Of a DNA stretch of 64,000 nt, positions 1 through 64,000 are shown one piece after another; positions within the stretch are counted from its first letter, which is position 1, and each line of letters begins with the position of its first letter. Position numbers and translations under genes: made by a program. Under the pieces are notes generated by a model, which was given only the letters and a program-made list of their open reading frames with translations, had not been told where the DNA came from and ran no database searches. Source of the stretch: Leifsonia soli (GTDB lineage Bacteria > Actinomycetota > Actinomycetes > Actinomycetales > Microbacteriaceae). The stretch is taken from NCBI RefSeq assembly GCF_013408745.1, contig NZ_JACCBJ010000001.1, positions 310,001 through 374,000 on the forward strand, given 5' to 3'.

Positions 1-272
1 ACGACGGCGGACCAGTGGTCGCCGAGCTCGTCCCACGACTCGGGGCCGTGGAACGCCAGCCGGTACTGCAGGTTGAGGAGCGGGCCGAGCACGTCGAGCA
101 CGTCCGGCTGGAACGGGGTGCCGGCCGGGAAACCGAGGCCGAAGCTGTGGATGATGCTGTCGTCCGCCGCGCGCAGCCACACGCCCCAGCCCTGCGCGAC
201 CGGCGTCGCGACCACACGGAAGACGTGCGCCGGGTCGTAGTCGTGGGGGAGGGCGTCGGGCAGCTCGCTCAT
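1..272 (-). CDS. hypothetical protein, 5' part only (runs off left edge)
   Basis: The first 90 codons of a minus-strand gene are visible; the rest lies outside the window. It starts at the ATG at 270-272 with MSELPDALPHDYDPAHVFRV. No signal peptide or membrane segment is visible in the part seen. The middle has a run of aromatic and hydrophobic residues (GWGVWLRAADDSI), suggesting a small globular protein. I do not recognise the family. It is transcribed away from the marR gene. A -10 box lies six bases upstream of the ATG and no Shine-Dalgarno is visible, so the mRNA may be leaderless. Confidence 0.6.
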   Translation of the reverse strand, partial: MSELPDALPHDYDPAHVFRVVATPVAQGWGVWLRAADDSIIHSFGLGFPAGTPFQPDVLDVLGPLLNLQYRLAFHGPESWDELGDHWSAV

Positions 273-278
273 GGTGCA

Positions 279-284
279 ACGGTA
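279..284 (-). promoter_or_regulatory. -10 box for leaderless start at 272
   Basis: TACCGT on the minus strand ends six bases before the ATG. The actinobacterial -10 pattern is TANNNT, so transcription would begin at or next to the start codon. Confidence 0.45.
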
Positions 285-332
285 CAAGGCGCGCGCGAGG
301 TCGGGAACAAATCCGCCCGGGGTGCGGTTGAT

Positions 333-342
333 TGACATGTCA
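333..342. promoter_or_regulatory. palindrome TGACATGTCA, candidate MarR operator
   Basis: A perfect 10-base palindrome lies 36 bases before the marR ATG, and a -35-like TTGACA (332-337) is built into it. MarR proteins commonly autorepress through such sites between divergent genes. The assignment is inferred from position. Confidence 0.45.
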
Positions 343-377
343 GCTATCCGGCTGGCGCGATCGAGAACGAGGACCGC

Positions 378-878
378 ATGAGCCCCACACAGACCCCGGA
401 GCGACTCACCGACCGTGAACTCGCGGTGTGGCGGTCGCTGCTCGACACCACCGGCGAGCTGCGCCGGCTGCTGTCCTCCGAGCTGAACCGGGTGGAGCTC
501 TCGCCCGGCGACTACGCCGTCCTGCTGGCCCTCACCGAGGCGCCCGACCGCACATTGCGGTCGTCCGAACTGGCCGACGCGATCGACTGGGAGCGCAGCC
601 GGGTCTCGCACCACCTCGGGCGCATGGAGAAGCGCGGCCTCATCCGCCGCACCGAATGTCCCGGCGACAACCGTGGCGCGCTGGTCGTTCTCACCGAGGA
701 CGGCTACGAGGCGATCCGGCGGGCCTCCGGACCGCACCTGCGGGCCGTGAAGCGGCTCTTCGCCGACGCGCTCCGCCCCGACCAGCTCGACGCCCTCGCC
801 GGGGCGCTCGAGAGCATCCAGAACCATCTCGACCGCACAGCGGCCGACCCGGACTCGACGGAAGGACACCGCCCATGA
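378..878 (+). CDS. MarR-family winged-helix regulator
   Basis: This is a 166-residue transcription factor of usual MarR length. Residues about 35-110 form the winged helix: the recognition region reads WERSRVSHHLGRMEKRGLI, followed by a wing with the conserved DNRGALVVLTEDG pattern. Terminal helices would form the dimer interface. Its stop codon overlaps the ATG of the next gene (ATGA), so it is probably the first gene of an operon with the NAD(P)-binding protein and the luciferase-like oxidoreductase downstream. It probably represses that operon in response to a small phenolic or oxidising ligand, which cannot be read from the sequence. The palindrome at 333-342 is the likely operator. Confidence 0.88.
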   Translation: MSPTQTPERLTDRELAVWRSLLDTTGELRRLLSSELNRVELSPGDYAVLLALTEAPDRTLRSSELADAIDWERSRVSHHLGRMEKRGLIRRTECPGDNRGALVVLTEDGYEAIRRASGPHLRAVKRLFADALRPDQLDALAGALESIQNHLDRTAADPDSTEGHRP

Positions 879-1561
879 GCACCGCCACCGCGCGACCCCG
901 CGTCGCGATCCTCGGCGTCGGGCACGTCGGCTCGGCGCTCGCGCGCATCCTGCTCGACGCCGGCTACGAGGTGGATGTCGCGGCCTCCGGCGACCCGCAG
1001 CGCATCCAGCTCATCGCCTCGGTCGTCATGCCCGGCGCCCGCCCCGTGTGGGCGGCGGAGGCGGTCGCCGCCGCGGATGTCGTCATCCTCGCCATCCCGC
1101 TGCACCGGTTCGCCGGACTCGACCGCGGGATGCTCGACGGCAAGCTCGTCATCGACTCGATGAACTACTGGGCGCCCACGGACGGCGTCCAGCCGCTGTT
1201 CGAGGACACCGCCCTGACCAGCAGCGAGATCGTCCAGCGCGAACTCCCGCTCTCCACCGTGGTGAAGACGTTCAACCACATCGGCTACCACGAGATGGAG
1301 GAGGACCGCCGCCTTCCCGGCGACCCGGACCGCCGCGCGCTCGGTGTCGCCTCCGACGACCCCGAGGCCGCCGCGCTCGTCGCCTCGCTCATCGAGGACG
1401 TCGGCTACGACACCGTCCTTGTGGAGAGCCTGCGCGACGGCGTCGCGTTCGAGCCGGGCGGCCCCGTCTTCGGTGCGCGCCTCGGCGCGGCCGACTTCCG
1501 CGCCGCCGTCTCTGGCGAGGCCGTCGAGACGGCGCTCGCCTCCGCCGAGGTCGCCGCCTGA
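875..1561 (+). CDS. NAD(P)-binding oxidoreductase, NADPH:F420 reductase-like
   Basis: A 228-residue Rossmann protein. The N-terminus has the dinucleotide loop GVGHVGSALA, followed by a strand-helix pattern to VVILAIPLHRF and KLVIDSMNYW. The later segment STVVKTFNHIGYHEM is typical of the F420-dependent NADP reductase (NpdG-like) family and its many uncharacterised relatives. It would transfer hydride between NADP(H) and an unknown cofactor or substrate in the cytosol; true F420 use is not shown. It starts inside the marR stop codon, so translation is coupled. A paralogue of the same family lies at 18162-18797. A luciferase-like flavin or F420 enzyme follows 60 bp downstream, which fits a shared redox pathway. 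Confidence 0.8.
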   Translation: MSTATARPRVAILGVGHVGSALARILLDAGYEVDVAASGDPQRIQLIASVVMPGARPVWAAEAVAAADVVILAIPLHRFAGLDRGMLDGKLVIDSMNYWAPTDGVQPLFEDTALTSSEIVQRELPLSTVVKTFNHIGYHEMEEDRRLPGDPDRRALGVASDDPEAAALVASLIEDVGYDTVLVESLRDGVAFEPGGPVFGARLGAADFRAAVSGEAVETALASAEVAA

Positions 1562-1621
1562 CCGGCAGCGACCCGCATCCCACCCCCACCCCACCAGCAC
1601 TCCCGCACCGAAAGCACACCC

Positions 1622-2668
1622 ATGAGCACCGCACCCCAGAGCTTCCCGCTGACCTTCGGGCTGAACACCTTCGGCGACGTCACGAGCGACGCCGACGGCC
1701 GTCCCATCTCCCACGCCCAGACCATCCGCGACCTGGTCGGCCACGGTATCGCCGCCGAGCAGGCCGGTCTCGACTTCTTCGGCATCGGAGAGCACCACGT
1801 CGACGACATGCCGCTCTCCGCCGCCGACATCGTGCTGAGCGCGATCGCCGCACGCACCGAGCGCATCCACGTCGGGTCGGCCGTCACCGTGCTGAGCTCG
1901 GACGACCCCGTCCGCGTCTTCCAGCGCTACTCCACCCTCAACGCCGTCTCGGACGGCCGCGCCGAGATCATCCTCGGCCGCGGTTCGAGCATCGACTCGT
2001 TCCCGCTCTTCGGCTTCGACCTCTCCGACTACGAGCAGCTGTTCGAGGAGAAGACCAACCTGTTCGCCCACCTCCGCGAGGGCGGGCCGGTCACCTGGGA
2101 GGGGAGCACCCGCAGCGGGCTCCGCGACCAGGATGTGGTGCCGCATCTCGAATCGCCGCTGCCCACCTGGATCGGCGTCGGCGGCAGTCCCGAGTCCGTC
2201 ATCCGCACGGCCCACTACGGCTTCTCGCTCATGCTCGCCGTGATCGGCGGACCGGCGTCGCGGTTCGCCCCGTACAGCGAGCTGTTCCACAAGGCGCTCG
2301 AGCAGTTCGGCCGGGAACCCCAGCAGATCGGCCTGCACTCGCCCGGGCACGTCGCCGCAACCGACGAGCAGGCGCGGGAGGAGTTCTGGCCGCACTACCG
2401 CGACATGATCACCAAGGTCAGCGCGACGCGCGGGTTCGCCATCCCGACGGAGGCGTCGTTCCGGCGAGAGCTCGGACCGGACGGCAGCCTCTACGTCGGG
2501 TCGCCGGAGACCGTCGCCGCGAAGATCGCCGCCAACCTGCGTGTGGTCGGCGCCAACCGGTTCGACCTCAAGTACGGCATCCCCGGGATGACGGACGAGT
2601 CGCTCCTCACCGCCATCCGCCTGTATGGCGAGGAGGTCGTCCCCCGCGTCCGCGAACTCCTCGCCTGA
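1622..2668 (+). CDS. LLM-class flavin-dependent oxidoreductase
   Basis: A 348-residue bacterial-luciferase-like TIM-barrel enzyme of usual length. The N-terminal strand FGLNTFGDV, the GIGEHHVDD motif (EHH is characteristic), the repeat DDPVRVFQRYSTL and the active-site strand AEIILGRGSSIDSF are all present. The C-terminal part holds the SPETVAAKI segment typical of the family. Such enzymes use FMNH2 or reduced F420 to oxidise or reduce organic substrates; the substrate here is unknown. It follows the NAD(P)-binding protein by 60 bp on the same strand and is probably under control of the MarR protein, which would pair a reductant supplier with a flavin or F420 enzyme. Confidence 0.88.
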   Translation: MSTAPQSFPLTFGLNTFGDVTSDADGRPISHAQTIRDLVGHGIAAEQAGLDFFGIGEHHVDDMPLSAADIVLSAIAARTERIHVGSAVTVLSSDDPVRVFQRYSTLNAVSDGRAEIILGRGSSIDSFPLFGFDLSDYEQLFEEKTNLFAHLREGGPVTWEGSTRSGLRDQDVVPHLESPLPTWIGVGGSPESVIRTAHYGFSLMLAVIGGPASRFAPYSELFHKALEQFGREPQQIGLHSPGHVAATDEQAREEFWPHYRDMITKVSATRGFAIPTEASFRRELGPDGSLYVGSPETVAAKIAANLRVVGANRFDLKYGIPGMTDESLLTAIRLYGEEVVPRVRELLA

Positions 2669-2690
2669 CCGCCTCCCTCACGGATCCGCC

Positions 2691-2758
2691 CACCGTCGAG
2701 TCCGCACTCTTTGCACACTCCGACGGCGCGTCGCGTGCAGAGTTCGCGGACTCGACGG
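2691..2758. repeat. type A palindromic element, copy 1
   Basis: Long imperfect inverted repeat. The left arm starts CACCGTCGAGTCCGC at 2691 and the right arm ends GCGGACTCGACGG at 2758; the inner halves are TTTGCAC and GTGCAGAG around a core GACGGCGCGTC. It lies between two plus-strand genes, 22 bp after the upstream stop and 44 bp before the downstream start. No T run follows the stem. Confidence 0.85.
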
Positions 2759-2802
2759 CTGGTAGCGTGCACCCAACCGACGCACCGACCTCAGGAGGAC
2801 GC

Positions 2803-3432
2803 ATGACGACGCACGCCGACAAGACCTACGCCCGCATCACCGGCTCCCCGGCTCCGCGCGACCTGGAGTGGACCGAGTTCATCAGCTTCTGGCAGGACCG
2901 CGCCGACCAGGTGGAACAGGAGACCGGCGATCGCCTCGCGGTGAAGCTGAACGGACACCGCGAGGTCTTCCGCCGCCAGCACGACGGCCGCGTCTCCATC
3001 GAGGACATCGAGCGGGCCCGCCACCTGCTGGCGGCGACTCCGGAGCCGAAGGGCCACGGCGAGCTGCTCGCCGTCGCGATCGACGCCGAGCACGCCCGCA
3101 TCTTCGACTTCGATCTGGATGCGCGCACGGTCAGCGACACGGAGTGCACGGTGACCGACGAGGACCGCCGCGCCGACCACCTCCGCACGGTCGAGCGGCA
3201 CACCGGCCATGACGACGAGCGCGACCTGGACCACTTCTTCGACGCCGTCGCCGAGGCGCTGCGGTCGACCGCTCCCGACCGCTCGTTCGTCGTGATCGGG
3301 CACGGGTCGGGCAAGGCGGATGTCGCCGCCGAGTTCGTCGAGCGCCTGCGCGCCGCGCACGCGGATGTCGCTGCGCGCGTGACCGCGCTCACCGAGCTCG
3401 ACCTCAGTGCAGCGACCGACGCCGACATCTAG
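2803..3432 (+). CDS. eRF1-domain-3-like (translational machinery type) protein
   Basis: A 209-residue cytosolic protein with a strong AGGAGG ribosome site (2793-2798) before the ATG. The N-terminal third is acidic and helical and not recognised. Residues about 85-200 match small proteins related to the third domain of archaeo-eukaryotic release factor eRF1: strand LLAVAIDAEHARIFDFDLD, a central helix DHFFDAVAEAL, then SFVVIGHGSGKADVAAEF and a last ARVTALTELDLS strand. In other bacteria short homologues are annotated as translational machinery proteins, and baeRF proteins are thought to act on ribosomes; the activity is inferred only from this. It is flanked by type A palindromes on both sides. 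Confidence 0.6.
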   Translation: MTTHADKTYARITGSPAPRDLEWTEFISFWQDRADQVEQETGDRLAVKLNGHREVFRRQHDGRVSIEDIERARHLLAATPEPKGHGELLAVAIDAEHARIFDFDLDARTVSDTECTVTDEDRRADHLRTVERHTGHDDERDLDHFFDAVAEALRSTAPDRSFVVIGHGSGKADVAAEFVERLRAAHADVAARVTALTELDLSAATDADI

Positions 3433-3490
3433 TCCGCCGCCCAGGCCGCCGTCCGCCTCTAGCCGCCGCCCGCGCCCTCCCGCCTCACGC

Positions 3491-3566
3491 CCCCACCGTC
3501 GAGTCCGCAAACTTTGCACGAGACGCGCCGTCAGAGCGTGCAAAGTTTGCGGACTCGACGGTGGGG
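3491..3566. repeat. type A palindromic element, copy 2 (perfect 30-bp arms)
   Basis: A perfect inverted repeat: left arm 3491-3520 begins CCCCACCGTCGAGTCCGC and ends TTTGCACG; right arm 3537-3566 is its exact complement; the loop is 16 bases. It occupies the gap between two convergent genes, with a G-rich tail reaching within a few bases of the 3575 stop. It could act as a two-way terminator, but there is no U tract, and other copies are not at gene ends. Confidence 0.92.
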
Positions 3567-3574
3567 GGAGGGGG

Positions 3575-5857
3575 CTACTGCTCGAGGGGGGCGCGCTTCA
3601 GGATGAGGAAGCGGGCTCCGTAGGCGGGGACGCTGACCGGGAAGCTGGCCAGGTCGTCCACGGTCCCGACCTCGCTGCCGTCGGCGGCATCCGTCACCGT
3701 TGCGCGGTGGGGGAGCGCCTCCGAGCGCACGGTGCCGTCGACGGCGGTGTCGGTCATGTTCAGCACCGTCAGCTGCACCACGGGCAGCTCCTGCTCGTCC
3801 AGCGTCTCCAGCTCGTGCACCAGGACGAGCATGCCCGGGTGCGCGACGTCCGGGACGTCGACCTGGCGGGCGCTCGCGATGCCCCAGCGGTCGCGGATGC
3901 GGAGGAGCTCCCGCAGGCGGTTCGCGAACGAGTCGCGCTTCCGCAACTGCTCGGGGAGCGGCCCGTACAGCGAGCGGGCCCGCGGCATCCCGTAGGCGGA
4001 GCGGTCGGCATCGGGTGCGGATCCGAGCAGGTCGTGCGCTCCCCGCTCGACCCAGCGGGTGTCGCCCTCCGCGATGAGGTCGGCCACCTCGGCGCGGGGG
4101 ACCGTGAGGGCGCCGAGCAGGTCCCATCCCGACAGAGCGAAGACGCCCGGCTGCCAGGCGTTGAACGCGGCGAGCAGCAGGTGGGCGTCGCGGATCGCCG
4201 GGATGTCGTCCTCGGTGATCGAGTCGAGCGTCGCGTGCCCCTGGGTCGCAGCGATGAGGGAGGCCGACGTGCAGGCGATGCCGTTCGTCGTGAACACGAG
4301 GTTGTAGTCGGCCGTCGGCTCGGTGATCGCCTCGACGAGATCGGCGCGGATGCGCTGGGCCAGCTCCCCTCCGCTGATCTCCTCCCCGCGGAACGTGTAG
4401 ACGTCGTTCTGGTGCAGCGTGGCCCAGTGCACGAGCTCGTAGGTGAGCTCGTCGTGGTTCTGCATCCCGTGCACCAGGCTCACGGGCTCGACCCCGAGTT
4501 CCAGCGAGGTGCGCAGGGTGAGGCGCAGGAACTCGGTGTCGCCGGTGGCGAGGGCGTGGTGGTACGCCGGACGGTTGATGAAGTCGTACGAGAGGTCGGC
4601 GCCGACAGCCCCGGTGTCGCGGATGTCCTCGACGGTCAGGTTGAGCTCCTGGAAGGTGAAGCCGCCGACCTTGCGCACCATGCCGGCGATGATGTGGTTC
4701 GCCGCGTGCGACAGCGGGTGGCCCTCCGACCAGGCCGGCATCCCCTCCGCGCTCTTCTCGACGCCGAGGAAGCCGTTCGCATCCAGCCGCAGCGCGCTCG
4801 TGCCGAGGTCGCCGAGCGAGTGCAGGGCGTCGCCGATCACCAGGCGCATGCCCGAGAACGTCGGGTCGAGCCAGTTGACCGACGGCTGGCCCTCCTTGAA
4901 GTAGTGGAGGTAGACCCAGCGGCGGGTGACGCCGTCGACGCCGATCACCGGCGCGGTGGCGCTCCAGTTCGTCTCCTTGACTCCGGGCGCGTAGAAGATC
5001 ACGCGCTGCAGCTCGCCGATGATGTAGCCGCGCTCGGCGAGCGCCGCCTCCGTCGACGGGTCGAGGTTGACGGAGTCGCGGCCCTCCGGCACCTCGGGCA
5101 GCAGGTGCCACTCGTCCGGCGGGATCTCGACCATGTGGTAGATGCCGGGGTAGTCCTTGTACGCCATCTCGGCGAGCCGGAAGTCGGCTCCCTTGCCGGT
5201 GTGACCCGGCACGATGTCGTCGATGACGCTGCCGCCGTGCTCCTCGGCGACGTCGGTCAGGCGGCGGAAGGTGTCCTCATCGCCGAAGGCCGGATCGATC
5301 TGGGTGCCGATGCGGTCGAAGTGGCCGTCGACGCTCGGGGTCTCCTGCCAGCCGCGGATGCCGCCGGCCCGCTTCACCGGACCGGTGTGGATGCCGTTGA
5401 TCCCGATCCGCTGGAACGCGCGCCACAGCTCCGGGTCGGCGAGCGCCGTGAGGAACGACTCGCCCGGTCGCGTGATCAGCGAGATCGGGTACGCGGTGAA
5501 CCAGACGTCGGATGTGGAGACCGCACGGCGGGCGTCCGGCCGGGCGTACGGGTTGCGCCACATGCTGGGCGAGCCGGAGAGCTGCCGGCTGAGCACGTCC
5601 GCATCCTTCAGCATGGACTGCCGCACCAGCCATTCGACGTACGCGGGGTTCTGGCCGTTGGCCGCCCGGGGGTCGGAGAACGTGCGGCGGATGCTGCCTC
5701 CGCGGAGGTTCGCACGCGGGCGCAGCCGGCGCGGTCTCGCGGGGTAGAGCTGTTCGTCGTAGGTGATCTCCTCCGGCGCCGCCTGCTCCTCCGCAGGGGT
5801 CTCGCCGGGTGCCGTCGCCGTGTCCTGCTCCGTCGCCTCGAGTGCCTCGTCGTCCAC
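3575..5857 (-). CDS. GH13 alpha-glucan enzyme, trehalose synthase-like
   Basis: A 760-residue protein starting at GTG 5857, preceded by AAGGAG at five bases. The first 50 or so residues are acidic and probably disordered ([19 protein letters not shown]). The barrel keeps the three GH13 catalytic residues: nucleophile Asp359 (LRLDANGF), acid/base Glu404 (FTFQELN) and transition-state Asp469 in [10 protein letters not shown]. The rest resembles enzymes annotated as trehalose synthase or maltose glucosyltransferase, but it is longer than classical TreS (about 600) and the barrel entry is atypical ([18 protein letters not shown]). It probably interconverts maltose and trehalose or remodels an alpha-glucan; the exact reaction is uncertain. 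It is divergent from nhaA and ends against palindrome copy 2. Confidence 0.68.
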
Positions 5858-5949
5858 GTGGTCTCCTTCCGTGACTGCCAACGTAACCCCCGAAACGGCC
5901 GGCGTCTTCCGACGACCGTTCCCCACGCCCCGGGAGGCGCGCGACTCGC

Positions 5950-5955
5950 TAGAGT
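5950..5955 (+). promoter_or_regulatory. -10 box for leaderless nhaA start
   Basis: TAGAGT ends seven bases before GTG 5963. No Shine-Dalgarno precedes the GTG, so leaderless translation is likely. Confidence 0.45.
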
Positions 5956-5962
5956 TTTTCCC

Positions 5963-7855
5963 GTGACCACTCCGCTCACGCTCATCCAACGTTCGCCCGA
6001 TCCCGAGTCGGCCGGGCAGTCGCGCGACCGGCGGCCGAGCATCGCCGAGCGCTTCCGCTCGATGGGGCGCAGCCGCATCGGCGCGCTCCTGCTCGTCGCG
6101 GCGACGCTCATCGCGATCGTGTGGGCCAACATCTCGTTCACGGGCTACGAGCAGTTCTGGGACACCCACCTGATCGTGGGGGTCGGCGATCTGCACCTCG
6201 ACTTCACCCTCCACGCGCTCGTCAACGACGCCCTCATGGCGATCTTCTTCTTTACCGTCGGGCTGGAGGTGCGGCGCGAGTTCGCGATCGGCGAGCTCAC
6301 CAGCTGGTCGCGCGCCGTCGTCCCGGTCGTCGCCGCGGTCTTCGGGCTGGCGGTTCCCGCGCTCATCTTCGTGCTGTTCACCCTGGGGACGGGGATGGAG
6401 CACGCCTGGGGTGTCGTGATCTCCACCGACACGGCGTTCCTCGTCGGCGCGCTCGCCCTCGTCGGCCCGCACGCGACCGGGCGCCTCCGAGTGTTCCTCC
6501 TGGCGCTCGCCGTGGTGGACGACATCGGCGCCCTGAGCATCATCGCCCTGGTCTACACCGAGAACTTCAACCCGTATCCGCTGATCATCGCCGCGGTCGG
6601 ACTGGTCGGCGTCTACTTCACGCGCTATCTGCGCGGAGGCCGGGGGCCGGTGTACGCGACGCTCGCGATCATCGTGTGGCTCGCGTTCCTCGCGTCGGGC
6701 GTGCACCCCACGCTGGCCGGCGTGGCGATCGCCCTGCTCGTGCCGGTGTACCGGCCCAACCGGCGGGATGTGGAGCACGCCCTCGATCTCGCCCGCACCT
6801 TCCGGCAGTCGCCGAACACGGAGTACGCACGAGCCGCGGCGAACAGCCTGCGCGAGTCCATCTCGATCAACGAACGCCTGCAGTCGGCGTGGGGCCCGTA
6901 TGTGGCATACGTCGTGCTGCCGCTGTTCGCCCTCGCCAACGCGGGCGTTCGGCTGGACGGCGACATCCTCGCCGGCGCGCTCGTCTCGCCGATCGCCTGG
7001 GGTGTGCTCGCCGGTCTCGTCGTCGGCAAGTTCGTCGGCGTGTTCGGTTCCACCGCCGTGCTGCGCCTGCTCAAGATCGGCGACTTCGGGCCGGGCCTCA
7101 CCCTCGACCGCCTGGCCGGCGGAGCGGCGCTGTGCGGGATCGGCTTCACCATCTCGCTGTTCATCGTCGACCTGGGAGTGCGTGACGAGGCGGCGCAGAA
7201 CGCCGCCCGCGTCGGCGTGCTCGCGGCGACGATCGTGGCCTTCGTCGTCGCGACCATCGTGTTCCGCATCTCGGACGCCCGCCGTCCGAAGGACGAGGCC
7301 GGCCTGACCCTGGTCCGTCCGGTCGACCCGGCGCGCGACCACATCTTCGGGTCGCTGGATGCGCCGTACGAGATCGTCGAGTACGGCGACTTCCAGTGCG
7401 GCTTCTGCCTCAAGGCGACCGGGTCGGTGTTCGAGGTGCAGCGCGAGCTGGGCGACCGCCTCCGGTACGTCTGGCGGCACGCGCCCCTCACGCGGTACCA
7501 CCCCAACGCGCTCGCGGCTGCGGAGGCGTCGGAGGCCGCGGCGCGTCAGGGCAAATTCTTCGAGTTCGAGCGCGCTTTGTTCGCCGACCAGGAGCACCAG
7601 CTCCCGTCAGACATCCTGCGCCGTGCGGAGGAGCTCGACCTCGACCTCGAGCGCTTCGAGGCCGACCTCAGCTCCCCAGAGGTGGCCGCCCGTGTCCGCG
7701 ACGACATGCTGGATGCGGAGGCGATGGACATCACGGCCGTACCGACGTTCTTCATCAACGGCCGCCGCCACGTCGGCCCGTATGACGCCCAGTCGCTCAT
7801 CCGCGCGATGCAGGCGTCCGAGGGGACGGACACCGCCGCGACCGCGCAGCCGTAG
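5963..7855 (+). CDS. nhaA: Na+/H+ antiporter NhaA fused to DsbA-like thioredoxin
   Basis: A 630-residue two-domain membrane protein. Residues about 45-440 are a full NhaA antiporter with roughly twelve membrane segments, including [13 protein letters not shown] and the ion-binding pair Asp186-Asp187 in [10 protein letters not shown]. It would exchange Na+ or Li+ for protons and help alkaline and salt tolerance. Residues about 455-625 form a DsbA/thioredoxin-4 domain with active-site Cys479-Gly-Phe-Cys482 and the cis-Pro region [15 protein letters not shown]. NhaA-thioredoxin fusions are known in actinobacteria, but the role of the redox domain is not established. GTG 5963 is chosen because a -10 box sits seven bases upstream. 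A hairpin follows at 7868-7894. Confidence 0.9.
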
Positions 7856-7867
7856 CGCGCTCGCGCT

Positions 7868-7894
7868 CGGCGGTCGTCCTGCGGCCGACCGCCG
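7868..7894. terminator. hairpin downstream of nhaA
   Basis: CGGCGGTCG (7868-7876) pairs exactly with CGACCGCCG (7886-7894) across a nine-base loop, 13 bases after the nhaA stop. No T run follows. Confidence 0.4.
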
Positions 7895-7945
7895 GCCGGC
7901 AGCCGACTAACGGCCACGCCGCCGAGGGACGTCGGTGGCCGGCCC

Positions 7946-7951
7946 TACGAT
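7946..7951 (+). promoter_or_regulatory. -10 box for leaderless start at 7958
   Basis: TACGAT ends six bases before the ATG of the YdeI-family gene, with no ribosome site in between. Confidence 0.45.
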
Positions 7952-7957
7952 CGGGTC

Positions 7958-8554
7958 ATGGCCGACGACCCCCAGCGACCCTCGCCCGACCTCCTCGTGG
8001 TCGCCGACCAGGCCGCGTGGCGTGCCTGGCTGGACGAGAACGAGCGGAGCTCCGACGGCGTCTGGCTGGTGCTCGCCAAGAAGGGCGTCACCGACCCGAC
8101 GTGCCTCACCTACCAGGAGGCCCTGATCGAGTCGCTCTGCAGCGGCTGGATCGACGGGCAGCGCCGATCCCGCGATGCGACGACCTTCGTGCAGCGCTAC
8201 ACTCCGCGGCGCAAGACGTCGCTGTGGTCGGAGCGCAACATCCGGCTCGTCGAGGGCCTCATCGCCGAGGGCAGGATGCGAGCGGCCGGCCATGCGGAGA
8301 TCGAGCGGGCGAAGGCCGACGGCCGCTGGGAGCGCGCATACGCGGGGCCCGCATCGATCCAGGTGCCGGACGACCTGGCGGCCGCCCTCGCCGCCTCACC
8401 GACGGCTGCCGACACGTTCGCCGGACTGAACGGCCAGAACCGCTACTCCGTCCTGCACCGCATCATCACGGCGCCCAGCGAGACGAGTCGAGCGAACCGG
8501 CTGGCCAAGCTGGTGGGGATGCTGGAGCGCGGCGAGACGCCGCATCCGCAGTGA
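7958..8554 (+). CDS. YdeI/OmpD-associated family protein
   Basis: A 198-residue cytosolic protein of usual family length. Recognisable family features are AAWRAWLDENERSSDGVWL near the N-terminus, SLCSGWIDGQRR, the basic TPRRKTSLWSERNI segment and a C-terminal helical tail ending before NRLAKLVGMLERGE. The family is annotated from YdeI and its association with OmpD; its biochemical function is unknown and it appears in peptide-resistance and general stress settings. It stands alone between nhaA and the bicupin gene, with its own leaderless-type promoter. I see no catalytic motif to support an enzymatic claim. Confidence 0.8.
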   Translation: MADDPQRPSPDLLVVADQAAWRAWLDENERSSDGVWLVLAKKGVTDPTCLTYQEALIESLCSGWIDGQRRSRDATTFVQRYTPRRKTSLWSERNIRLVEGLIAEGRMRAAGHAEIERAKADGRWERAYAGPASIQVPDDLAAALAASPTAADTFAGLNGQNRYSVLHRIITAPSETSRANRLAKLVGMLERGETPHPQ

Positions 8555-8672
8555 CCCGATCCCACCATCCTCGATCCCGCCATCCTCTCGGACCGGCCCA
8601 CCCGGAACAAGCGTTGATCGGCGGCTCCGCGGCCCCATAGGTTGGGGGTGACACCCCGACGAAAGGACCCGC

Positions 8673-9716
8673 ATGCCGTCCAGCCCCTCGCCCCATGTCG
8701 CCTCGCTCACCGATGCCGCGGACACCTACGAGAACGACTTCGGCCGCATCTCGCAGCTCACCGCCGCCGACTTCCCCATCCTGAAGCGGATGTCGCTGAA
8801 GCGCATCGTCCTCGAGCCGGGCGGTGTCCGCGAGCCGCAGTGGAACGTGAACGCGAACCAGATCGCCTACGTGGTCCGCGGGACCGTGCTGGTGTCGATG
8901 CTGGCCAACGCGGACGAGTTCGCGTCCTTCGTCGTACAGCCGGGTCAGATGTACCACGTCGCCTCCGGCGCGATCTACCACATCGAGAACGTCGGCGAGG
9001 AGACGGCGGAGATCATCGCGTCCCTCCGCACCGCGCGGCCCGCGCACTTCTCGCTGCAGAACAGCTTCAACGCGATGACGGACGCCGTGCTCGGCAACAC
9101 CTACGACCTCCCGTCGTCCGCGTTCGCCGCGTTCGACCGGCACGACGCGCAGCAGATCGTCCGCCGCGAGGGCCCCGCGCGCATCCCGGACACCGCCGGC
9201 CTTCCCAACGCGCACCTCTTCGACATCGCCGGGCAGAACCCGCCGCTGTCGTACGACTACGGCAGCGCGCGGCTGGGCCGCAAGCAGTTCTGGGCCGCCC
9301 TCGACGACCTCTCGATGTACTCGCTCGAGATCGGCCGCACGGGCATGCGCGAGCCGCACTGGCACCCGGTGACGGCCGAGCTCGGCTACGTGCAGAGCGG
9401 GCACGCGCGGATGACGGTGCTCGACCCGGACGGCTCCCTCGACACGTACGAGCTGGAGCCGGGGAACGCCTACTTCATCCCGCGCGCCTACCCGCACCAC
9501 ATCGAGGCGCTGGGCGACGAGGGCATCCACTTCCTGATCTTCTTCGACCAGCCGACACCCGGCGACATCGGCTACCGCGCCACCGCGTCCGCATTCTCGC
9601 GCGAGGTGCTGTCGTCGGCGTTCGGCGTTCCCGAGGCGCAGCTCCCGCAGTTCCCGTTCACGCCGATCGACCCGCTGATCGTCGGGCGGACGAACCCGGT
9701 CGATCCGGTGGAGTAG
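8673..9716 (+). CDS. bicupin protein, oxalate decarboxylase-like
   Basis: A 347-residue double-cupin protein with GAAAGGA before the ATG. The second cupin (about 190-330) has the metal motif EPHWHPVTAELGYV and a later HHIEA, giving His, His, Glu and His ligands for Mn or Fe. The first cupin (about 30-170) has lost them: where HWH is expected it reads PQWNVNANQIAYV. Oxalate decarboxylases need a metal in both domains and catalyse in the N-terminal one, so this protein is unlikely to be a genuine OxdC. It has no signal peptide and is probably an intracellular dioxygenase, isomerase or binding protein. It is convergent with the TetR gene. Confidence 0.8.
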   Translation: MPSSPSPHVASLTDAADTYENDFGRISQLTAADFPILKRMSLKRIVLEPGGVREPQWNVNANQIAYVVRGTVLVSMLANADEFASFVVQPGQMYHVASGAIYHIENVGEETAEIIASLRTARPAHFSLQNSFNAMTDAVLGNTYDLPSSAFAAFDRHDAQQIVRREGPARIPDTAGLPNAHLFDIAGQNPPLSYDYGSARLGRKQFWAALDDLSMYSLEIGRTGMREPHWHPVTAELGYVQSGHARMTVLDPDGSLDTYELEPGNAYFIPRAYPHHIEALGDEGIHFLIFFDQPTPGDIGYRATASAFSREVLSSAFGVPEAQLPQFPFTPIDPLIVGRTNPVDPVE

Positions 9717-9756
9717 GCGCGACGGCTTCGGCCACGCCGACACCGTACAGCCGGGG

Positions 9757-10422
9757 TCAGGCCGCGAGCGCGCCCGTCAGATACGTGCGCAGGATGCGGC
9801 GGAGCCGCGGCTCCAGGTCGATCAGCGCGTGGCCGAGCCGCGGATCGGAACGGTACAGTTCCGCGATCTCCGGGGGCGGGGTGGAGATCTGCCAGAAGGT
9901 GCCGGCCAGCGAGGTCGCGGCGGCGACCAGATCGCGTGCCGCCGGATCCGAGAGGCCGGGCAGCGCCTCCCGGACGGCGTCGGCGATCTCGGCGAGGCTC
10001 TCGCCGCTCGTCAGCTTGTAGCTGCGCACCGCCTCGACGGAGACGTTGCGCTCGAGGTTCAGCGGGGCCTGCGCGAGCAGGTCGCAGAACGCCCCGCGCG
10101 CGGCGAGCGTGGAGGCGAACGCGGCGGCGACCCCGTCGGCGGTGGATGCGCGGCGGACGCGATCGCACAGCACGGGTGTCCACTCCCTCCAGGCCTCGGC
10201 GGTGAGGCGGAGGAAGATCTCCTCGCGGGTCTCGAAGTAGCGCAGCATGGCCGACTTGTGCATCCCGACCGCGTCGGCGATGTCGGTCAGGGTGACCGTG
10301 CGGATGCCGCGCTCCCGGCCGAGCGCGCGGGCGGCGTCGAGGATGGCGTGCTCGCGCGCCGCCTTGGCTTCGGGGGAGCGGGCTCGGCGGGGACCGCTCA
10401 CCGACGTCTCCTGCTGGGTCAT
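9757..10422 (-). CDS. TetR/AcrR-family repressor
   Basis: A 221-residue regulator. Residues about 22-70 are the helix-turn-helix (AILDAARALGRERGIRTVTL, then VGMHKSAMLRYFETREEIF) and the rest is the all-helical ligand and dimer domain. It is divergent from an SDR gene with only 59 bp between the starts, and that gap holds two copies of an operator-like palindrome. Its own -10 (TAAGCT, 10429-10434) ends six bases before the ATG and the first palindrome lies between that -10 and a -35-like TTAACT. It therefore probably represses itself and the SDR. The inducer is unknown. Confidence 0.88.
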   Translation of the reverse strand: MTQQETSVSGPRRARSPEAKAAREHAILDAARALGRERGIRTVTLTDIADAVGMHKSAMLRYFETREEIFLRLTAEAWREWTPVLCDRVRRASTADGVAAAFASTLAARGAFCDLLAQAPLNLERNVSVEAVRSYKLTSGESLAEIADAVREALPGLSDPAARDLVAAATSLAGTFWQISTPPPEIAELYRSDPRLGHALIDLEPRLRRILRTYLTGALAA

Positions 10423-10428
10423 GTGTCC

Positions 10429-10458
10429 AGCTTAGCGCAACGGAGTTGCATTAGTTAA
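10429..10458 (-). promoter_or_regulatory. tetR promoter with operator inside spacer
   Basis: Read on the minus strand: -35-like TTAACT (10453-10458), 18-base spacer and -10 TAAGCT (10429-10434), ending six bases before ATG 10422. The 10437-10449 palindrome fills most of the spacer. Confidence 0.45.
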
Positions 10459-10472
10459 AGAAACGGTGTTTC
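10437..10472. promoter_or_regulatory. twin TetR operators, 23-bp period
   Basis: Two palindromes, GCAACGGAGTTGC (10437-10449) and GAAACGGTGTTTC (10460-10472), each followed by ATTA, begin 23 bp apart, about two helical turns. Each lies in the spacer of one of the two divergent promoters, the arrangement expected for a regulator that represses both genes. Confidence 0.7.
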
Positions 10473-10481
10473 ATTAACGCC

Positions 10482-11342
10482 ATGGAACAGACATGGTTCA
10501 TCACAGGCTCCTCCCGCGGCTTCGGCCGCTCCCTCGTCATCGCCGCGCTCCGGGCGGGTCATCGCGTCGCCGCCACCGCGCGCCGCCCCGAACAGCTCGA
10601 CGACCTCGTCGCCGAGTACGGCGACCGCATCCTGCCCCTTCGACTCGACGTCACCGACGCCGCCCGCGCCGCCGAAGCGCTGCGCGAGGCGTACGAGCGC
10701 TTCGGCCGGCTCGACGTGATCGTGAACAACGCCGGCTACGCCAACGTCTCGCCGATCGAGACGACGGACGACGACGACTTCCGCACCCAGTTCGAGACGA
10801 ACTTCTGGGGTGTCTACACCATCAGCAAGGCGGCCATCCCGCTGCTGCGCCGACAGGGCGGAGGGCTCGTCATCCAGTTCTCCTCCGTCGGCGGGCGGGT
10901 CGGAGGCTCTCCCGGCATCGCGTCGTACCAGGCGGCGAAGTTCGCGATCGACGGCTTCAGCCGGGTCCTGCGGGTCGAGACGGCTCCGTTCGGGGTGAAG
11001 GTCCTCGTCGTCGAGCCGAGCGGCTTCCGCACCGACTGGGCCGGTTCGTCGATGGAGGTGCGCGCGATCCCCGCGGGGTACGAGAGCACCGTCGGCGCGA
11101 TGAATCGCCGGGTGCGGCAGTCCGACGACGGCCCGGCCGGCGACCCGGACCGCGCGGCCGAGATCCTGGTGCGCCTCGCGCAGACCGACGACATCCCGCA
11201 CAACCTCCCGCTGGGGGTGAACGCGACCGAGATGAGCGTCGCGCAGGATCGCCGCCTCCTGGCCTCCGACCTCGCCTGGGCGCCCGTCTCCCGCTCGGCC
11301 GACGCCGCCGAGCCCTACCCCGCCCCTTTCCCGTCCGCCTGA
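10482..11342 (+). CDS. short-chain dehydrogenase/reductase (classical SDR)
   Basis: A 286-residue NAD(P)-dependent oxidoreductase. It has the cofactor loop TGSSRGFG at the N-terminus, with Arg residues nearby that favour NADP (AATARRPEQL), the NNAGY motif, the catalytic Ser in FSSVGG and Tyr-x-x-x-Lys in SYQAAKFAIDG. The C-terminal substrate loop is longer than the minimal SDR core, as in the group close to retinol-type and classical SDRs. It is divergent from the TetR gene and probably controlled by it through the two palindromes in the gap. The substrate is unknown; a xenobiotic aldehyde or ketone would fit a TetR-controlled SDR, but this is inference. Confidence 0.88.
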   Translation: MEQTWFITGSSRGFGRSLVIAALRAGHRVAATARRPEQLDDLVAEYGDRILPLRLDVTDAARAAEALREAYERFGRLDVIVNNAGYANVSPIETTDDDDFRTQFETNFWGVYTISKAAIPLLRRQGGGLVIQFSSVGGRVGGSPGIASYQAAKFAIDGFSRVLRVETAPFGVKVLVVEPSGFRTDWAGSSMEVRAIPAGYESTVGAMNRRVRQSDDGPAGDPDRAAEILVRLAQTDDIPHNLPLGVNATEMSVAQDRRLLASDLAWAPVSRSADAAEPYPAPFPSA

Positions 11343-11364
11343 CCCCCGCTCCGCTCCCGCCCCT

Positions 11365-11440
11365 CCCCACCGTCGAGTCCGCGATCTTTGCACGCGCGCA
11401 CGGCGTGTCGCGTGCAATTCGTGCGTACTCGACGGTGGGG
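11365..11440. repeat. type A palindromic element, copy 3
   Basis: Left arm from 11365 (CCCCACCGTCGAGTCC...TTTGCACGCG) and right arm ending 11440 (CGCGTGCAATTCGTGC...GACGGTGGGG), with a few mismatches in the arms. It lies 23 bp after the SDR stop and runs in frame into the MFS gene: every possible upstream start codon of that gene (TTG 11388, GTG 11412, GTG 11421) is inside it. Confidence 0.85.
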
Positions 11441-12734
11441 GGAGGGGTCGGTAGGGTTCAACGTCACGACCAGCTACCTCTGGTTCGCCCTCACCTTCTG
11501 GGTCTACCTCGAGACCCGGTCGGTGCTGGCCACCGGGATCGTCGGAGGAGCGTACATGCTCCTCGTCGCCGTGTTCTCGATCCTGTTCGGCACGGTCGTC
11601 GACCGCCATCGCAAGCAGCACGTGATGCTGCTCGCCTCCCTGCTGACGCTGGCCGCCTTCTCGATCGCCGGCGTGCTCTACCTCGTCTTCCCGGAGGAGG
11701 CGCTGCTCGATCTGGGCGGTCCGATGTTCTGGATCTTCGCCGGCATCATCCTCTTCGGTGCGGTGGTCGAGAACCTCCGCAACATCGCGCTGTCGACCAC
11801 GGTCACTCTGCTCGTACCGGTCGAGCGGCACGCCAACGCCAACGGCCTCGTCGGTACCGTCCAGGGGCTCGCGTTCATCGTCACCAGCGTCTTCAGCGGA
11901 CTGTCCATCGGCCTGCTCGGGATGGGATGGACACTGGTGATCGCGATCGTGCTGACCGGGCTGGCCGCTTTCCACCTGCTCATGCTGCGCATCCCCGAGG
12001 AGCTCCCGGAGCGCGACGCGTCGGCCTCGGCCGTCGATCTGCGGGGGAGCATCGCGGCGATCCGCCAGGCGCCCGGACTGTTCGCCCTCATCGTCTTCTC
12101 GACATTCAACAACCTCATCGGCGGGGTCTACCTGGCCCTGATGGACCCGTACGGACTGGAGCTCTTCGAGGTGGAGATGTGGGGCATCGTGCTCGGCGTC
12201 GCCTCCACCGGCTTCATCATCGGAGGCCTGGTGGTCGCGAGGTTCGGACTGGGCGCGAACCCCATCCGGACGATGCTGATCCTGGTCGCCGTCATGGGGC
12301 TGCTCGGCGCGACCTTCACCCTCCGGGAGTGGTGGCCGCTGTATGCCGCGGGCATCTGGGCGTACATGGCGCTCGTGCCCGCCGTCGAGGCCTCCGAGCA
12401 GACGGTGATCCAGAAGATCGTGCCGTTCGCGCGCCAGGGCCGCGTCTTCGGGTTCGCACAGGCGCTGGAGTCGGCCGCCGCCCCGATCACGGCGTTCTTG
12501 ATCGCCCCGGTGACGCAGTTCCTGATCATCCCGTACATGGCGTCGGACGCGGGCGCAGCCACCTGGGGATGGCTGCTGGGCGACGGAAGCGCGCGGGGGA
12601 TCGCGCTGGTGTTCCTCGTCTCGGGGCTCGTCATGGTGGGGCTCTCGCTCGGCGCCTTCCTCACCCGCTCCTACCGACGGCTGTCGGCCGAGTACCAGGG
12701 GAGCGCGAACGACACGGTCGTGACGGCTCGGTGA
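11421..12734 (+). CDS. MFS transporter, N-terminus replaced or truncated by repeat
   Basis: A permease of about 437 residues with eleven or so membrane segments. The conserved family part begins at codon 11460 with NVTTSYLWFALTFWVYLETR, already inside the first membrane helix. Relatives I remember have 10-20 more residues before this point. Here the upstream reading frame is palindrome copy 3, with no ATG, only TTG 11388 or GTG 11412/11421, and no convincing ribosome site. GTG 11421 is the nearest choice. Other motifs include GTVVDRHRKQHVM (loop 2-3) and HANANGLVGTVQGLA. It should export small molecules by proton antiport. The gene may be 5'-damaged or may start in the repeat. Confidence 0.75.
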   Translation: MRTRRWGEGSVGFNVTTSYLWFALTFWVYLETRSVLATGIVGGAYMLLVAVFSILFGTVVDRHRKQHVMLLASLLTLAAFSIAGVLYLVFPEEALLDLGGPMFWIFAGIILFGAVVENLRNIALSTTVTLLVPVERHANANGLVGTVQGLAFIVTSVFSGLSIGLLGMGWTLVIAIVLTGLAAFHLLMLRIPEELPERDASASAVDLRGSIAAIRQAPGLFALIVFSTFNNLIGGVYLALMDPYGLELFEVEMWGIVLGVASTGFIIGGLVVARFGLGANPIRTMLILVAVMGLLGATFTLREWWPLYAAGIWAYMALVPAVEASEQTVIQKIVPFARQGRVFGFAQALESAAAPITAFLIAPVTQFLIIPYMASDAGAATWGWLLGDGSARGIALVFLVSGLVMVGLSLGAFLTRSYRRLSAEYQGSANDTVVTAR

Positions 12735-12822
12735 ACAGGCCGAATGGGGGTCTGCCCCGTAAGCTGTGCACTGGCTATGCTTCGGATCGTTCGGGGGAAG
12801 GCCATTCGGAGGGGGAAAGGCC

Positions 12823-13026
12823 ATGTACGGTCTGTCATCGGCGGGAGCATTCGCCGCGGCGGTCGCTGTCGCAGCGATCGTGTTGCTGCTCGCGCCCATC
12901 GGCGAGGTGGTGACGCCGGCGGTCCAGGCGGTGGATCTGGTGGTCGCCGGGGTCGCGGGGGCGGCTGCTGCGACGTTCTTGAGCATCGCGGGAGGCCAGC
13001 GGCACCGCCGACGGCGGGCGCGCTAG
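12823..13026 (+). CDS. small two-helix membrane protein
   Basis: A 67-residue protein preceded by GGAGGGGGAAAGG. Two hydrophobic helices (about residues 5-26 and 36-55) are joined by a short loop, and the tail GGQRHRRRRAR is strongly basic, so the C-terminus is probably cytosolic. I do not recognise a family. It stands alone between the MFS and EAL genes. Small membrane proteins of this form are often assembly or stress subunits, but nothing here fixes a role. Confidence 0.6.
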   Translation: MYGLSSAGAFAAAVAVAAIVLLLAPIGEVVTPAVQAVDLVVAGVAGAAAATFLSIAGGQRHRRRRAR

Positions 13027-13064
13027 CGCCACACCCCCGTTTTCCGCAAGGGGGCCCTCAAAAG

Positions 13065-13093
13065 TTGACAACCTCTCCTTCGGTGGGAATCAT
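13065..13093 (+). promoter_or_regulatory. promoter for EAL gene
   Basis: A consensus -35 TTGACA (13065-13070) is followed after 17 bases by AATCAT (13088-13093), which keeps the A and T that matter most in a -10. It would start transcription near GTG 13101 or just before GTG 13110. Confidence 0.5.
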
Positions 13094-13109
13094 CACGAAG
13101 GTGACGTTG

Positions 13110-13871
13110 GTGGACGGGACCCTCGAGGACTTCGCCCGCGATTTCGAGATCGCGCTGGCGCAGCGCCAGGTCACGGCCGCCTACCAGCCGCAGATCGACG
13201 TGGCGGACGGCGCGGTCGTCGGCGTCGAGGCGCTCGCGCGCTGGACCCATCCGGAGCACGGTGAGGTAGCGCCCGACGTCTTCGTCGACATCGCGCAGAA
13301 GACGGGTCTGCTCCCGCTGCTGACGGCGAGGATCATCTCCGATGTGACCTCCCAGTACATTCCGGGATGCACCATCGACGTCGCCGTCAACGTCTCGGCG
13401 ACCCAGTTGGAGGATCCGTCCCTCTACGACATGTTCGAGGGCGCGTTCGCGACCGGCCGCTGCGACCCGGAGACGCTCACCGTCGAGGTGACGGAGAGCT
13501 ACAGCATCGAGCACCCGGAACGGGTCGCCGCGCCGCTGGAGGCGCTCGCCGCGGCGGGAGTCACGATCTCGGTGGACGACTTCGGCACCGGGCATTCGTC
13601 GTTCGCGCGGGTCGAGTCCCTGCACGCAAGCGAGCTGAAGCTCGACAAGAGCCTGGTGCAGGCGGACGACCGTGTGCGCGAGGTCGCCCAGATCATCACC
13701 GAGGCGCACCGCCGGGGCATCCGCGTGGTCGGCGAGGGCGTCGAGAGCCGTGCGCAGCTGGATCGGCTGGCGTCCGCCGGCTGCGATCGCGCCCAGGGCT
13801 ACTTGATCGCCCGGCCGCAGCCCGCTCCGGCGCTGCTGTCGTGGTACCGGATGCGCACGCGCGAGTCCTGA
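13110..13871 (+). CDS. stand-alone EAL cyclic-di-GMP phosphodiesterase
   Basis: A 253-residue cytosolic protein that is one EAL domain with no GGDEF, PAS or membrane segment. Signature residues are intact: Glu40 in VEALARW, NVSATQL, EVTES, VDDFGTGHSSF, the Lys in ELKLDKSLV, Glu in VVGEGVES and QGYLIARP. It should therefore be able to hydrolyse cyclic-di-GMP to pGpG. GTG 13110 has AAGGTGA just upstream; GTG 13101 is an alternative and would suit leaderless translation from the TTGACA promoter. No cyclase or receptor gene is nearby. It ends at a good hairpin (13879-13908) shared with the convergent gene. Confidence 0.88.
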   Translation: MDGTLEDFARDFEIALAQRQVTAAYQPQIDVADGAVVGVEALARWTHPEHGEVAPDVFVDIAQKTGLLPLLTARIISDVTSQYIPGCTIDVAVNVSATQLEDPSLYDMFEGAFATGRCDPETLTVEVTESYSIEHPERVAAPLEALAAAGVTISVDDFGTGHSSFARVESLHASELKLDKSLVQADDRVREVAQIITEAHRRGIRVVGEGVESRAQLDRLASAGCDRAQGYLIARPQPAPALLSWYRMRTRES

Positions 13872-13878
13872 CGCAGAA

Positions 13879-13908
13879 CGCGCCCGGCCTGCGATGAGGC
13901 CGAGCGCG
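13879..13908. terminator. hairpin between convergent genes
   Basis: CGCGCCCGGCCT (13879-13890) and AGGCCGAGCGCG (13897-13908) pair with one mismatch around a six-base loop, just after the EAL stop and facing the 13931 stop on the other strand. Confidence 0.6.
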
Positions 13909-13930
13909 TGCGGGATGTCCGATCAGCGGA

Positions 13931-14188
13931 TCAGAGGGCGTCGAACGAGTCGATGTCGACGCGCGACTCCTCCTGACGGGGAGCGGGCGGATCGACCTCG
14001 ATCTGCGCCCAGGTCACGGGCATGCCCGGGGAGAACAGCACATCGACGCCGGGCCCGCCCCGGAGCGGCGGGATCGTGACGTAACCGCCGCCGGCGCGCA
14101 CGGCCTCCAGGATCTTCCCGCGCAGGTCGTCCACCGGATCGGGGAGGAAGTAGTCCTTTCCGTCGACCGTGAGGCGGTGAACGATCAT
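13931..14188 (-). CDS. hypothetical small protein
   Basis: An 85-residue soluble protein starting MIVHRLTVDGKDYFLPDPVD with AAAGGA before the ATG. The middle GGGYVTIPPLRGGPGVDVLF looks like a small beta-rich fold; the C-terminus is acidic (VDIDSFDAL). I do not recognise the family. It is divergent from the DUF7882 gene, and small proteins of this kind are often found near each other in Microbacteriaceae. Translation probably uses the visible ribosome site rather than a leaderless start. Confidence 0.65.
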   Translation of the reverse strand: MIVHRLTVDGKDYFLPDPVDDLRGKILEAVRAGGGYVTIPPLRGGPGVDVLFSPGMPVTWAQIEVDPPAPRQEESRVDIDSFDAL

Positions 14189-14313
14189 GCGGCGATCCTT
14201 TCCGAGGGGATGATGTAGAACACTATCGCGGCGTCACGATACACCCGTATTCCGGACGAGTATGCTCGCAGCAGCCTCTGAGGGCGACACGAACGACCAC
14301 ACGAAAGGCATCC

Positions 14314-14628
14314 GTGGGCACACTCCGCTACGACGGCGAAAGCTACGAGCTCGACGACCGCCTCCTGTTCCACATGCAGATCGCGATCAGCACCAAGCTC
14401 CGCCGCGGGGAGAACTTCTTCCTCACCTGGCCGGTGCCGGCCGAGCTCGGCAGCGGGCGTCACACCGTCTGGGTCGACAACGGCGTTCCCCTGCACATCT
14501 TCTTCTCCGGCTCCAAGGTCCCGACGCTCAACAAGGACTGGATCGAGGCCATGATCCAGACCGCCAGCCGGGCCTCCGGGATGATCGTGATGGAGGAGTC
14601 CGAGATCCGCCCGAACCCCGGGCGTTGA
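14314..14628 (+). CDS. DUF7882 family small protein
   Basis: A 104-residue protein starting at GTG 14314 behind GAAAGG. It follows the family pattern closely: MGTLRYDGESYELDDRLLFH, then ISTKLRRGENFFLTW, HTVWVDNGVPLHIFF and a C-terminal WIEAMIQTASRASGMIVM segment. The family seems restricted to Microbacteriaceae and relatives and is sometimes wrongly annotated as an ATP-dependent DNA ligase; no ligase motif is present. Its function is unknown. It is probably induced with stress genes, but nothing in this promoter proves that. Its presence is one reason to place the window in Microbacteriaceae. Confidence 0.75.
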   Translation: MGTLRYDGESYELDDRLLFHMQIAISTKLRRGENFFLTWPVPAELGSGRHTVWVDNGVPLHIFFSGSKVPTLNKDWIEAMIQTASRASGMIVMEESEIRPNPGR

Positions 14629-14766
14629 GCGTGGCCCAGCGCTTATAGCGGAAGCGTTTCGCGAAAACAAGGCCCCCCGGATTTCTTGCTTCACCGAGCG
14701 GGTAGTTCGATCATCTAACTAGATCTTCGAATCGCCCCCGACGGATGAGGAAGTAAGGAAGAAGCC

Positions 14767-15024
14767 ATGGCCGAGTCACTCGCAGACATCATCGACCTGC
14801 CCACCGAGTACGTCTCGTGGCACTCGCCCGCGGCCGCGCTGTGGGTCGCGTCGACGCCGACCGCGTACGTGGGCATGGTCGACCGCAACCACGACGGTTT
14901 CGTGGCCACCGACTGCACCGGCCGCGAGCTGGGCGTGTACGGGACGCTGGAGTCCGCACGCGTCGCCGTGTACGGAGCCTGGGTCGCACCGGCCCCCGCC
15001 GAGGAGCAGGCGCTCATCGCCTGA
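14767..15024 (+). CDS. hypothetical small protein
   Basis: An 85-residue soluble protein with GAGGAAGTAAGGAAG before its ATG. It begins MAESLADIIDLPTEYVSWHS and contains two aromatic beta-like segments (AYVGMVDRNHDGFVATD and ELGVYGTLESARVAVYG). I do not recognise the family; the pattern resembles small single-domain proteins found beside DUF7882 genes. It ends before a strong hairpin terminator. The 138-bp gap upstream contains a TTTCGCGAAA palindrome at 14657-14666 and a -35-like TTGCTT at 14686-14691 but no convincing -10. Confidence 0.65.
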   Translation: MAESLADIIDLPTEYVSWHSPAAALWVASTPTAYVGMVDRNHDGFVATDCTGRELGVYGTLESARVAVYGAWVAPAPAEEQALIA

Positions 15025-15076
15025 CCTCGCCAGACCATCCCGGCCGGCGTTTCGGGTGCGCCACCCGGGATTCGAC

Positions 15077-15110
15077 GGAACCCCGGCACCTTTCCCGGTG
15101 CCGGGGTTCC
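15077..15110. terminator. strong bidirectional hairpin terminator
   Basis: GGAACCCCGGCACC (15077-15090) and GGTGCCGGGGTTCC (15097-15110) form a perfect 14-bp stem with a six-base loop between convergent genes. There is no U tract. Confidence 0.75.
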
Positions 15111-15132
15111 CATCGTTTCGGGACCCGTCCGC

Positions 15133-17694
15133 TCAGTTCAGGCTCGGCTCCGAGAGCGCCTCGGCGACCGCCTGCTCGACGCTGAGCTCGCGGCCCTCCG
15201 CGACGGCCGCAGCCAGCCGGCCCGCCGGCGCGACGGCGGCGAGACGGTCCAGGTACCGCTGGTGGAAGGTGAACGTGGGGCCGTTGTGCGTGCCCGACCG
15301 CTCCCGCAGGGCGTGCGCGGCACCGGCGAGGCGCCCGGCACGCTCGACATCCCCGGCGAGGGCCGCCACCGCGGCCAGGCCCTCCAGTCCGTACGCGATC
15401 CCCTCGATGTGGCCGAGTGAGGTGGAGAGCGTCACGCTGAGCGCGAAGTCCTTCCTGGCGTCCTCCGGCGACCCGAGCAGTAGGTGCGCCCAGCCCAGGT
15501 GGTAGGCGGCGATGCGGCCCCCCACGGCGTCCCCGGCTCGTTGGGTGAGCGCGAGGGACTCGTCGAACCGCTCGAACGCGGCGTGCAGCTTCTGCTCCAG
15601 CAGCGCCACCCGGCCGAGCAGGACGAGCGCCATCGCCTCGCCCCACACATCGCCGGTCTCCCGGAACAGCCGCAGGCTCCGCTCCATCACGTCGGTGGCC
15701 CGCGCTGTGTCCGGTCTCTCACCGGCGAGGAGGGCCAGTGCCAGGGAGATCTGCGCCATCGCCTCTCCGGAGCGGTCGGCGCAGCGGCGGAAGAGGTCGG
15801 CGCTCTCCGCGAGGTCGGCGGCGACGCGTCCGTCCGGGTCCTTCCAGAACCGGATGGTCCGCGTGAAGTACAGCGCGACGGCCCGCGTGCGGTCGTGGAG
15901 CGCCTCGCCGGATTCGAGCGGCTCGTCCATCCAGGTGCGCACCTCGCCGAGCAGGCCGATCACCCAGAAGTAGAGGAAGAGGTTGAAGGCGAGCTCGGCG
16001 GCGCGATCCCAGTCGCGGGCGTCCAGGAGGTAGCGCTCGGCGGCACGGAGGTTGTCGCGCTCGTCGCCGAGGCGCTGCATCCACTCGCGCTGCCCTCCGC
16101 CCTTCAGCGGAAGGCGAGCCCGGGCCCCGAGGTCGATGAAGTACCGGGCGTGGGCGTCGCGCGCGCGCTCGATCTCGCCGTCGCCCTGCAGCTGCTCTCT
16201 GGCGTACTCCCGGACGATCGCCTGCATGGTGAACCGCGGCCGGTCGTCGCTGTCATGCTGCGCGACGAGGCTCGAGTCGACCAGCACGGCGAGGTCCGAC
16301 AGCACGTCGGCGGCGTCGTCGCCGTCCGCGCCGACGAACTCGGCCGCCTCCAGGGTGAAGCCGCCCTCGAAGACGCCGAGCCTGGCGAGAAGGCGGCGCT
16401 GTTCCGGCGCCAGCAGCTGCGTGCTCCACTCGATGGTGCGGCGGATGGTCTGCTGGCGCTCCGGGAGGTCGCGCGAACCGCCGACGAGCACCGACAGCCG
16501 GCGGTCGAGGCGGTCCAGCAGCTCGGCGGGGGAGAGCACGCGGATGCGCGCGGCCGCGAGCTCGATCGCGAGCGGGACGCCGTCGAGGGCCGTGCAGACC
16601 CGGGCGACGGCGTCGGCGTTCTCCGCGGTGATCTCGAAGTCGGGCTTCACGGCGTGCGCCCGCTCGACGAAGAGGTTGACGGAGGAGTCCTCGGCGAGCG
16701 GCCCGACGTCGTAGCTCTGCTCGGCGCTCACGCGCAGCAGCGTCCGGCTCGTCACCAGCAGCGACACCCCGGGTGCGGCCGCGAGCAGCCCGGTCAGGAG
16801 CGGAGCCGCATCCAGCACTTGCTCGAAGTTGTCGAGCACCAGCAGGATGCTGCGGTCGCGCAACGCGGTGGCCAGATTGTCGAGGATGGGCGCGTCTCCT
16901 GTGTCGCGCACACCCAGAGCCTGCGCGATGCGGTTGGGCACCCGTTGCGGATCGTGGACCGCCGAGAGATCGACGAAGACCGCGCCGTCCTCGAAGTGCT
17001 GGGCGGCGGCACGCGCCGCCGCGATGGCGAGCCGGCTCTTGCCGATCCCGCCGGGACCGACCAGCGTCACCAGGCGCGTGCCGTGCGCGAGCCGGTCGCC
17101 GATGGCTGCGATGTCCGCATCCCGCCCGACCAGCCCGGTCAGGGGGACCGGCAGCCGGACCGGCTCGACGACCCGGTCTGCGTCGCTCGCCACATCGGCG
17201 GTGATCAGTGCCCGACTCTGGTCGAACCGCTCGGCCAGGAGCGTTGCGAGGTCGTTCTCGATCAGCTGCGCCAGCTCCTTGGGCGTCTCGAAGTACTTGT
17301 ACGCGGCGCGGTCGTCGTCGCGGATGCGCGCGAGCAGCGTGGCGAGTCGCGGCTCGCGGTTGTCGGCGGGGCTCTTGACGTAGAGCAGGCGCGGCAGTTC
17401 GGGCGGGCACAGGTTGTACTCGTCTTCGAGCCCCGAGACATCCTCCTCCGGGGCGACCCAGCCGTAGCGCTCCCAGTACAGCCCGAGGAACACGTCGCTC
17501 TGCTCCAGGTAGGCGCGGTACAGCTCGCGGGGTGGATGCGGACGGGCGCCCAGTTCGAACATCACGGGCGCGAGGTGCAACCGCTCGATGGCGGTGCGCG
17601 CGGCGCGGCGCTCGGCGGCGAGCTCCTGCAGCGTCGAGGAGACGAAGATCCGCAGCCGCTGGTCCGGCGTGCGGATTACATGAGGGTGGCTCAT
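15133..17694 (-). CDS. DUF4062-STAND ATPase-TPR protein
   Basis: An 853-residue cytosolic signalling protein. Residues about 12-110 are DUF4062 (RLRIFVSSTLQELAAERRAA ... YRAYLEQSDVFLGLYW). Residues about 190-480 are an NB-ARC-type STAND ATPase: Walker A GPGGIGKS with Lys219, Walker B ILLVLDNFEQV, sensor LLVTSRTLLR, and GxP-like GVPLAIELAAARI. A winged-helix part (RRLLARLGVFEGGF) and about 350 residues of TPR-like helices follow. STAND proteins are ATP switches that oligomerise when a sensor binds its ligand; DUF4062 would be the effector or adaptor and the repeats the sensor. Related proteins include regulators and candidate antiphage sensors. It is divergent from a small membrane protein gene. 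Confidence 0.82.
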   Translation of the reverse strand: MSHPHVIRTPDQRLRIFVSSTLQELAAERRAARTAIERLHLAPVMFELGARPHPPRELYRAYLEQSDVFLGLYWERYGWVAPEEDVSGLEDEYNLCPPELPRLLYVKSPADNREPRLATLLARIRDDDRAAYKYFETPKELAQLIENDLATLLAERFDQSRALITADVASDADRVVEPVRLPVPLTGLVGRDADIAAIGDRLAHGTRLVTLVGPGGIGKSRLAIAAARAAAQHFEDGAVFVDLSAVHDPQRVPNRIAQALGVRDTGDAPILDNLATALRDRSILLVLDNFEQVLDAAPLLTGLLAAAPGVSLLVTSRTLLRVSAEQSYDVGPLAEDSSVNLFVERAHAVKPDFEITAENADAVARVCTALDGVPLAIELAAARIRVLSPAELLDRLDRRLSVLVGGSRDLPERQQTIRRTIEWSTQLLAPEQRRLLARLGVFEGGFTLEAAEFVGADGDDAADVLSDLAVLVDSSLVAQHDSDDRPRFTMQAIVREYAREQLQGDGEIERARDAHARYFIDLGARARLPLKGGGQREWMQRLGDERDNLRAAERYLLDARDWDRAAELAFNLFLYFWVIGLLGEVRTWMDEPLESGEALHDRTRAVALYFTRTIRFWKDPDGRVAADLAESADLFRRCADRSGEAMAQISLALALLAGERPDTARATDVMERSLRLFRETGDVWGEAMALVLLGRVALLEQKLHAAFERFDESLALTQRAGDAVGGRIAAYHLGWAHLLLGSPEDARKDFALSVTLSTSLGHIEGIAYGLEGLAAVAALAGDVERAGRLAGAAHALRERSGTHNGPTFTFHQRYLDRLAAVAPAGRLAAAVAEGRELSVEQAVAEALSEPSLN

Positions 17695-17821
17695 GTCACG
17701 TCATTGTGTTGCGTTCCTGTGCAAATGTACAGAGGGCGTGCCGGGGGACGCCCGCTAGCACTCCTCGACGGGTCTGCGCAAGGCGGTTCAGACAGATCGT
17801 GATCGGAGGTTAGCTAGGAAG

Positions 17822-18097
17822 GTGAAGGAATTGGCGTGGTACGTACTGGGCTTCGCGTCGGCGGTCACCGCCATCGCGGTGGGGCTGCTCCTGGCCCCCG
17901 ACGCCGCTGACGCCACCGAGGGGCCGGGTGGTCTGTTGCAGCATCTGAACTCCGCCGAGTGGGCGGACTTGGTGGTGGCGCTGGTGTTCGCGGCGATCGC
18001 GTTCGTCAGCGGGAGCTACCTGTCGTCGCGTGCCGCCGCTGCGGCCGACGACGCGGCGCCGACCGTCGATCTGGTCACGGCGGAGAGCGCGGGCTAG
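17822..18097 (+). CDS. small two-helix membrane protein
   Basis: A 91-residue protein starting at GTG 17822 (MKELAWYVLGFASAVTAIAV) with AGGAAG directly before the start. Two hydrophobic segments (about 5-27 and 48-68) flank a polar loop containing DAADATEGPGG; the C-terminal tail is acidic and Ala-rich. I recognise no family. It is divergent from the STAND gene with 127 bp between starts, so the two could share regulation. A membrane partner is a common theme for STAND sensors, but there is no direct evidence of a link. Confidence 0.55.
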   Translation: MKELAWYVLGFASAVTAIAVGLLLAPDAADATEGPGGLLQHLNSAEWADLVVALVFAAIAFVSGSYLSSRAAAAADDAAPTVDLVTAESAG

Positions 18098-18161
18098 AGC
18101 CGGCCGCGCCGGCGGAGCGCGCCGGGTCGACGCGCTCCGAGCCGGCGGATCGGCCGTCCCG

Positions 18162-18797
18162 CTACCGCTTCGCGGCTGCCAGCGCCTCGCGCAGACCGGC
18201 GACGTCGAAGCGGGGGCCGTAGGCGGGCATGTCGCGCTGCGCGCGCCATCCCTCGGCGAGCTCGCCGATGTCGACGGCGTCGAAGCCGAACTCGTCGACC
18301 AGCGCGGCGACCCGCTCGCGTGCGGCGGGGTCGTTCCCGGCCACGATCAGGGCGCGGCGGTCGGGGGTGCCGGCGGGGAGGCTCTGGCCGGTCAGGTCGG
18401 CCGCGCCGATGTGGTTGAACGCCTTCACGACGTGCGAGGTCGGCAGCACCTTCTGCAGGCGCTCGGCCACCGTCGTGGACTCGTCGTCCAGCTCCGCGAT
18501 GTGGCCGTCGCGCTGCGGGTAGTAGTTGTTCGTGTCGATGACGATCTTGCCGGCGAGCTCCTCGACGGGCAGCGTCGCCTCGGCGGCGAGCGGTGTCGTC
18601 ACGACGACGAGGTCACCGGCGGCGGCCGCCTCCGCCGGGGTGCCGGCGCTGGCATGCTCGCCGAGCTCCTCCACCAGGCTGCGCAGCGTCTCCGGGCCGC
18701 GCGAATTGCTGAGCACCACGTCGTAGCCGCGGGCGACCGCGAGCCGGGCGAGCTGCGAGCCGATGTGTCCTGAACCGATGAATCCGATTGTCGTCAT
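18162..18797 (-). CDS. NADPH:F420 reductase-like oxidoreductase
   Basis: A 211-residue Rossmann protein. MTTIGFIGSGHIGSQLARLA holds the dinucleotide loop, followed by VVLSNSRGPETL (the SNSRGP motif is typical of NpdG-like proteins and contacts NADP), KIVIDTNNYYPQRDG and the HVVKAFNHIGAADL segment. It probably uses NADPH to reduce a flavin, F420 or another acceptor; the true partner is unknown. It is of the same family as the 875-1561 protein but the two are clearly diverged. It lies downstream of the OmpA-like operon on the same strand with 51 bp between, and may be read through from it. Confidence 0.82.
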   Translation of the reverse strand: MTTIGFIGSGHIGSQLARLAVARGYDVVLSNSRGPETLRSLVEELGEHASAGTPAEAAAAGDLVVVTTPLAAEATLPVEELAGKIVIDTNNYYPQRDGHIAELDDESTTVAERLQKVLPTSHVVKAFNHIGAADLTGQSLPAGTPDRRALIVAGNDPAARERVAALVDEFGFDAVDIGELAEGWRAQRDMPAYGPRFDVAGLREALAAAKR

Positions 18798-18848
18798 ACT
18801 CGCGAGAACCGGGCCAGGCCCCGGATGATTCCCGCGTGCGGCATCCGC

Positions 18849-20120
18849 TCAGCCGCAGAGGCCGACTCCCGCCGAGGTGAGGATGACGGTGCGGTTCTGC
18901 TCGGCCACGGCGTCCGAGTATGCGCCCGACGCGTCGGTCTCCTTCTTCCAGCCGCACCACTCGAACCCGACCCCGGCCGTCTGGAGCAGGGAGGCCGGGA
19001 CGCCGAGCCCGACGAGCGCGGCCTTCACCGTCTCCGCCCGCTTCAGCGAGAGGGCCGTGTCTGCGGTGTTGTCGGTGGCCTGATCCTTGGACGCGGTGCC
19101 CGTGATCGTCACCGGCTTGCCGTTCTGCTCGATGGCGGGCACCAGCGTCGCGAGCACCGTCTGGGCGGCGGCCGGATCGGAGAAGGACGCCGTGTCCTTG
19201 GTGAACAGCAGCTCGCTGTTGCGGATCACGACGGGCTTCGACCAGTCCGTCTTCGTCGAAACGGGCTCGACGGTCACCGCCGTCACGGCCGGGAGCCCGG
19301 CGGCGGCGCTCCCGGAGGCGGGTTCCGGCAGCAGCGACAGGGTGCCGCCCGCTGCGGCGATCACGGCGGACCAGATCGCCTCCAGATTGCTGCGCGCCGG
19401 GACGGTCAGCGGCTGCTGTGCGCCCGCGGTGTCGCCCATCCCCGACCAGTACACGGTCACGCCCTTCAGGTCGGCGGGAAGCAGCTTGCGGGCGGTCAGG
19501 TCGGCGACCACCTGCGCCGGGTCGGCGTAGAGCAGCCCCGTTCCCGCGAAGTTCAGCGGGTCGGTGGTCTGCAGCCCGCTCCCGACGACGATGACGCCCA
19601 TCGGGTCGCTGCCGAGGTTGCGCGCCGCCTGGTCGATGGCGCCCAGGAAGTCGACTTCCGGGGCGGACGCCTTCAGCCCGTCGATGTAGGACGTGATCTG
19701 CGTGAGCTTGGTGCGCTGGTCGTTCTGGCAGACGATCGCATCCTGGGCCGACGACCCGAGGGCGGTCGTTCCCATCACCTGCGGGGTGCCGGACGGCACG
19801 ACGACCGTCACGCTACCGTTGGTCTTGCCCGCCGCCTGTACCTGGGCGGATGCGGAGGCGGGGAGGGCGACGGCCGGGGCGTTCGCCGTGCTCCCGGCGA
19901 CGACGCCCAGATTGCGCTTGTGGGACTGATCGCACGCCTGCCCCGACGCGGTCGCCGGCGCACACGCCGTGAGCCCCGCCGCGACCACAAGCACCACTCC
20001 CACCGCCGCACCCACCCGCGTCCCCCACCGTCGAGTCCGCGAAGACTGACCGCTCTCGCGGCGCGTCGTGTGCAATTTGTGCGGACTCGACGGGGGGAGG
20101 GGCATGCTGAGCGCTTTCAT
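18849..20120 (-). CDS. OmpA-domain lipoprotein
   Basis: Up to 423 residues. ATG 20120 overlaps the preceding stop (ATGA), giving a 35-residue basic lead largely encoded by palindrome copy 4. A second candidate, GTG 20015, has GGGGGA five bases upstream but would leave the signal helix without basic residues. The helix VGAAVGVVLVVAAGLTAC ends in a lipobox, so the protein should be lipid-anchored outside the membrane. A central alpha/beta domain of about 230 residues is not recognised. The last 130 residues match the OmpA peptidoglycan-binding domain (ATLVPAIEQNGKPVTITGTA, ALSLKRAETVKAALVGLGV, EQNRTVIL). Fourth gene of the 21987-18849 operon. Confidence 0.8.
   Translation of the reverse strand: MKALSMPLPPSSPHKLHTTRRESGQSSRTRRWGTRVGAAVGVVLVVAAGLTACAPATASGQACDQSHKRNLGVVAGSTANAPAVALPASASAQVQAAGKTNGSVTVVVPSGTPQVMGTTALGSSAQDAIVCQNDQRTKLTQITSYIDGLKASAPEVDFLGAIDQAARNLGSDPMGVIVVGSGLQTTDPLNFAGTGLLYADPAQVVADLTARKLLPADLKGVTVYWSGMGDTAGAQQPLTVPARSNLEAIWSAVIAAAGGTLSLLPEPASGSAAAGLPAVTAVTVEPVSTKTDWSKPVVIRNSELLFTKDTASFSDPAAAQTVLATLVPAIEQNGKPVTITGTASKDQATDNTADTALSLKRAETVKAALVGLGVPASLLQTAGVGFEWCGWKKETDASGAYSDAVAEQNRTVILTSAGVGLCG
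20022..20096. repeat. type A palindromic element, copy 4
   Basis: Left arm 20022-20040 (CCCCCACCGTCGAGTCCGC) and right arm 20070-20096 (GTGCAATTTGTGCGGACTCG...). The inner left half has diverged. It lies inside the reading frame of the OmpA-like lipoprotein if ATG 20120 is used, and is read in the same frame as copy 3 in the MFS gene (both give RTRRWG). Confidence 0.8.
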
Positions 20121-20965
20121 GAGGGGGAGGAGGTGTCGGGAGCCTCGACGCTCCGGCGGGCGCGGAGCTCGCGGATGATCTGGCTGGTGCTCTCCGGGTT
20201 GCGCTCGCGCTGCGCCAGGCGGGTGGCGAGCTGGGCGCGCACCACATCCATCCGGGAGTGGAACGTCACCCGGGCGCCCGTGTAGCGGACCGCGTCGTGC
20301 GCGTCGAGCTGCAGGGCCAGCCGGGTGCGCTCCTCGGCGGCGACCGCCTCGCCGTGCAGGCGATCGCGGAGCAGCCGCAGGCGGGCGGCCTGGGCGTGCG
20401 CCTTCTCGGCCGCGGTGAGGAGCGGCTTCGTGGTGAGCCACGCCGTGATGAAGCTGAGCGCGCCCGACGTGGCCAGCACGCCGAGCATGAGGAACGCCAT
20501 GATCGTGTCAGGAGCGGTCCACGAGAACCCGGCGGGCGCGGCGGTCTGCGCGCCGCCGACGAGGCCGGTGAGTCCGCCCGCGTTCTGCGCGTCGATGCCC
20601 GCTTTGATCCGGGCGATCGTGATCGCGGCGAGGATGGCCGCCCAGACGAGCCCCAGCACGACGGCGGTGGCGATCCACCTCCGCGACATGACGCCCGCCT
20701 GCACGCGGCGCAGCACGATGGCCACGACGTGCGGGAGCGTGACGACCGCGAGCGAGATCCCGAGCGTGATCACGTACATCTGCAGCCCGATGGAGCCGTA
20801 CTGGCTGTCGTTCCGCAGAAGCAGCGTGAGCGCCTGGGCGAGCAGGATGTAGTCGACCGCGATCATGGCGACGAGCAGCACGTAGACCAGGACGTGGGCG
20901 AGCGGGGAGACGTGGCCGACGCGGGGGCGCAGGCGCGGAGGGCGGGTGACGATGTCGCGTGCCAT
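20117..20965 (-). CDS. four-helix membrane protein with coiled-coil tail
   Basis: A 282-residue integral membrane protein. Four hydrophobic helices are visible (about residues 22-46, 58-85, 96-118 and 152-175) with an Ala/Gly-rich external loop between the third and fourth. The C-terminal 100 residues are charged and helical (AEKAHAQAARLRLLRDRLHG ... ERTRLALQLDAHDAVR), probably a cytosolic coiled coil. I do not recognise the family; it is not a MotA/ZorA homologue by its motifs. Third gene of a four-gene operon: 10 bp after the small coiled-coil gene and overlapping the lipoprotein start (ATGA). Confidence 0.7.
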   Translation of the reverse strand: MARDIVTRPPRLRPRVGHVSPLAHVLVYVLLVAMIAVDYILLAQALTLLLRNDSQYGSIGLQMYVITLGISLAVVTLPHVVAIVLRRVQAGVMSRRWIATAVVLGLVWAAILAAITIARIKAGIDAQNAGGLTGLVGGAQTAAPAGFSWTAPDTIMAFLMLGVLATSGALSFITAWLTTKPLLTAAEKAHAQAARLRLLRDRLHGEAVAAEERTRLALQLDAHDAVRYTGARVTFHSRMDVVRAQLATRLAQRERNPESTSQIIRELRARRSVEAPDTSSPS

Positions 20966-20975
20966 GGGCGGCCTC

Positions 20976-21329
20976 TCAGGCGTAGGAGTGGAAGTCGGGA
21001 TCGTGGCCGGCGAGCTTCGCGTCGAGCCGTGCGACGTCCTGGTCGGCCCGGCGGATGTCGTCCTCGGCGCGCTCGAGCGCCCGGCGGATCAGCTCCTGCC
21101 GCGCCTGGGCTTCCGCGACGAGGGCGGAGGCCGCGGCGACATTGCGGGTGCGCTGCCGCTCGAGCTCCGCAACGCCCGCGCGCTCGAAGGCGGCGAGCTC
21201 GTGCTCGAACACCTCGAGGGTCTCGACGTCGACCGCGTGGCGCATGCGCCGCAGCCGCCGGAGCAGCCGACGGCGGAGGCCGCCGGTCGCGGGGACGCGG
21301 TAGTCGGTCAGTCGCTCACGCCGGGGCAT
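20976..21329 (-). CDS. small coiled-coil protein
   Basis: A 117-residue soluble protein. The N-terminus is very basic (GGLRRRLLRRLRRMRHAVDV), then residues about 38-105 form a continuous charged helix with heptad-like spacing (FEHELAAFERAGVAELERQR ... RRALERAEDDIRRADQDV). This suggests a coiled-coil partner of the larger neighbour. Its start lies inside the end of the upstream gene (14-bp overlap), so the two are translationally coupled. No family recognised. The basic end could bind membrane lipid or nucleic acid; this is inference only. Confidence 0.65.
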   Translation of the reverse strand: MPRRERLTDYRVPATGGLRRRLLRRLRRMRHAVDVETLEVFEHELAAFERAGVAELERQRTRNVAAASALVAEAQARQELIRRALERAEDDIRRADQDVARLDAKLAGHDPDFHSYA

Positions 21330-21987
21330 CGGTCCTCCTGTGGGGGTCGTCGTGGCCGGCGGGGACGCCGGCCGTCTCCTCGCCCGCCGTGCGGGCGGCC
21401 GCGATGGGATGCAGTGCGTCGACGGCTGTGCCGCGCGAGGTCAGCCAGTCGGAGCGGTGCAGCGCGGGTGGATGCGCGGAGACCCGTCCGGAGGTCGCCT
21501 GGCGCAGGGCGCCCCAGTACACGGCGGCCTTCTCGTCGGAGCGGTCGAACATCCGCGCCGCGCGCAGCTGAGCGACGGTGAACCGCGCGTTGATCGAGGC
21601 GCTGAGCTCGTTGCTCCGCCGATGGGCGGTCCGGATGCGCCGCTCCAGCCTGCGGAGTTCTTCGAACGCCGTTCCCCGGCCCTCCGCGATGCGGAGCCGA
21701 TCGCTCTCGGGCAGCCGGTCGATCCGCTCGTCGTAGGCGTCGAGGTCGGCGCGCAGGGAGCCGGTGAGGACGCGGTGCTCGGTCAGCTCGCGGCGCATAC
21801 TGCGGAAGAAGCGCTGTTCCTCGCGGCGCGCGAACGCGTCGGCCCTGGCCTGCAGGGCCGCGACGGTCGGCGACGACCGGTCGCCGGAGTCCACCCCGGA
21901 GTCGGGGACGGTGGCCGCGTCGCGGCGCGCCAGGAGCATCAGCCGGCGTCGCGCGAACGGCCCGAGTCTCAGCGGCTGCGTCGTCAT
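21316..21987 (-). CDS. coiled-coil protein, first gene of envelope operon
   Basis: A 223-residue soluble protein. After a basic lead (MTTQPLRLGPFARRRLMLLA) comes a long helical region (about 45-150: RADAFARREEQRFFRSMRRE, RGTAFEELRRLERRIRTAHR) likely to form a coiled coil, then a low-complexity C-terminus rich in Ala, His and Asp. I do not recognise a family. The ATG at 21987 has a TACGCT box ending eight bases upstream, so the operon probably has its own promoter, although only 35 bp separate it from the GT2 gene upstream and read-through is possible. Confidence 0.62.
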   Translation of the reverse strand: MTTQPLRLGPFARRRLMLLARRDAATVPDSGVDSGDRSSPTVAALQARADAFARREEQRFFRSMRRELTEHRVLTGSLRADLDAYDERIDRLPESDRLRIAEGRGTAFEELRRLERRIRTAHRRSNELSASINARFTVAQLRAARMFDRSDEKAAVYWGALRQATSGRVSAHPPALHRSDWLTSRGTAVDALHPIAAARTAGEETAGVPAGHDDPHRRTDAPA

Positions 21988-21995
21988 AACGGGCG

Positions 21996-22001
21996 AGCGT
22001 A
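21996..22001 (-). promoter_or_regulatory. -10 box before the envelope operon
   Basis: TACGCT on the minus strand ends eight bases before ATG 21987. No ribosome site is seen, so a leaderless or nearly leaderless mRNA is possible. Confidence 0.4.
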
Positions 22002-22022
22002 AGGACCCGGCCTGTGCGTCCC

Positions 22023-22757
22023 CTAGGTGTACGTCGAAGGAACCCCGAACGTGACCGAACCGTGACCGCGCTCGCGGTCGGCCGCCAGCGCCTCCAGATA
22101 GCCCGCGTATCCCTCGGGCGCGCGTCCCCGCAGCCGGGCCGAGGTCACGACCGGCTCGTGCTCCGAGGAGAGCATGAGGACCCCGGCGTCCCGCAGCCGT
22201 GCCGCCAGGCGCACGTCCTCGGCGGTGGCGAGCGGAGGGAACCCGCCCGCCCGGAGGTAGGCGGACGCCCGCATCCCGAGGTTCGCCCCGTGCACGTGCC
22301 CGAGCGTCGCGCCGGGTGGGTGCCGGTCCTCCCAGACGCGCCGGCGCTCGGCGTCCAAGTCGTCGAGCACCGGGACGACCGCCCCGGTGTACGCGTCGGC
22401 GTGGCGGGCCGCACGCAGATGCTCGGCGAGCCAGCCGCGCGGGACGGTCCCGTCCGCGTCGGTGAACGCCAGCCAGACGCTCTGCGGGTCGTGCGGGCTG
22501 CCGGCGAGCGCGGTCTCGACACCGTGGGCGCGGCTGCGCCCGACGTTGCCGAACGCGACCGCGACCGTGCGGACGGCGGGATGCCGGACAGCGATCGTGG
22601 CGGAGTCGTCCGTGCAGGCGTCGAGCACCAGCACGATGTCCGTCGGCACGTCGACGATCGTGCCGGCCGCCTCGACCGACGCGAGGCACGCGTCGAGGGT
22701 GGCCGCCTCGTCGCGGGCAGGGATAACCACGACCGCCCGCCGGATCGCCGGCCTCAT
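22023..22757 (-). CDS. glycosyltransferase family 2
   Basis: A 244-residue GT-A fold enzyme. The N-terminus AVVVIPARDEAATLDACLAS is the usual nucleotide-binding start, LVLDACTDDSATIA follows, and the metal-binding motif is FTDADGTVPRGWLAEHL. The acceptor region includes HGANLGMRASAYLRAGGFPP and EDVRLAARLRDAG, which match the (E/D)D catalytic site of GT2 enzymes. It would transfer a sugar from an NDP donor to an unknown acceptor at the inner face of the membrane. Its ATG overlaps the stop of the PIG-L/methyltransferase gene (ATGA). Third gene of the ACAD / PIG-L-MT / GT2 operon. Confidence 0.85.
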   Translation of the reverse strand: MRPAIRRAVVVIPARDEAATLDACLASVEAAGTIVDVPTDIVLVLDACTDDSATIAVRHPAVRTVAVAFGNVGRSRAHGVETALAGSPHDPQSVWLAFTDADGTVPRGWLAEHLRAARHADAYTGAVVPVLDDLDAERRRVWEDRHPPGATLGHVHGANLGMRASAYLRAGGFPPLATAEDVRLAARLRDAGVLMLSSEHEPVVTSARLRGRAPEGYAGYLEALAADRERGHGSVTFGVPSTYT

Positions 22758-24049
22758 CGCAGCACCTCCAGCACGAACTCCTCGTCGCGGTGCACGACCG
22801 CGGCGCGCAGCTCCGAGCGTTCGCGGAACCGGGCGTGCGCCGCCTCGCCCGGCTGGGCGAAGTCGTCGGAGTCGCCCGTCCAGTGGCAGAGCAGCACCTC
22901 GCCGCCCGGGTTCAGCGAGCCGAGGATGCGGTCGATGACGGCATCCCAGTCGTCCTCGGCGAGGTAGTACGCGAGCTCGGACACGACGACGAGGTCGGCG
23001 CCGCCGGGGACCGCGGGCCACTCGTGCGGGATGCGCATCCGCTCGACGACGACGTTTGCGTGGTCCCGCAGCCGCGCGGCCGCGGCCTCGACGGCCGACG
23101 CAGAGCCGTCGACCGCCACGAGCTCGTCGCACCGATCGGCGAGAACGGCGGTCGTCTCGCCGATCGAGCAGCCCAGCTCGATGGCCCGGCCGTAGCGCTC
23201 CCGGGGGAGGGACGCGGTGAGCACCGCCCGCCTGCGCCGCTCGTACCAGCGGCTGCGGACGCTCCACGGATCGCCCAGCTCCCGGTGCATCCGCTCGAAA
23301 TGCTGCTCGGCGGGTTCGGGCGGCTCGATCACCGCCTCCCGACCGTCGGCGGCTCGCGCAACGAAGCCCGGCTCCAGCACACCGTCCGGGGTGGCCGGGG
23401 TGCGCAGCTGCGAGGAGAACCGGGCGAGCGCCGCGCGCTTGCGGATGCGTTCCTCCGGGGTGAGGACCACCTCGCGCACCCGTCGCCACGGCACGTCGGC
23501 GGGCGTGCCCCACTGCCAGAGCCAGACCGGGTACAGCATGACGCGGAGCCCGCGTTCGCGCGCCGCAGCGACGACCTCGCGGCCCAGGGTGCGGTGGTCC
23601 CCGTGGCGGTCGCCGGTCCACGGTGCGAGCACGAGGCGGTCCTGCGCGCCGGATGGCGCGTCGAGGGCGTCGGCGATGGCGGCGCGGAGTTCGCTCGCAT
23701 GGTGCTTCAGGGCGCCGTCCGGCAGCCCGAGCGCAACGACGGACGGCGCAGTGTCGTCACAGGTCAATGCCGGGTCCGGTATGGAGAGCCCGAGCGCCGA
23801 GAGCGCTGCGTCCAGCTCGTCCAGCCGCTCGGGATCGCACGCGGCCGCCACCACCAGACGCACCGGGGTTCCGGCGGCGCCTGCACGCGCGAGCAGGCCG
23901 CCCACGCCGAGCGTCTCGTCGTCGGGGTGGGCGGAGAACACGATCAGCTCGTCCGGGAGGTCGTCGACGGCGGGGACGTCCGTCCACTGGTCCAGCGCCT
24001 CCCAGGCATCCGGGTCGGTCACCGCTGTGCGCGGGTCGAAGCTCACCAC
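22754..24049 (-). CDS. PIG-L deacetylase fused to SAM methyltransferase
   Basis: A 431-residue two-domain protein. Residues about 30-220 are a PIG-L/LmbE zinc N-deacetylase with FSAHPDDETLG (His41, Asp44) and the second zinc motif DRHGDHRTLG. Residues about 230-430 are a class I methyltransferase of the NodS type: RWYERRRRAVL, AIELGCSIGETTAVLADRC, then VVVSELAYYLAEDDWDAVI. The enzyme would remove an N-acetyl group from an amino sugar and methylate the product, or act on linked steps. It is translationally coupled with genes on both sides. This three-gene set recurs in actinobacteria from memory; the product is unknown, probably a modified glycan or small glycoconjugate. Confidence 0.88.
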   Translation of the reverse strand: MVSFDPRTAVTDPDAWEALDQWTDVPAVDDLPDELIVFSAHPDDETLGVGGLLARAGAAGTPVRLVVAAACDPERLDELDAALSALGLSIPDPALTCDDTAPSVVALGLPDGALKHHASELRAAIADALDAPSGAQDRLVLAPWTGDRHGDHRTLGREVVAAARERGLRVMLYPVWLWQWGTPADVPWRRVREVVLTPEERIRKRAALARFSSQLRTPATPDGVLEPGFVARAADGREAVIEPPEPAEQHFERMHRELGDPWSVRSRWYERRRRAVLTASLPRERYGRAIELGCSIGETTAVLADRCDELVAVDGSASAVEAAAARLRDHANVVVERMRIPHEWPAVPGGADLVVVSELAYYLAEDDWDAVIDRILGSLNPGGEVLLCHWTGDSDDFAQPGEAAHARFRERSELRAAVVHRDEEFVLEVLR

Positions 24050-25053
24050 CAGACCGACCGCGCATCCAGTCCGCCGATCCGCTTCGCGAGCGATTCATCG
24101 TCGCGGCCGCGGTGGTACTGCGCGGCATACAGTTCGAGGTCGGCCACGCGGCGGGCGTGCCCCTCGTCGAAGGCGAGGGCGGCAGGGCCGAGCAGGTCGC
24201 GCACCGCCGCGAGCGTCTGCGCGACGGCATTCGCGACTGCTCCGCGGACGGTGTGGGAGAGCACGGCAGCATCGTCGCCGTCCACTCCGGCATCGATCAG
24301 GCCGGCCGCGCGGTCCAGCTGGATGCGGGCGGACTCGAGCGCGCGGTACAGCTCTCCGACCCGGGCGGCCAGGAGCGGATTCCCCGGGGCGGCGGCTCGA
24401 TCGGCCAGGGCGCGGAACAGGCGGACGCAGCCTCCCCACCAGCACGCGGCGACGCCGATGCCGCCCCAGCGGAAGCCGGGTCGTTCGAGATACCAGCCGG
24501 CCTCGCCGACGGGTTCGGCTGTCGCCCCCTCGAAGCGGAGCGGTCCGCTCTCCACCTCGGCGAGGCCCCGAGCGACCCAGGCGTTGGGCTCGGCCGTCAC
24601 GGCGTCCTGCCGCAGGTCGACCGCGAACATCCTGCGATCCTCCCCGACGCGGGCGGTGACGAGAGCATGGGTCAGGCGACCGCCGAGCGAGCACCACGGT
24701 TTGACGCCAGCGAGCGTCCATCCGTCATCCCGCGGGACCGCCTCCAGCGCCGTGCCCGGCGCCTCCGCGGCGAACACGCCCCAGGTCGTGCCGGCCTCGG
24801 GACGCGGGAGGCCGGCCTCGGCGAGGATCGCCAGAGCGTCCAGGTGCGGTTCGAGGACCCGGGCGGCCGTCAGGTCGATCGCGGCGATGTGCGAGAGCGT
24901 GCGGAATCGCTCCTCCGTCCGACCGGCGCCGGGCAGCGGGACGGCGTCCGGTTCCGACCGGGACAGCGCGTCCAGAAGCGGCCCGACCCGGCCCGGTGAC
25001 TCCGCCGCGGCCCGCTCGAACGCGGTGAGGGCGGTGGGCGTCGGGGTCGTCAT
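24043..25053 (-). CDS. acyl-CoA dehydrogenase family protein
   Basis: A 336-residue flavoprotein-like enzyme, shorter than the usual 380. It has the N-terminal helical domain, the middle beta domain (TTWGVFAAEAPGTALEAVPR, DGWTLAGVKPWCSLGG, where acyl-CoA dehydrogenases carry the FAD-contacting KxW-S pattern) and the C-terminal helical bundle (AVANAVAQTLAAVRDLLGPA). It may act on a carrier- or sugar-linked substrate rather than on fatty acyl-CoA, given its operon with a deacetylase/methyltransferase and a glycosyltransferase. ATG 25053 is chosen; an alternative farther upstream would add a lead unlike the family. It overlaps the next gene by 7 bp. Confidence 0.8.
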   Translation of the reverse strand: MTTPTPTALTAFERAAAESPGRVGPLLDALSRSEPDAVPLPGAGRTEERFRTLSHIAAIDLTAARVLEPHLDALAILAEAGLPRPEAGTTWGVFAAEAPGTALEAVPRDDGWTLAGVKPWCSLGGRLTHALVTARVGEDRRMFAVDLRQDAVTAEPNAWVARGLAEVESGPLRFEGATAEPVGEAGWYLERPGFRWGGIGVAACWWGGCVRLFRALADRAAAPGNPLLAARVGELYRALESARIQLDRAAGLIDAGVDGDDAAVLSHTVRGAVANAVAQTLAAVRDLLGPAALAFDEGHARRVADLELYAAQYHRGRDDESLAKRIGGLDARSVWW

Positions 25054-25139
25054 GCTCACACCGTCGCACGATGCGGGCATTCGGACGAGTCCCTTGACGG
25101 AGGCCGTATGGGTGCGCAAGCTCCGGTTCCCGGCCCGGA

Positions 25140-25145
25140 TAGGGT
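25140..25145 (+). promoter_or_regulatory. -10 box for leaderless start at 25152
   Basis: TAGGGT ends six bases before GTG 25152 of the ABC ATPase gene; there is no ribosome site in between. Confidence 0.45.
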
Positions 25146-25151
25146 GAATCG

Positions 25152-25976
25152 GTGACCTCCATCGCCCCCGCCGAGACCGTCCTCGAACTCCGCGACGTGA
25201 CGTTCCGCCGCGACGGCACGCAGATCCTCGACGGGATCGACCTCACGGTCCGGGCGGGCGAGCACTGGGCGCTCCTCGGCCCGAACGGCGCGGGCAAGTC
25301 GACCGTGCTCGGGTTCTGCGGCGCACTCACCTTCCCGACCTCCGGGACCGTGGATGTGCTGGGCCGCCGGCTGGGCCGGGTGGAGCTGCAGGAGCTGCGA
25401 CGCCACATCGGGCACGTCAACCCGCGGCACCCCGTTCGGTCGCCGCTGACCGTCACCGAGGTCGTCCTCACCGGCATCACCGGGACGCTGGAGTTGCCGA
25501 TGCGGTGGGAGCCGACGGGGGAGGAGGTCCGTCGCGCTCACGACCTCATCCACGCGGTCGGCCTCGACGAGCGCAGGGAGGCCCGGTGGCCGACGCTGTC
25601 GCAGGGGGAGCGCGGCCGCTCCCTGATCGCGCGCGCCCTCATCGCGGAGCCGCGGCTGCTGCTCCTCGACGAACCGACCACCGGCCTCGACGTGGCGGCG
25701 CGGGAGCAGCTGCTGGAGACCATCGACGGACTCTCGCACTCGGCGCCCGAGCTCGCCAGCGTCCTCGTCACGCATCACCTGGAGGAGCTTCCGGAGACCA
25801 CGACGCACGCCCTCCTGATCGCGCACGGGCGAATCGTGGCCCGCGGCAGCATCGACGATGCGGTCACGACGGAGACGGTCACCCGGGCGTTCGAGCACCG
25901 CATCCGTGTCGAGAAGGCCGATGGCCGGTGGAGTGCGCGGGCAGTGCGCGAGCGCGCCGGCGCAGCACGCTCCTAG
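25152..25976 (+). CDS. ABC transporter ATP-binding protein
   Basis: A 274-residue nucleotide-binding subunit. Walker A is GPNGAGKST (Lys49), the signature LSQGERGRSLIARAL, Walker B LLLLDEPTTGLD, and the H-loop VLVTHHLEELPE. The last 30 residues are a short extra tail. No permease gene is adjacent, and the closest types known to me are ModF- or YlmA-like solo ATPases whose partner is unknown. It is divergent from the acyl-CoA dehydrogenase and ends overlapping by 3 bp the stop of a small membrane protein on the other strand. Start GTG is supported by the -10 box at 25140. Confidence 0.88.
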   Translation: MTSIAPAETVLELRDVTFRRDGTQILDGIDLTVRAGEHWALLGPNGAGKSTVLGFCGALTFPTSGTVDVLGRRLGRVELQELRRHIGHVNPRHPVRSPLTVTEVVLTGITGTLELPMRWEPTGEEVRRAHDLIHAVGLDERREARWPTLSQGERGRSLIARALIAEPRLLLLDEPTTGLDVAAREQLLETIDGLSHSAPELASVLVTHHLEELPETTTHALLIAHGRIVARGSIDDAVTTETVTRAFEHRIRVEKADGRWSARAVRERAGAARS

Positions 25977-26176
25977 GAGCGCTTGCTCTCATCGTCTTCC
26001 TGTCGCTCCAGCCATCGGGCGAACATCCCGAGGGGAACCAGGAGGAGCAACGTGCACAGGTAGAGTCCGATCGCCAGGACGTTCGCCGGGTTCGTCACTC
26101 CACCGGGCAGGACGCCGATGAGCAGCCCGAGGATGAACGTCCACATCGGCGCGACCACGTTGATCCACCGAATCAT
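25973..26176 (-). CDS. small two-helix membrane protein
   Basis: A 67-residue protein beginning MIRWINVVAPMWTFILGLLI. Two hydrophobic helices (about 8-27 and 35-53) are followed by a charged tail (RWLERQEDDESKRS), so both ends are probably cytosolic. GGAGAAGAGG precedes the ATG. It is convergent with the ABC ATPase, sharing part of the stop codon region. I do not recognise the family and it does not look like a permease for that ATPase, being too short. Confidence 0.6.
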   Translation of the reverse strand: MIRWINVVAPMWTFILGLLIGVLPGGVTNPANVLAIGLYLCTLLLLVPLGMFARWLERQEDDESKRS

Positions 26177-26295
26177 CCCTCTTCTCCGTTCGCCGGGAAC
26201 GACGGGCCTCGGCCGAGCGCCCGTCCTCGACCTAATAGACGTGAGGGAAGTGCGAACATGACGCGGCGACGACACCGCGCAGCCCCGGACGCCCG

Positions 26296-27690
26296 TCAGG
26301 TGACGGCGAAGCCTCCCGCCCTCGCCACCTCGACGAACTCGCGGTAGTCGGCCTCCGCCTGGTCGGCGTAGCGCTCCGCCCAGGCCGTCGCAGCACGCGA
26401 GAAGGCCGGCCCCGAGCCGAGGTAGCCCGAGATGAACGCCGCCTTCGGCGAGCGCGCGTGCGCCCGGGCGAGGGCGACGGCGCACACGCGGACGTAGTCC
26501 GAGAACTGCGCGGCGTTCATCGAGGGGATGTCAAACGACGCGTTGCGGTTGCGGAACAGGCGCAGGTAGAAGGCGAAGCCCTCCACCCGCAGGAACCCGA
26601 GGAACGGATCGGACACCGCCTGCAGGATGCGCTGGCAGGCGACGACGCGGTACCCCTGGTCGTCCGGAAGCAGGGAGAGATCGAGGTAGCCGGGAAGCGG
26701 CGCAACCCCGCCGAAGCGCTCGACCACCGACGCGCGCGCCTCCTTGAGCTGCAGGATCACCGGCTCGCCGACCGGCCCGCGCAGCGCGATCACGAAGCAG
26801 CGCGTGCCGACGCTTCCCACGCCGACGACGCGGCGGGCCACGTCGTCGAGGCGCAGCTGCGAGGCGAGCAGCGCCGTGTTCGGCGGAAGGGTGCGGCGGT
26901 ATCGGTCGTACGCGTCCTGTGCGAGCGCCTGGACCTCCGGCTCCGCGCGCCGCAGGATCGGGGGCCGCTCGATGAAGCGCAGCACACCGTTCTCGTCGGC
27001 CTGGAGGGTGCGTCGAGCGGCATGCTCGGCGGTCCGCTTCTTCGACTCCTTGGTGACCTGGCGGATGAGCCGCTCCATGTCCGGGCTGAGCCGCCCGCGA
27101 CCGGAGGTGACGGCCATCGGCGTGAAGAACCGGGCGGTCAACGGCTCGGTGAGAGCCTCCTCCAACCAGCGCCGGTAGGCCTCACCCGCCGCCCACGTCG
27201 CGTCCCGCACGAACGTCGGCGACATCCCGAGCGCCCGCCCGGCGAGGACGACGCTGGTCAGCAGCCGCTTGACGTCCCACTCCCAGGGCCCGACGGTGGA
27301 CTCGTCGAAGTCGTTGATGTCGAACACCATCGCGTTCTCCGGCGAGCGGTACACGCCGAAGTTCGAGATGTGCGCGTCGCCGCAGACGACGACCTCGGCG
27401 CCCGTCGTCGGCGCCCCCGCCAGATCGGCGGCCTGGATCGCAGCCGTGCCCCGGTAGAAGGCGAAGGCGTCAGCGCTCATCCGCTCCACCCGCAGGTCGA
27501 CGAGGTTCTGCAGCCGGTCGCGGTGCTGGGAGCGGAGGATGCCCATCGGATCGCGCCCGGGCGGCGGCGCGTACTCCGCGTGGGCGGAACGCGGCAGCGC
27601 GGCGCGGGCGGCCCGCCCGGCCGCGGCCAACTCCTCGGGGGCGAGCGGTGTCGCTGCGCGCTCACCCGCTTCTGCGACATCCAGAGTCAT
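26296..27690 (-). CDS. DUF2252 family protein
   Basis: A 464-residue soluble protein of usual family length, with AAGGAGG before the ATG. Recognisable features are RMSADAFAFYRGTAA near residue 70, VVVCGDAHISNFGVYRSPEN, FDINDFDESTVGPWEWDVKR and, near the end, RVCAVALARAHARSP. The HGD-like CGDAHISNFG and DFDE motifs resemble the kinase/phosphotransferase fold (aminoglycoside phosphotransferase-like), with Asp residues for metal and catalysis. The true substrate is not known. It stands alone, with 100 bp upstream to the next gene on the other strand. Confidence 0.85.
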   Translation of the reverse strand: MTLDVAEAGERAATPLAPEELAAAGRAARAALPRSAHAEYAPPPGRDPMGILRSQHRDRLQNLVDLRVERMSADAFAFYRGTAAIQAADLAGAPTTGAEVVVCGDAHISNFGVYRSPENAMVFDINDFDESTVGPWEWDVKRLLTSVVLAGRALGMSPTFVRDATWAAGEAYRRWLEEALTEPLTARFFTPMAVTSGRGRLSPDMERLIRQVTKESKKRTAEHAARRTLQADENGVLRFIERPPILRRAEPEVQALAQDAYDRYRRTLPPNTALLASQLRLDDVARRVVGVGSVGTRCFVIALRGPVGEPVILQLKEARASVVERFGGVAPLPGYLDLSLLPDDQGYRVVACQRILQAVSDPFLGFLRVEGFAFYLRLFRNRNASFDIPSMNAAQFSDYVRVCAVALARAHARSPKAAFISGYLGSGPAFSRAATAWAERYADQAEADYREFVEVARAGGFAVT

Positions 27691-27777
27691 GCCGCGCCTC
27701 CTTCGGGAGCGACGTGCCCGCCCTCGCCGTCGGCTCATCCGGCGAGCACGCGTTCATCATAGGTCGCGGTCTGCCGC

Positions 27778-27783
27778 TACGGT
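27778..27783 (+). promoter_or_regulatory. -10 box for leaderless start at 27791
   Basis: TACGGT ends seven bases before ATG 27791; no ribosome site is seen. Confidence 0.45.
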
Positions 27784-27790
27784 AAGCAGA

Positions 27791-28144
27791 ATGCGGGAAC
27801 AGATCGAGCAGGAGTGGATCGAGCACCGCCGGGAGGACGGCGAGCGCGTCGGCTGGCTGCGCCCCGACGGCGACGGCTTCGTCCCGATCGACCTCCTCGG
27901 CCGGGAGCTCGGCGGTCCGACCGACTGGCTCACCGGCGAGGAGATGCTGGAGGCGGCCGGGATCGGCTACCTCGCCGACCGCTACGAGCTGCGGCTGGAC
28001 GACGGCCGGTGGATGCGCGTGCGCATCACCGAGGTCTCCACCGAGCGCATCGTGGTCAAGAAGGACGACTTCGGCGCGATCGACGCACCCCAGCTGATCT
28101 ACACGCTGCCGTTCCCCCTCCCGGACGACCTGCGGCCGGCGTGA
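27791..28144 (+). CDS. hypothetical protein
   Basis: A 117-residue acidic soluble protein, MREQIEQEWIEHRREDGERV at the start. Two conserved-looking parts are GWLRPDGDGFVPIDLLGREL and DDGRWMRVRITEVSTERIVV, suggesting a small beta-rich fold with a tryptophan core. No signal peptide, membrane segment or known motif is visible. It is preceded by a -10 box at the leaderless distance and sits between DUF2252 (other strand) and a HerA-like ATPase. I do not recognise the family. Confidence 0.7.
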   Translation: MREQIEQEWIEHRREDGERVGWLRPDGDGFVPIDLLGRELGGPTDWLTGEEMLEAAGIGYLADRYELRLDDGRWMRVRITEVSTERIVVKKDDFGAIDAPQLIYTLPFPLPDDLRPA

Positions 28145-28244
28145 GCGCCGCCTGGAGGGTTCCGGTCTGTCCGCGACGGGGGTCCGCGCGCTAGCATCGG
28201 CGCCACGCGGACGGCACGCGACCGCAGAACGGGGGACGAGCCGG

Positions 28245-29333
28245 ATGATCCCGCTCACCGTCGGCACCACGGTGGAGACACCGGAACGGCCGGCTGTCAT
28301 CGACGGCTCGCGCTTCAACCGGCACACCTTCTGGTGCGGCCAGAGCGGCTCGGGCAAGACCTACGCCCTCGGCGTCGTGCTCGAGCAGCTTCTGCTGAAC
28401 ACCGAGCTGCCCGTCGCCATCCTCGACCCGAACGCCGACTTCGTGGAGCTCGCGCGCACGAGCACGGGAGCCGACGGTGCGGCGGCCGAACGGTGGGAGG
28501 CCTTCGACATCCGTGTGCTGCACTCCAGCACGGAGCGCGAGCCGCAGGTCCGCATCCGCTTCGTCGACCTCAGCGTGCCCGCGAAGGGCGCCGTCGGCCG
28601 GCTCGACCCGATCGTGGACGCGGAGGAGTTCAACGCCCTCCTGCACCTGGAGGCGCAGCCGGAGCACTTCGAACGCGGGACCTTCCTCAACGCGCTGCTG
28701 GAGTCCGATGACCCCGCGCGACGGCGGCTCGGCCTGCGCATCGACAACCTGCAGATCCTCGACTGGCCGCTGTGGGCGCTGGGCGGAGGGTCTGCCGCGA
28801 CGGTGGTCGACGAGCGCCCGCGCGCCACCGTGCTCGATCTCGGCGGGTTCTCCCACCCCGGCGAGCCGCAGGCCGCGGCCCTCGGCATCCTCGAACAGCT
28901 CTGGGAGCGCCGGATGGAGCGGCGGCCGCTCCTCATCGTCATCGACGAGGCGCACAACTTCTGCCCACCCGTCGCCCGCACCACGGTGGAGGCGCAGCTC
29001 ACCGAGCAGCTCATCCAGATCGCCGCGGAGGGCCGCAAGTTCGGCCTGTGGCTGTTCCTGTCCACGCAGCGCCCGACCAAGATCCACCCGAACGTGCTCT
29101 CGCAGTGCGACAACCTCGGACTGATGCGGATGAACTCGCCGCGCGACCTCGCCGAGCTGGCCGAGGTCTTCGGGTTCGTCCCGCACCACCTGCTCGAGCA
29201 GTCGCCGACCTTCCGGAAGGGCGAGGCGCTGTTCGCCGGCGCGTTCACCGAGGAGCCGCAGCTCGTCCGCATCGGCCGGCGCCTGACGGCCGAGGGCGGA
29301 GGAGATCTGGCCGTCCAGAGCAGCAGCGCCTAG
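28245..29333 (+). CDS. HerA/FtsK-like P-loop ATPase
   Basis: A 362-residue ATPase. Walker A is GQSGSGKT (Lys38), Walker B is LLIVIDEAHNFCP (Asp234, Glu235), and FLSTQRPTKIHPNVL is the sensor/Gln strand typical of HerA and DUF87 helicases. After the first strands comes AILDPNADFVELART, also a HerA-family signature. Such enzymes are DNA translocases or motor subunits that form hexamers. HerA is usually paired with the NurA nuclease in archaea; no NurA-like or nuclease gene is adjacent here, so its partner is unknown. It is a single gene, convergent with the AI-2E-type permease, and may be a housekeeping or a defence-related motor. Confidence 0.82.
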   Translation: MIPLTVGTTVETPERPAVIDGSRFNRHTFWCGQSGSGKTYALGVVLEQLLLNTELPVAILDPNADFVELARTSTGADGAAAERWEAFDIRVLHSSTEREPQVRIRFVDLSVPAKGAVGRLDPIVDAEEFNALLHLEAQPEHFERGTFLNALLESDDPARRRLGLRIDNLQILDWPLWALGGGSAATVVDERPRATVLDLGGFSHPGEPQAAALGILEQLWERRMERRPLLIVIDEAHNFCPPVARTTVEAQLTEQLIQIAAEGRKFGLWLFLSTQRPTKIHPNVLSQCDNLGLMRMNSPRDLAELAEVFGFVPHHLLEQSPTFRKGEALFAGAFTEEPQLVRIGRRLTAEGGGDLAVQSSSA

Positions 29334-29354
29334 CTCGTCGAGAGGGCGACCTGC

Positions 29355-30611
29355 CTACTCCTGACCCGGCGTCTGCGGCTGCGCCTGCTGCTGCCGACGC
29401 TGCGTCTTGCGCTCGTCGGCCTGGGCCTTCATCAGCTCGCGGGTGTGCGCCAGGTCTCCGATGATCGGCCGCCACAACCGCGACCGGGGGTCGGAGTCCA
29501 CAAGCACGGCCCGGACCAGGAGCGTCAGCGGGATCGCCAGGATCGCCCCGATCGGGCCGAGGACGACCGCCCAGAACAGCACGGAGAAGAACGTCAGGGT
29601 CTGGCTGAGCGCGACGGCGTTCCCCACCACCTTGGGCTGCACGACCGACTGGACGACGGCGTTGATGAGCCCGTACACCACGATGATCGCCACGACCGTG
29701 CCCCACCCGCCGGTCAGGAAGCCGAACACGAGCGGCGGCACGAGGGCGATGAAGTAGCCGACGTTCGGGATGAAGCTGCACAGGAACGACAGGATGGCCC
29801 ACAGCAGCGCAGCGGGAACGCCGAGCAGCCACAGGGCGACGCCGTTGATCACGCCCTGCACGACGCCGAGCAGCGTGGTGACCACCATGTAGCGGCGCAC
29901 CGAGTGCGCGAAGCCGCCGAACGCGTAGACCAGGTTCGGCCGGGTGGGCTGCAGTTGACGCAGCAGGGTCGGCGTGTACGCGGCATCCGCCGGCATGAGG
30001 ATGAGCATCGTCAGCACGATCACGAGGAAGGCGATCAGCCCGAACGCATTGCCCAGGAGGCCGGAGAAGAACGACAGGAAGGTGCCGGGGTCGAAGCCCG
30101 CCTTGATCTGCTGGACCTGCTGCGGCCCGACCCCGATGCTCTGCAGCCAGGTCGTGAACTGGGACCCGAGCTGCTGGAGCTGCGGTTTGTACTGGGGCAG
30201 CATCCCGATGAACTGCGCGGTTGCCACCCACAGCACCGCGATGAACCCGGCGAGGAGGGCGAACACGGTCAGGCCGACCGCACCCGTGGCGAGTCCCTGC
30301 GGGGTGCCATGGCGCTCCAGCCAGACCCTCACCGGCTGGGCGCAGATCGTCAGGACGAGTGCGAGCAGGGTCGGGGCGAGAATGCCGCCGATCGCGGCCA
30401 TCCCGAACGAGATCACCACCCCGGCGGCCAGGCCGAGCAGGATGCGCACGCCGCGTCCGACACCCCCGGCCGCGCCGAGCTCGGTGTCCGGGTCGACCGG
30501 CTCCGCGGGTTCGGCGGGATGCTTCCGGGTGCGCGAGAAGGGCCAGCGGCGGCCGCTCCGCCGGCCGGGCTCGGGAGCGGATGCTGCCGCGCCGGGATCG
30601 CCCTGGGTCAT
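29355..30611 (-). CDS. AI-2E-type permease (PerM family)
   Basis: A 418-residue membrane protein with about eight helices. The N-terminal 55 residues are polar and basic. Family features are APTLLALVLTICAQPVRVWL, a cytosolic loop with QLGSQFTTWLQSIG, LGNAFGLIAFLVIVLTMLIL, SVRRYMVVTTLLGVVQGVIN, GVPAALLWAILSFLCSFIPN, and the end VLGPIGAILAIPLTLLVRAV. The C-terminus is Gln-rich (RRQQQAQPQTPGQE). Annotated members include the autoinducer-2 exporter TqsA but most are not linked to AI-2; the substrate is unknown. It is convergent with the HerA-like gene. A ribosome site GGGAGCGG precedes the ATG. Confidence 0.88.
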   Translation of the reverse strand: MTQGDPGAAASAPEPGRRSGRRWPFSRTRKHPAEPAEPVDPDTELGAAGGVGRGVRILLGLAAGVVISFGMAAIGGILAPTLLALVLTICAQPVRVWLERHGTPQGLATGAVGLTVFALLAGFIAVLWVATAQFIGMLPQYKPQLQQLGSQFTTWLQSIGVGPQQVQQIKAGFDPGTFLSFFSGLLGNAFGLIAFLVIVLTMLILMPADAAYTPTLLRQLQPTRPNLVYAFGGFAHSVRRYMVVTTLLGVVQGVINGVALWLLGVPAALLWAILSFLCSFIPNVGYFIALVPPLVFGFLTGGWGTVVAIIVVYGLINAVVQSVVQPKVVGNAVALSQTLTFFSVLFWAVVLGPIGAILAIPLTLLVRAVLVDSDPRSRLWRPIIGDLAHTRELMKAQADERKTQRRQQQAQPQTPGQE

Positions 30612-30634
30612 GAGCCGCTCCCTTTCTGCGTCAA

Positions 30635-30651
30635 GGGCCGCGAAACGGCCC
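30635..30651. terminator. short hairpin upstream of permease gene
   Basis: GGGCCG (30635-30640) pairs with CGGCCC (30646-30651) around CGAAA. It lies after the stop of the PLDc_N/SHOCT gene on the minus strand and may end its transcript. A TTGACG follows on the minus strand. Confidence 0.35.
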
Positions 30652-30766
30652 GTGTGTGCGCCGGCTCATCCCACGCGAGGGCGAGGCCGGACCGGGCGCG
30701 ACGCGGCAGCCGCCTGGCGACTGCTGCGCCGCGTCCGTTCGTCACGACGAGCGCCCGACCGCGAGG

Positions 30767-31252
30767 TCAGACCGTTGGTGCTGCCGGCGGCGGCGTCGTC
30801 GGTGCGGCCGGGGCCGTCGGTGCTGCGGGCGCCGCGGTGGAGGCGGCGGTGCCGCCCGTCGTCCCGCGGCCGGCGAGTGCGTGCGCCTTGAGGTGTGCGA
30901 ACTCGTCGGGAGTGATCGCGCCGCTGTCGAGCAGCGCTTTCGCTTTGGCGATCTCGTCGGCGGGGCTCGATCCGGCGACCTGCCGGATGTAGTCGTCCGT
31001 GGCCGACTGGTACTGCCGCGCCTCCTTCTGGCTGCGTTCCGCCATGCCGGGGCCGCGTGCGATGAGGTACACCAGCGCCGTGAGGAAGGGCACGAAGATC
31101 AGGAAGATGATCCACAGCGCCTTCCACCACCCGTTCAGCTTGTGATCACGGAACAGATCGCTGATGATCGCGAACAGCGCGAACAGATACGCCACGAAGG
31201 CGAAGCTCCAGAAGAAGAGCCAGATGACGCTCCAGAAGTTGCTCCAGTCCAT
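30767..31252 (-). CDS. PLDc_N and SHOCT domain membrane protein
   Basis: A 161-residue protein starting MDWSNFWSVIWLFFWSFAFV. The N-terminal 65 residues have two membrane helices and the PLDc_N pattern (IISDLFRDHKLNGWWKALWI ... VPFLTALVYLIARG). Residues about 98-126 are a SHOCT short C-terminal domain (ADEIAKAKALLDSGAITPDE). The tail is Ala/Pro/Thr-rich. SHOCT domains are oligomerisation modules and PLDc_N is a membrane anchor named from phospholipase/cardiolipin synthase N-termini; no catalytic domain follows, so this is not a lipase. Its role is unknown. Confidence 0.85.
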   Translation of the reverse strand: MDWSNFWSVIWLFFWSFAFVAYLFALFAIISDLFRDHKLNGWWKALWIIFLIFVPFLTALVYLIARGPGMAERSQKEARQYQSATDDYIRQVAGSSPADEIAKAKALLDSGAITPDEFAHLKAHALAGRGTTGGTAASTAAPAAPTAPAAPTTPPPAAPTV

Positions 31253-31372
31253 GTTCGGTTTCCCCTCTCCACTCCAGCTCGGCGAGCCTGGATGTGGGCT
31301 GAGAGTATCGCTGCGCACGTTCGCGCGGCTAGACATGTTCCGCACGAACACCCGGTGGATCGGCCTCCCGCG

Positions 31373-32245
31373 TCAGGAGAGGGCGTCGAGCTCCACGGTC
31401 AGGCGGTCGACGATCTCCGAGGCCAGGTAGCCGAGCCGGCCGACGCTCCCGGCCAGTGCGTCGCCCGAGACGGCGTGCAGAAACGTGCCCCACGCCGCCG
31501 CCTGCAGCGGGTCCGCGCCGCGTGCGGCGAGCCCGGTGATCGCGCCGGCCAGCGCATCCCCGCTGCCCGAGGTGCCGAGGCCGGGGTCCCCGTCGCCGAC
31601 GGTCAGCAGCCGGCCGTCGGGTGAGGCGACCCGCCCGAAGCAGCTCACGGTCGCGCGGTACCGGCGGGCGAGCTCGACGGTGTCGGCATCCAGGTCGTCG
31701 GCGTCGCGGCCGAGCAGCCGGGAGGCCTCCTCGGTGTTCGGCGTGAGGATGCGCGGCACGTCGCCCGCGAGGCGCGGATGCCCGGCGAGGGCGCCGAGGG
31801 CGAACGCGTCCAGGACGAGCACGGTGTCGTGGCCGACCGCGCGGGCGACCCGGGGGATCATCCGGGCGGTCTCCGTCGCGTCGTCCAGGCCCGGCCCGAG
31901 GAGCACGGCATCGGCGGCGCCGAGGTCGCCGGCCGCCGCGCGGACGCCGGTGCCGCGCACACTCCCGGATGACGTCTCGGGGAGCGGCACGACCCCGCTC
32001 TCCGGCAGCGCGACGGCCATCGGTCCTGCGACGGACGCGCCGACCGCGAGGGTGAGCCGGCCGGCGCCGACCCGCAGGGCCGCCCGCCCGGCGAGAAGGG
32101 CGGCACCGGGGGAGCGCAGGGCGCCCCCGACGACGACCACCTGGCCGCGGGACCGCTTCGATCCGGTCGGCTCGGGCAGCGGCCAGGTGCGCAGCAGCTC
32201 GGGGGTGACACGCTCGGCCGCCGCGGCCGTCCTCCGCTCACGCAT
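31373..32245 (-). CDS. nnrD: ADP-dependent NAD(P)H-hydrate dehydratase
   Basis: A 290-residue ribokinase-fold enzyme that repairs hydrated NADH and NADPH using ADP (or ATP). It carries GQVVVVGGALRSPGAALLAG at the N-terminus, the LTPNTEEASRLLG segment and the catalytic LGTSGSGDALAGAITGLA near the C-terminus. In many bacteria this domain is fused to the NnrE epimerase; here only the dehydratase is present and no epimerase gene is adjacent. It is the third gene of a minus-strand operon with a histidine phosphatase, whose stop overlaps its start by 8 bp. Confidence 0.88.
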   Translation of the reverse strand: MRERRTAAAAERVTPELLRTWPLPEPTGSKRSRGQVVVVGGALRSPGAALLAGRAALRVGAGRLTLAVGASVAGPMAVALPESGVVPLPETSSGSVRGTGVRAAAGDLGAADAVLLGPGLDDATETARMIPRVARAVGHDTVLVLDAFALGALAGHPRLAGDVPRILTPNTEEASRLLGRDADDLDADTVELARRYRATVSCFGRVASPDGRLLTVGDGDPGLGTSGSGDALAGAITGLAARGADPLQAAAWGTFLHAVSGDALAGSVGRLGYLASEIVDRLTVELDALS

Positions 32246-32945
32246 CGGTGCGCGCCTGGCCGGGATGCTGCGTGGCCGGGAGCCCGGCGACCGCGACGTG
32301 GGCGTCGTCGGCGAAGGTGCGAAGCGTCCACTCGGAGCCGTCGCCGCTCAGCTCGGTGACCGACGCGTTCGCGACGGGATGCGTCAGCAGGTGCTCGGCG
32401 AGCTGCGCCTCGGTCAGGCGCAGCAGCACGGAGAGGAAGAGGCTGACGACGGCGTCATGCGCGAACACCACCACCGTGTCGGCGTCGGGCAGATCGCGCA
32501 GGAACGAGCGGATGCGCAGCGCCACATCCGTCCACGCCTCGCCTCCCGGCGGCCGGTAGTAGAACTTGCCCGCCCAGCGCCTCCGCTCCGCCTCCAGCGG
32601 CAGACGCCGCTCCACGCCGAGGGCGGTGAGGCGGTCGAGGATGCCGAGCTCGCGGTCGCGCAGACGCTCGTCGAGCCGGAGCGGCATCTCTTCCCCCAGG
32701 GCCAGGCGCGCCGTCTGGACGGCACGGCGGTAGGGCGAGCTGAACAGGACGGCGTCCGAGGGCAGGGCGTCGCGGAGCCGGGCGCCGAGCGCGGCGGCCT
32801 GCAGCTCGCCGAGGGGGGAGAGCGTGATGTCGGGGTCGCGCGCGTCGACGGCGATGACGTCGGCGCCCGCGGCCTCCGCTGCGGCCGCGGCGACGTTCGC
32901 CGTGCTCTCGCCGTGCCGGATCAGGAGCAGGGTGCGAGCGGTCAT
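32238..32945 (-). CDS. histidine phosphatase family protein
   Basis: A 235-residue phosphoglycerate-mutase-like phosphatase. The signature LLIRHGESTANV with the nucleophilic His is at the N-terminus; VLFSSPYRRAVQTARL supplies the second phosphate-binding Arg, and VVVFAHDAVVSLFL provides the second catalytic His. Substrate loops include RELGILDRLTALG. It would hydrolyse a phosphate monoester by a phosphohistidine intermediate; the substrate cannot be told. It is coupled by ATGA overlap to the gene upstream and overlaps nnrD downstream, so the three are one operon. Confidence 0.88.
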   Translation of the reverse strand: MTARTLLLIRHGESTANVAAAAAEAAGADVIAVDARDPDITLSPLGELQAAALGARLRDALPSDAVLFSSPYRRAVQTARLALGEEMPLRLDERLRDRELGILDRLTALGVERRLPLEAERRRWAGKFYYRPPGGEAWTDVALRIRSFLRDLPDADTVVVFAHDAVVSLFLSVLLRLTEAQLAEHLLTHPVANASVTELSGDGSEWTLRTFADDAHVAVAGLPATQHPGQARTDA

Positions 32946-33892
32946 GCCCCGGACTGTACGCCCGCCCAGTCGAGCACGCGCAAGGCTCGCAGGGTGTTCC
33001 AGCGGCTGGGCTCTCCGATCTCTTCGAGCGGGAGGGCCGGGCGGCCCGGGAGCACCCGGTCGAGGGGCCAGCGGCCGTCCGGCGCCCGCCGGGAGAGCAC
33101 CACCTCCACGGCCTCGGCGATGCGCTCCGCGACCCGGCCCTCGGCGCGGAGGCCGGAGGCGCGCAGGTGATCGAGGCCGCGCAGCACGTCGTAATGCCAG
33201 TAGTACGGGAAAGTGAATCGCAGCCACTGCTCGTCGATCAGCTCGCCGGTCGACCGGCGGCGCATCATCCCGCGCACCAGCAGGTAGTCCTGTCCGCGCT
33301 TCAGGGGCTCGTCCAAATCGGTGCGCCCGGTCGCGGCGCGATACGCCGCGAGACCCTCGATGACGCAGATCGTGCTGTGGAACGAGCCGGGTGCATCCGT
33401 GGTCTCGGCATAGCAGTTCCAGCCTCCGTCGGTCTGCTGGCCGTCGAGGAGCTTGCGGACGAGCACGTCGGCCGGCCGGTCGAGGGCTGCGGCGGCCGTG
33501 AGCACCCGGCCGTTGATGCACGGTTCGACCTCGCCGTCGAAGAACGGGCTGTCGTCCCACTCCTCACCCCAGTCGACGTTGGCGGCGACGCGATCGATCG
33601 CCTCCCTGGTGCGCTCGCCCTGTGCGCCGAACAGCCCGAGCAGCAGCACGATGTCGTCCGTCGCGTCGCGATCCTCCGGCTTCCACACCGTGCCGCCCCA
33701 GGTCCCGCGGTCGTCCTGGCGGCTCAGCAGCTCGGCGCCCCAGCCCTCGCGTTCCACCCGGGAGCGCTCCTCGGCGACCTCGTCCGGCGGCGCGCCCAGC
33801 ACATCCTGCATGGTCTGCCAGCGGATGGCCGGGTCGCCCTCCAGCAGCCAGCGGATGACGGCGTCGTCTCGGCTCCCTCGCCCTTCGCTCAC
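32942..33892 (-). CDS. alpha/alpha-toroid protein, squalene-cyclase-like repeat
   Basis: A 316-residue cytosolic protein. Repeated Trp/Gly-rich helical pairs, such as RQDDRGTWGGTVW, QQTDGGWNCYAETTDAPGSF and RAPDGRWPLDRV, are the QW-type repeats of prenyltransferase/squalene oxidase toroids. A triterpene cyclase DxDD motif is not visible, so it is unlikely to cyclise squalene. It is a common but uncharacterised actinobacterial protein, sometimes labelled prenyltransferase-like. GTG 33892 has a TAGCCT box six bases upstream, which overlaps the stop of the MmyB-like gene. First gene of the operon with the histidine phosphatase and nnrD. Confidence 0.78.
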   Translation of the reverse strand: MSEGRGSRDDAVIRWLLEGDPAIRWQTMQDVLGAPPDEVAEERSRVEREGWGAELLSRQDDRGTWGGTVWKPEDRDATDDIVLLLGLFGAQGERTREAIDRVAANVDWGEEWDDSPFFDGEVEPCINGRVLTAAAALDRPADVLVRKLLDGQQTDGGWNCYAETTDAPGSFHSTICVIEGLAAYRAATGRTDLDEPLKRGQDYLLVRGMMRRRSTGELIDEQWLRFTFPYYWHYDVLRGLDHLRASGLRAEGRVAERIAEAVEVVLSRRAPDGRWPLDRVLPGRPALPLEEIGEPSRWNTLRALRVLDWAGVQSGA

Positions 33893-33898
33893 GCGGCC

Positions 33899-33904
33899 AG
33901 GCTA
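33899..33904 (-). promoter_or_regulatory. -10 box for leaderless start at 33892
   Basis: TAGCCT on the minus strand ends six bases before GTG 33892 and overlaps the stop codon (33902-33904) of the preceding gene. Confidence 0.4.
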
Positions 33905-34759
33905 CTCCCGCGGTGTGGCGGCGGCGAACGACTGGGTGCCGAGCACGCCGAGGAGCGCCAGCTTCTCGGCGGCCTCCGTGCGCGGCGCGGCCGTCAGCAC
34001 GAGCAGGCACTGCGACTGGTCCTCGGTGAACAGGGCCTGGCAGTCGAGCTCGATGGGTCCCAGCTCCGGGTGGAGCAGGGTCTTGTGGTCCTCGAAGCGG
34101 CGGGCGACCTCGTGGCGCTCCCACAGCTCCGCGAACTCCGGGCTCTCCGCCAGCAGCGCACGCACCAGCTCACCGGCCCGGGAGCGCGGACCGAGGGCGC
34201 CGTACGCATCCCGCAGGGAGGCGACCTGCGCTCGGCTCTGCCGGGCGCGGTCCTCGGGCGGATACTGCGTGCGGGCGTTCTCGGGATCGGTGAACCAGCG
34301 GTAGTACTCGCTGCGTGCGAGGCCGGTGTACCCGGAGCGGTCGCCGAGCAGCGCGACGGCCATGCGGTTCTGCACGAGCGTCTCGCCGAGATTCGAGAGG
34401 ACCAGCGCCGGGGTGTCCTCCAGCCGGTCGAGCACGCGTTGCAGGGCGGGGGAGACGTGGCCGCCCCCGGAGAACCGGTCGGGGGTGTTGTGCCCGGCGA
34501 CCCGGTACAGGTAGTCGCGCTCGTCGTCGGTGAGGCGCAGGGCCCTGGCGAGCGACGACAGCATCTGCTCGCTCGGCTGTGGTCCTCGTCGCTGCTCGAG
34601 GCGGGTGTAGTAGTCGGTGGACATGGCCGCGAGCAGCGCGACCTCCTCGCGCCGGAGCCCGGGAGCGCGACGGCGCAGTCCGTTCGGGAGTCCGACGTCC
34701 TCCGGGCGCAGCGTCTCGCGGTGGCGGCGCAGGAAGTCGGCGAGTGCGGCACGGTCCAT
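33902..34759 (-). CDS. MmyB-like helix-turn-helix regulator
   Basis: A 285-residue transcription factor. Residues about 10-75 form a Cro/C1-type helix-turn-helix (LRRHRETLRPEDVGLPNGLR and APGLRREEVALLAAMSTDYY) and the rest is the MmyB-like ligand-binding PAS-type domain (VLSNLGETLVQNRMAVALLG, YYRWFTDPENARTQYPPED, ELWERHEVARRFEDHKTLLH). The family is widespread in actinobacteria and often regulates the divergent dehydrogenase, here the SDR 102 bp away. ATG 34759 is preceded by GGAGGG. The effector is unknown; fatty acids have been suggested for members of the family. Confidence 0.9.
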   Translation of the reverse strand: MDRAALADFLRRHRETLRPEDVGLPNGLRRRAPGLRREEVALLAAMSTDYYTRLEQRRGPQPSEQMLSSLARALRLTDDERDYLYRVAGHNTPDRFSGGGHVSPALQRVLDRLEDTPALVLSNLGETLVQNRMAVALLGDRSGYTGLARSEYYRWFTDPENARTQYPPEDRARQSRAQVASLRDAYGALGPRSRAGELVRALLAESPEFAELWERHEVARRFEDHKTLLHPELGPIELDCQALFTEDQSQCLLVLTAAPRTEAAEKLALLGVLGTQSFAAATPRE

Positions 34760-34848
34760 CCCTCCATGATGGCGGTCGCGGCCGGCGCGAACCAGGGACG
34801 CCCGATCCCTGGATGACTGCTCCACTTCCTCGCCCTGTCCGGCCCCCG

Positions 34849-34854
34849 CACAGT
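34849..34854 (+). promoter_or_regulatory. -10 box for leaderless start at 34861
   Basis: CACAGT, keeping only the A and T of the -10 consensus, ends six bases before ATG 34861. It lies in the divergent gap with the MmyB-like gene. Confidence 0.3.
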
Positions 34855-34860
34855 GGAGCC

Positions 34861-35634
34861 ATGAACATCACAGGGAACACCGTCTTCATCCCCGGCGCCA
34901 CCAGCGGCATCGGGCTCGCCCTCGCCGTCGCCCTCCACGAGCGCGGCAACTCCGTCATCGTCGGAGGGCGGCGCACCGAGCTGCTCGAGCAGATCGCCGC
35001 CGAGCACCCGGGCATCGACACCGTGCGGATCGACACGGCGGATGCCGAGAGCATCCGCTCAGCGGCAGCCGAGGTGCTGGCCGCCCACCCGGATCTCAAC
35101 GTCCTCGTCGCCATGGCGGGCATCATGCGGGTCGAGGACTGGCACACGCCGGCCGGCTTCCTCGACTCGGCCGAATCGATCGTGGCCACCAACGTCCTCG
35201 GCCCGATCCGCCTGATCGCCGCGTTCGTCGAGCACCTGCAGACCCGTCCGGATGCAACGATCGTCACCGTGTCGTCCGGCCTGGCCTTCAGCCCGCTCAA
35301 GGCGACGCCCAGCTACAACGCCAGCAAGGCGGCCATCCACATGCTCAGCGAGAGCATCCGGCTGCAGTTGGCCGACACGACCGTGAAGATCGTGGAGCTG
35401 GAGCCGCCGGCTGTGCGCACCGGACTGCTGCCCGGGCAGGAGGAGAGCGAGTTCGCCATGCCGCTCGACGAGTTCGTCGCCGAGGTGATGACCCTCATCG
35501 AGACGCAGCCGGACGCGAAGGAGCTCCAGGTGGAGCGCGTCAAGTTCCTGCGCTACGGGGAGGCCCGCGGCGACTACGACCGGGTGGTCGAGGTGCTCAA
35601 CGCCTCCGACCCGCACGGCAAGGACGCGGCCTGA
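34861..35634 (+). CDS. short-chain dehydrogenase/reductase, DltE-like
   Basis: A 257-residue NAD(P)-dependent oxidoreductase. It has the cofactor loop GATSGIGLALAVAL, an Arg pair after strand 2 (VGGRRTELL) that favours NADP, and the catalytic Ser/Tyr/Lys in TVSSGLA and SYNASKAAIHML. The tail continues with EFAMPLDEFVAEVMTLIETQ, as in SDRs related to DltE. It is divergent from the MmyB-like regulator and very probably its target. Its 3' end is 6 bp from the stop of the DNA glycosylase-like gene on the other strand. The substrate is unknown. Confidence 0.88.
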   Translation: MNITGNTVFIPGATSGIGLALAVALHERGNSVIVGGRRTELLEQIAAEHPGIDTVRIDTADAESIRSAAAEVLAAHPDLNVLVAMAGIMRVEDWHTPAGFLDSAESIVATNVLGPIRLIAAFVEHLQTRPDATIVTVSSGLAFSPLKATPSYNASKAAIHMLSESIRLQLADTTVKIVELEPPAVRTGLLPGQEESEFAMPLDEFVAEVMTLIETQPDAKELQVERVKFLRYGEARGDYDRVVEVLNASDPHGKDAA

Positions 35635-35640
35635 CCACGC

Positions 35641-36726
35641 TCACGAGCGGGCGACCGTCAGCCCCAGCCACGCGGCGAGTTCGTCGATCGCCGCGTCGAC
35701 GGCGTCGCGTGTGCCCGGGCTGAACGGCTCGTCCTCGTGGACGGCGGCGACCCGCAGCAGGCCGGCCTTCCTGTCGGCGGTGGCGTCGAGCTTTCCGACC
35801 AGGCGGTCCTCGTGCAGGATCGGCAGCGCGAAGTAGCCCCAGCGGCGCTTCGCCGCCGGCTTGTACATCTCCAGCAGGTACTCGAAGCCGAACAGCTCCT
35901 GCGACCTGACCCGGTCGTGGATGAGCCGATCGAACGGCGACAGGAGTGCCGTGCGGCCTGCGAACGGCCTGCCGACCGCGGCGGGATCGACCCGCCACTC
36001 GCGGTCGCTGCCGTCGACCCGCACGGGGACGCCCGCCTCCCCGACGAGCTGCGGGCGCGCGATCCCGAGCGCCCGCAGCCGGCGCTCGTCCCGCAGGCGG
36101 GTGGCCTCCGGCTCGGGGACGACCTCGATGTCCGCCGGGTACACCCGCTCGGCGAGGTCCCAGGTGCGCTGGCGGCCGATCCGCCCGGCGACGGCGACCT
36201 CCCCGAGCCCCTGCAGCAGCTCGAGCATATGGGTGACGTTCTTCTCGTGCGTCCAGCCGCTCGACTGCCACGGCACCTCCGCCGTGTCCGGGATGTCCTT
36301 CGACAGCAGCGGCCCCGCCTCGCGCAGCCGATCCAGGACGTCGCGCCGGAACCTCGGATTCGCCGCAAGCCAGTCGCGCCATCCGCGGTGGATCGGGCCC
36401 GCCGCCATCCGCGCCAGGTTCAGCCCGAGGTCGGCGACCGGGCGGACCATGGCGAACGGAGGCTGCACGGGGTCGTCCTGCGCCTTCAGCTCGTAGAGCG
36501 CCCTGTCGCGCTCGACCGCCTGCAGCAGCTGCTCCGGGTCGTACGACGCACCGAGGCGTGTGAACGCGATCAGATCGGCGCTCGGCGCGACGGCGGCGGT
36601 CGGGTCGAGCTGCAGGAACGTCAGGTGCTCGACGAGCGGCACGAGGCCGGCCGGCCACTCGGCGTCGAGCCGCTGCGCGCGCACGGCGATGCGCCGCGCC
36701 TCGTCGCGATCCAGCACCCCCGCCAT
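35641..36726 (-). CDS. YcaQ-like crosslink-repair DNA glycosylase
   Basis: A 361-residue protein of the HTH_42/YcaQ (AlkX) family, which unhooks DNA interstrand crosslinks. The N-terminus has DRDEARRIAVRAQRLDAEWP and LTFLQLDPTAAVAPSADLIA, matching the RxQ and QxDP patterns of the family, where the QxD-type motif is part of the active site. Later features are SSGWTHEKNVTHMLELLQGL (winged helix), LSPFDRLIHDRVRSQELFGF and the C-terminal LHEDRLVGKLDATADRKAGL. Some members may act on single lesions. Four bases separate it from the hydrolase gene upstream, so they are one operon. Confidence 0.85.
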   Translation of the reverse strand: MAGVLDRDEARRIAVRAQRLDAEWPAGLVPLVEHLTFLQLDPTAAVAPSADLIAFTRLGASYDPEQLLQAVERDRALYELKAQDDPVQPPFAMVRPVADLGLNLARMAAGPIHRGWRDWLAANPRFRRDVLDRLREAGPLLSKDIPDTAEVPWQSSGWTHEKNVTHMLELLQGLGEVAVAGRIGRQRTWDLAERVYPADIEVVPEPEATRLRDERRLRALGIARPQLVGEAGVPVRVDGSDREWRVDPAAVGRPFAGRTALLSPFDRLIHDRVRSQELFGFEYLLEMYKPAAKRRWGYFALPILHEDRLVGKLDATADRKAGLLRVAAVHEDEPFSPGTRDAVDAAIDELAAWLGLTVARS

Positions 36727-36730
36727 GGGC

Positions 36731-37441
36731 TCAGCGGTCGGCGAGCTCGGCGAGCAGGGCGCCGAGCTCGGACGGTCGGGTGAACATCGGCCAGTGGCCG
36801 GTCGGCAGCTCCACCACGTCCCACCGCTCCAGCCGCCCGACCTCCGCGACGGCCGGCTCGCCGCCGTCGAGCCACGACCGCAGGTCGGCCGGCGTGAACT
36901 CGCAGGCCACGATGGTCGCGGGCACGGCACGGCGGTGCGCGTCATCGGTCAGCTCGATCGGGCCGGCGACCACGTCGGCCGGCTCCGGCACCGCGATGCG
37001 GCGGAACTCGTCGCGCTGCTCGTCGGTGAGGTCGACGAGGTCGGCGTCCTCGAAGTCCTCCCAATCCGGGAGCTCGACCTGGCCGTCCGCCGCAGGCAGA
37101 TCGGGTGCGACCGAGCCGCCGGGGCCGAGCGGCCAGGAGTCGACGTACACGGTCCGCGCGATGCGGTCGGGGCGGAGGCCGGTCGCCGCGTAGGCCAGAG
37201 GGCCGCCGCCGGAGTGCCCGACGAGCACCACATCCCGCTCGTCGCCGCCGGTCTCGTCGATCGCTCGGACGATCGCGTCCACGTGGTCGCGCACGCGGAT
37301 GCGGCTGCGATCGGCGTCGCGCGACTCGAGGCCGGGCAGTGTCAGCGGGTGCGCCGTATGGCCCGCCTCCTCGATCGCGGGGATCACCTCCCGCCACGCG
37401 TCGGCGCCGAGCCAGAATCCGGGGACCAGAACCATCTGCAT
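36731..37441 (-). CDS. alpha/beta hydrolase
   Basis: A 236-residue hydrolase. Features are the oxyanion region VLVPGFWLGADAWREVI, the nucleophile elbow LVGHSGGGPLAYAA, and the likely His of the triad in VVELPTGHWPMFTRP. It lacks a signal peptide. The closest types are lipase- or esterase-like cofactor-free hydrolases. It probably acts on an ester or lactone; the substrate is unknown. The ATG is preceded by a TAGCGT box six bases away, so it starts an operon with the YcaQ-like gene. A close in-frame second ATG lies two codons downstream. Confidence 0.85.
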   Translation of the reverse strand: MQMVLVPGFWLGADAWREVIPAIEEAGHTAHPLTLPGLESRDADRSRIRVRDHVDAIVRAIDETGGDERDVVLVGHSGGGPLAYAATGLRPDRIARTVYVDSWPLGPGGSVAPDLPAADGQVELPDWEDFEDADLVDLTDEQRDEFRRIAVPEPADVVAGPIELTDDAHRRAVPATIVACEFTPADLRSWLDGGEPAVAEVGRLERWDVVELPTGHWPMFTRPSELGALLAELADR

Positions 37442-37447
37442 GGGGCG

Positions 37448-37453
37448 ACGCTA
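37448..37453 (-). promoter_or_regulatory. -10 box for leaderless start at 37441
   Basis: TAGCGT on the minus strand ends six bases before ATG 37441, with no Shine-Dalgarno between. Confidence 0.45.
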
Positions 37454-37509
37454 CCGCGGGGCGCCGACATCGGGCAGGGGCGTCCGTCGGGCAGGGGTGC
37501 CCGGCGGGC

Positions 37510-37974
37510 TCAAAGCAGGGCGAGCCGCCCGACGATGCGGTCGACGCGGTTCCTCGGGCCGACCACGCTCACCGCGTAATAGGGGAGGGCGTCGGATGCT
37601 GTTCCTGCGACCGCGTCGAGGTATTCGTCGTAGACCCGCGTCAGCTGCGCGGCGGCGGGCATGTCGGCCACGAACACGTCGTCCGCCGCGGCCGCCTTCG
37701 CCCGGATCGCCGTCAGCTGCTCTGCGCTCGCCCGGAGCACCGAGACCCCCGCCCAGGGGAGACCGGGATGCGCACCGCCGTCCGCATCCACCGCGTCCGG
37801 ACCGAGCAGGCCGGTCACACCCGACGCCGTCGCCGCCGCTGTGCAGATCGCCGCATTGGCCGCGATGCCCGCGGGGAGGGACTCGTCGACGACCACGACC
37901 CACTTCAGCCGCGCCGCACGCGTCGGCGCCGCTGTGTCCACGTCATCGGGCAGGAAACCGATCAGATCCGCCAC
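37510..37974 (-). CDS. DUF2000 family protein
   Basis: A 154-residue cytosolic protein. GTG 37974 has GGA six bases upstream (within AAAGGAAGA); an in-frame ATG at 37989 would add five residues that themselves carry the ribosome site. Family features are LKWVVVVDESLPAGIAANAA, GVSVLRASAEQLTAIRAKAA and DVFVADMPAAAQLTRVYDEY. DUF2000 proteins are related to peptidyl-tRNA hydrolase PTH2-like folds, but their substrate is unknown. It is divergent from an Lrp/AsnC gene, the pairing I recall for this family, and is probably its regulatory target. Confidence 0.78.
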   Translation of the reverse strand: MADLIGFLPDDVDTAAPTRAARLKWVVVVDESLPAGIAANAAICTAAATASGVTGLLGPDAVDADGGAHPGLPWAGVSVLRASAEQLTAIRAKAAAADDVFVADMPAAAQLTRVYDEYLDAVAGTASDALPYYAVSVVGPRNRVDRIVGRLALL

Positions 37975-38054
37975 CTGTCTTCCTTTCATTCGGTTGAATG
38001 CGCTCGAAGCTACAGATAACGGGAGCTGCGCGCTGGAACTCCGAACGAAATTCG

Positions 38055-38067
38055 ATAGCGACGCTAT
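38055..38067. promoter_or_regulatory. palindrome ATAGCGACGCTAT, candidate Lrp operator
   Basis: Six-base arms flank a central A. The site overlaps the -10-like TATTCT (38065-38070) of the Lrp/AsnC gene and lies in the 103-bp divergent gap with DUF2000. Feedback control of both genes is inferred from position. Confidence 0.5.
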
Positions 38068-38077
38068 TCTGGGCGTC

Positions 38078-38533
38078 GTGGACGAACTTGATCGGGCGAT
38101 CCTGCGGGAACTGCAGTCGGATGCGCGGAAGAGCAACCGCGATGTCGCCGCCGCCGTCGGCGTCTCGCCGAGCACAGCCCTGGAACGGACCAGGGCGCTT
38201 CGGCGCAGGGGCATCATCCGCGGGGCGCTGCTCGACGTCGACCTCGCCTCCATCGGCCGGCCGGTGCAGGCGCTCATCGCTGTGCGCATCCGGCCGCCGT
38301 CGCGGCCCGTCATCGAAGGCTTCCGCGACTGGGTCGCCTCACTGCCGGAGACGCTCGGCGTGTTCGTCACGAGCGGCAACGAGGACTTCATCGTGCACGT
38401 CGCCGTCCCCGACAACGACAGCCTGTACGCGTTCGTCATCGACCGCTTGACGCAGCGGCGCGAGATCGCCGACGTGCGCACCAGCGTCGTCTACGAGCAC
38501 CTGCGCAACGGGAGCCCGGAGCCGGTGGACTGA
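38078..38533 (+). CDS. Lrp/AsnC-family regulator
   Basis: A 151-residue regulator of usual length. Residues 1-50 are the winged helix (VDELDRAILRELQSDARKSN, then VGVSPSTALERTRALRRRGI), and residues about 60-145 are the RAM ligand-binding domain (VQALIAVRIRPPSRPVIEGF, TSGNEDFIVHVAVPD, VRTSVVYEHL). Such proteins form dimers to octamers and respond to amino acids. GTG 38078 is chosen because TATTCT ends seven bases before it. It probably controls the divergent DUF2000 gene and itself. Confidence 0.9.
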   Translation: MDELDRAILRELQSDARKSNRDVAAAVGVSPSTALERTRALRRRGIIRGALLDVDLASIGRPVQALIAVRIRPPSRPVIEGFRDWVASLPETLGVFVTSGNEDFIVHVAVPDNDSLYAFVIDRLTQRREIADVRTSVVYEHLRNGSPEPVD

Positions 38534-38590
38534 GTCCGCCCGCGGGTTACCATGTGCGGCACCGCATCCTTTCCGAGAGGGGAACAGCCC

Positions 38591-39409
38591 ATGCCCGCAC
38601 TGACCGACACCTTCACCCTGTCGAACGGCGTCACCATCCCGAAGATCGGCTTCGGCACCTGGCAGATCCCCGACGGCTCCGAGACCTACGACTCCGTCCG
38701 CACCGCTCTCGACGCCGGGTACCGGCACATCGACACCGCGCGCGCCTACGGCAACGAGGCGAGCGTCAGCCGGGCGGTGCGCGACAGCGGCGTGCCGCGC
38801 GAGGAGATCTTCATCACGACCAAGTGCCCGGCGGAGGTGAAGGATGCGGAGGGCGCCCGGCACGCCTTCGACCGCTCCACCGCCCTGCTCGACCTCGGCG
38901 CGATCGACCTCTACCTCATCCACGCGCCGTGGCCGTGGAACGCGATCGGCAGCGACCACCGCGCCGGCAACATCGAGGTCTGGAAGGTCTTCGAGGAGCT
39001 GTACGAGCAGGGCCGCACCCGCGCGATCGGCGTGAGCAACTTCGAGGTCGCCGACCTCGAATCCCTGATCGACGCGACCGACGTCGTCCCGCACGCGAAC
39101 CAGATCCGCTGGTTCGTCGGCAACACCCAGCCCGAGACCACCGCGTACAGCAAGGAGCACGACATCCTCGTCGAGGGCTACTCGCCGCTCGCGACCGGGC
39201 GACTGCTCGACAACGCCGACATCAAGGAGATCGCCGACAAATACGGAAAGTCGGTGGCGCAGGTGAGCATCCGCTACCTCCTGCAGAAGGACATCCTGCC
39301 GCTGCCGAAATCGACCACCCCCGAGCGCATCCGCGAGAACGCCGACGTCGACTTCGAGCTCTCGGCGGAGGACGTCGCCGCTCTCGACGCCCTCGACGCG
39401 GGTGAGTGA
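38591..39409 (+). CDS. aldo/keto reductase
   Basis: A 272-residue NADPH-dependent TIM-barrel reductase. The catalytic tetrad is visible: Asp and Tyr in HIDTARAYGNE, Lys in ITTKCPAE and His in YLIHAPWPW. The segments AIGVSNFEVADLESLI and SIRYLLQKDILPLPKSTTPE hold the substrate and cofactor sites, and the KSTTPERIREN region binds the NADPH phosphate. It should reduce aldehydes or ketones; the physiological substrate is unknown and members of the 2,5-diketogluconate-reductase group look closest. GAGAGGGGAAC precedes the ATG. The gene is single, followed by the Clp gene. Confidence 0.9.
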   Translation: MPALTDTFTLSNGVTIPKIGFGTWQIPDGSETYDSVRTALDAGYRHIDTARAYGNEASVSRAVRDSGVPREEIFITTKCPAEVKDAEGARHAFDRSTALLDLGAIDLYLIHAPWPWNAIGSDHRAGNIEVWKVFEELYEQGRTRAIGVSNFEVADLESLIDATDVVPHANQIRWFVGNTQPETTAYSKEHDILVEGYSPLATGRLLDNADIKEIADKYGKSVAQVSIRYLLQKDILPLPKSTTPERIRENADVDFELSAEDVAALDALDAGE

Positions 39410-39480
39410 CGGGTCGCGGCCGCATCCGGGCATGACGGAATTCGGGCTCACGGGAATACGGGTGTCCCTCCTGCGTTGGA

Positions 39481-39501
39481 CTTGAGTGCACAAGGCTCAA
39501 C
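39481..39501. promoter_or_regulatory. HAIR-like operator (HspR type) before Clp gene
   Basis: CTTGAGT (39481-39487), seven bases, then GCTCAAC (39495-39501). The HspR-associated inverted repeat is CTTGAGT-N7-ACTCAAG, so the left half is exact and the right half matches five of seven. It lies 20 bp before the start codon, where a bound repressor would block transcription or initiation. Confidence 0.6.
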
Positions 39502-39521
39502 TTTCAGAAACAGGAGAACAC

Positions 39522-42065
39522 GTGCCTGAGAACTTCACTCCCGACGGTGACGGCGCCAACTCGTTCGACGAGTTCCTCGCCCGGTACCTCGCGGGTGAGC
39601 GTGCGCGTAACGCACGCTCCATCGACATCAGCCGCTTCCTCAGCCGGCGCACCCAGGAGATCCTGGCGGAGGCCGGACGGTTCGCGCTGCAGCACGGCCA
39701 CAGCGAGCTCGACGCGCTGCACGTGCTGCGCGTGATGGCCGAGCAGGAGCCGGCCGCCGACGCCATGCGCCGCATCGGCGTCGACCCCTCCCGGGTGGCC
39801 GAGGCCGCCGAGTCGCGCCTGCCCGCCCCGGGCGACGTGATCGAGGCGGACGGCGCATCCATCACCGGGCCGCTTCAGCGCGCCCTCTTCCACGCGTACC
39901 AGGTGGCTCAGGCCTCCGGCTCGACCTACATCGACCCCGAGCACGTGTTCTTCGCGCTCGTGATCGGGCGGGACGCCCCGGCCGGCCGTGTGCTGCAGGC
40001 CGCGGGTGTGACGCCGGAGGCGCTCACCGAGGCGATGCGCCAGAGCACCACCGTCGGCGCCGGTCAGCCCGGCGACCCCGATGCGCAGGGCGACTCGCAG
40101 ACCCCGATGCTCGACCAGTTCGGCACCGACCTGACCGCGCTCGCGCGGGACGGCCGCCTGGACCCGGTGATCGGACGTCTGGACGAGATCGAGCAGACCG
40201 TCGAGATCCTCTCCCGCCGCACCAAGAACAACCCGGTGCTGGTCGGTGAGGCCGGCGTCGGCAAGACCGCGATCGTCGAGGGCCTCGCCCGCGCGATCGT
40301 CGCGGGCGACGTGCCCGAGCAGCTGCAGGACAAGAAGGTCGTCTCGCTCGACCTCGCCGGGATGGTCGCAGGTACCCGGTACCGCGGCGACTTCGAGGAG
40401 CGGCTCACCAAGCTCATGGACGAGATCAGCGACGGCAAGGACGAGCTGATCGTGTTCATCGACGAGCTGCACACCGTGGTCGGCGCCGGAGGGTCCGGCG
40501 AGTCCGGCGGAATGGACGCGGGCAACATCCTGAAGCCCCGTCTCGCCCGCGGCGACCTGCACCTGGTCGGTGCGACCACGCTCAAGGAGTACCGCCGCAT
40601 CGAGAAGGACCCTGCGCTGGAGCGCCGCTTCCAGCCGGTGACCGTCGGCGAGCCGTCGGTGGAGGACGCCGTCCTCATCCTCGACGGGCTCCGCGGCGCG
40701 TACGAGGAGCACCACGGCGTGACCTACACGGCCGACGCGATCCGCGCCGCCGTCGAGCTCTCCGACCGGTACATCTCGGACCGCTTCCTCCCGGACAAGG
40801 CGATCGACCTGATCGACCAGGCCGGTGCGCGCCTGCGCCTGTCGCTGGGCAAGCGCGTCGACTCGTCCGCCCTGATGGAGCGCCTGGCCACGCTGGAGTC
40901 CGAGAAGAACTCCGCCGTCGCGGCCGAGCACTACGAGGAGGCCTCCCGCCTGCGCGACGAGATCGAGGCCGTGCAGCGTTCGCTGGACGAGCTCGGTTCC
41001 GCTCCGCGGGTGGACGCGGTCGTCGGCGAGCCCGAGATCGCGGCCATCGTCTCCCGGTCGACCGGCATCCCCGTCTCGCGCATCGGCGAGGCCGACCGTG
41101 AGCGCCTGGCGCGGCTCGAGTCCGAGCTGCACCACCGCGTGATCGGCCAGGACGACGCGGTCGTCGCGGTCGCGAAGGCCGTCCGCCGCAACCGCACCGG
41201 CCTCGGCGACGAGCGTCGCCCGGTCGGCAGCTTCCTCTTCCTCGGCCCGACCGGCGTGGGGAAGACCGAGCTGGCGAAGTCGCTCGCGTCGTCGCTGTTC
41301 GGCGACGAGAAGGCGATGCTGCGATTCGACATGAGCGAGTTCGGCGAGCGTCACACCGTTGCCCGACTGGTCGGCGCCCCTCCCGGGTACGTCGGCTACG
41401 ACGAGGCCGGTCAGTTGACCGAGCGCGTCCGGCGCAACCCGTACTCGGTCGTCCTGTTCGACGAGATCGAGAAGGCGCACCCCGACGTGTTCAACCTGCT
41501 GCTGCAGGTGCTCGACGACGGCCGCCTCACCGACGGCCAGGGCCGGACGGTCGACTTCCGCAACACGGTCGTCATCATGACCTCCAACCTGGGCTCGGAG
41601 TTCCTGGCATCGAAGAGCGGCGCGCTCGGCTTCGTCCCGATGGGCTCGGACGGCTTTTCCTCGGAGAAGGACATCCGCGACCGGGTCATGGGCAAGCTGC
41701 GCGAGGCCATGCGCCCCGAGTTCCTGAACCGCATCGACGAGATCGTGCTGTTCCGGAAGCTGGACGCCGAGCAGCTGCGCGACATCGTGCGCCTGCTGCT
41801 CACCGCGACGGCCTCCCGGCTGTCCGCCCGCGACATCGCCTTCGAGGCGACGGATGCGGCGGTCGCCTGGATCGCGGACGCGGGCTACGAGCCGGAGTAC
41901 GGCGCCCGTCCGCTCCGCCGGGTCATCCAGCGCGAGGTCGACGACCGCATCGCCGAGCTCATGGTGTCGGGCGAGCTGGAGGAGGGCGGCCGCGTGATCG
42001 TGGACGCCGAGGCCGGCGACCTGCGGGTCGCCGCCGCTCCCGCGGCCTTCCCCGTGGCGGCGTAA
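39522..42065 (+). CDS. Clp ATPase, ClpC/ClpA type
   Basis: An 847-residue Hsp100 unfoldase. GTG 39522 follows CAGGAGA. The N-terminal 25 residues are unusual ([20 protein letters not shown]) before the Clp_N repeats. AAA1 has GEAGVGKT (Lys248), the middle holds a UVR-like [13 protein letters not shown] rather than the long ClpB M-domain, and AAA2 has GPTGVGKT (Lys581). LGF at 702-704 (GALGFVPM) corresponds to the ClpP-docking loop, so it probably feeds ClpP. It differs from the housekeeping ClpC1 at the N-terminus, and the HAIR-like site suggests a heat-shock-induced second Clp. A perfect 20-bp hairpin ends the gene. Confidence 0.88.
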
Positions 42066-42077
42066 CCCGCCGCGTTT

Positions 42078-42121
42078 CATACAGAAGGCACCGACCCGCA
42101 GGGGTCGGTGCCTTCTGTATG
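42078..42121. terminator. strong bidirectional terminator after clp
   Basis: CATACAGAAGGCACCGACCC (42078-42097) pairs exactly with 42102-42121 around a four-base loop, 12 bases after the clp stop and 11 bases from the convergent stop at 42133. Confidence 0.85.
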
Positions 42122-42132
42122 CGGAGGGAGCC

Positions 42133-43224
42133 CTAGGCGTAGCGCCGAACCGCCGCCCGAATATCCTCGGCGAAGCCGTAGATCTCGTCCAGCGAGGCCA
42201 GCTCGTGACGGGTCTCGTTCTTGTCTTCGTCGAAGAGGCCGAGGTACTTCTTCGATTTCCCATTGAAATGAAGCCGTGCCAGCGGCTTCCGATTGTTGTC
42301 GTCAAGGATGACCGCAAAGTACGACTTGGAATCCCGCTGCGCGACCCGCTGTGGCTTCACTTCGCTGCAGGCGATCGCCTTGATGATCTGGTAGCCCTCG
42401 AGCTCTTCGAGCGTGGTCTCGATCTCGGTGTCGCGGTTCAGATCGTCCTCGGCAGCAGGCTGGCTGCTCACGGTCTCGCCGGGGGCGGGCTCGACCGAGG
42501 CGTAGCTCGCGCCCCCGAGCGCCGTCTTGAGCCGCTCGTTGGCTTGGTCGTTGAGGAACTGCTTTGTTGCCTTCGTGACCAGGGGCGTGAACTGATCGCG
42601 CACGCGCTGCGTGATGACGCCGTCATAGACCCGGCTGATGAAGAATCGGGTCCACTCGTCTTCCGGCTCCCGGAACTGCGTGGCAAGGACCCGCTTGATC
42701 TGACCGATGTACTTGAGTTCCCCCGCCGCGTTGATGACGGATTCCAGATCGAATGAGTCCTTCGTGAGCTTGCGAAGCTCGGCGATCAAGGTCTCGTCGA
42801 TATCCAGTAGATCGAGCACCAGGAAGGGTTTGTCGTCCATCCGGTTCGGAGCGTCGAGGTCTGTATAGAACTGATAGACCTGGCCGTTCGTCAGCACCGC
42901 GACGCGCGCGTTGGTCACCGCGAAGTACCGGAAGAGTTGCGAAGCATTCTCGATCGTCAGAGCTTCCGTCGACTTCTTCGTCTCGATCAGCATCTGAACC
43001 TCGCCATCGCGAACGATGGCGTAGTCGATCTTCTCGCCCTTCTTGATTCCGACGTCCGCGGTGAATTCCGGGACGACCTCCAGCGGGTCGAAGACGTCGT
43101 ACCCCAGCACGTTCGAGATGAACGGCATGACGAAAGCGTTCTTCGTTGCTTCCTCGGTGTGAATGGCCTCCCGCTGGTTGGCGACCTTCTGCGCCATAGC
43201 AGCCAAGACTTCTGCAAACTCCAT
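42133..43224 (-). CDS. lone HsdR N-terminal-type nuclease-like protein
   Basis: A 363-residue protein with the type I restriction R-subunit N-terminal fold and no helicase part. The PD-(D/E)xK core is visible: VVPEFTADVGIKKGEKIDYA, then VQMLIETKKSTEAL with the ExK pair, then LFRYFAVTNARVAVLTNGQV. The C-terminus (residues 270-360) has DSKSYFAVILDDNNRKPLAR and ends AEDIRAAVRRYA. It is richer in A/T than neighbours and uses Lys/Asn codons they avoid, which suggests transfer. Homologues are found as orphan proteins and are annotated as type I restriction enzymes; no HsdM or HsdS is nearby. A defence role is possible but unproven. GGGGAG precedes the ATG. Confidence 0.78.
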   Translation of the reverse strand: MEFAEVLAAMAQKVANQREAIHTEEATKNAFVMPFISNVLGYDVFDPLEVVPEFTADVGIKKGEKIDYAIVRDGEVQMLIETKKSTEALTIENASQLFRYFAVTNARVAVLTNGQVYQFYTDLDAPNRMDDKPFLVLDLLDIDETLIAELRKLTKDSFDLESVINAAGELKYIGQIKRVLATQFREPEDEWTRFFISRVYDGVITQRVRDQFTPLVTKATKQFLNDQANERLKTALGGASYASVEPAPGETVSSQPAAEDDLNRDTEIETTLEELEGYQIIKAIACSEVKPQRVAQRDSKSYFAVILDDNNRKPLARLHFNGKSKKYLGLFDEDKNETRHELASLDEIYGFAEDIRAAVRRYA

Positions 43225-43533
43225 GTGGAACTCCCCGATTGAATCTCACAGAGACACTAGCGATGGTCGGCCCATGGGCGGACCTACGCGGCCCTATTGG
43301 CACCCCAACTGGGGGCGGCTCGCGCGCAGCATGCGGGATCCGTCCGATCAGGCTGGCGTCTGCCCTCGCCGTCATGAGATCGAGTTGACGCAACACGCCG
43401 TCCGTCTCGCACGCGCGACGGCGTGTTGCGTCAACTATGCGGGCGGCCGGAGCGTTCGCATCCTGAACGTCTCCAAAGGCATGCACATGCAAACCCCTGG
43501 ACTCGTCCAGGCGCGGCTGGTTTGTTGGAAGGC
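43225..43533. other. 309-bp divergent gap, HsdR-N / PBP
   Basis: No gene is supported here. The first part continues the lower GC of the HsdR-N gene. It holds the type B palindrome copy 1 (43384-43435). A GTG inside its right arm (43423) is an alternative start in frame with the PBP gene. A GGAAGG sits directly before the chosen GTG 43534. Confidence 0.6.
43384..43435. repeat. type B palindromic element, copy 1
   Basis: Perfect 18-bp inverted repeat GTTGACGCAACACGCCGT / ACGGCGTGTTGCGTCAAC with a 16-base loop, in a divergent gap. This is not a gene end, so it is not a simple terminator here. Confidence 0.92.
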
Positions 43534-46014
43534 GTGCCCGCATCCGATCGACCCCGCAATCCCCGCCTGGCCGCCATCGACGAGCGGCTGGAGCCCGTCA
43601 AGCGCTTCGAGCTGAAGCCCGCCCGTACCCGCGGCGGGCTCGTCGCGCAGTTCCTCGGCCTCGCGCTGGTCGCCGCGGTGCTCAGCTCGCTCTTCCTGCT
43701 GCCCGGCTTCCTGGGAGTCGGCGTCACGGCGGCGGCCGGGGTCAGCGACTTCAACGCGCTGCCCGCGAACCTCCACATCCAGCAGTTCGCGCAGAACTCG
43801 ACCGTCTACGCCAAGCAGGGCGGCCAGGATGTGCCCATCGCCACGTTCTACGCCCAGAACCGGCAGGACGTCACCTGGGACCAGATCGCGCAGACGGTGA
43901 AGGACGCGACCGTCTCGGCCGAGGACCCCCGCTTCTACACCGAGGGGGCCGTCGACATCTGGGGCACCCTCCGCGGCGCCGTCGCCACGGTCGCGGGAGG
44001 CGACGTGCAGGGCGGATCGTCGATCACGCAGCAGTACGTGAAGAACGTCGAAGTGGAGAAGTGCGAGGCGCTCACCAGCCAGAAGAAGGTGGAGGCGTGC
44101 TACGCGGACGCCGCGGGCGTGACCCTCCAGCGCAAGGTGCAGGAGATGCGCTACGCCGTCGAGGTGGAGAAGACCTACAGCAAGAAGGACATCCTCACCG
44201 GGTACCTCAACGTCGTCGGCTTCGGCGGCCAGGTGTACGGGGTGCAGGCGGCCGCGCAGTACTACTTCAACACCACCGCGGCGAAGCTCGATCTCGCCCA
44301 GGCGGCCACCCTCGCGGCCATCCTGAACAACCCCGCGAACCTGCGCATCGACCAGCCGTCGAACGCGGACAACGGTGCCGCCAACGGCTACAAGCTCACC
44401 AAGGAGCGCCGCGACTACGTGCTCGACCGCATGTACGTCACGCACACCATCACGAAGCAGCAGCGCGACGCGGCGAAGGCGACCCCCATCCAGCCGACGA
44501 TCACCCCGACGACGCAGGGATGCGCGGCAGCGCAGCAGTTCAACGCCGCGTTCTTCTGCGATTACGTCCGCGACGTGATCCTCAACGACCCGGCGTACGG
44601 CGCCACCGGGGACGACCGCTGGCAGACGCTCAACCGCGGCGGCCTGAAGATCTACACCACCCTCAACCTCGACCTGCAGCAGGTGGCGCAGGCCTCCCTC
44701 AACGCGTACATCCCCGCCTCCCGCCCCGGCATCGACCTGGGCGCCAGCAACGTGGCGCTGGAGCTGGGCACTGGGCGCATCGTGACCATGGTGCAGAACC
44801 GCACCTTCAACAACACGGACACCCCGATCGACGGGACGACCGCCGTCAACTACAACACCGACGAGGACTACGGCGGCTCGCAGGGATTCCAGACCGGCTC
44901 GACGTTCAAGGCGTTCGACCTGGCGGCGTGGCTGGAGGCCGGCCACGGGCTCTACGAGACGGTGAACGCCTCGCAGCACGTCTTCCCGACATCCGACTTC
45001 ACCAACACCTGCGCGAACATCGACGGTCCCGACTGGCCCGTCACGAACGACGAGGGCTCGGCGAGCCGGCTGTCCGTGATGGCCGCCACCGCCCAGTCGG
45101 TCAACACCGCCTTCGCCGAGATGGGCACCAAGGTCGACCTCTGCTCGATCGTGAACGCCGCGAAGGCGCTCGACGTGCATCCCGCCTCGAAGAGCAACGC
45201 CTGGGTGCAGACGCCGTCGCTGATCCTCGGGACGAACTACATCTCCCCGCTGACGATGGCGACCGCGTACGCGGGCATCGCCGACAACGGCACGGTGTGC
45301 ACGCCGGTCGCGATCGACCGCGTCGTCAACGCCGACGGCACCGACCACAAGGTCAGCAAGACCACGTGCACGCAGGGGCTGAAGCCGGACATCGCCGCGG
45401 GCGTGACCTACGCGCTGCAGGGCGTCATCAAGGGCGGGGGAACCGCCGCGAGCGCCAACCCGTACGACGGCACCCCGATCATGGCGAAGACGGGAACCAC
45501 CGACAACTCGCTGGAGAACTGGCTGATCACATCCACCACCAAGGTCGCCACCGCCACCTGGGTCGGGAACGTGTCCGGCTCCACTCCGCTGCGATCGCTG
45601 TCCTTCAAGGGGGTCGGCGGCGGCAACGTGAAGTTCTCGATCGCCAAGCCGATCCTCAAGGCGGTGAACGCGCTGTACGGCGGAGACGCCTTCACAAAGC
45701 CGACGAGCGCGGTGCTCTACGGGCAGCAGATCACGATGCCGGATGTGACGGGCAAGGCGCCGGACGTCGCGCAGAAGCTGCTCGAGGGGCTCGGCCTCGA
45801 CGTCGCCGTCGACCCGACACCCGTGGCCAGCGACCAGCCCGCGGGCACGATCGCGGCCAGCGACCCGACGGCGGGGACCGAGCTCGAGGACGGGGACACG
45901 GTGACGCTGACGGTGAGCAACGGGCAGGGGGGTCAGGCCACGGACAACCCGGCTCCCGGTGGCAGCAGCAGCACACCGACGCCGACGCCGCCGGGCAAGA
46001 AGAAGGGCGGCTGA
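43534..46014 (+). CDS. class A penicillin-binding protein with PASTA domain
   Basis: About 826 residues. One N-terminal helix (GLVAQFLGLALVAAVLSSLF) anchors the protein; the rest is outside. Residues about 110-290 are the GT51 glycosyltransferase: SAEDPRFYTEGAVD with Glu130 and VQGGSSITQQYVKN. Residues about 410-720 are the transpeptidase with Ser456-x-x-Lys459 in TGSTFKAFD, the SVN motif in AQSVNTAFAE and Lys652-Thr-Gly in KTGTT. A PASTA domain (MPDVTGKAPDVAQKLLEGLG) and a Ser/Thr/Pro/Lys tail finish it. It polymerises and crosslinks peptidoglycan. Start is uncertain: GTG 43534 (GGAAGG too close), TTG 43525 or GTG 43423 in the palindrome. Confidence 0.92.
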   Translation: MPASDRPRNPRLAAIDERLEPVKRFELKPARTRGGLVAQFLGLALVAAVLSSLFLLPGFLGVGVTAAAGVSDFNALPANLHIQQFAQNSTVYAKQGGQDVPIATFYAQNRQDVTWDQIAQTVKDATVSAEDPRFYTEGAVDIWGTLRGAVATVAGGDVQGGSSITQQYVKNVEVEKCEALTSQKKVEACYADAAGVTLQRKVQEMRYAVEVEKTYSKKDILTGYLNVVGFGGQVYGVQAAAQYYFNTTAAKLDLAQAATLAAILNNPANLRIDQPSNADNGAANGYKLTKERRDYVLDRMYVTHTITKQQRDAAKATPIQPTITPTTQGCAAAQQFNAAFFCDYVRDVILNDPAYGATGDDRWQTLNRGGLKIYTTLNLDLQQVAQASLNAYIPASRPGIDLGASNVALELGTGRIVTMVQNRTFNNTDTPIDGTTAVNYNTDEDYGGSQGFQTGSTFKAFDLAAWLEAGHGLYETVNASQHVFPTSDFTNTCANIDGPDWPVTNDEGSASRLSVMAATAQSVNTAFAEMGTKVDLCSIVNAAKALDVHPASKSNAWVQTPSLILGTNYISPLTMATAYAGIADNGTVCTPVAIDRVVNADGTDHKVSKTTCTQGLKPDIAAGVTYALQGVIKGGGTAASANPYDGTPIMAKTGTTDNSLENWLITSTTKVATATWVGNVSGSTPLRSLSFKGVGGGNVKFSIAKPILKAVNALYGGDAFTKPTSAVLYGQQITMPDVTGKAPDVAQKLLEGLGLDVAVDPTPVASDQPAGTIAASDPTAGTELEDGDTVTLTVSNGQGGQATDNPAPGGSSSTPTPTPPGKKKGG

Positions 46015-46036
46015 CCCGCCCGCCCGCCCGGTTCGA

Positions 46037-46942
46037 TCAGGCGGCCCCGACCCTGTCGCCCTGCCAGGCGGCGAGGATGAGCGCCCGCAGCGCGTTCGAC
46101 CGCTCGGCGAAGGCGCGCTGGCGCCGGACATACTCGGCCTTGCCCTCCGGCGTCTCGATGGCGACGGGCTCGGCGCCCCAGGGGCGCATGTCGTAAGGCG
46201 AGGCCCGCATGTCGAGAAGCCGGATGTCGCGAGCCAGCTCGAAAGCGTCCAGCAGCAGCTCGCCGGGCACGAGCGGGCCGAGCTTCATCGCCCACTTGTA
46301 GACGTCCATGCCCGCGTGCAGGCATCCCGGCTGCTCCAGCTCGGGCTGCGTCTCGCGTGTCGGCGCGAAGCGGTTCAGCGGGACCGCGTCGGGGGTGAAG
46401 AAGCGGAACGCGTCGATGTGGGTGCACCGCAGTTCGTGCGACTCCACCACCGCATCCGTCGCCTCCCGGCCGAGCCGCAGCGGAACGGGATGCCGGTGCT
46501 CGTCCTGCCGGTAGACCATCGCCCACTCGTGCAGACCGAAGCAGCCGAACCGGCCGGGTCGCGCAGCGGTCGAGCGGAGGATGCGCTCCACCCCGCGCAC
46601 GAGCGGCGCCTTCTCCCGCTCCAGGGCGGCGTGGTCGACGGCCAGCGATCCGGGCGTCGACCCTGCCGTGTACCAGCGCCAGGCGGAGCGCGCATCCCGG
46701 TCCGCCCCCTCCAGCTCGACGCCCGGTCCGGGGTGCCAGCGCCGCAGCTGCGCGGGGGAGTAGGAGTAGTAGGTGAACAGGAAGTCCCAGACCGGGTGCT
46801 TCTCGCCGCGGGACGCCCGCTCACGGTGGGCGGCCGTCAGGGCATCGGCCCGCTCGGCGTGCGCGCGCTCGCGCGAACGCCAGTCCGGCTCCGCCAGCCG
46901 GGTGGGCGGCAGCGTCGGGCGCTCGAGGGAGGTCAGGGTCAC
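46037..46942 (-). CDS. hypothetical protein (annotated 3-methyladenine glycosylase-like)
   Basis: A 301-residue soluble protein. GTG 46942 overlaps the stop of the HD gene (GTGA), supporting the start. Conserved-looking parts are HPVWDFLFTYYSYSPAQLRR, GRFGCFGLHEWAMVYRQDEH, CTHIDAFRFFTPDAVPLNRF, ELEQPGCLHAGMDVYKWAMK and the C-terminal ERSNALRALILAAWQG. Database annotation of such actinobacterial proteins as 3-methyladenine DNA glycosylase is known to me but I see no glycosylase helix-hairpin-helix; the name is weak. The His/Asp/Glu-rich motifs could bind a metal. It is in an operon with the HD-domain gene. Confidence 0.6.
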   Translation of the reverse strand: MTLTSLERPTLPPTRLAEPDWRSRERAHAERADALTAAHRERASRGEKHPVWDFLFTYYSYSPAQLRRWHPGPGVELEGADRDARSAWRWYTAGSTPGSLAVDHAALEREKAPLVRGVERILRSTAARPGRFGCFGLHEWAMVYRQDEHRHPVPLRLGREATDAVVESHELRCTHIDAFRFFTPDAVPLNRFAPTRETQPELEQPGCLHAGMDVYKWAMKLGPLVPGELLLDAFELARDIRLLDMRASPYDMRPWGAEPVAIETPEGKAEYVRRQRAFAERSNALRALILAAWQGDRVGAA

Positions 46943-47547
46943 CCTTCGAGGATACGTTCCAGCGGGTTGTCGCGGAGCTTCCGCTGCACCCCGCCGTCGA
47001 CGAGCCGGCGGGCCGACGTGTCCGGCTTCCGCTCGGCCTGGTCGGCGACGCACGAACCGAACTCGGCCGCCAGCTCCAGCCGCGGGAACGCTGTCACGAC
47101 CTCGCGGAGGAACTCCGCGGGGAGCTCGCCGTCGCGCGCACCCGAGATGTCGAGCGCGGTCGCGATCTCGAGCAGGTGACCCTCGACATCCATAGCCGGG
47201 TCGACCTCCGGCCAGTTGTGCCGCACGATGACCTCGTGGGCGCGCACGCGTCGGTCGGCAGGCCAGCCGGCGCCCGCGGTGAGGGCGATGGCGACGTGAC
47301 CGGCGGCATCCTCGTAGGCGAGGGTGTTGTTGTCGAACTCCGGGACGATGCCCAGGTCGTGGAGCAGCGCGGAGACATAGAGCAGCTCGTGGTCGGGGGT
47401 GAGGCCGCGCACCGTGGCGAACGCCTCGGCCCACAGCCACGACCGCTGCACGTGGTTCAGCAAGGACGGCGAGTGGTACGCGGTCGCGATCTCGAGGGCG
47501 GCACGGGAGGCGGCGGTGTCGGGGCGGGGGACGTCGGCGATGCGCAT
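46939..47547 (-). CDS. HD-domain protein
   Basis: A 202-residue metal-dependent phosphohydrolase-fold protein. The first metal His is in SLLNHVQRSWLWAEAF, the HD pair in LLYVSALLHDLGIV, and further His/Asp in RVRAHEVIVRHNWPEVDPAM. It is like cyanamide-hydratase-related HD proteins, but the substrate cannot be told. ATG 47547 is chosen; CAGGAT ends six bases upstream, a likely -10 for leaderless translation. It is coupled to the 46037 gene downstream. The 341-bp gap before it contains the GAAACGGAGG motif cluster, which may be part of its control region. Confidence 0.82.
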   Translation of the reverse strand: MRIADVPRPDTAASRAALEIATAYHSPSLLNHVQRSWLWAEAFATVRGLTPDHELLYVSALLHDLGIVPEFDNNTLAYEDAAGHVAIALTAGAGWPADRRVRAHEVIVRHNWPEVDPAMDVEGHLLEIATALDISGARDGELPAEFLREVVTAFPRLELAAEFGSCVADQAERKPDTSARRLVDGGVQRKLRDNPLERILEG

Positions 47548-47630
47548 GTGCTCATCCTGCCGGATGCGGGCGGCCTGCGGGCCGGGCGTGCGGGGAACGC
47601 GGGGCCGGAGGTCGCCCGGGGCGGACGAGG

Positions 47631-47676
47631 GAACGGAGGCGGTTCGGGAGGCGATGAGCCCGAGCGCCTCCGTTTC
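47631..47676. repeat. type C inverted motif pair 1
   Basis: GAACGGAGGC (47631-47640) faces GCCTCCGTTTC (47666-47676), giving a nine-base stem in a noncoding gap. Confidence 0.6.
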
Positions 47677-47811
47677 CCGCCGTCTCCGCCCGGGACGGGC
47701 CGGAACGCCTCCCTTTGCGCCAGATCGCGGCCCGGGAGGCTGCGCCCCGAGCGCCGCGGTGCGTCGGTGAGAAACGGAGGACATCCTGCCGGACACGCCG
47801 AGTGGATGCGG

Positions 47812-47858
47812 GAAACGGAGGAGGGACCGGGCCGCAGGGCCGGCAGCACCTCCGTTTC
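47812..47858. repeat. type C inverted motif pair 2
   Basis: GAAACGGAGG (47812-47821) faces CCTCCGTTTC (47849-47858), a perfect ten-base stem. Another direct copy, GAAACGGAGG, is at 47771-47780. Confidence 0.7.
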
Positions 47859-47888
47859 GGTGCGGCGAGCGGCCGGCCGGCCGGCGCC

Positions 47889-48920
47889 TCAGCCCGCGGG
47901 GTGCAGCACCGCGATGCCGGTCGGCGGCGCGGTGTCCGCCGTCTCGAGCAGCTGCGCGGCCTCGGCGAAGCCGACGGCCCCGCCGACCAGCTGCTGCGGG
48001 TTCAGCCGACCGGAGGCCACGAGGTCGAGCATCTCGGGGTAGGCGGCCGCGGCCATGCCGTGGCTGCCCAGGATCTCGAGCTCCCATCCGATGACGCGGT
48101 CCAGCGGCAGCTCGGGGACGGCGGTCGCGAGCAGCCCGACCTGCACGTGGCGGCCGAGCCGGCGGAGCGACCGGACGGCCGTCGTCGCCGTGTCGGGCGA
48201 GCCGACGGCATCGATCGTCGCGTCGGCGCCTCCGCCGGTCAGCTCCCGCACCCGGTCGTCCGTGTCCGGTGCGGCGACGACCGTGTGCTCCGCTCCGAGA
48301 CGCGCGGCCAGCTCCAGCGCCGCGGTGGAGCGGTCGACGGCGACGACGCGCGCGCCGAGCGCGGAGGCGACCATCACGGCGCTCAGCCCGACGCCGCCGG
48401 CGCCGTACACGGCGAGCCAGTCGCCGGGCCGGATGCGCGCACGGGCCGTCACCGCCCGGTACGCCGTGGCGAACCGGCAGCCCAGGCTCGCGGCCGCATC
48501 GGCGGAGAGGCCGTCCGGCACCCGCACCAGGTTGGTGTCCGCCGCGCGGACGGCGACGAGCTCGGCGTGCGATCCCCAGTGCGTGAAGCCGGGCTGGGTC
48601 TGCTGCGGGCAGACCTGCGCCTGCCCGGCGCGGCACCACTCGCACGCGCCGCATCCGTTGACGAACGGCGCGGTGACGCGGTCGCCCGGCCGCCAGCGGG
48701 TGACGCCGGCGCCGACGGTCTCGACGACCCCGGCGAACTCGTGGCCGGGCACGTGCGGAAGGGCCACGGAGTCGTCGTGGCCCGCCCAGGCATGCCAGTC
48801 GCTGCGGCAGAGGCCGGACGCCTCGACCCGGATGACCGCGCCGCCGTCCGGGACGGCCGGGTCCGCAACCTCCGCGACCTCCACCGGTCCGCCGAAGCGC
48901 TCGTAGTACAGGGCTCTCAC
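47889..48920 (-). CDS. zinc-dependent alcohol dehydrogenase
   Basis: A 343-residue medium-chain dehydrogenase. Catalytic zinc ligands are in SGLCRSDWHAWAGH (Cys) and HVPGHEFAGVVE (His, Glu); the structural zinc Cys cluster is GCGACEWCRAGQAQVC; the Rossmann loop is VYGAGGVGLSAVMVASALGA, followed by VAVDRSTAALELA where Asp favours NAD. It oxidises an alcohol or reduces an aldehyde using NAD(H). GTG 48920 overlaps the Nudix stop (GTGA), so the two are translationally coupled. The operon gives no clue to the substrate. Confidence 0.9.
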   Translation of the reverse strand: MRALYYERFGGPVEVAEVADPAVPDGGAVIRVEASGLCRSDWHAWAGHDDSVALPHVPGHEFAGVVETVGAGVTRWRPGDRVTAPFVNGCGACEWCRAGQAQVCPQQTQPGFTHWGSHAELVAVRAADTNLVRVPDGLSADAAASLGCRFATAYRAVTARARIRPGDWLAVYGAGGVGLSAVMVASALGARVVAVDRSTAALELAARLGAEHTVVAAPDTDDRVRELTGGGADATIDAVGSPDTATTAVRSLRRLGRHVQVGLLATAVPELPLDRVIGWELEILGSHGMAAAAYPEMLDLVASGRLNPQQLVGGAVGFAEAAQLLETADTAPPTGIAVLHPAG

Positions 48921-49315
48921 GTGTCCTCCCGGGTCAGTGCGGCGACGGCGGCGAGGTCGGCCTCCGCCCAGTCCAGCTCGTGGAGACGCCGGACCGGCAT
49001 CCAGAGCAGCTCGTCGTGGTCGGTGCTCTCGACGGGTGCGTCGCCGTCGAGCCGGCAGTCGTAGCAGGCGAGGTCGATCGCCCGGCCGCCGTTTCTCTCG
49101 GTCACGGTGCGGTCGAGCAGCGCACCGACGTGGATGCGCACCCCGAGCTCCTCCGCGATCTCGCGGGCGAGCGCGGCTTCCGGGGACTCGCCGGTCTCGA
49201 CCTTGCCGCCGGGGAACTCCCACCGGCCGGCGGCATCCCTCCCGGGAGCACGGCGGCAGGACAGCACGCGGTCGCCGTCGCGGACGACGGCCGCGACGAC
49301 GACGAGGGGCTGCAC
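48917..49315 (-). CDS. Nudix hydrolase, MutT-like
   Basis: A 132-residue Nudix enzyme. The Nudix box is GGKVETGESPEAALAREIAE followed by ELGV, with all metal Glu residues, and VLSCRRAPGRDAAGRWEFPG precedes it. LDRTVTERNGGRAIDLACYDC and the aromatic DELLWMPVRRL segment are as in 8-oxo-dGTP/CTP diphosphatases (MutT, NudG). It probably cleans the nucleotide pool by hydrolysing oxidised nucleotides to monophosphates. GTG 49315 is preferred because CAGGAT ends six bases upstream; GTG 49318 is one codon earlier. It is coupled to the dehydrogenase gene downstream. Confidence 0.85.
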   Translation of the reverse strand: MQPLVVVAAVVRDGDRVLSCRRAPGRDAAGRWEFPGGKVETGESPEAALAREIAEELGVRIHVGALLDRTVTERNGGRAIDLACYDCRLDGDAPVESTDHDELLWMPVRRLHELDWAEADLAAVAALTREDT

Positions 49316-49321
49316 CACTCC

Positions 49322-49362
49322 ATCCTGCCCTGCGCGGGGAGGGGGCAGGACACCGCTAGCAT
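49322..49362. promoter_or_regulatory. divergent -10 boxes for Nudix and DUF1345 genes
   Basis: CAGGAT on the minus strand (49322-49327) ends six bases before GTG 49315; TAGCAT on the plus strand (49357-49362) ends six bases before ATG 49369. Both suggest leaderless transcripts from one 53-bp gap. Confidence 0.5.
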
Positions 49363-49368
49363 CCAGGT

Positions 49369-50061
49369 ATGTCGCAGAGCGCGCCCGTGCGACGGCCGAC
49401 GGCCGTCCTCGGCCTGGCCGCGAGCCTCCTGGCCCAGCTGGCCATGATCGTCGTGGGCGTGTGGCTCTACGTCGATGAGGGTGACGATGGCACGACGCTC
49501 GGGCTCCTCGCCATCTGGTGCGGGATCGGCACTCTCTACCTGATCGTCGTTTTGATCGTGCTGGGTCGTGTCGCTCGGCGCCCGGCGCCTCCGGGCGGTC
49601 GGCTGTCCCCCTGGGAAACGGGACGCCTCGCCCGCATCGTGTCATGGTCGGCCACGGTGTTCTCGAGCCTGATCGGGCTGGCGGCCGCAATCCAGGTGCT
49701 CGGATTGCACAACGACCCCGAGGTCGGGACCGCTACCGACGTCGTCGGCGTGTGGTCGATGCTCCTCGCGTGGGGCTTCCTGCACTGGGGCTTCTCGCAG
49801 ATCTACTACCAGCGCTACTTCGCCGCGGCCGAGCCGATGCTGCGCTTCCCGCATCCCGACGGTGCACCCGCGCCGGTTCCGCGGTTCGTCGACTTCGTGT
49901 ACTTCGCCTTCACCATCGGAACGACGTTCGCGGCGTCGGACGTGGAGGTGCTCAGCACCCGCATGCGGTGGACCATCGTCTGGCACTCCGTGCTGAGCTA
50001 CTTCTTCAACGGGCTGATCATCGTGCTCGCGCTGAACACGATCATGTCGGGCGCGCGGTAG
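49369..50061 (+). CDS. DUF1345 membrane protein
   Basis: A 230-residue membrane protein with about five or six helices. Features typical of DUF1345 are TYPICAL loop PRFVDFVYFAFTIGTTFAAS followed by DVEVLSTRMRWTIVWHSVLS and a last helix YFFNGLIIVLALNTIM; the central part GFLHWGFSQIYYQRYFAAAE also matches. The function of the family is unknown. ATG 49369 has TAGCAT six bases upstream, so it is probably leaderless. It ends 3 bp from the DUF1905 stop on the other strand. No partner gene is obvious. Confidence 0.85.
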   Translation: MSQSAPVRRPTAVLGLAASLLAQLAMIVVGVWLYVDEGDDGTTLGLLAIWCGIGTLYLIVVLIVLGRVARRPAPPGGRLSPWETGRLARIVSWSATVFSSLIGLAAAIQVLGLHNDPEVGTATDVVGVWSMLLAWGFLHWGFSQIYYQRYFAAAEPMLRFPHPDGAPAPVPRFVDFVYFAFTIGTTFAASDVEVLSTRMRWTIVWHSVLSYFFNGLIIVLALNTIMSGAR

Positions 50062-50064
50062 CCG

Positions 50065-50364
50065 TCAGAGCAGGGTCTCGACGCCGATCCGCACCCGGTC
50101 GCCGAGCTCGACGCCCTCCGCCCGGCGCACGGCGCCCTTGATCGGAACCACGTACGTGCCGTCCGCCTGCGGGAAGATCGACGTCGCCCAGCGCGAGCCG
50201 CCCAGCGTCACCGACACCTTGACGGAGTCGAAACCGGCGGGTGGATGCGGCTGCAGCCGGATCTCCTCGGACACCTCCGGCGGCAGCTGCGCGAAGACCC
50301 ACAGCTCCCGGCGGGAGGCCCAGCGGAACAGCTCCGCCTCGAACTCGTAGCGATAACCGGCCAT
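50065..50364 (-). CDS. DUF1905 family protein
   Basis: A 99-residue soluble beta-rich protein. MAGYRYEFEAELFRWASRRE opens with the family's typical FEAxL-W strands, then WVFAQLPPEVSEEI, GGSRWATSIFPQADGTYVVP (the GxxxWxTSIFP motif is diagnostic) and IKGAVRRAEGVELGDRV. In other bacteria it is often fused to or next to YdeI-family domains; here the YdeI gene lies 42 kb away. ATG 50364 has TAGCTT ending seven bases upstream, the leaderless arrangement. Its function is unknown. Confidence 0.85.
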   Translation of the reverse strand: MAGYRYEFEAELFRWASRRELWVFAQLPPEVSEEIRLQPHPPAGFDSVKVSVTLGGSRWATSIFPQADGTYVVPIKGAVRRAEGVELGDRVRIGVETLL

Positions 50365-50371
50365 ATCCGCC

Positions 50372-50377
50372 AAGCTA
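50372..50377 (-). promoter_or_regulatory. -10 box for leaderless start at 50364
   Basis: TAGCTT on the minus strand ends seven bases before ATG 50364. Confidence 0.45.
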
Positions 50378-50429
50378 CCGGTGAAGCGCCCGGGCGAGAA
50401 GAGCGCCGCGGCGGAGCGGAGGAGTCGGC

Positions 50430-50816
50430 ATGGCGGCACGTCCAGGATCGGTCACGTTCGTGGCCGTCCTCACCTACATCAACGGCATCCTGAACGTCGT
50501 CGGCGGCGTCATCCTGCTGATCGCGCGCGATCAGGTGGCCGCGCCGACGGGCGGCGGGGTCGCCGGCGTCACCACGGCGGCGATCGTCTCGATCCTGCTC
50601 GGCGTGATCGTCATCATCGTGGCCCGTGGTCTGCTCCGCGGGAGCTCCGGCGCGCGCGTGGTGGTCACGGTCGTCATGATCGTCGACATCCTCAACGGCG
50701 TCCTGCTGCTCTTCACCAACCAGGTGGCGAGCGGCGTTGTGCAGATCCTGTGGTCGCTGCTCATCGTGGTCCTGCTGTTCACGCGCCGGGCGAACGGGTT
50801 CTTCGCGGGCCGCTGA
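50430..50816 (+). CDS. four-helix membrane protein, DUF7144-like
   Basis: A 128-residue membrane protein with four helices: VTFVAVLTYINGILNVVGGV, AGVTTAAIVSILLGVIVIIV, ARVVVTVVMIVDILNGVLLL and VVQILWSLLIVVLLFTRRAN. Family resemblance to small actinobacterial DUF7144-type proteins is suggested by the first two helices, but I am not certain. It has GGAGGAGTCGGC before the ATG. It is followed by a soluble gene on the same strand 65 bp away. The function is unknown. Confidence 0.7.
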   Translation: MAARPGSVTFVAVLTYINGILNVVGGVILLIARDQVAAPTGGGVAGVTTAAIVSILLGVIVIIVARGLLRGSSGARVVVTVVMIVDILNGVLLLFTNQVASGVVQILWSLLIVVLLFTRRANGFFAGR

Positions 50817-50881
50817 ATCCCGGGGGCCGATCGGCCAGAATGGGAGGACGGCGTCGTACGGCGCCGGATTCGAGGAGTCCC

Positions 50882-51508
50882 ATGCGCTGGCCGAAGTGGT
50901 TCCGCAGGCGCGTCGAGAAGACGACGCGCACGCGTCCGTTCGACGAGCACGCCCTGCCCGAGCCGGTCGCGCCCACGCTCGAGCAGTCCGTCGAGGAGGG
51001 CATGCTGCTCGCGGAATACGCCACGCGCATGGCGGTCAAGAACCACATCGTCGTGGACACCATCCAGTACGGCACCGCGTACGACCCGGCGATGCACGCC
51101 ATGGAGGCGGCGGCGATGCTGCGCGAGCTGGCCTCCGAGCAGGGAGTCGCGGCCGGGCGCATCGAGGAGGAGCTGGAGGCGGCCGAGAAGCTGAGCGGCG
51201 ACGCCGAGCACCCCCACGACTACCGCCGGGTGGATGCGGACAACCTGCGGTTGCGGCGGGATGCGGCCATCCGGCTGGCGGCGGCGCTGCGGGCGAAGGC
51301 GGACTCGGAGGAGGAGCTGCTCGCCCTCGTCGAGCGCGGGCGTCAGGACGCCTGGGACGAGGTCGGCCGTGCCATCGAGGCAGGTCTCGACGCGTTCTCG
51401 GGGGCGGAGGCGCTGAAGGCGGACTACGAGCGGGAGAAGCCGGCCCGGCTGAAGCTGCTCATCTGGCGCGACCTCGCCCGCCTGGAGGAGGAGCGCACCG
51501 GCTACTGA
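50882..51508 (+). CDS. hypothetical protein
   Basis: A 208-residue soluble, largely helical, acidic protein. It begins MRWPKWFRRRVEKTTRTRPF and has long charged helices: LAEYATRMAVKNHIVVDTIQ, HAMEAAAMLRELASEQGVAA, DAAIRLAAALRAKADSEEEL and KADYEREKPARLKLLIWRDL. I do not recognise the family. AGGAG precedes the ATG. It ends 7 bp inside the convergent lipase maturation factor gene, so its last codons overlap that gene's end. Its helices could be a scaffold or a sensor, but nothing supports a specific function. Confidence 0.7.
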   Translation: MRWPKWFRRRVEKTTRTRPFDEHALPEPVAPTLEQSVEEGMLLAEYATRMAVKNHIVVDTIQYGTAYDPAMHAMEAAAMLRELASEQGVAAGRIEEELEAAEKLSGDAEHPHDYRRVDADNLRLRRDAAIRLAAALRAKADSEEELLALVERGRQDAWDEVGRAIEAGLDAFSGAEALKADYEREKPARLKLLIWRDLARLEEERTGY

Positions 51509-52968
51509 CGGCCGCGCAGGCTCACCGGCGGCACCAGATCGCCGACCTCCGACCGCACCCAGATATCGCCCGTCCGCCGTTTCTCGGCGCGCGTGCTGAA
51601 GCGGTAGAGGAACATGCGGGCGCGGATGGCGCGCGGCGGCTCCCCGTCGAAAGGATCGCACCGCAGCAGCTTCAGGGTCGGCGTGTCCGCCTCCAGCAGG
51701 CGCAGCAGGAGCACCTCGAACCAGGGCGAGTCGCGCGAGCCGAGGGCGAGGAACCACATCAGCCAGTCGAGCCGCAGGTGGTACGGCGCGAACTGCCTGG
51801 GCAGTCGGCGAACGTCGCCGGGTTTGCCCTTGAAGCCGTACTCGAGCCAGTGCGCGCCCGGGTCGGACGGGTCGTCCGCCGTCCCCTCCACGACCACCTC
51901 GTACCGTTCCTTCGTCACGCTCCCGAAGGCTCCGTAGGCGTTCACCAGGTGCCAGCGGTTGAAGCTCGCGTTCATCAGCTGGCGGCGTGCGAACAGGTTC
52001 TTCAGCGGCGGCCAGCTGAGCACCACCAGGAAGACGGTCACCGCGACCGCGACGAGGGCGTACCAGAGCGGCACGTCGGAGGCGCCGATCCCGCCGACGT
52101 CCGCCCCGCCGAAGAGCCACGAGAACACCGGGTCGCTGATGCCGGCGAACGCCAGCACGATCGTGATCCAGTTCAGCCACGCGAAGTTGCCCGTCAGCAC
52201 CAGCCACAGCTGCGTGAGGATCATCACGGCGGCTGCGACGCTCGCGACCGGTTGCGGGAAGAACAGGAACCACGGAACGACCAGCTGCGCGACATGGTTG
52301 CCGAGCACCTCCAGCCGGTGGAACCACTTCGGCAGCAGGTGCGCCGTGCGGCTGAGCGGATTCGGCATCGGCTGGGTCTCGTGATGGTAGAACAGCGCCG
52401 TGAGGTCGCGCCACGACCGGTCGCCGCGCATCTTGATCATCCCGGCGCCGAACTCCAGCCGGAACACCAGCCAGCGGACGAAGAAGACGATGGTGATCGG
52501 GGGAGCGGTGTCCCACGCGCCCAGGAAAGCGACGACGAACCCGGCCTCGCAGAGCAGGCTCTCCCAGCCGAAGCCGTAGAAGGTCTGCCCGACGTTCACG
52601 ATCGAGAGGTACAGGAACCATACGATCAGGAACACCGGGACGAAGACGTACGTCGGGGTCGGCTGGAGCACCCCGGCGACGATGAGCGCGGAGAGCACCG
52701 CGCCCGTCCAGGCCACCGTGCGCAGCAGCCGGTCCGAGTAGCGCCGGCGGAAGAGCGTCGGCTGCTTCCTGGCGTAGGGATGCCGCAGGAAGCGTCGTAC
52801 GGGCAGGAGCCCGTTGTCGCCGAGCAGCGCAGGGAACTGGTTCACCGCGGACACGAACGCGACCAGGTACAGCGCGGCCACACCGCGCTCGAGGATCTCA
52901 CGCGCGATCGTGTAGTCGTCGCCGGCCAGCCAGGCGGTCAGCCACGCCGGGAATTCCACCGGCACCAC
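51502..52968 (-). CDS. lipase maturation factor family membrane protein
   Basis: A 488-residue membrane protein with about ten helices. Recognisable features are QFPALLGDNGLLPVRRFLRH, the conserved FGWESLLCEAGF, FFVRWLVFRLEFGAGMIKMR, ALFYHHETQPMPNPLSRTAH and, in the C-terminal soluble part, RLDWLMWFLALGSRDSPWFE. In vertebrates LMF1 helps fold secreted lipases; bacterial relatives are common in actinobacteria but unproven. It is encoded alone on the minus strand and overlaps the end of the convergent hypothetical gene by 7 bp. ATG 52968 has no clear ribosome site. Confidence 0.88.
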   Translation of the reverse strand: MVPVEFPAWLTAWLAGDDYTIAREILERGVAALYLVAFVSAVNQFPALLGDNGLLPVRRFLRHPYARKQPTLFRRRYSDRLLRTVAWTGAVLSALIVAGVLQPTPTYVFVPVFLIVWFLYLSIVNVGQTFYGFGWESLLCEAGFVVAFLGAWDTAPPITIVFFVRWLVFRLEFGAGMIKMRGDRSWRDLTALFYHHETQPMPNPLSRTAHLLPKWFHRLEVLGNHVAQLVVPWFLFFPQPVASVAAAVMILTQLWLVLTGNFAWLNWITIVLAFAGISDPVFSWLFGGADVGGIGASDVPLWYALVAVAVTVFLVVLSWPPLKNLFARRQLMNASFNRWHLVNAYGAFGSVTKERYEVVVEGTADDPSDPGAHWLEYGFKGKPGDVRRLPRQFAPYHLRLDWLMWFLALGSRDSPWFEVLLLRLLEADTPTLKLLRCDPFDGEPPRAIRARMFLYRFSTRAEKRRTGDIWVRSEVGDLVPPVSLRGRQ

Positions 52969-53030
52969 CCCCGTCGTCGAACGCCATCACCGTACGCCGC
53001 CCGCGGCGGCGCGACGAGTCCCCGGTGACC

Positions 53031-53573
53031 TCAGAGCGGGACGGATGCGGACTCGGCGACGCCGAACAGCTGGCCCGGGTAGCGGAGCCCGTCGAAGTAC
53101 CGGTTGGTGTGCGCGACGATCTGCTCGCCGGTGATCTCGACGCCGTCCCACTCGGTGTCCGTGGTCGTGTGGGCGTCGGAGACCAGCACGACGTCGTAGC
53201 CGCGCACGGCCGCGCTCTGCGCCGTCGTGCGCACGCAGTAGTCGCTCTGCGCGCCCGTGACGACCAGGCGGCCGACGTCGAGGCGCTCCAGCACTTCGTC
53301 CAGGTCGGTGTCGGCGAAGGCGTCGCGGTAGTGCTTCAGGATGCGCCGCTCGCCCTCGGATGGGACGAGTCCGTCGGCGAGCTGCCACGGTTCTGAGCCC
53401 TCCTCCATCCCGTCCTCCTCGTGCTGCACCCACACCACCGGCGTCCCCGCCGCGCGGGCGCGGTCGACGAGCTGCCGGACGCGCGCGAGAACGCCGTCGG
53501 CGTCGAAGCACCCGGGCAGGACGCCCTTCTGGAGGTCGATGACGAGCAGGGCGGAGGGCACGGTGTCGGTCAC
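53031..53573 (-). CDS. isochorismatase-like cysteine hydrolase
   Basis: A 180-residue hydrolase of the isochorismatase/nicotinamidase superfamily. The catalytic triad is visible: Asp in [13 protein letters not shown], Lys in [15 protein letters not shown] and Cys in [15 protein letters not shown], the Cys sitting at the strand end after TGAQ. It probably hydrolyses an amide or vinyl ether; nicotinamidase and other activities are possible, and the substrate cannot be told. GTG 53573 has CAGGAT ending six bases upstream, a leaderless arrangement. It is followed downstream by the lipase maturation gene after 62 bp. Confidence 0.85.
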
Positions 53574-53579
53574 GTCACC

Positions 53580-53585
53580 ATCCTG
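53580..53585 (-). promoter_or_regulatory. -10 box for leaderless start at 53573
   Basis: CAGGAT on the minus strand ends six bases before GTG 53573. The same hexamer at the same spacing occurs at 47554-47559 and 49322-49327. Confidence 0.4.
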
Positions 53586-53612
53586 CCAGCGCCGGCGCGT
53601 CGAGGCGCGGCG

Positions 53613-54290
53613 TCAGGCCGCGAGCTCGGCGTCCAGCCGGATCGGCCGGTGGTCCGACGCCCCGGCGGGCAGCACATCCACCCGCTCGATCTCGAAGCCG
53701 GTCGACGTGACGAAGTCGAAGTAGCCGGAGAAGAACTTGTAGCGCAGGTAGGTCGGCTGCGTCGTGCGCTTGAGCGTGTACCCGGAGGTCGTGAGGTGCC
53801 GCTCCAGGCCGCGGATGAACCACGGGTAGTTGAAGTCGCCGACCATCACCGCCGGGGTGCCGGGGGCGAGGGAGCGCATCCCGTCATGGGCCGCCGCGAT
53901 CTGCTTGCGCCGCAGCGAGTTCAGGGCGGTGAGCGGAGCGGCGTGGAACGACCCGACCAGGATCTCCTCGCCGTTGTCGCGGTCGCGCAGGTGCACGGCG
54001 AGCAGCCGCTCGTTCGCCGGAGCGAGCACCCGGTCGTGCAGCGACTTCTGCACGGCGAAGACCTGGCTGTGCAGGATCTCGTAGCGGTCGTCCCGCACGT
54101 AGATCGCGAGTCCGAGGCGGTTGGCCCTGGTCGTGTCGGCGAGCACCAGGTGGTGCAGGCGCTCGGGAAGGGCGTCGCTGTCGCATTCCTGCAGGCACAG
54201 GACGTCGACGTCGTACGCCTCTGCGATGCCCGTCAGCTCCCCGCTCGCGGCGTGCTTGCGGAGGTTGTAGCTCACGATCCTCAGGGTCAT
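53613..54290 (-). CDS. endonuclease/exonuclease/phosphatase family protein
   Basis: A 225-residue EEP-fold phosphoesterase, close to the minimal length. Motifs are MTLRIVSYNLRKHAASG (Asn for metal), VLCLQECDSDAL (catalytic Glu), GSFHAAPLTALNS (His), VMVGDFNYPWFIRG (Asp and Asn) and ASDHRPIRL with the terminal catalytic His. It has no signal peptide. Such enzymes act as nucleases, sphingomyelinases or inositol phosphatases; the substrate is unknown. AGAGG precedes the ATG. It lies upstream of the isochorismatase-like gene by 39 bp and may be cotranscribed with it, although that gene also has its own -10. Confidence 0.88.
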   Translation of the reverse strand: MTLRIVSYNLRKHAASGELTGIAEAYDVDVLCLQECDSDALPERLHHLVLADTTRANRLGLAIYVRDDRYEILHSQVFAVQKSLHDRVLAPANERLLAVHLRDRDNGEEILVGSFHAAPLTALNSLRRKQIAAAHDGMRSLAPGTPAVMVGDFNYPWFIRGLERHLTTSGYTLKRTTQPTYLRYKFFSGYFDFVTSTGFEIERVDVLPAGASDHRPIRLDAELAA

Positions 54291-54432
54291 GCACCTCTTC
54301 TCGAAGGACCTCGATCGCGGGCGGCACGGATGCGCGCCCGCTCTGCCATTCTGGCCCACTTGTGAGACCGCTCAAGCGACGACGTGTGATCCCACAAGGA
54401 ATTCACATCGCGGACACCGGCGGTTCGGGCGG

Positions 54433-54438
54433 TACGGT
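54433..54438 (+). promoter_or_regulatory. -10 box for leaderless start at 54445
   Basis: TACGGT ends six bases before the ATG of the LigD polymerase gene. The same hexamer precedes the 27791 gene. Confidence 0.45.
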
Positions 54439-54444
54439 GGTCGC

Positions 54445-55464
54445 ATGGCAGGCGGCGCTGTAGTCCTCACGGTCCCCGGTCCCGATGGCGACCGAGAGGT
54501 GCGGATCTCGAGCCCCGAGCGGGTGATCTTCCCCGAGGCCGGCATCACGAAGCTCGATCTGGCCACCTACCTCGTGGAGGTCGGCGAGGCGTTCGTGCGC
54601 GCCAACGGCGACCGCCCGGTGTCGCTGCAGCGCTTCCCGGACGGGATCGACGGCGAGCAGTTCTTCTCCAAGAACCCGCCGCGCGGTGTGCCGGAGTACG
54701 TGCGCTCCGTCACCGTCACGTATCCGAGCGGACGCTCGCATCCCCAGCTCGTGATCGACGAGCCGGCGGCGGCCGTCTGGGCCGCGCAGATGAACACGGT
54801 GGTGTTCCACCCCTGGCCGTCGCGGGCGGAGGACTCCGACAACCCCGACCAGCTGCGCATCGACCTCGACCCGCAGCCGGGCACCGGGTTCGCCGACGCC
54901 GTCCCCGCCGCGATCGAGCTCAGGGACGTGCTCCGGGAGGCCGGGCTCACCGCGTTCATCAAGACCTCCGGCAACCGGGGGCTCCACGTCTTCGCGCCCA
55001 TCGTCGCCGAGCGGGAGTTCCTCGACGTGCGGCACGCCGTGATCGCGGCGGCCCGCGAGCTCGAACGGCGGATGCCCGACCACGTCACCACGGCCTGGTG
55101 GAAGGAGGAGCGCGGGGAGCGGATCTTCGTCGACTTCAACCAGGCGAACCGCGACCGCACGATGGCGGGCGCGTACAGCCCGCGCGCGCTGCCGCACGCC
55201 TCCGTCTCCGCCCCGATCACCTGGGACGAGCTGGAGCATGTCGACCCGCGCGACTTCACCGTGCTGACCATGCCGGAGCGCCTGCGCACCGTCGGTGACC
55301 CGTGGGAGGACTTCGGCGCGGATCCCGGGACGATCGACGTGCTGCTCGGCTGGTGGGAGCGCGACCTGTCGGACGGCCTCGGGGAGCTGCCGTTCCCGCC
55401 CGACTACCCGAAGATGCCGGGGGAGCCGCCGCGCGTGCAGCCGAGCCGCGCGAAGAAGGCGTAG
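54445..55464 (+). CDS. LigD-type polymerase/primase domain protein
   Basis: A 339-residue protein that is the polymerase domain of LigD without its ligase or nuclease parts. It belongs to the archaeo-eukaryotic primase superfamily: LRIDLDPQPG supplies the catalytic Asp pair, KTSGNRGLHVFAPI is the conserved nucleotide-binding segment, and FVDFNQANRDRTMAGAYSPR holds further signature residues. EQFFSKNPPRGVPEYVRSVT is near the N-terminus. In mycobacteria this activity fills gaps in non-homologous end joining together with Ku. Here it is convergent with an ATP-dependent ligase gene, and no ku gene is visible in the window. Start chosen from the -10 box six bases upstream. Confidence 0.9.
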   Translation: MAGGAVVLTVPGPDGDREVRISSPERVIFPEAGITKLDLATYLVEVGEAFVRANGDRPVSLQRFPDGIDGEQFFSKNPPRGVPEYVRSVTVTYPSGRSHPQLVIDEPAAAVWAAQMNTVVFHPWPSRAEDSDNPDQLRIDLDPQPGTGFADAVPAAIELRDVLREAGLTAFIKTSGNRGLHVFAPIVAEREFLDVRHAVIAAARELERRMPDHVTTAWWKEERGERIFVDFNQANRDRTMAGAYSPRALPHASVSAPITWDELEHVDPRDFTVLTMPERLRTVGDPWEDFGADPGTIDVLLGWWERDLSDGLGELPFPPDYPKMPGEPPRVQPSRAKKA

Positions 55465-55522
55465 CGGGTCCCGTTCCGCCTCCGCTCCCGCCGGAGATCC
55501 GTCGTCGACCGCTGCGGCGGCG

Positions 55523-56587
55523 TCAGGTCAGGACGTCGCCCAGGTCGTACGCGATCGGCCGGTCGAGCTGCTCGAAGGTGCACGATCGCGCCTCGCGGTC
55601 GGGACGCCAGCGCTCGAACTGCGCGGTGTGCCGGAAGCGCATCCCCTCCATCTGGTCGTACCGCACCTCGAGCACGCGCTCGGGCCGCAGCCGGACGAAC
55701 GACACGTCCTTGCTTCCCGAGAAGCGGCTCCGGTCGGTCTCGCCGGTGACAGCGGCGCCGCTCTCGTCGCGCTCCACCAGCGGCTCCAGCTCGTCGATGA
55801 GGGAGAGCCGCTTCGCGTCCGTGAACGCCGAGACGCCGCCCACGTTGCGCAGCTGGCCGTCGTCGCCGTAGAGCCCGACGAGCAGGGAGCCGACGCCTCG
55901 CCCGCTGGTGTGGATGCGGTACCCGAGCGCGACGACGTCGGCGGTGCGGTGGTGCTTGATCTTGAGCATCGTCCGCTTGTTCGGCGCGTACGGACCGGCG
56001 AGCGGCTTCGCCACCACCCCGTCCAGCCCGGCGCCCTCGAACTCGACGAGCCAGCGGCGGGCGAGGTCGACGTCCGTCGTGGTGCGGGTCAGCTGGAGCG
56101 GCGCGGGCAGGTCGCCCGCTAACTCCTCGAGCGCCGCGCGGCGGTCGGCGAACGGCCGGTCGACGTACGACTCGTCGCCGATCGCGAGCAGGTCGAACGC
56201 GACGAACGTCGCCGGTGTCTGCTCCGACAGCAGGGTCACGCGGCTCGCGGCCGGGTGGATGCGCTGCGACAGCGCCTCCCAGTCCAGCCGCTGCGCCCCG
56301 GCCGGCCCGGTGGGCACCACGATCTCGCCGTCGAGCACGCACGGGCCCGGCAGGAGATGGCGGAACGCCTCCACGAGCTCGGGGAAGTAGCGCGTCAGCA
56401 TCTTCGAGCCGCGGCTGCCGATCTCCACCGACTCCACGGCGCCGTCGCCCTCGGCGTAGACGATGGCCCGGAAGCCGTCCCACTTCGGCTCGTAGCTGAG
56501 ACCGCCCGCCACGCTGTCGGGCTCGGGGACGGCGGGAACCGCCTTCGCGAGCATCGGGGCGATCGGGGAGGAGGCGGAGGGGAGCAT
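55523..56587 (-). CDS. ligC: ATP-dependent DNA ligase, LigC-like
   Basis: A 354-residue ligase of the compact actinobacterial type. Motif I with the adenylated Lys is YEPKWDGFRAIV; motif III region includes FVAFDLLAIGDESY; motif IV is GLDGVVAKPLAGPY; motif V LKIKHHRTADVVALG. CVLDGEIVVPTG gives the Glu. A C-terminal OB domain follows (VSFVRLRPERVLEVRYDQME). It seals nicks in DNA repair and could partner the convergent LigD-type polymerase, 58 bp between the stops. A -10-like CATGAT ends six bases before ATG 56587. Base use is like the neighbours. Confidence 0.9.
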   Translation of the reverse strand: MLPSASSPIAPMLAKAVPAVPEPDSVAGGLSYEPKWDGFRAIVYAEGDGAVESVEIGSRGSKMLTRYFPELVEAFRHLLPGPCVLDGEIVVPTGPAGAQRLDWEALSQRIHPAASRVTLLSEQTPATFVAFDLLAIGDESYVDRPFADRRAALEELAGDLPAPLQLTRTTTDVDLARRWLVEFEGAGLDGVVAKPLAGPYAPNKRTMLKIKHHRTADVVALGYRIHTSGRGVGSLLVGLYGDDGQLRNVGGVSAFTDAKRLSLIDELEPLVERDESGAAVTGETDRSRFSGSKDVSFVRLRPERVLEVRYDQMEGMRFRHTAQFERWRPDREARSCTFEQLDRPIAYDLGDVLT

Positions 56588-56593
56588 GCTCCG

Positions 56594-56599
56594 ATCATG
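56594..56599 (-). promoter_or_regulatory. -10 box for leaderless ligC start
   Basis: CATGAT on the minus strand ends six bases before ATG 56587; the A and T of the -10 consensus are kept. Confidence 0.35.
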
Positions 56600-56667
56600 C
56601 CGCGAACGACCGACCTCGGGAAGGGATGCGGTGCCCCGTGCACATGCTGAGGATGCCGTCGGAGCCG

Positions 56668-56696
56668 TTGGTTCTGAGGTTAGGCTCACCTATACT
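56668..56696 (+). promoter_or_regulatory. promoter with DtxR/IdeR iron box
   Basis: -35 TTGGTT (56668-56673), 17-base spacer, -10 TATACT (56691-56696). The 19-bp TGAGGTTAGGCTCACCTAT (56675-56693) matches the DtxR/IdeR palindrome TTAGGTTAGCCTAACCTAA at 15 positions and covers the spacer and part of the -10, so an iron-loaded repressor would block it. Confidence 0.75.
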
Positions 56697-56706
56697 CGAT
56701 CGCGAG

Positions 56707-57153
56707 ATGTACCGTCCCGATCACGCCACCCACACCGCCACGACCGCGCACCACGACGACCGCGTGCAGTTCCTGGTCGTCGGCGACGAGTCCTCGCTCA
56801 CCGAGCTGGAGGCAGAGCTCGCGCTCCTTCCGCTGTGCGCGCGGGGCCGGGTGTTCGTCGAGGTCGGAGACGAGTCGCAGATCGCCCCGCTCGCGACGCC
56901 GATGCGCATGACCGTCACCTGGCTGGTCCGCTCGCGCCGGAGCGGACGCCCCGGCACCGGTGAGCTGTGCGCCCGCGGCGAGGCAGGCGCGCGCGCCGTG
57001 CGCGCCTGGTGCGACGAGATGCTGTGCGACGGTCCGGGTGAGACCCGCGCGATCGTCACCGGCGGATTCGCGCTCGCCACCGAGGTGCGCGACCACCTCG
57101 TCCACGCGGTCGGCATGTCCGCCGACGCGGTGGCGGCGCCCTCCTTCCGCTGA
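56707..57153 (+). CDS. siderophore-interacting (SIP) domain protein
   Basis: A 148-residue protein corresponding to the NAD(P)H-binding C-terminal half of siderophore-interacting ferric reductases; the FAD domain is absent. VQFLVVGDESSLTELEAELA is the first strand, GRVFVEVGDESQIAPL and MRMTVTWLVRSRRSGRPGTG follow, with the TRAIVTGGFALATEVRDHLV strand near the end. An ATG at 56707 is ten bases after the -10, close to leaderless. With an iron box over its promoter it should be made when iron is scarce. It may help release iron from siderophores with another flavoprotein. It is convergent with the SDR gene through type B copy 2. Confidence 0.82.
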   Translation: MYRPDHATHTATTAHHDDRVQFLVVGDESSLTELEAELALLPLCARGRVFVEVGDESQIAPLATPMRMTVTWLVRSRRSGRPGTGELCARGEAGARAVRAWCDEMLCDGPGETRAIVTGGFALATEVRDHLVHAVGMSADAVAAPSFR

Positions 57154-57166
57154 CATCGGTCAGCTG

Positions 57167-57218
57167 GTTGACGCGACACGCCGTGATGCGCCCGCCTCGC
57201 ACGGCGTGTTGCGTCAAC
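57167..57218. repeat. type B palindromic element, copy 2
   Basis: GTTGACGCGACACGCCGT (57167-57184) and ACGGCGTGTTGCGTCAAC (57201-57218) pair with one mismatch around a 16-base loop. It lies between convergent stops at 57153 and 57226, so here a terminator role is possible. Confidence 0.92.
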
Positions 57219-57225
57219 TCGGCGC

Positions 57226-58071
57226 TCAGGCCGGGACGTCCAGCCCCACCAGCGCCTCGCTCGCGGCCCACAGGTCGCGCCCGAGCTGCGCGTTCCGCGC
57301 CTGCGGATTGACGCGGCCGTTCGCCGTCAGGCGGTCGAAGTACGTCCCGCTCGGCGCGCCGACGCGCGCGGGGCCGGCCAGGAAGAGCAGGGGAGCGGCC
57401 CCCGCGGCGACGGGGATGCCGAAGCTGCTCCGCGTCACCAGGTGGCCGAAGCGGATGAGCGGCGACGAATTGCCGAAGTTGGTCGCGATGGTTCCCGGAT
57501 GGAACGAGTAGGCGGTCACGCCCGTCCCGGTCAGGCGCTCGGCCAGCTCGGCGGCGAACAGGATGGTCGCCAGCTTCGCCGTGCCGTACGCGCGCCAGCC
57601 GCCCTGCCAGGGGCGGCGTTCCCAGTCCAGGTCGTCCACGCGGAGATTCCCGAAGCGGTTGGCGAGGCTCGCCGTGGAGACGACCCGCACATCCCGTCCG
57701 GTCGCCGCGGTCTCGACGAGCCGGGGGCGCAGCAGTGCGGTCAGCAGGAAGGGCGCCAGGTGGTTGGCCTGGATGGTGCGCTCGTGCCCGTCCACCGTGA
57801 GCTCGCGGTCGTGGTAGAGCCCGCCGGCGTTGTTGGCGAGCACGTCGATCGTCTCGTACCGGTCGAGCAGGGCGGCCGCGAGAGACCGGACGTCGTCCAG
57901 GCGCTCGAAGTCGGCGAGGAACGGCGTCGCACCGATCCGCTCGGCGACCGCGCGCGTGCGCTCCGGGTTGCGGCCGACCACGGCGACCTCGTCCCCGCCG
58001 GCCTTCAGCTGTTCGGCGGCGACGGCGCCGATGCCGGAGCTCGCCCCCGTGATCACGATGGTGCGCGTCAT
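57226..58071 (-). CDS. short-chain dehydrogenase, RDH/WWOX-like
   Basis: A 281-residue NADP-type SDR. The cofactor loop is TGASSGIGAVAAEQL, VVGRNPERTRAVA carries the basic residue for NADP, NNAGGLYHDRELTVDGHERT and then STASLANRFGN give the Ser, and AYGTAKLATILFAAELAERL the Tyr and Lys. The LDWERRPWQGG segment and the FHPGTIATNFG strand are typical of the retinol-dehydrogenase-like/WWOX group. The substrate is a lipophilic alcohol or ketone, not known here. Its ATG overlaps the stop of the HExxH gene (ATGA), so it belongs to that operon. Confidence 0.88.
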   Translation of the reverse strand: MTRTIVITGASSGIGAVAAEQLKAGGDEVAVVGRNPERTRAVAERIGATPFLADFERLDDVRSLAAALLDRYETIDVLANNAGGLYHDRELTVDGHERTIQANHLAPFLLTALLRPRLVETAATGRDVRVVSTASLANRFGNLRVDDLDWERRPWQGGWRAYGTAKLATILFAAELAERLTGTGVTAYSFHPGTIATNFGNSSPLIRFGHLVTRSSFGIPVAAGAAPLLFLAGPARVGAPSGTYFDRLTANGRVNPQARNAQLGRDLWAASEALVGLDVPA

Positions 58072-58448
58072 CGGTACCCGCCCTTCTCGAGGCCCGCCTC
58101 GATCTCGAATCGGTTGCGGAGCGGATCGCGCCCCGCGAGGAAGTAGAGCAGCGGGAACAGCATCCCGTACCGCTGCCATTGCCGTTTGTGGACCGCCTCG
58201 TGCTCGAGCACGTCGTCGGTGACGTTCTGGTCGGTCAGGTAGACGCCGCCGACGCACGAGCCGCCGCGCCCGAAGGTCGCCTTCGGCATGCCGCGGAACA
58301 CGGTCAGCCCGGCGCGGCGCTCGATGCGCCCGGTGCTCCAGAGGAAGCCCCAGGTCAGGCCGACCGCGGTCGCGTACAGGTATCCGGCGCGGCTCAGGGG
58401 CGAATCGAGCAGGATGCGCCCGAGCGGCCCGCGGTCGAAGCCGCTCAC
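58068..58448 (-). CDS. small HExxH protein
   Basis: A 126-residue protein starting at GTG 58448, coupled to the preceding gene by GTGA overlap. An N-terminal segment AGYLYATAVGLTWGFLWSTG is hydrophobic, possibly one membrane helix. The motif VLEHEAVHKRQWQRYGMLFP contains His-Glu-x-x-His (HEAVH), the zinc-peptidase signature, with a later Glu-rich FEIEAGLEKGG that could supply a third ligand. In other actinobacteria it is annotated, without support, as an Fe-S oxidoreductase; I see no Cys cluster. A small membrane-linked metallopeptidase-like protein is the simplest reading. Confidence 0.65.
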   Translation of the reverse strand: MSGFDRGPLGRILLDSPLSRAGYLYATAVGLTWGFLWSTGRIERRAGLTVFRGMPKATFGRGGSCVGGVYLTDQNVTDDVLEHEAVHKRQWQRYGMLFPLLYFLAGRDPLRNRFEIEAGLEKGGYR

Positions 58449-59896
58449 TTCTCGGGTCTTCCGTAGGTCTCCAGCAGCCGCAGCCAGACCTCGCTGACCG
58501 TCGGGTACGAGGGGACGGCGTGCCAGAGGCGGTCCAGCGGCACCTCCCCGACCACGGCGACCGTCGCCGAGTGCAGCAGCTCGCCGACATCCTGACCCAC
58601 GAAGGTCACGCCGAGCACGACCCCTCGGTCCTCGTCGACGACCATGCGGGCCTTGCCCTCGTAGCCGTCGGCCACGACGTGCGCCCCGGCCACGCTGCCG
58701 ATGTCGTAGTCGACGACACGGATGCGGTAGCCGGCCTTCTCCGCCCGTGCGGCGGTGAGCCCGACCGACGCGACCTCCGGGTCGGTGAAGGTGACCTGGG
58801 GGACCGCCTGGTGGTCGGCCGTCGCGACGAAGGCGCCCCACGGCTCCAGCGAGACGTCGTGTCCGTGCGCGCGGGCGGCGATGGCGTCGCCCGCCGCACG
58901 CGCCTGGTACTTGCCCTGGTGGGTGAGCAGCGCGCGGTGGTTCACGTCGCCGACGCCGTAGAGCCAGCCGCCGTCGACCGGGCGGCCGTCGGCTCCGAGC
59001 ACGCGCATGCTGTCGTCGACGTCGAGCCAGGCGCCGTCCTCGAGACCGAACGCGTCGAGCCCGATGCCGAACGTCCGGGGGAGGCGGCCGGTGGCGACGA
59101 GGAACTCGTCCGTCTCGAGCACGCTGCCGTCGTCGAGGCGGATGCGGAAGCCCTCGTCCTCCGTGCGCTCCACCTGCTCGGCGCCGGAGTAGAGGTGCAG
59201 GGTGACGCCGAGCTTCTTCAGCGACTCGACGACCATCTCGCCGGCGAACGGCTCGTCGCCGGTCAGCAGTCCGCTGCGCGCGATGAGGTGCACCTGGGTG
59301 CCGAAGCCGGCGTAGGCGGTGGCCATCTCGGTGGCGACGACGCCCCCGCCCAGGATGGCCAGGGAGACCGGGACGCGCTGGGCGCTCGTGGCCTCACGGC
59401 TCGACCACGGCTCGCTCTCGCGCAGCCCCGGGATATCGGGCATCAGGGCGGCGGACCCGGTGGAAACCGCGACCGCGTGCTTCGCGCGCAGCACGGTGAC
59501 CGTTCCGTCCTCCGCCGTGACGGTGACCTCGCGCGGGGCGGTGATGACGCCCCAGCCGCGCTCCAGGTCGATCCCGGCGCCGGTCAGCCATTCGACCTGG
59601 CCGCTGTCGTTCCAGTTGCTGGTCATGTCGTCGCGCCGCTTGAGCACGGCCGCGACGTCGAGCGGACCGGTGACCGCTTCCCGCGTCCCTCCGACCTTCT
59701 GGGCGGCGCGCAGCAGCGCTCCGCTCCGCAGCAGTGTCTTGGAGGGCATGCACGCCCAGTAGGAGCACTCGCCGCCGACGAGCTCGGACTCGACGATCAC
59801 CGTCCGCAGACCGCCCTGGACCGCTCGGTCGGCGACGTTCTCGCCGACGGCGCCCGCTCCCAGCACGATGACGTCGTAGTCCTTGATCTCGCTCAT
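58445..59896 (-). CDS. FAD/NAD(P) disulfide reductase-like flavoprotein
   Basis: A 483-residue enzyme of the pyridine nucleotide-disulfide reductase class I group. FAD motif is VIVLGAGAVGENVADRA, redox Cys pair is Cys44-x4-Cys49 in GGECSYWACMPSKTLL, NAD loop is LAILGGGVVATEMATAYAGF, and second FAD motif is WLYGVGDVNHRALLTHQGKY. At the C-terminus lipoamide dehydrogenase and glutathione reductase have HP(T) with catalytic His; here the region reads AVPSYPTVSEVW, so Tyr takes its place as in MerA and SthA-type enzymes. It may be a mercuric-reductase-like or transhydrogenase-like enzyme, not lipoamide dehydrogenase. No mer genes are near. First gene of an operon with the HExxH protein and the SDR. 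Confidence 0.85.
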   Translation of the reverse strand: MSEIKDYDVIVLGAGAVGENVADRAVQGGLRTVIVESELVGGECSYWACMPSKTLLRSGALLRAAQKVGGTREAVTGPLDVAAVLKRRDDMTSNWNDSGQVEWLTGAGIDLERGWGVITAPREVTVTAEDGTVTVLRAKHAVAVSTGSAALMPDIPGLRESEPWSSREATSAQRVPVSLAILGGGVVATEMATAYAGFGTQVHLIARSGLLTGDEPFAGEMVVESLKKLGVTLHLYSGAEQVERTEDEGFRIRLDDGSVLETDEFLVATGRLPRTFGIGLDAFGLEDGAWLDVDDSMRVLGADGRPVDGGWLYGVGDVNHRALLTHQGKYQARAAGDAIAARAHGHDVSLEPWGAFVATADHQAVPQVTFTDPEVASVGLTAARAEKAGYRIRVVDYDIGSVAGAHVVADGYEGKARMVVDEDRGVVLGVTFVGQDVGELLHSATVAVVGEVPLDRLWHAVPSYPTVSEVWLRLLETYGRPEK

Positions 59897-60003
59897 GTCT
59901 TCTCCCTGCCGCCTGCCGGCCGCCTTCGATCGTGTGTCGGATGTGTGTCGTGTGATGCGTGGTCGTCGTCCGTGGAGTTCGTCGCGCGCTCTGGATCGGA
60001 TGG

Positions 60004-60789
60004 CTACCGCCCGACGAACCGCGCCTCCGTGCGGGTCAGGAACGCCTCCATGCCGATCCGGGCGTCCTCGCTGCCGACCAGCCGCACGAGGGCCGGCTGC
60101 AGCTCGGCCTCCGCCGCGGCGTCGCCGTCGCGCACGGCGCGCTTCGCGTTGGCGAGCGCGGCCTGGACCGCCAGGGGCGCCTGCGCGGCGATCCGCTCCG
60201 CGAGCTCGAGGGCCCGGTCGAACTGCTCGCCGTCCTCGACGACCTCCTGCACCAGGCCGATGCGGTGCGCCTCGGCGGCGTCGAACAGGTCGCCCGTGAG
60301 GATGTACCGCATCGCGTTGCCCCAGCCCACCGCGCGGGGGAAGCGGAGCGTGGCGCCGCCGAACGGCAGGATGCCGCGGGTGACCTCGATCTGCCCGAAC
60401 CGGGTGCCGCGGGCGGCGACCGCGATGTCGGAGGCGAGGATGAGCTCGATGCCGAGCGTGAGGCACGTGCCCTGCACGGCGATGACGACGGGCTTGCTGA
60501 GCGGTGTGCCGGAGACCTGCCAGGGGTCGATGCCGTCCTCGTCCACGAAGGAGAGGCCGTCTCGGCCGATCCGCGGGCCGAGGTCGGCGAGGTCGAGGCC
60601 GGCGGTGAAGTGCTCGCCGACGGCGTGCACCAGGCCGACGCGCAGGTCGGGGTCGCGTTCCAGCTCTCCGTACGCCAGCGCGAGCCGGCTCAGCAGCTCG
60701 AAGTCGGCGGCGTTGCGCTTCTCGGGCCGGTTCAGGCCGATCAGCAGCACGTGTCCGCGCCGTTCGGTCAGGATCTTGGGCTCGCTCAT
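60004..60789 (-). CDS. enoyl-CoA hydratase/isomerase family protein
   Basis: A 261-residue crotonase-fold enzyme. The N-terminal strand GHVLLIGLNRPEKRNAADFE is typical, AVGEHFTAGLDLADLGPRIG includes the CoA-binding oxyanion part (HFTAGLDL), and VIAVQGTCLTLGIELILASD (GTCLTLGIEL) is the second oxyanion Gly loop. The ASDIAVAARGTRFGQIEVTR segment follows; the catalytic Glu expected in this part seems replaced, so hydratase activity is not certain. It would act on a CoA thioester, perhaps in beta-oxidation or a degradation pathway. Its ATG has TAGCTT ending seven bases upstream. The arginase-fold gene ends 10 bp upstream. Confidence 0.85.
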   Translation of the reverse strand: MSEPKILTERRGHVLLIGLNRPEKRNAADFELLSRLALAYGELERDPDLRVGLVHAVGEHFTAGLDLADLGPRIGRDGLSFVDEDGIDPWQVSGTPLSKPVVIAVQGTCLTLGIELILASDIAVAARGTRFGQIEVTRGILPFGGATLRFPRAVGWGNAMRYILTGDLFDAAEAHRIGLVQEVVEDGEQFDRALELAERIAAQAPLAVQAALANAKRAVRDGDAAAEAELQPALVRLVGSEDARIGMEAFLTRTEARFVGR

Positions 60790-60796
60790 GGCTCCC

Positions 60797-60802
60797 AAGC
60801 TA
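60797..60802 (-). promoter_or_regulatory. -10 box for leaderless start at 60789
   Basis: TAGCTT on the minus strand ends seven bases before ATG 60789 and overlaps the stop of the upstream arginase-fold gene (60800). Confidence 0.35.
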
Positions 60803-61681
60803 CCGCGCCCCGTCCGAGCCGGCCGGGGCCTGCGACGCGGTCGGGCCGGTCAGCGCCCCGAGGATGCGGAGGATGACCGGGAGGTCGTGCGCCGCGGCGT
60901 CAGGGTTCTCCGGCGCGAACTCCATGAGGCCCGCCCCGGCGAGCTCGAACCGGCGGCGGAGCGCACGGATCGCCTCGGTGAGGCGCTCCGGGAGCACGCC
61001 GAACGGCTCGGGGTAGCCGATCCCGTCGATGGCGGACGGGTCGAGCACATCGAGGTCGATGTGCACGTACACCGCCGTCGCTCCGGTGGCCGCCACGGCG
61101 TTCACGATCGCCTCCGGGTCGTCCAGCTCGCCGGGGGAGACGACACGGATGCCGTTCTGCTCCACGAAGGCGGACTCCCCGTCGTCCAGTGCTCTGACGC
61201 CGGCGAGGACCAGCTGGGCGGGTGCGAGCCGCGACTCCCCGGCGGACGCGAGCCCATCGGGCCCGTCGCCGAGGAGCGCCCGCAGCACCATGCCGTGGAA
61301 GGCGCCGGACGGCGACGAGTCGACGTCGTTGAGGTCGCCGTGGGCGTCGAACCACACCACCGCCACCGACCCGGGTGGATGCGCGGCGAGCGCGTGCTGG
61401 ACGGGCGCGAGCTCCGCCCCGCAGTCGCCGCCGACCGTGACGACCGGTGCCTCCAGCAGGGCGAGCTCGGCCTCGGTCGCCTCGCGGACCGCCGCGAGGG
61501 ACGAGAACCGGTTCACCCCGCTGCCCAGCGACTCGCCCGCGGCGGCCGGCACCGGCACCTGGTGGGTGCGGGCGCCGGGGAGGTCGCCGCGGATGGCGTC
61601 GGCGCCGTCGATCAGGCGCATGGCCCGCGACGACCCCGACCCCTGCCACTGCGGGACGACGAGGAAGGACGCGCCGCTCAC
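60800..61681 (-). CDS. arginase/agmatinase-fold protein
   Basis: A 293-residue member of the ureohydrolase fold. The two-Mn site motifs are intact: TVGGDCGAELAPV (GGDC where agmatinases have GGDH, so one His is replaced by Cys), VVWFDAHGDLNDVDSSPSGA (DAHGD) and VHIDLDVLDPSAIDGIG (DLDVLDP). FHGMVLRALLGDG follows. It would hydrolyse a guanidino or related substrate, but the Cys in the first motif means arginase activity is uncertain. GTG 61681 overlaps the stop of pspA (GTGA), linking it to the envelope-stress genes. Length is normal for arginases. Confidence 0.82.
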   Translation of the reverse strand: MSGASFLVVPQWQGSGSSRAMRLIDGADAIRGDLPGARTHQVPVPAAAGESLGSGVNRFSSLAAVREATEAELALLEAPVVTVGGDCGAELAPVQHALAAHPPGSVAVVWFDAHGDLNDVDSSPSGAFHGMVLRALLGDGPDGLASAGESRLAPAQLVLAGVRALDDGESAFVEQNGIRVVSPGELDDPEAIVNAVAATGATAVYVHIDLDVLDPSAIDGIGYPEPFGVLPERLTEAIRALRRRFELAGAGLMEFAPENPDAAAHDLPVILRILGALTGPTASQAPAGSDGAR

Positions 61682-62427
61682 CCCTGGGCGCCCGAGGTCA
61701 CGGCCCCCTGCGACCCTCCGCCGGACTTGAGCGCGGCGAGCCTGGCCTCCACCTCGGTCAGCTCGCCGAGGTCGTCGAGCTGCTCGAACTGCGCGTCGAG
61801 GCTCGAGGCGGCGAGCTCCTGCGCGCCCCGGACCTTGGCCTCCTCGCGGCGGATCTTCTCCTCGAAGCGTGCGACCTCGCTCGTGGGATCCATGATGTCG
61901 ACGCTCTTCACGGCATCCATCACCTGGGCCTGCGCCTGGGCGCTCTTCGCGCGGGCGATCAGCTCGGAGCGCTTGCTCTTCAGCTGCTCCAGCTTCTCCT
62001 TCATCGCGTTGAGGCCGGTCTTGAGCTTCTCGACCACCTCGGTCTGCGCGGCGATCTGTGGCTCCGCGGCCTTCGCCTCGTTCTCGGAGGAGATCTGCCG
62101 CTGCAGGGCGACCTTGGCGAGGTTGTCGAACTTGTCGGCGTTCGCGGCGTCGCCGGAGGCGCGGTACTGGTCGGCCTGCCGGCTGGCGGCGAGCGCCTTG
62201 TCGCCCCACTCGGCGGCGGCCTCCACATCTTCGCGGTGGTCGTCCTCGAGCAGCCGCAGGTTGCCGATCGTCTCGGCGATCGCGCTCTCGGCGTCGGCGA
62301 TGCTGTTGGTGAAGTCGCGGACCATCTGGTCCAGCATCTTCTCCGGGTCCTCCGCCTGATCGAGGAGCGCGTTGATGTTCGCTCGCAACAGTTGCGAGAT
62401 CCGTCCGAAGATGGACTGCTTCGCCAT
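61678..62427 (-). CDS. pspA: PspA/IM30 family protein
   Basis: A 249-residue phage-shock-type membrane-remodelling protein. MAKQSIFGRISQLLRANINA is the amphipathic lead; the rest is a long helical coiled-coil: EDPEKMLDQMVRDFTNSIAD, FDNLAKVALQRQISSENEAK, KTGLNAMKEKLEQLKSKRSE and ASSLDAQFEQLDDLGELTEV. PspA proteins bind stressed membranes at the inner face and form ESCRT-III-like assemblies to keep the proton gradient. AAAGGAAGAG precedes the ATG. It is 56 bp after the TPM-type gene upstream and coupled to the arginase-fold gene downstream. TPM proteins are commonly found beside PspA. Confidence 0.93.
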   Translation of the reverse strand: MAKQSIFGRISQLLRANINALLDQAEDPEKMLDQMVRDFTNSIADAESAIAETIGNLRLLEDDHREDVEAAAEWGDKALAASRQADQYRASGDAANADKFDNLAKVALQRQISSENEAKAAEPQIAAQTEVVEKLKTGLNAMKEKLEQLKSKRSELIARAKSAQAQAQVMDAVKSVDIMDPTSEVARFEEKIRREEAKVRGAQELAASSLDAQFEQLDDLGELTEVEARLAALKSGGGSQGAVTSGAQG

Positions 62428-62483
62428 GTGCTCTTCCTTTCGCTCCCGCCCCCGTTGGGCGCTTGTGAGGTGTGTCCGGCGGT

Positions 62484-64000
62484 TCAGAACCGTCCGCCGC
62501 CACGTCGGCTGCGGGTTCCCCCGCCGCCGAAGCTTCCTGCGCTGAAGCCGCCGCCGCCGCTCCTGGTGCGGCTGCCGCCCCCGCCGAACCCGCCGCCGCC
62601 CCAGCTCCCGCCGCCGAATCCACCGCCGCCCATGCCGCCGCGCAGCACGGAGTCGATGAGGATGCCGCCGAGGATGGCGCCCATCGCCCCGCCGCCGCCG
62701 CGGCCGGAGGTGCCGCCGCCGAAGATGTCGCCGAGGCCCCCGCCCATCCCGCCGGGGTCGGGCTGGAAGCCGCCGACGTCCTGCTGGGCGAGCTGCGTCG
62801 CCTGGTCGGCGAGTTCGGCCGCGCGTTGCGCGAGGGCCAGGGCGGACACCGCATCCGTCGCCGCCGTCTGCTCGGCCTGGACGACGAGCCGGGCGGCCTC
62901 CGCCAGCCGTGTGCGGGCCTCGGCCCCGACGGCTCCGCGTCGTGCGGTGATGAAATCCTCGCACGCGGACACGCGCGCCTTCGCGGTCATCAGGGTCTGC
63001 TGCAGCGCCGACTGGGCGCGCTGCGCCTGTGCCCTGGCGTCGCGGACGCCCCGGAGGACGCCGTCGATCGAGCGGTTGGCGGCGTCGAGCCGCTGGGCGA
63101 GTTCGAGCGGGTTGACCCGGCCTGCGGACAGGGCCGTCTGGACATCGGTCACGGTCTGCTCCGTGCCGGCGACCGCGGCCGCGATGGCGCCGCCGGGGTC
63201 GCTGGTGCCGGCCAGGGCCCGCGCCTCCGCCAGATCGCTGCGGAGCTCGGCGAGCGTGCCGTCGAGCGACTGCTGCGCAGCGGTCAGGTCGGCGCCGAGC
63301 CGGTCGACCGCATCGAGGAGCAGACCCGCCTGGTCCGCCGACTCCTCCGCCGCGCGGACGCCGACGGCCGCGGCTCCGGCGTCGCCCGACGCCGCCTTCT
63401 GCGCCGCGCCCGCCAGCGCGGTGCCCGTGAAGTCGAGGCGCTGCGTCGCCTGGTCGATGTTGTCCCGGACGGTGCCGAGCGCGGCGTCGGTGTAGCGCTC
63501 GGCGAGCCCGTCGAGGGTGGCGCGCGTCGCCGCCAGCCGCTGCCGCAGCGCGGTGGCCTGCCCGGCGATCTCCGCACTCGCCTCGGGGATGCGCTTCTCG
63601 ATCGACCGCAGCTCGTCGAAGGCATCGGCCTGCGCATCCAGCGCCTGGTTGGCGGTGGCGCAGAGCTGCACGATCCGGATGTTCCACTCGCGCCGCTGCT
63701 CGTCCGTGTCCGGCTCTGCGTCGTCGAGCCGCTGCTTCAGCGTGAACGCCTCGCGCAGCTGCCCCTTCGCCGTGTCGAGGGCGGACTGGAACGGCACCAC
63801 CGCCTCCGCCCCGTACTGCGCTGTGGCGAAGCCGAGCTCCTCCTCGCTGGTGCGGATCGCGTCGTCGGTCTGCACCAGTGCGGAGCCCGCGCGTCGTTCG
63901 AGGTCGGCGAGGGAGATGGTCTGCAGCTCGCTCTGCGGAGTGGTGGGCCCCTCCGCCGCCTTCTTCTTCCGCGAGCCGCGCGAGCGCACCACCAGGAACA
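62484..64000 (-). CDS. TPM-domain-type membrane protein, C-terminal 500 or so residues
   Basis: The gene begins beyond the right edge. The visible part opens with FLVVRSRGSRKKK, the end of a membrane helix followed by a basic stop-transfer stretch. A long helical coiled-coil region follows (TDDAIRTSEEELGFATAQYG, QALDAQADAFDELRSIEKRI, AAAVAGTEQTVTDVQTALSA, RAQAQRAQSALQQTLMTAKA). The last 80 residues are a Gly/Ser/Arg-rich, low-complexity tail ending near GGGRF. TPM proteins have a signal peptide, an external TPM domain, one membrane helix and such a tail; the N-terminal half is off the window. It probably shares an operon with pspA. The G-rich tail may be disordered. Confidence 0.75.
   Translation of the reverse strand, partial: FLVVRSRGSRKKKAAEGPTTPQSELQTISLADLERRAGSALVQTDDAIRTSEEELGFATAQYGAEAVVPFQSALDTAKGQLREAFTLKQRLDDAEPDTDEQRREWNIRIVQLCATANQALDAQADAFDELRSIEKRIPEASAEIAGQATALRQRLAATRATLDGLAERYTDAALGTVRDNIDQATQRLDFTGTALAGAAQKAASGDAGAAAVGVRAAEESADQAGLLLDAVDRLGADLTAAQQSLDGTLAELRSDLAEARALAGTSDPGGAIAAAVAGTEQTVTDVQTALSAGRVNPLELAQRLDAANRSIDGVLRGVRDARAQAQRAQSALQQTLMTAKARVSACEDFITARRGAVGAEARTRLAEAARLVVQAEQTAATDAVSALALAQRAAELADQATQLAQQDVGGFQPDPGGMGGGLGDIFGGGTSGRGGGGAMGAILGGILIDSVLRGGMGGGGFGGGSWGGGGFGGGGSRTRSGGGGFSAGSFGGGGTRSRRGGGRF

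Follow-up and report, generated by a model that had tools for sequence, protein, structure and literature searches.

A dedicated transposase accounts for the best-studied REP repeats, and REPINs have conserved arms around a variable middle, with sequences that are specific to a lineage. The REPINs of Pseudomonas fluorescens SBW25, which occur together with a RAYT (REP-associated tyrosine transposase), are multi-copy, extragenic inverted pairs that are long-lived (PMC3116915, PMC8049555). CGTC-tagged REPs have no dedicated transposase and, in the genomes shown, adjoin the 3' ends of convergent genes at less than 20 bp; they consist of stems of 8-9 bp, loops of 4-5 nt and an unpaired CGTC tag, and the five phyla named for them do not include Actinobacteria (PMC3733652). 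The same paper also mentions untagged REP-like families, with M. tuberculosis among the hosts, so such repeats have a precedent in Actinobacteria. In Yersinia, the published account of the palindromic YPAL/RU-2 element (PMC2229807) gives it a length of about 168 bp, internal inverted repeats and target-site duplications of 3-26 bp, and describes an intergenic palindrome thought to affect the stability of the upstream transcript.

The window analyzed here, a 64,000-nt stretch of the Leifsonia soli genome, holds four copies of a palindromic element that we call type A, with a length of ∼66-76 bp (Table 1). An initial annotation had placed these copies in the first 20 kb; each was confirmed at its position, and a direct-repeat search of the window returned exactly these four as its top family; over 90 nt, identity to the reference copy was 66-74% for the remaining three. 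The copies are thus real, but the range given for them was too small, as the family is genome-wide: the 3.92-Mb genome to which the window belongs (G000) contains 76 matches to the two-armed pattern compared with none for the reversed-pattern control, which rules out chance and bears out the proposal of one amplified element family. The arms of copy 2, previously described as perfect over 30 bp, in fact pair over 31 bp (3490-3520 with 3537-3567 around 16 nt), without interruption. RNA folding of the four copies, two of them on both strands, gave six folds of -42.7 to -65.1 kcal/mol (z -4.3 to -11.8), all strongly stable relative to shuffled sequences, with 0/200 shuffles as good in each case. 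No Rfam family matched the window, and none of the papers listed in searches of the open-access literature described the type A element; those in which its sequence strings occur are, by title, on other subjects.

Table 1. Type A and type B palindromes in the window
Feature	Coordinates	Strand	Description
Type A copy 1	2688..2763	+	Palindrome 2693-2758 (66 bp) plus flanks; tandem gap
Type A copy 2	3490..3567	-	Uninterrupted 31-bp arms; convergent gap
Type A copy 3	11365..11440	+	Palindrome 11370-11435; tandem gap; core CGGCGTGTCGC
Type A copy 4	20022..20097	+	Palindrome 20028-20093, inner arms degenerate; tandem gap
Type B palindrome AGTTGACGCAACACGCCGT...ACGGCGTGTTGCGTCAACT	43383..43436	.	Divergent gap; core motif GCAACACGCCG in common
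Type B palindrome GTTGACGCGACACGCCGT...ACGGCGTGTTGCGTCAAC	57167..57218	.	Convergent gap; the two stops at distances of 13 and 7 nt

Type A has the anatomy CCGTCGAGTMCGC-N6-TGCACG-N16-CGTGCA-N6-GCGKACTCGACGG, with ends that are terminal inverted repeats, as in a MITE. The length of the unit is rigid, at 66 bp in 62 of the 67 copies examined, and an alignment of 48 copies has conserved arms, a variable center and 26 invariant columns out of 76. In the 62 copies of G000 that measure exactly 66 bp, on which the statistics of N6 pairing and arm position are based, a CGTC at positions 2-5 lies inside the paired arm and is paired in 98-100% of cases. Left and right N6 pair without a mismatch in 31% of these copies versus 9% in shuffles, with perfect pairing absent in the remaining 69%, and the self-pairing of the 16-nt core falls below that of shuffles; the left and right arms of individual copies covary.

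These features set type A beside, and apart from, each of the described systems. Like the REPINs it is a multi-copy, extragenic and persistent inverted pair, but it forms one long-armed hairpin rather than a doublet of small REPs, comes with no RAYT found in 28 genomes of the genus and has arms that differ species-wide at common slots. A reading of each half as a small REP hairpin, making the whole a REPIN dimer, was judged by eye only and was not adopted. With the CGTC-tagged REPs it has in common that no dedicated transposase was found, that it lies near the 3' ends of convergent genes and that CGTC occurs near its end; it differs in having the CGTC within the paired arm of a 66-76-bp unit, and these long arms and paired CGTC do not fit the definition of GTAG/CGTC-tagged REPs as an unpaired tag beside a 5-13-bp stem. 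It resembles YPAL/RU-2 as an intergenic palindrome with a proposed role on the upstream transcript, but is shorter, at 66-76 bp, and has no duplication signal.

Gene context was mapped for 67 of the 76 copies using script-made gene calls based on codon usage, and placed 37 copies in convergent gaps, 23 in tandem gaps, 3 in divergent gaps, 3 inside called ORFs and 1 at a locus edge. With just 3/67 copies inside called ORFs, the family is, like REPs, multi-copy, extragenic and located behind gene 3' ends. Convergent gaps are in excess (37/63 copies versus 14/64 gene pairs of the window, Fisher p 3e-5), and 58 of the 60 convergent or tandem copies have a stop codon within 45 nt, at a median of 12. 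In the window, copies 1 and 3 lie 24 and 27 nt past the stops of genes 1622-2668(+) and 10482-11342(+), respectively, and copy 2 is flanked by convergent genes 2803-3432(+) and 3575-7597(-). Copy 4 had been assigned to the start of a gene and does lie 12 nt ahead of the start of the (-) gene 18849-20015, but its place is a tandem gap, 23 nt past the stop of the (-) gene 20117-20965. Between stop and element the sequence is 65-68% C and 13-16% G (25 convergent and 17 tandem copies), compared with 41% C and 32-35% G behind other stops, and this C-rich stretch before the element is mirrored by a G-rich stretch after it. The GGTGGGGGGAGGGG tail noted earlier in copies 2 and 3 is part of this general G-rich stretch.

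The family is not confined to one species, as the pattern with up to 3 mismatches is present in 11 of the 28 genus genomes, G000 included. In the sister genome G021, 17 of 20 copies occupy slots where G000 also has a copy, and the slot matching window copy 2 holds a type A copy with an identical 16-nt core. These G021 copies were drawn from the top-scoring matches to a model derived from G000 copies (both strands, best 150 scored candidates per genome), and hence favor G000-like arms. Their cores are inherited by slot between the two genomes, with a likeness of 0.662 versus 0.420 when shuffled (0/5000), or versus 0.547 for orientation-free shuffles (0/5000). For a second sister genome, G009, up to 16 of 24 copies lie in slots common with G000, 11 being matched on both flanks (including a degraded copy, L064, which the script overlooked and which was identified by eye), 3 on one flank and 2 ambiguously (L237, L239); the other 8 have no orthologous locus among the loci compared. 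Here core inheritance by slot is weak: across 15 pairs the likeness is 0.562 versus 0.389 shuffled (0/2000) or 0.492 orientation-free (56/5000), and across the 10 clean pairs it is 0.481 versus 0.380 (49/5000) or, orientation-free, 0.464 (1596/5000, not significant), so whole copies may have been replaced at those slots.

The arms behave differently from the slots. At arm positions 10-13, 45/48 G009 arms read ACAC, compared with CCGC in 93/124 G000 arms. Over positions 10-14, agreement between species in the 10 clean pairs is 0.57, not above shuffled, versus 0.90 within G009 and 0.80 within G000; the 15 pairs give 0.56 between species, 0.92 within G009 and 0.80 within G000. The G009 copies were gathered by a pattern allowing 3 mismatches, to which a G000-like arm would have been a closer match than those recovered. 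The absence of such arms from G009 is therefore not an artifact of detection, although very divergent copies missed by this pattern mean that the homogeneity of G009 is overstated. At the end of the E2 gene, where only hairpins above a set score were counted, 11 of 13 species carry a hairpin, with at least four arm types, and a simple hairpin in the same region has a nearly constant sequence in 9 species. Different hairpin types also occur at an identical slot in other species, so turnover may have taken place.

Ordinary intrinsic terminators, resembling one another by common descent and base composition, would account for strongly folding GC-rich hairpins behind stop codons, often common to convergent genes, and hence for the convergent excess. 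In this respect the possibility raised in the initial annotation agrees with the position of type A; its other features do not agree, since no T-run follows the element (T is 5% in 25 convergent copies and 10% in 17 tandem copies) and the copies share a sequence held to a consensus. Rigid length, the invariant columns and arms that change species-wide between lineages also speak against this explanation, as does the simple terminator-like hairpin of the E2-gene region, which instead nearly keeps its own sequence, and we regard it as very improbable. A non-autonomous transposon (MITE or REPIN-like), moved by some transposase into sites behind stops that tolerate insertion and kept alike within a species by turnover at favored slots, fits the range of two-armed pattern counts among the 28 genomes (0 to 76), the different hairpin types at one slot in sister species, the REPIN-like combination of conserved arms and variable center, and the weak core inheritance in the clean G009-G000 pairs. 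We nevertheless consider it unlikely. The linked RAYT/REP-type transposase contemplated earlier is absent, with Y1_Tnp (PF01797) in 0/28 genus genomes at E<=0.001 and positives in 5/14 control genomes, and no transposase flanked by copies emerged from the 133 gene entries, not all annotated, beside the 67 copies; the only recurrences are four distant paralogue pairs (25-32% identity) and two genes sitting between two neighboring copies. No target-site duplication signal was detected in 48 copies (offsets 0-15, lengths 2-10, best z 1.9), which does not preclude past duplications that have decayed, and phage and plasmid records contain no type A match. Two pattern matches in viral contigs, with no second arm by eye, were taken as chance, and a search of viral contigs with a neighboring protein found nothing; a broad scan of genome contigs, from which near records may be missing, gave 2 matches in unrelated organisms. 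Since there is no duplication signal and most compared copies, including those that G021 has in common with G000 by slot and core, sit in slots common with sister species, the earlier description of the element as mobile or amplified is supported for amplification but not for mobility.

It is also possible that the copies are DNA-level dyad sites for a chromosome-organizing or other DNA-binding protein, with the hairpin incidental. The rigid spacing points this way, the outer half-sites being 53 bp apart center to center, near 5 helical turns, as do the orientation of the core motif, which follows transcription in no clear way, and a bias of copies to the chromosome half opposite dnaA (48/67 in G000, p 5e-4; 25/38 in G009, p 0.07), with the origin placed via dnaA, since GC skew over scattered loci failed to place it. 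The close association with stop codons, a trailer that is C-rich in the transcript sense and the covariation of left and right N6 within copies, which independent half-sites would not need, make this improbable.

The reading that we prefer, with a probability of roughly 45%, is that type A copies are two-way mRNA 3'-end hairpins whose arms keep to a consensus of the lineage, which a trans-acting factor may set. It draws on the copy number, the rigid length, the place behind stops, the C-rich/hairpin/G-rich layout, the covarying arms, the slots common with sister species, the core inheritance between G021 and G000, the species-wide arm differences between G009 and G000 and the different hairpin types at one slot. 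Type A would belong to a wider class of long, REP-like hairpins located immediately behind stop codons. The transcript of either flanking gene would pass a short C-rich trailer and then a very stable hairpin, which would protect the mRNA 3' end and/or stop RNA polymerase there, possibly after Rho. We infer that type A works as an RNA hairpin, with 3'-end protection or termination as its function, and that a hypothetical trans-acting, sequence-reading factor holds the arms to the lineage consensus, such that a shift in its preference would pull the arms along. That G009 carries hairpins in many slots also occupied in G000, with both arms altered alike in nearly every copy compared, suggests that a component of the cell reads the sequence.

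Several observations count against this 3'-end reading. At a median of 12 nt from the stop the hairpin would lie partly under the terminating ribosome, and the tR2 terminator reportedly retains hardly any function when placed a few bp behind a gene (PMC4824070). The missing T-run, the incomplete N6 pairing together with the poorly self-pairing core, the copies in divergent gaps and inside called ORFs, the orientation of the core motif in the 12 scorable tandem copies (sense 4, antisense 8) and the weak core inheritance by slot between G009 and G000 tell in the same direction.

We hold as rather doubtful a bolder version, in which RAYT-less 3'-end hairpins extend over several genera of the family and their arm "code" is read by a fast-changing putative trans-acting factor, so that upon a shift in its preference within a lineage dozens of copies would be rewritten in place, both arms together, with slot and core kept. 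If so, neighboring species would carry different arm versions at the same gene ends. What is found here is a REP-like population with no transposase found and with slots mostly common to sister species, in which, despite these common slots, both arms differ between one species and another in nearly every copy compared. The long-standing question of what keeps dispersed palindromes alike thereby becomes testable in a high-GC actinobacterial lineage. If mRNA 3' ends are formed by these hairpins, the gene ends concerned would also belong to an unusual class that is read by sequence.

Further species and genera carry either variants of the arms or different arm types around the same core motif. 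In five other genera, hairpins whose arms are of another type contain the core motif GCRACACGCCG. The second palindrome type of the window (Table 1) has its core motif in common with type A.

The four palindromes that the initial annotation had noticed in the first 20 kb were recovered at the positions it had given, and its view of them as one amplified family was borne out genome-wide, since a two-armed pattern search allowing up to 3 mismatches found 76 type A copies in the 3,917,147-bp Leifsonia soli genome (G000), compared with 0 for the reversed pattern. The layout is CCCCA-CCGTCGAGTMCGC-N6-TGCACG-N16-CGTGCA-N6-GCGKACTCGACGG-TGGGG, where N6 is a variable stretch in each arm and N16 the core. 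In an alignment of 48 copies 26 of 76 columns are invariant, and the distance from CCGTC to GACGG is exactly 66 bp in 62 of the 67 copies examined and 65 bp in the remaining five. Window copy 2 has 31 uninterrupted pairs and a predicted fold of -65.1 kcal/mol. In 31% of 62 copies the two N6 stretches pair without a mismatch, compared with 9% when right arms were randomly reassigned, which argues that pairing is favored in the arms, with mismatches remaining in 69%. The 16-nt core showed no self-pairing above chance (2.5 of 8 pairs, 3.0 in shuffles), and many cores carry, on one strand, CGACACGCCG or a close variant of it. Type A is a genuine, large, REP-like repeat family.

Surroundings were read for 67 of the 76 copies, with genes called by a codon-usage script: 37 copies lie in convergent, 23 in tandem and 3 in divergent gaps; 3 more fall inside called ORFs, and 1 is at the edge of its locus. 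Set against the gene pairs of the window (14 convergent, 37 tandem, 13 divergent), convergent gaps are thus over-represented (37/63 versus 14/64; odds ratio 5.1, p = 3e-5). For 58 of 60 copies in convergent or tandem gaps, a stop codon faces the element at a distance of ≤45 nt (median 12 nt), the two exceptions having it at 154 and 419 nt. On the transcript strand of 25 convergent and 17 tandem copies, C makes up 65-68% and G 13-16% of the stretch from stop to element, compared with 41% and 32-35%, respectively, behind other stops; 3' of the element, G makes up 51-68% and T just 5-10%. A transcript thus passes from the stop codon through a short C-rich stretch into a very strong hairpin and then a G-rich stretch, and both transcripts of a convergent gap follow this order.

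Judged by where it sits, by the C-rich stretch leading into it and by the covariation of its arms, type A most likely acts as an RNA hairpin at the mRNA 3' end. A single hairpin in a convergent gap could then serve the messages of both neighbors, its likeliest use being 3'-end protection or termination, possibly after Rho. A role as classical intrinsic terminator is less probable, as no T-run follows the element and the hairpin starts very near the stop codon. The main functional rival to the RNA hairpin is a DNA-level site, which would fit a half-site spacing close to five helical turns and a skew of copies to the chromosome half opposite dnaA (at 3,029,166 in G000), seen for 48 of 67 copies in G000 (p = 5e-4) and 25 of 38 in the sister species G009 (p = 0.07), although gene content might be an alternative source of this bias. 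Two copies lie inside long called ORFs, and in one of these (L051) the coding score falls only over the element and is restored to either side of it, which would fit an element located in frame within the gene. Another copy (L064), with a damaged right arm, adjoins a sequence judged by eye to be tRNA-like.

Comparison of slots, the gaps between the same gene neighbors in different species, bears on how the copies change. The 20 copies sampled from G021 were high scorers of a model built on G000; 17 lie in slots that hold type A in G000, with 83-96% identity in the flanking DNA. Their core identity by slot is 0.662, compared with 0.420 for shuffled slots (0/5000) and 0.547 for orientation-free shuffles, 0/5000 of which reach 0.662, and this slot-wise likeness indicates that these copies were inherited in place. 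Fifteen of 24 G009 copies have a matching G000 slot by script, with L064 added by reading the sequence (11 matched by both flanks; 3 by one flank, namely L238 second copy, L250 and L251; 2 ambiguous, L237 and L239), and the remaining 8 had no orthologous locus among the G000 loci compared. Core identity over the 15 pairs is 0.562 versus 0.389 for shuffled slots (0/2000) and 0.492 for orientation-free shuffles (56/5000); over 10 clean pairs it is 0.481 versus 0.380 (49/5000), a value not distinguishable from orientation-free shuffles (0.464; 1596/5000). The cores look clearly homologous in some pairs (L251/L211, L240/L203) but not in others. On the core evidence, in-place change is thus well supported for G021 and weakly for G009, for which replacement of whole copies at favored slots is a possible alternative to change of the arms in place.

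At arm positions 10-14, the 10 clean scripted G009 pairs agree by 57% between species, no higher than shuffled slots, with agreement within species of 90% in G009 and 80% in G000. Positions 10-13 read ACAC in 45/48 arms of G009 and CCGC in 44/50 of G021; the 124 arms of G000 divide into CCGC 93, ACGC 27, ACAC 2 and CCAC 2. At shared slots, therefore, both arms of the hairpin track the species, and this species-wide difference is the part of the finding most worth pursuing. If the copies stayed in place, either selection that reads the arms or conversion limited to the arms is needed; we favor an arm reader, since conversion would require tracts of <25 bp. Our best guess is that a hypothetical sequence-reading protein or RNA would keep the arms to a species consensus. 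One window gene is bracketed by copies 1 and 2 in G000 and likewise in G021; the equivalent G009 stretch has one element, and the gene is absent from between the same two neighbors, so that it looks to have been lost, or gained, between two element copies.

Arm variants in sister species were taken from a model built on type A, with 26 loci read. The gcvP gene is present in 28/28 genus genomes, and the gap behind it was read in 27 (all but G023), with no palindrome scoring >11 in G002, G004, G026 and G027. Among the 13 genomes in which the E2 gene end was read, G004 and G011 lacked, outside called ORFs, any hairpin passing the score limit. Nine species also have, within these stretches, a simple hairpin identical or close to GAGAAGGGCCCCGATC (the G022 version being the most altered), which makes arm exchange peculiar to the type A-like class. 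A single gap between two (-) genes of G022 holds four consecutive type A-like copies at ~100-bp spacing. One divergent promoter gap in the gcvP stretches contains operator-like palindromes, with ATTCGTSACGAAT repeats in some species and AGATTTGSCGCAAATCT-like ones in others, which looks like a regulator site altered between species.

The core motif extends beyond type A. Exact CGACACGCCG occurs in 18 of 109 intergenic hairpins from 20-kb and 14-kb stretches and the window, 13 of the 18 lacking type A arms; 300 letter-shuffled motifs in the same hairpins gave a mean of 0.06 matches and a maximum of 9, from a shuffle able to match shared arms. GCRACACGCCG occurs 60 times in G000 versus 22 for the reversed pattern, and over 299 family genomes it is in strong excess in some genera and, judged by eye, near control in most. 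Thirty motif loci were read outside the genus, from six family genomes. The motif falls within a hairpin scoring at least 12 in 18/25 loci (15/22 distinct places) of five genera, compared with 3/190 control positions in the same loci; in G141, 0/5 motif loci are in a hairpin and 4/5 are in called genes. Both type B palindromes of the window carry the core motif in both arms.

Positions, arms and motif counts of hairpins and associated features (G000, L. soli; G001-G027, other genomes of the genus; higher numbers, other genomes of the family; L, single loci; counts are GCRACACGCCG versus reversed pattern)
Feature	Genome	Position	Arms or counts
Type A copies 1-4	G000	window 2688-2763, 3490-3567, 11365-11440, 20022-20097	
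Gene between copies 1 and 2	G000	window 2803-3432 (copies, 2693-3561)	
Copies bracketing same gene	G021	L221:3006, 3812	
Single element, gene absent	G009	L237:3001	
Type A inside called ORF	G000	L051:3005-3070 (2686594)	
Type A inside called ORF	G000	L052:3006-3071 (1947055)	
Type A, damaged right arm	G000	L064:3005-3080 (about 830259)	
Four type A-like copies	G022	L107:4803-5181	
Operator-like palindromes (examples)		L099:7336-7388, L105:12608-12662, L101:7321-7377	
Arm variant	G014		CCATCGAGTCCCC
Arm variant	G004		ATCGAGTCCGAA
Arm variant	G013		ATCGAGTCCGGA
Arm variant	G011		CATCGAGCCGGGA
Arm variant	G006, G025		CCGCCGAGTACGC
gcvP gap	G000, G021, G022, G024, G009		type A or close variant
gcvP gap	G019, G015		GCTCCTGAGTT
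gcvP gap	G003		TTCCTCACTT
gcvP gap	other genomes read, G002, G004, G026 and G027 apart		other arms
E2 gene end	G000, G022 (2 genomes)		type A
E2 gene end	G019, G021, G015, G024, G026 (5 genomes)		type B-like
E2 gene end	G009		TTCCTCA type
E2 gene end	G018		CCGAGCACAGG type
E2 gene end	G013, G014		other hairpins
Motif hairpins	G159		125 vs 17; CCGAATTCAGG
Motif hairpins	G072		90 vs 20; GCGAGATGCCACTTGTGC
Motif hairpins	G184		69 vs 6; GCGGATCCGCAGTTC
Motif hairpins	G144		43 vs 11; GAGGGTGGCCAC
Motif hairpins	G162		37 vs 5; GTGCACAAATGCAGGA
Motif	another species of G159's genus		11 vs 17
Motif	one species of G072's genus		14 vs 17
Type B palindromes	G000	window 43383-43436, 57167-57218	GGTTGACGCRACACGCCGT or GGGTCGCAACACGCCGT
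Further type B palindromes (same arm types)	G000	near 867, 1021, 1315, 1386 and 1474 kb	
Three type B copies in ~300 bp	G000	near 1386.4-1386.7 kb (L162-L166)	
DUF4062/NB-ARC gene	G000	window 15133-17694 (-)	

A linked RAYT/REP-type transposase, a possibility raised in the initial annotation, was searched for in the 28 genus genomes and not found; since this is their defining enzyme, type A does not belong with the RAYT-linked REPINs. Previous work places REPs near the 3' ends of genes in convergent or tandem arrangement, describes CGTC-tagged REPs as lacking a transposase, and mentions untagged REP-like repeats for M. tuberculosis (PMC3733652). YPAL is set apart from type A by its size and by the duplications that it makes (PMC2229807). 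Among the matches listed by an open-access literature search, there was no described 66-76 bp form with arms this long, no core motif common to many arm types across genera, and no species-wide arm difference at shared slots.

Separately, the window encodes an 853-aa protein carrying DUF4062 and NB-ARC domains, a pair that points to a STAND-type ATPase, possibly with a role in defense.
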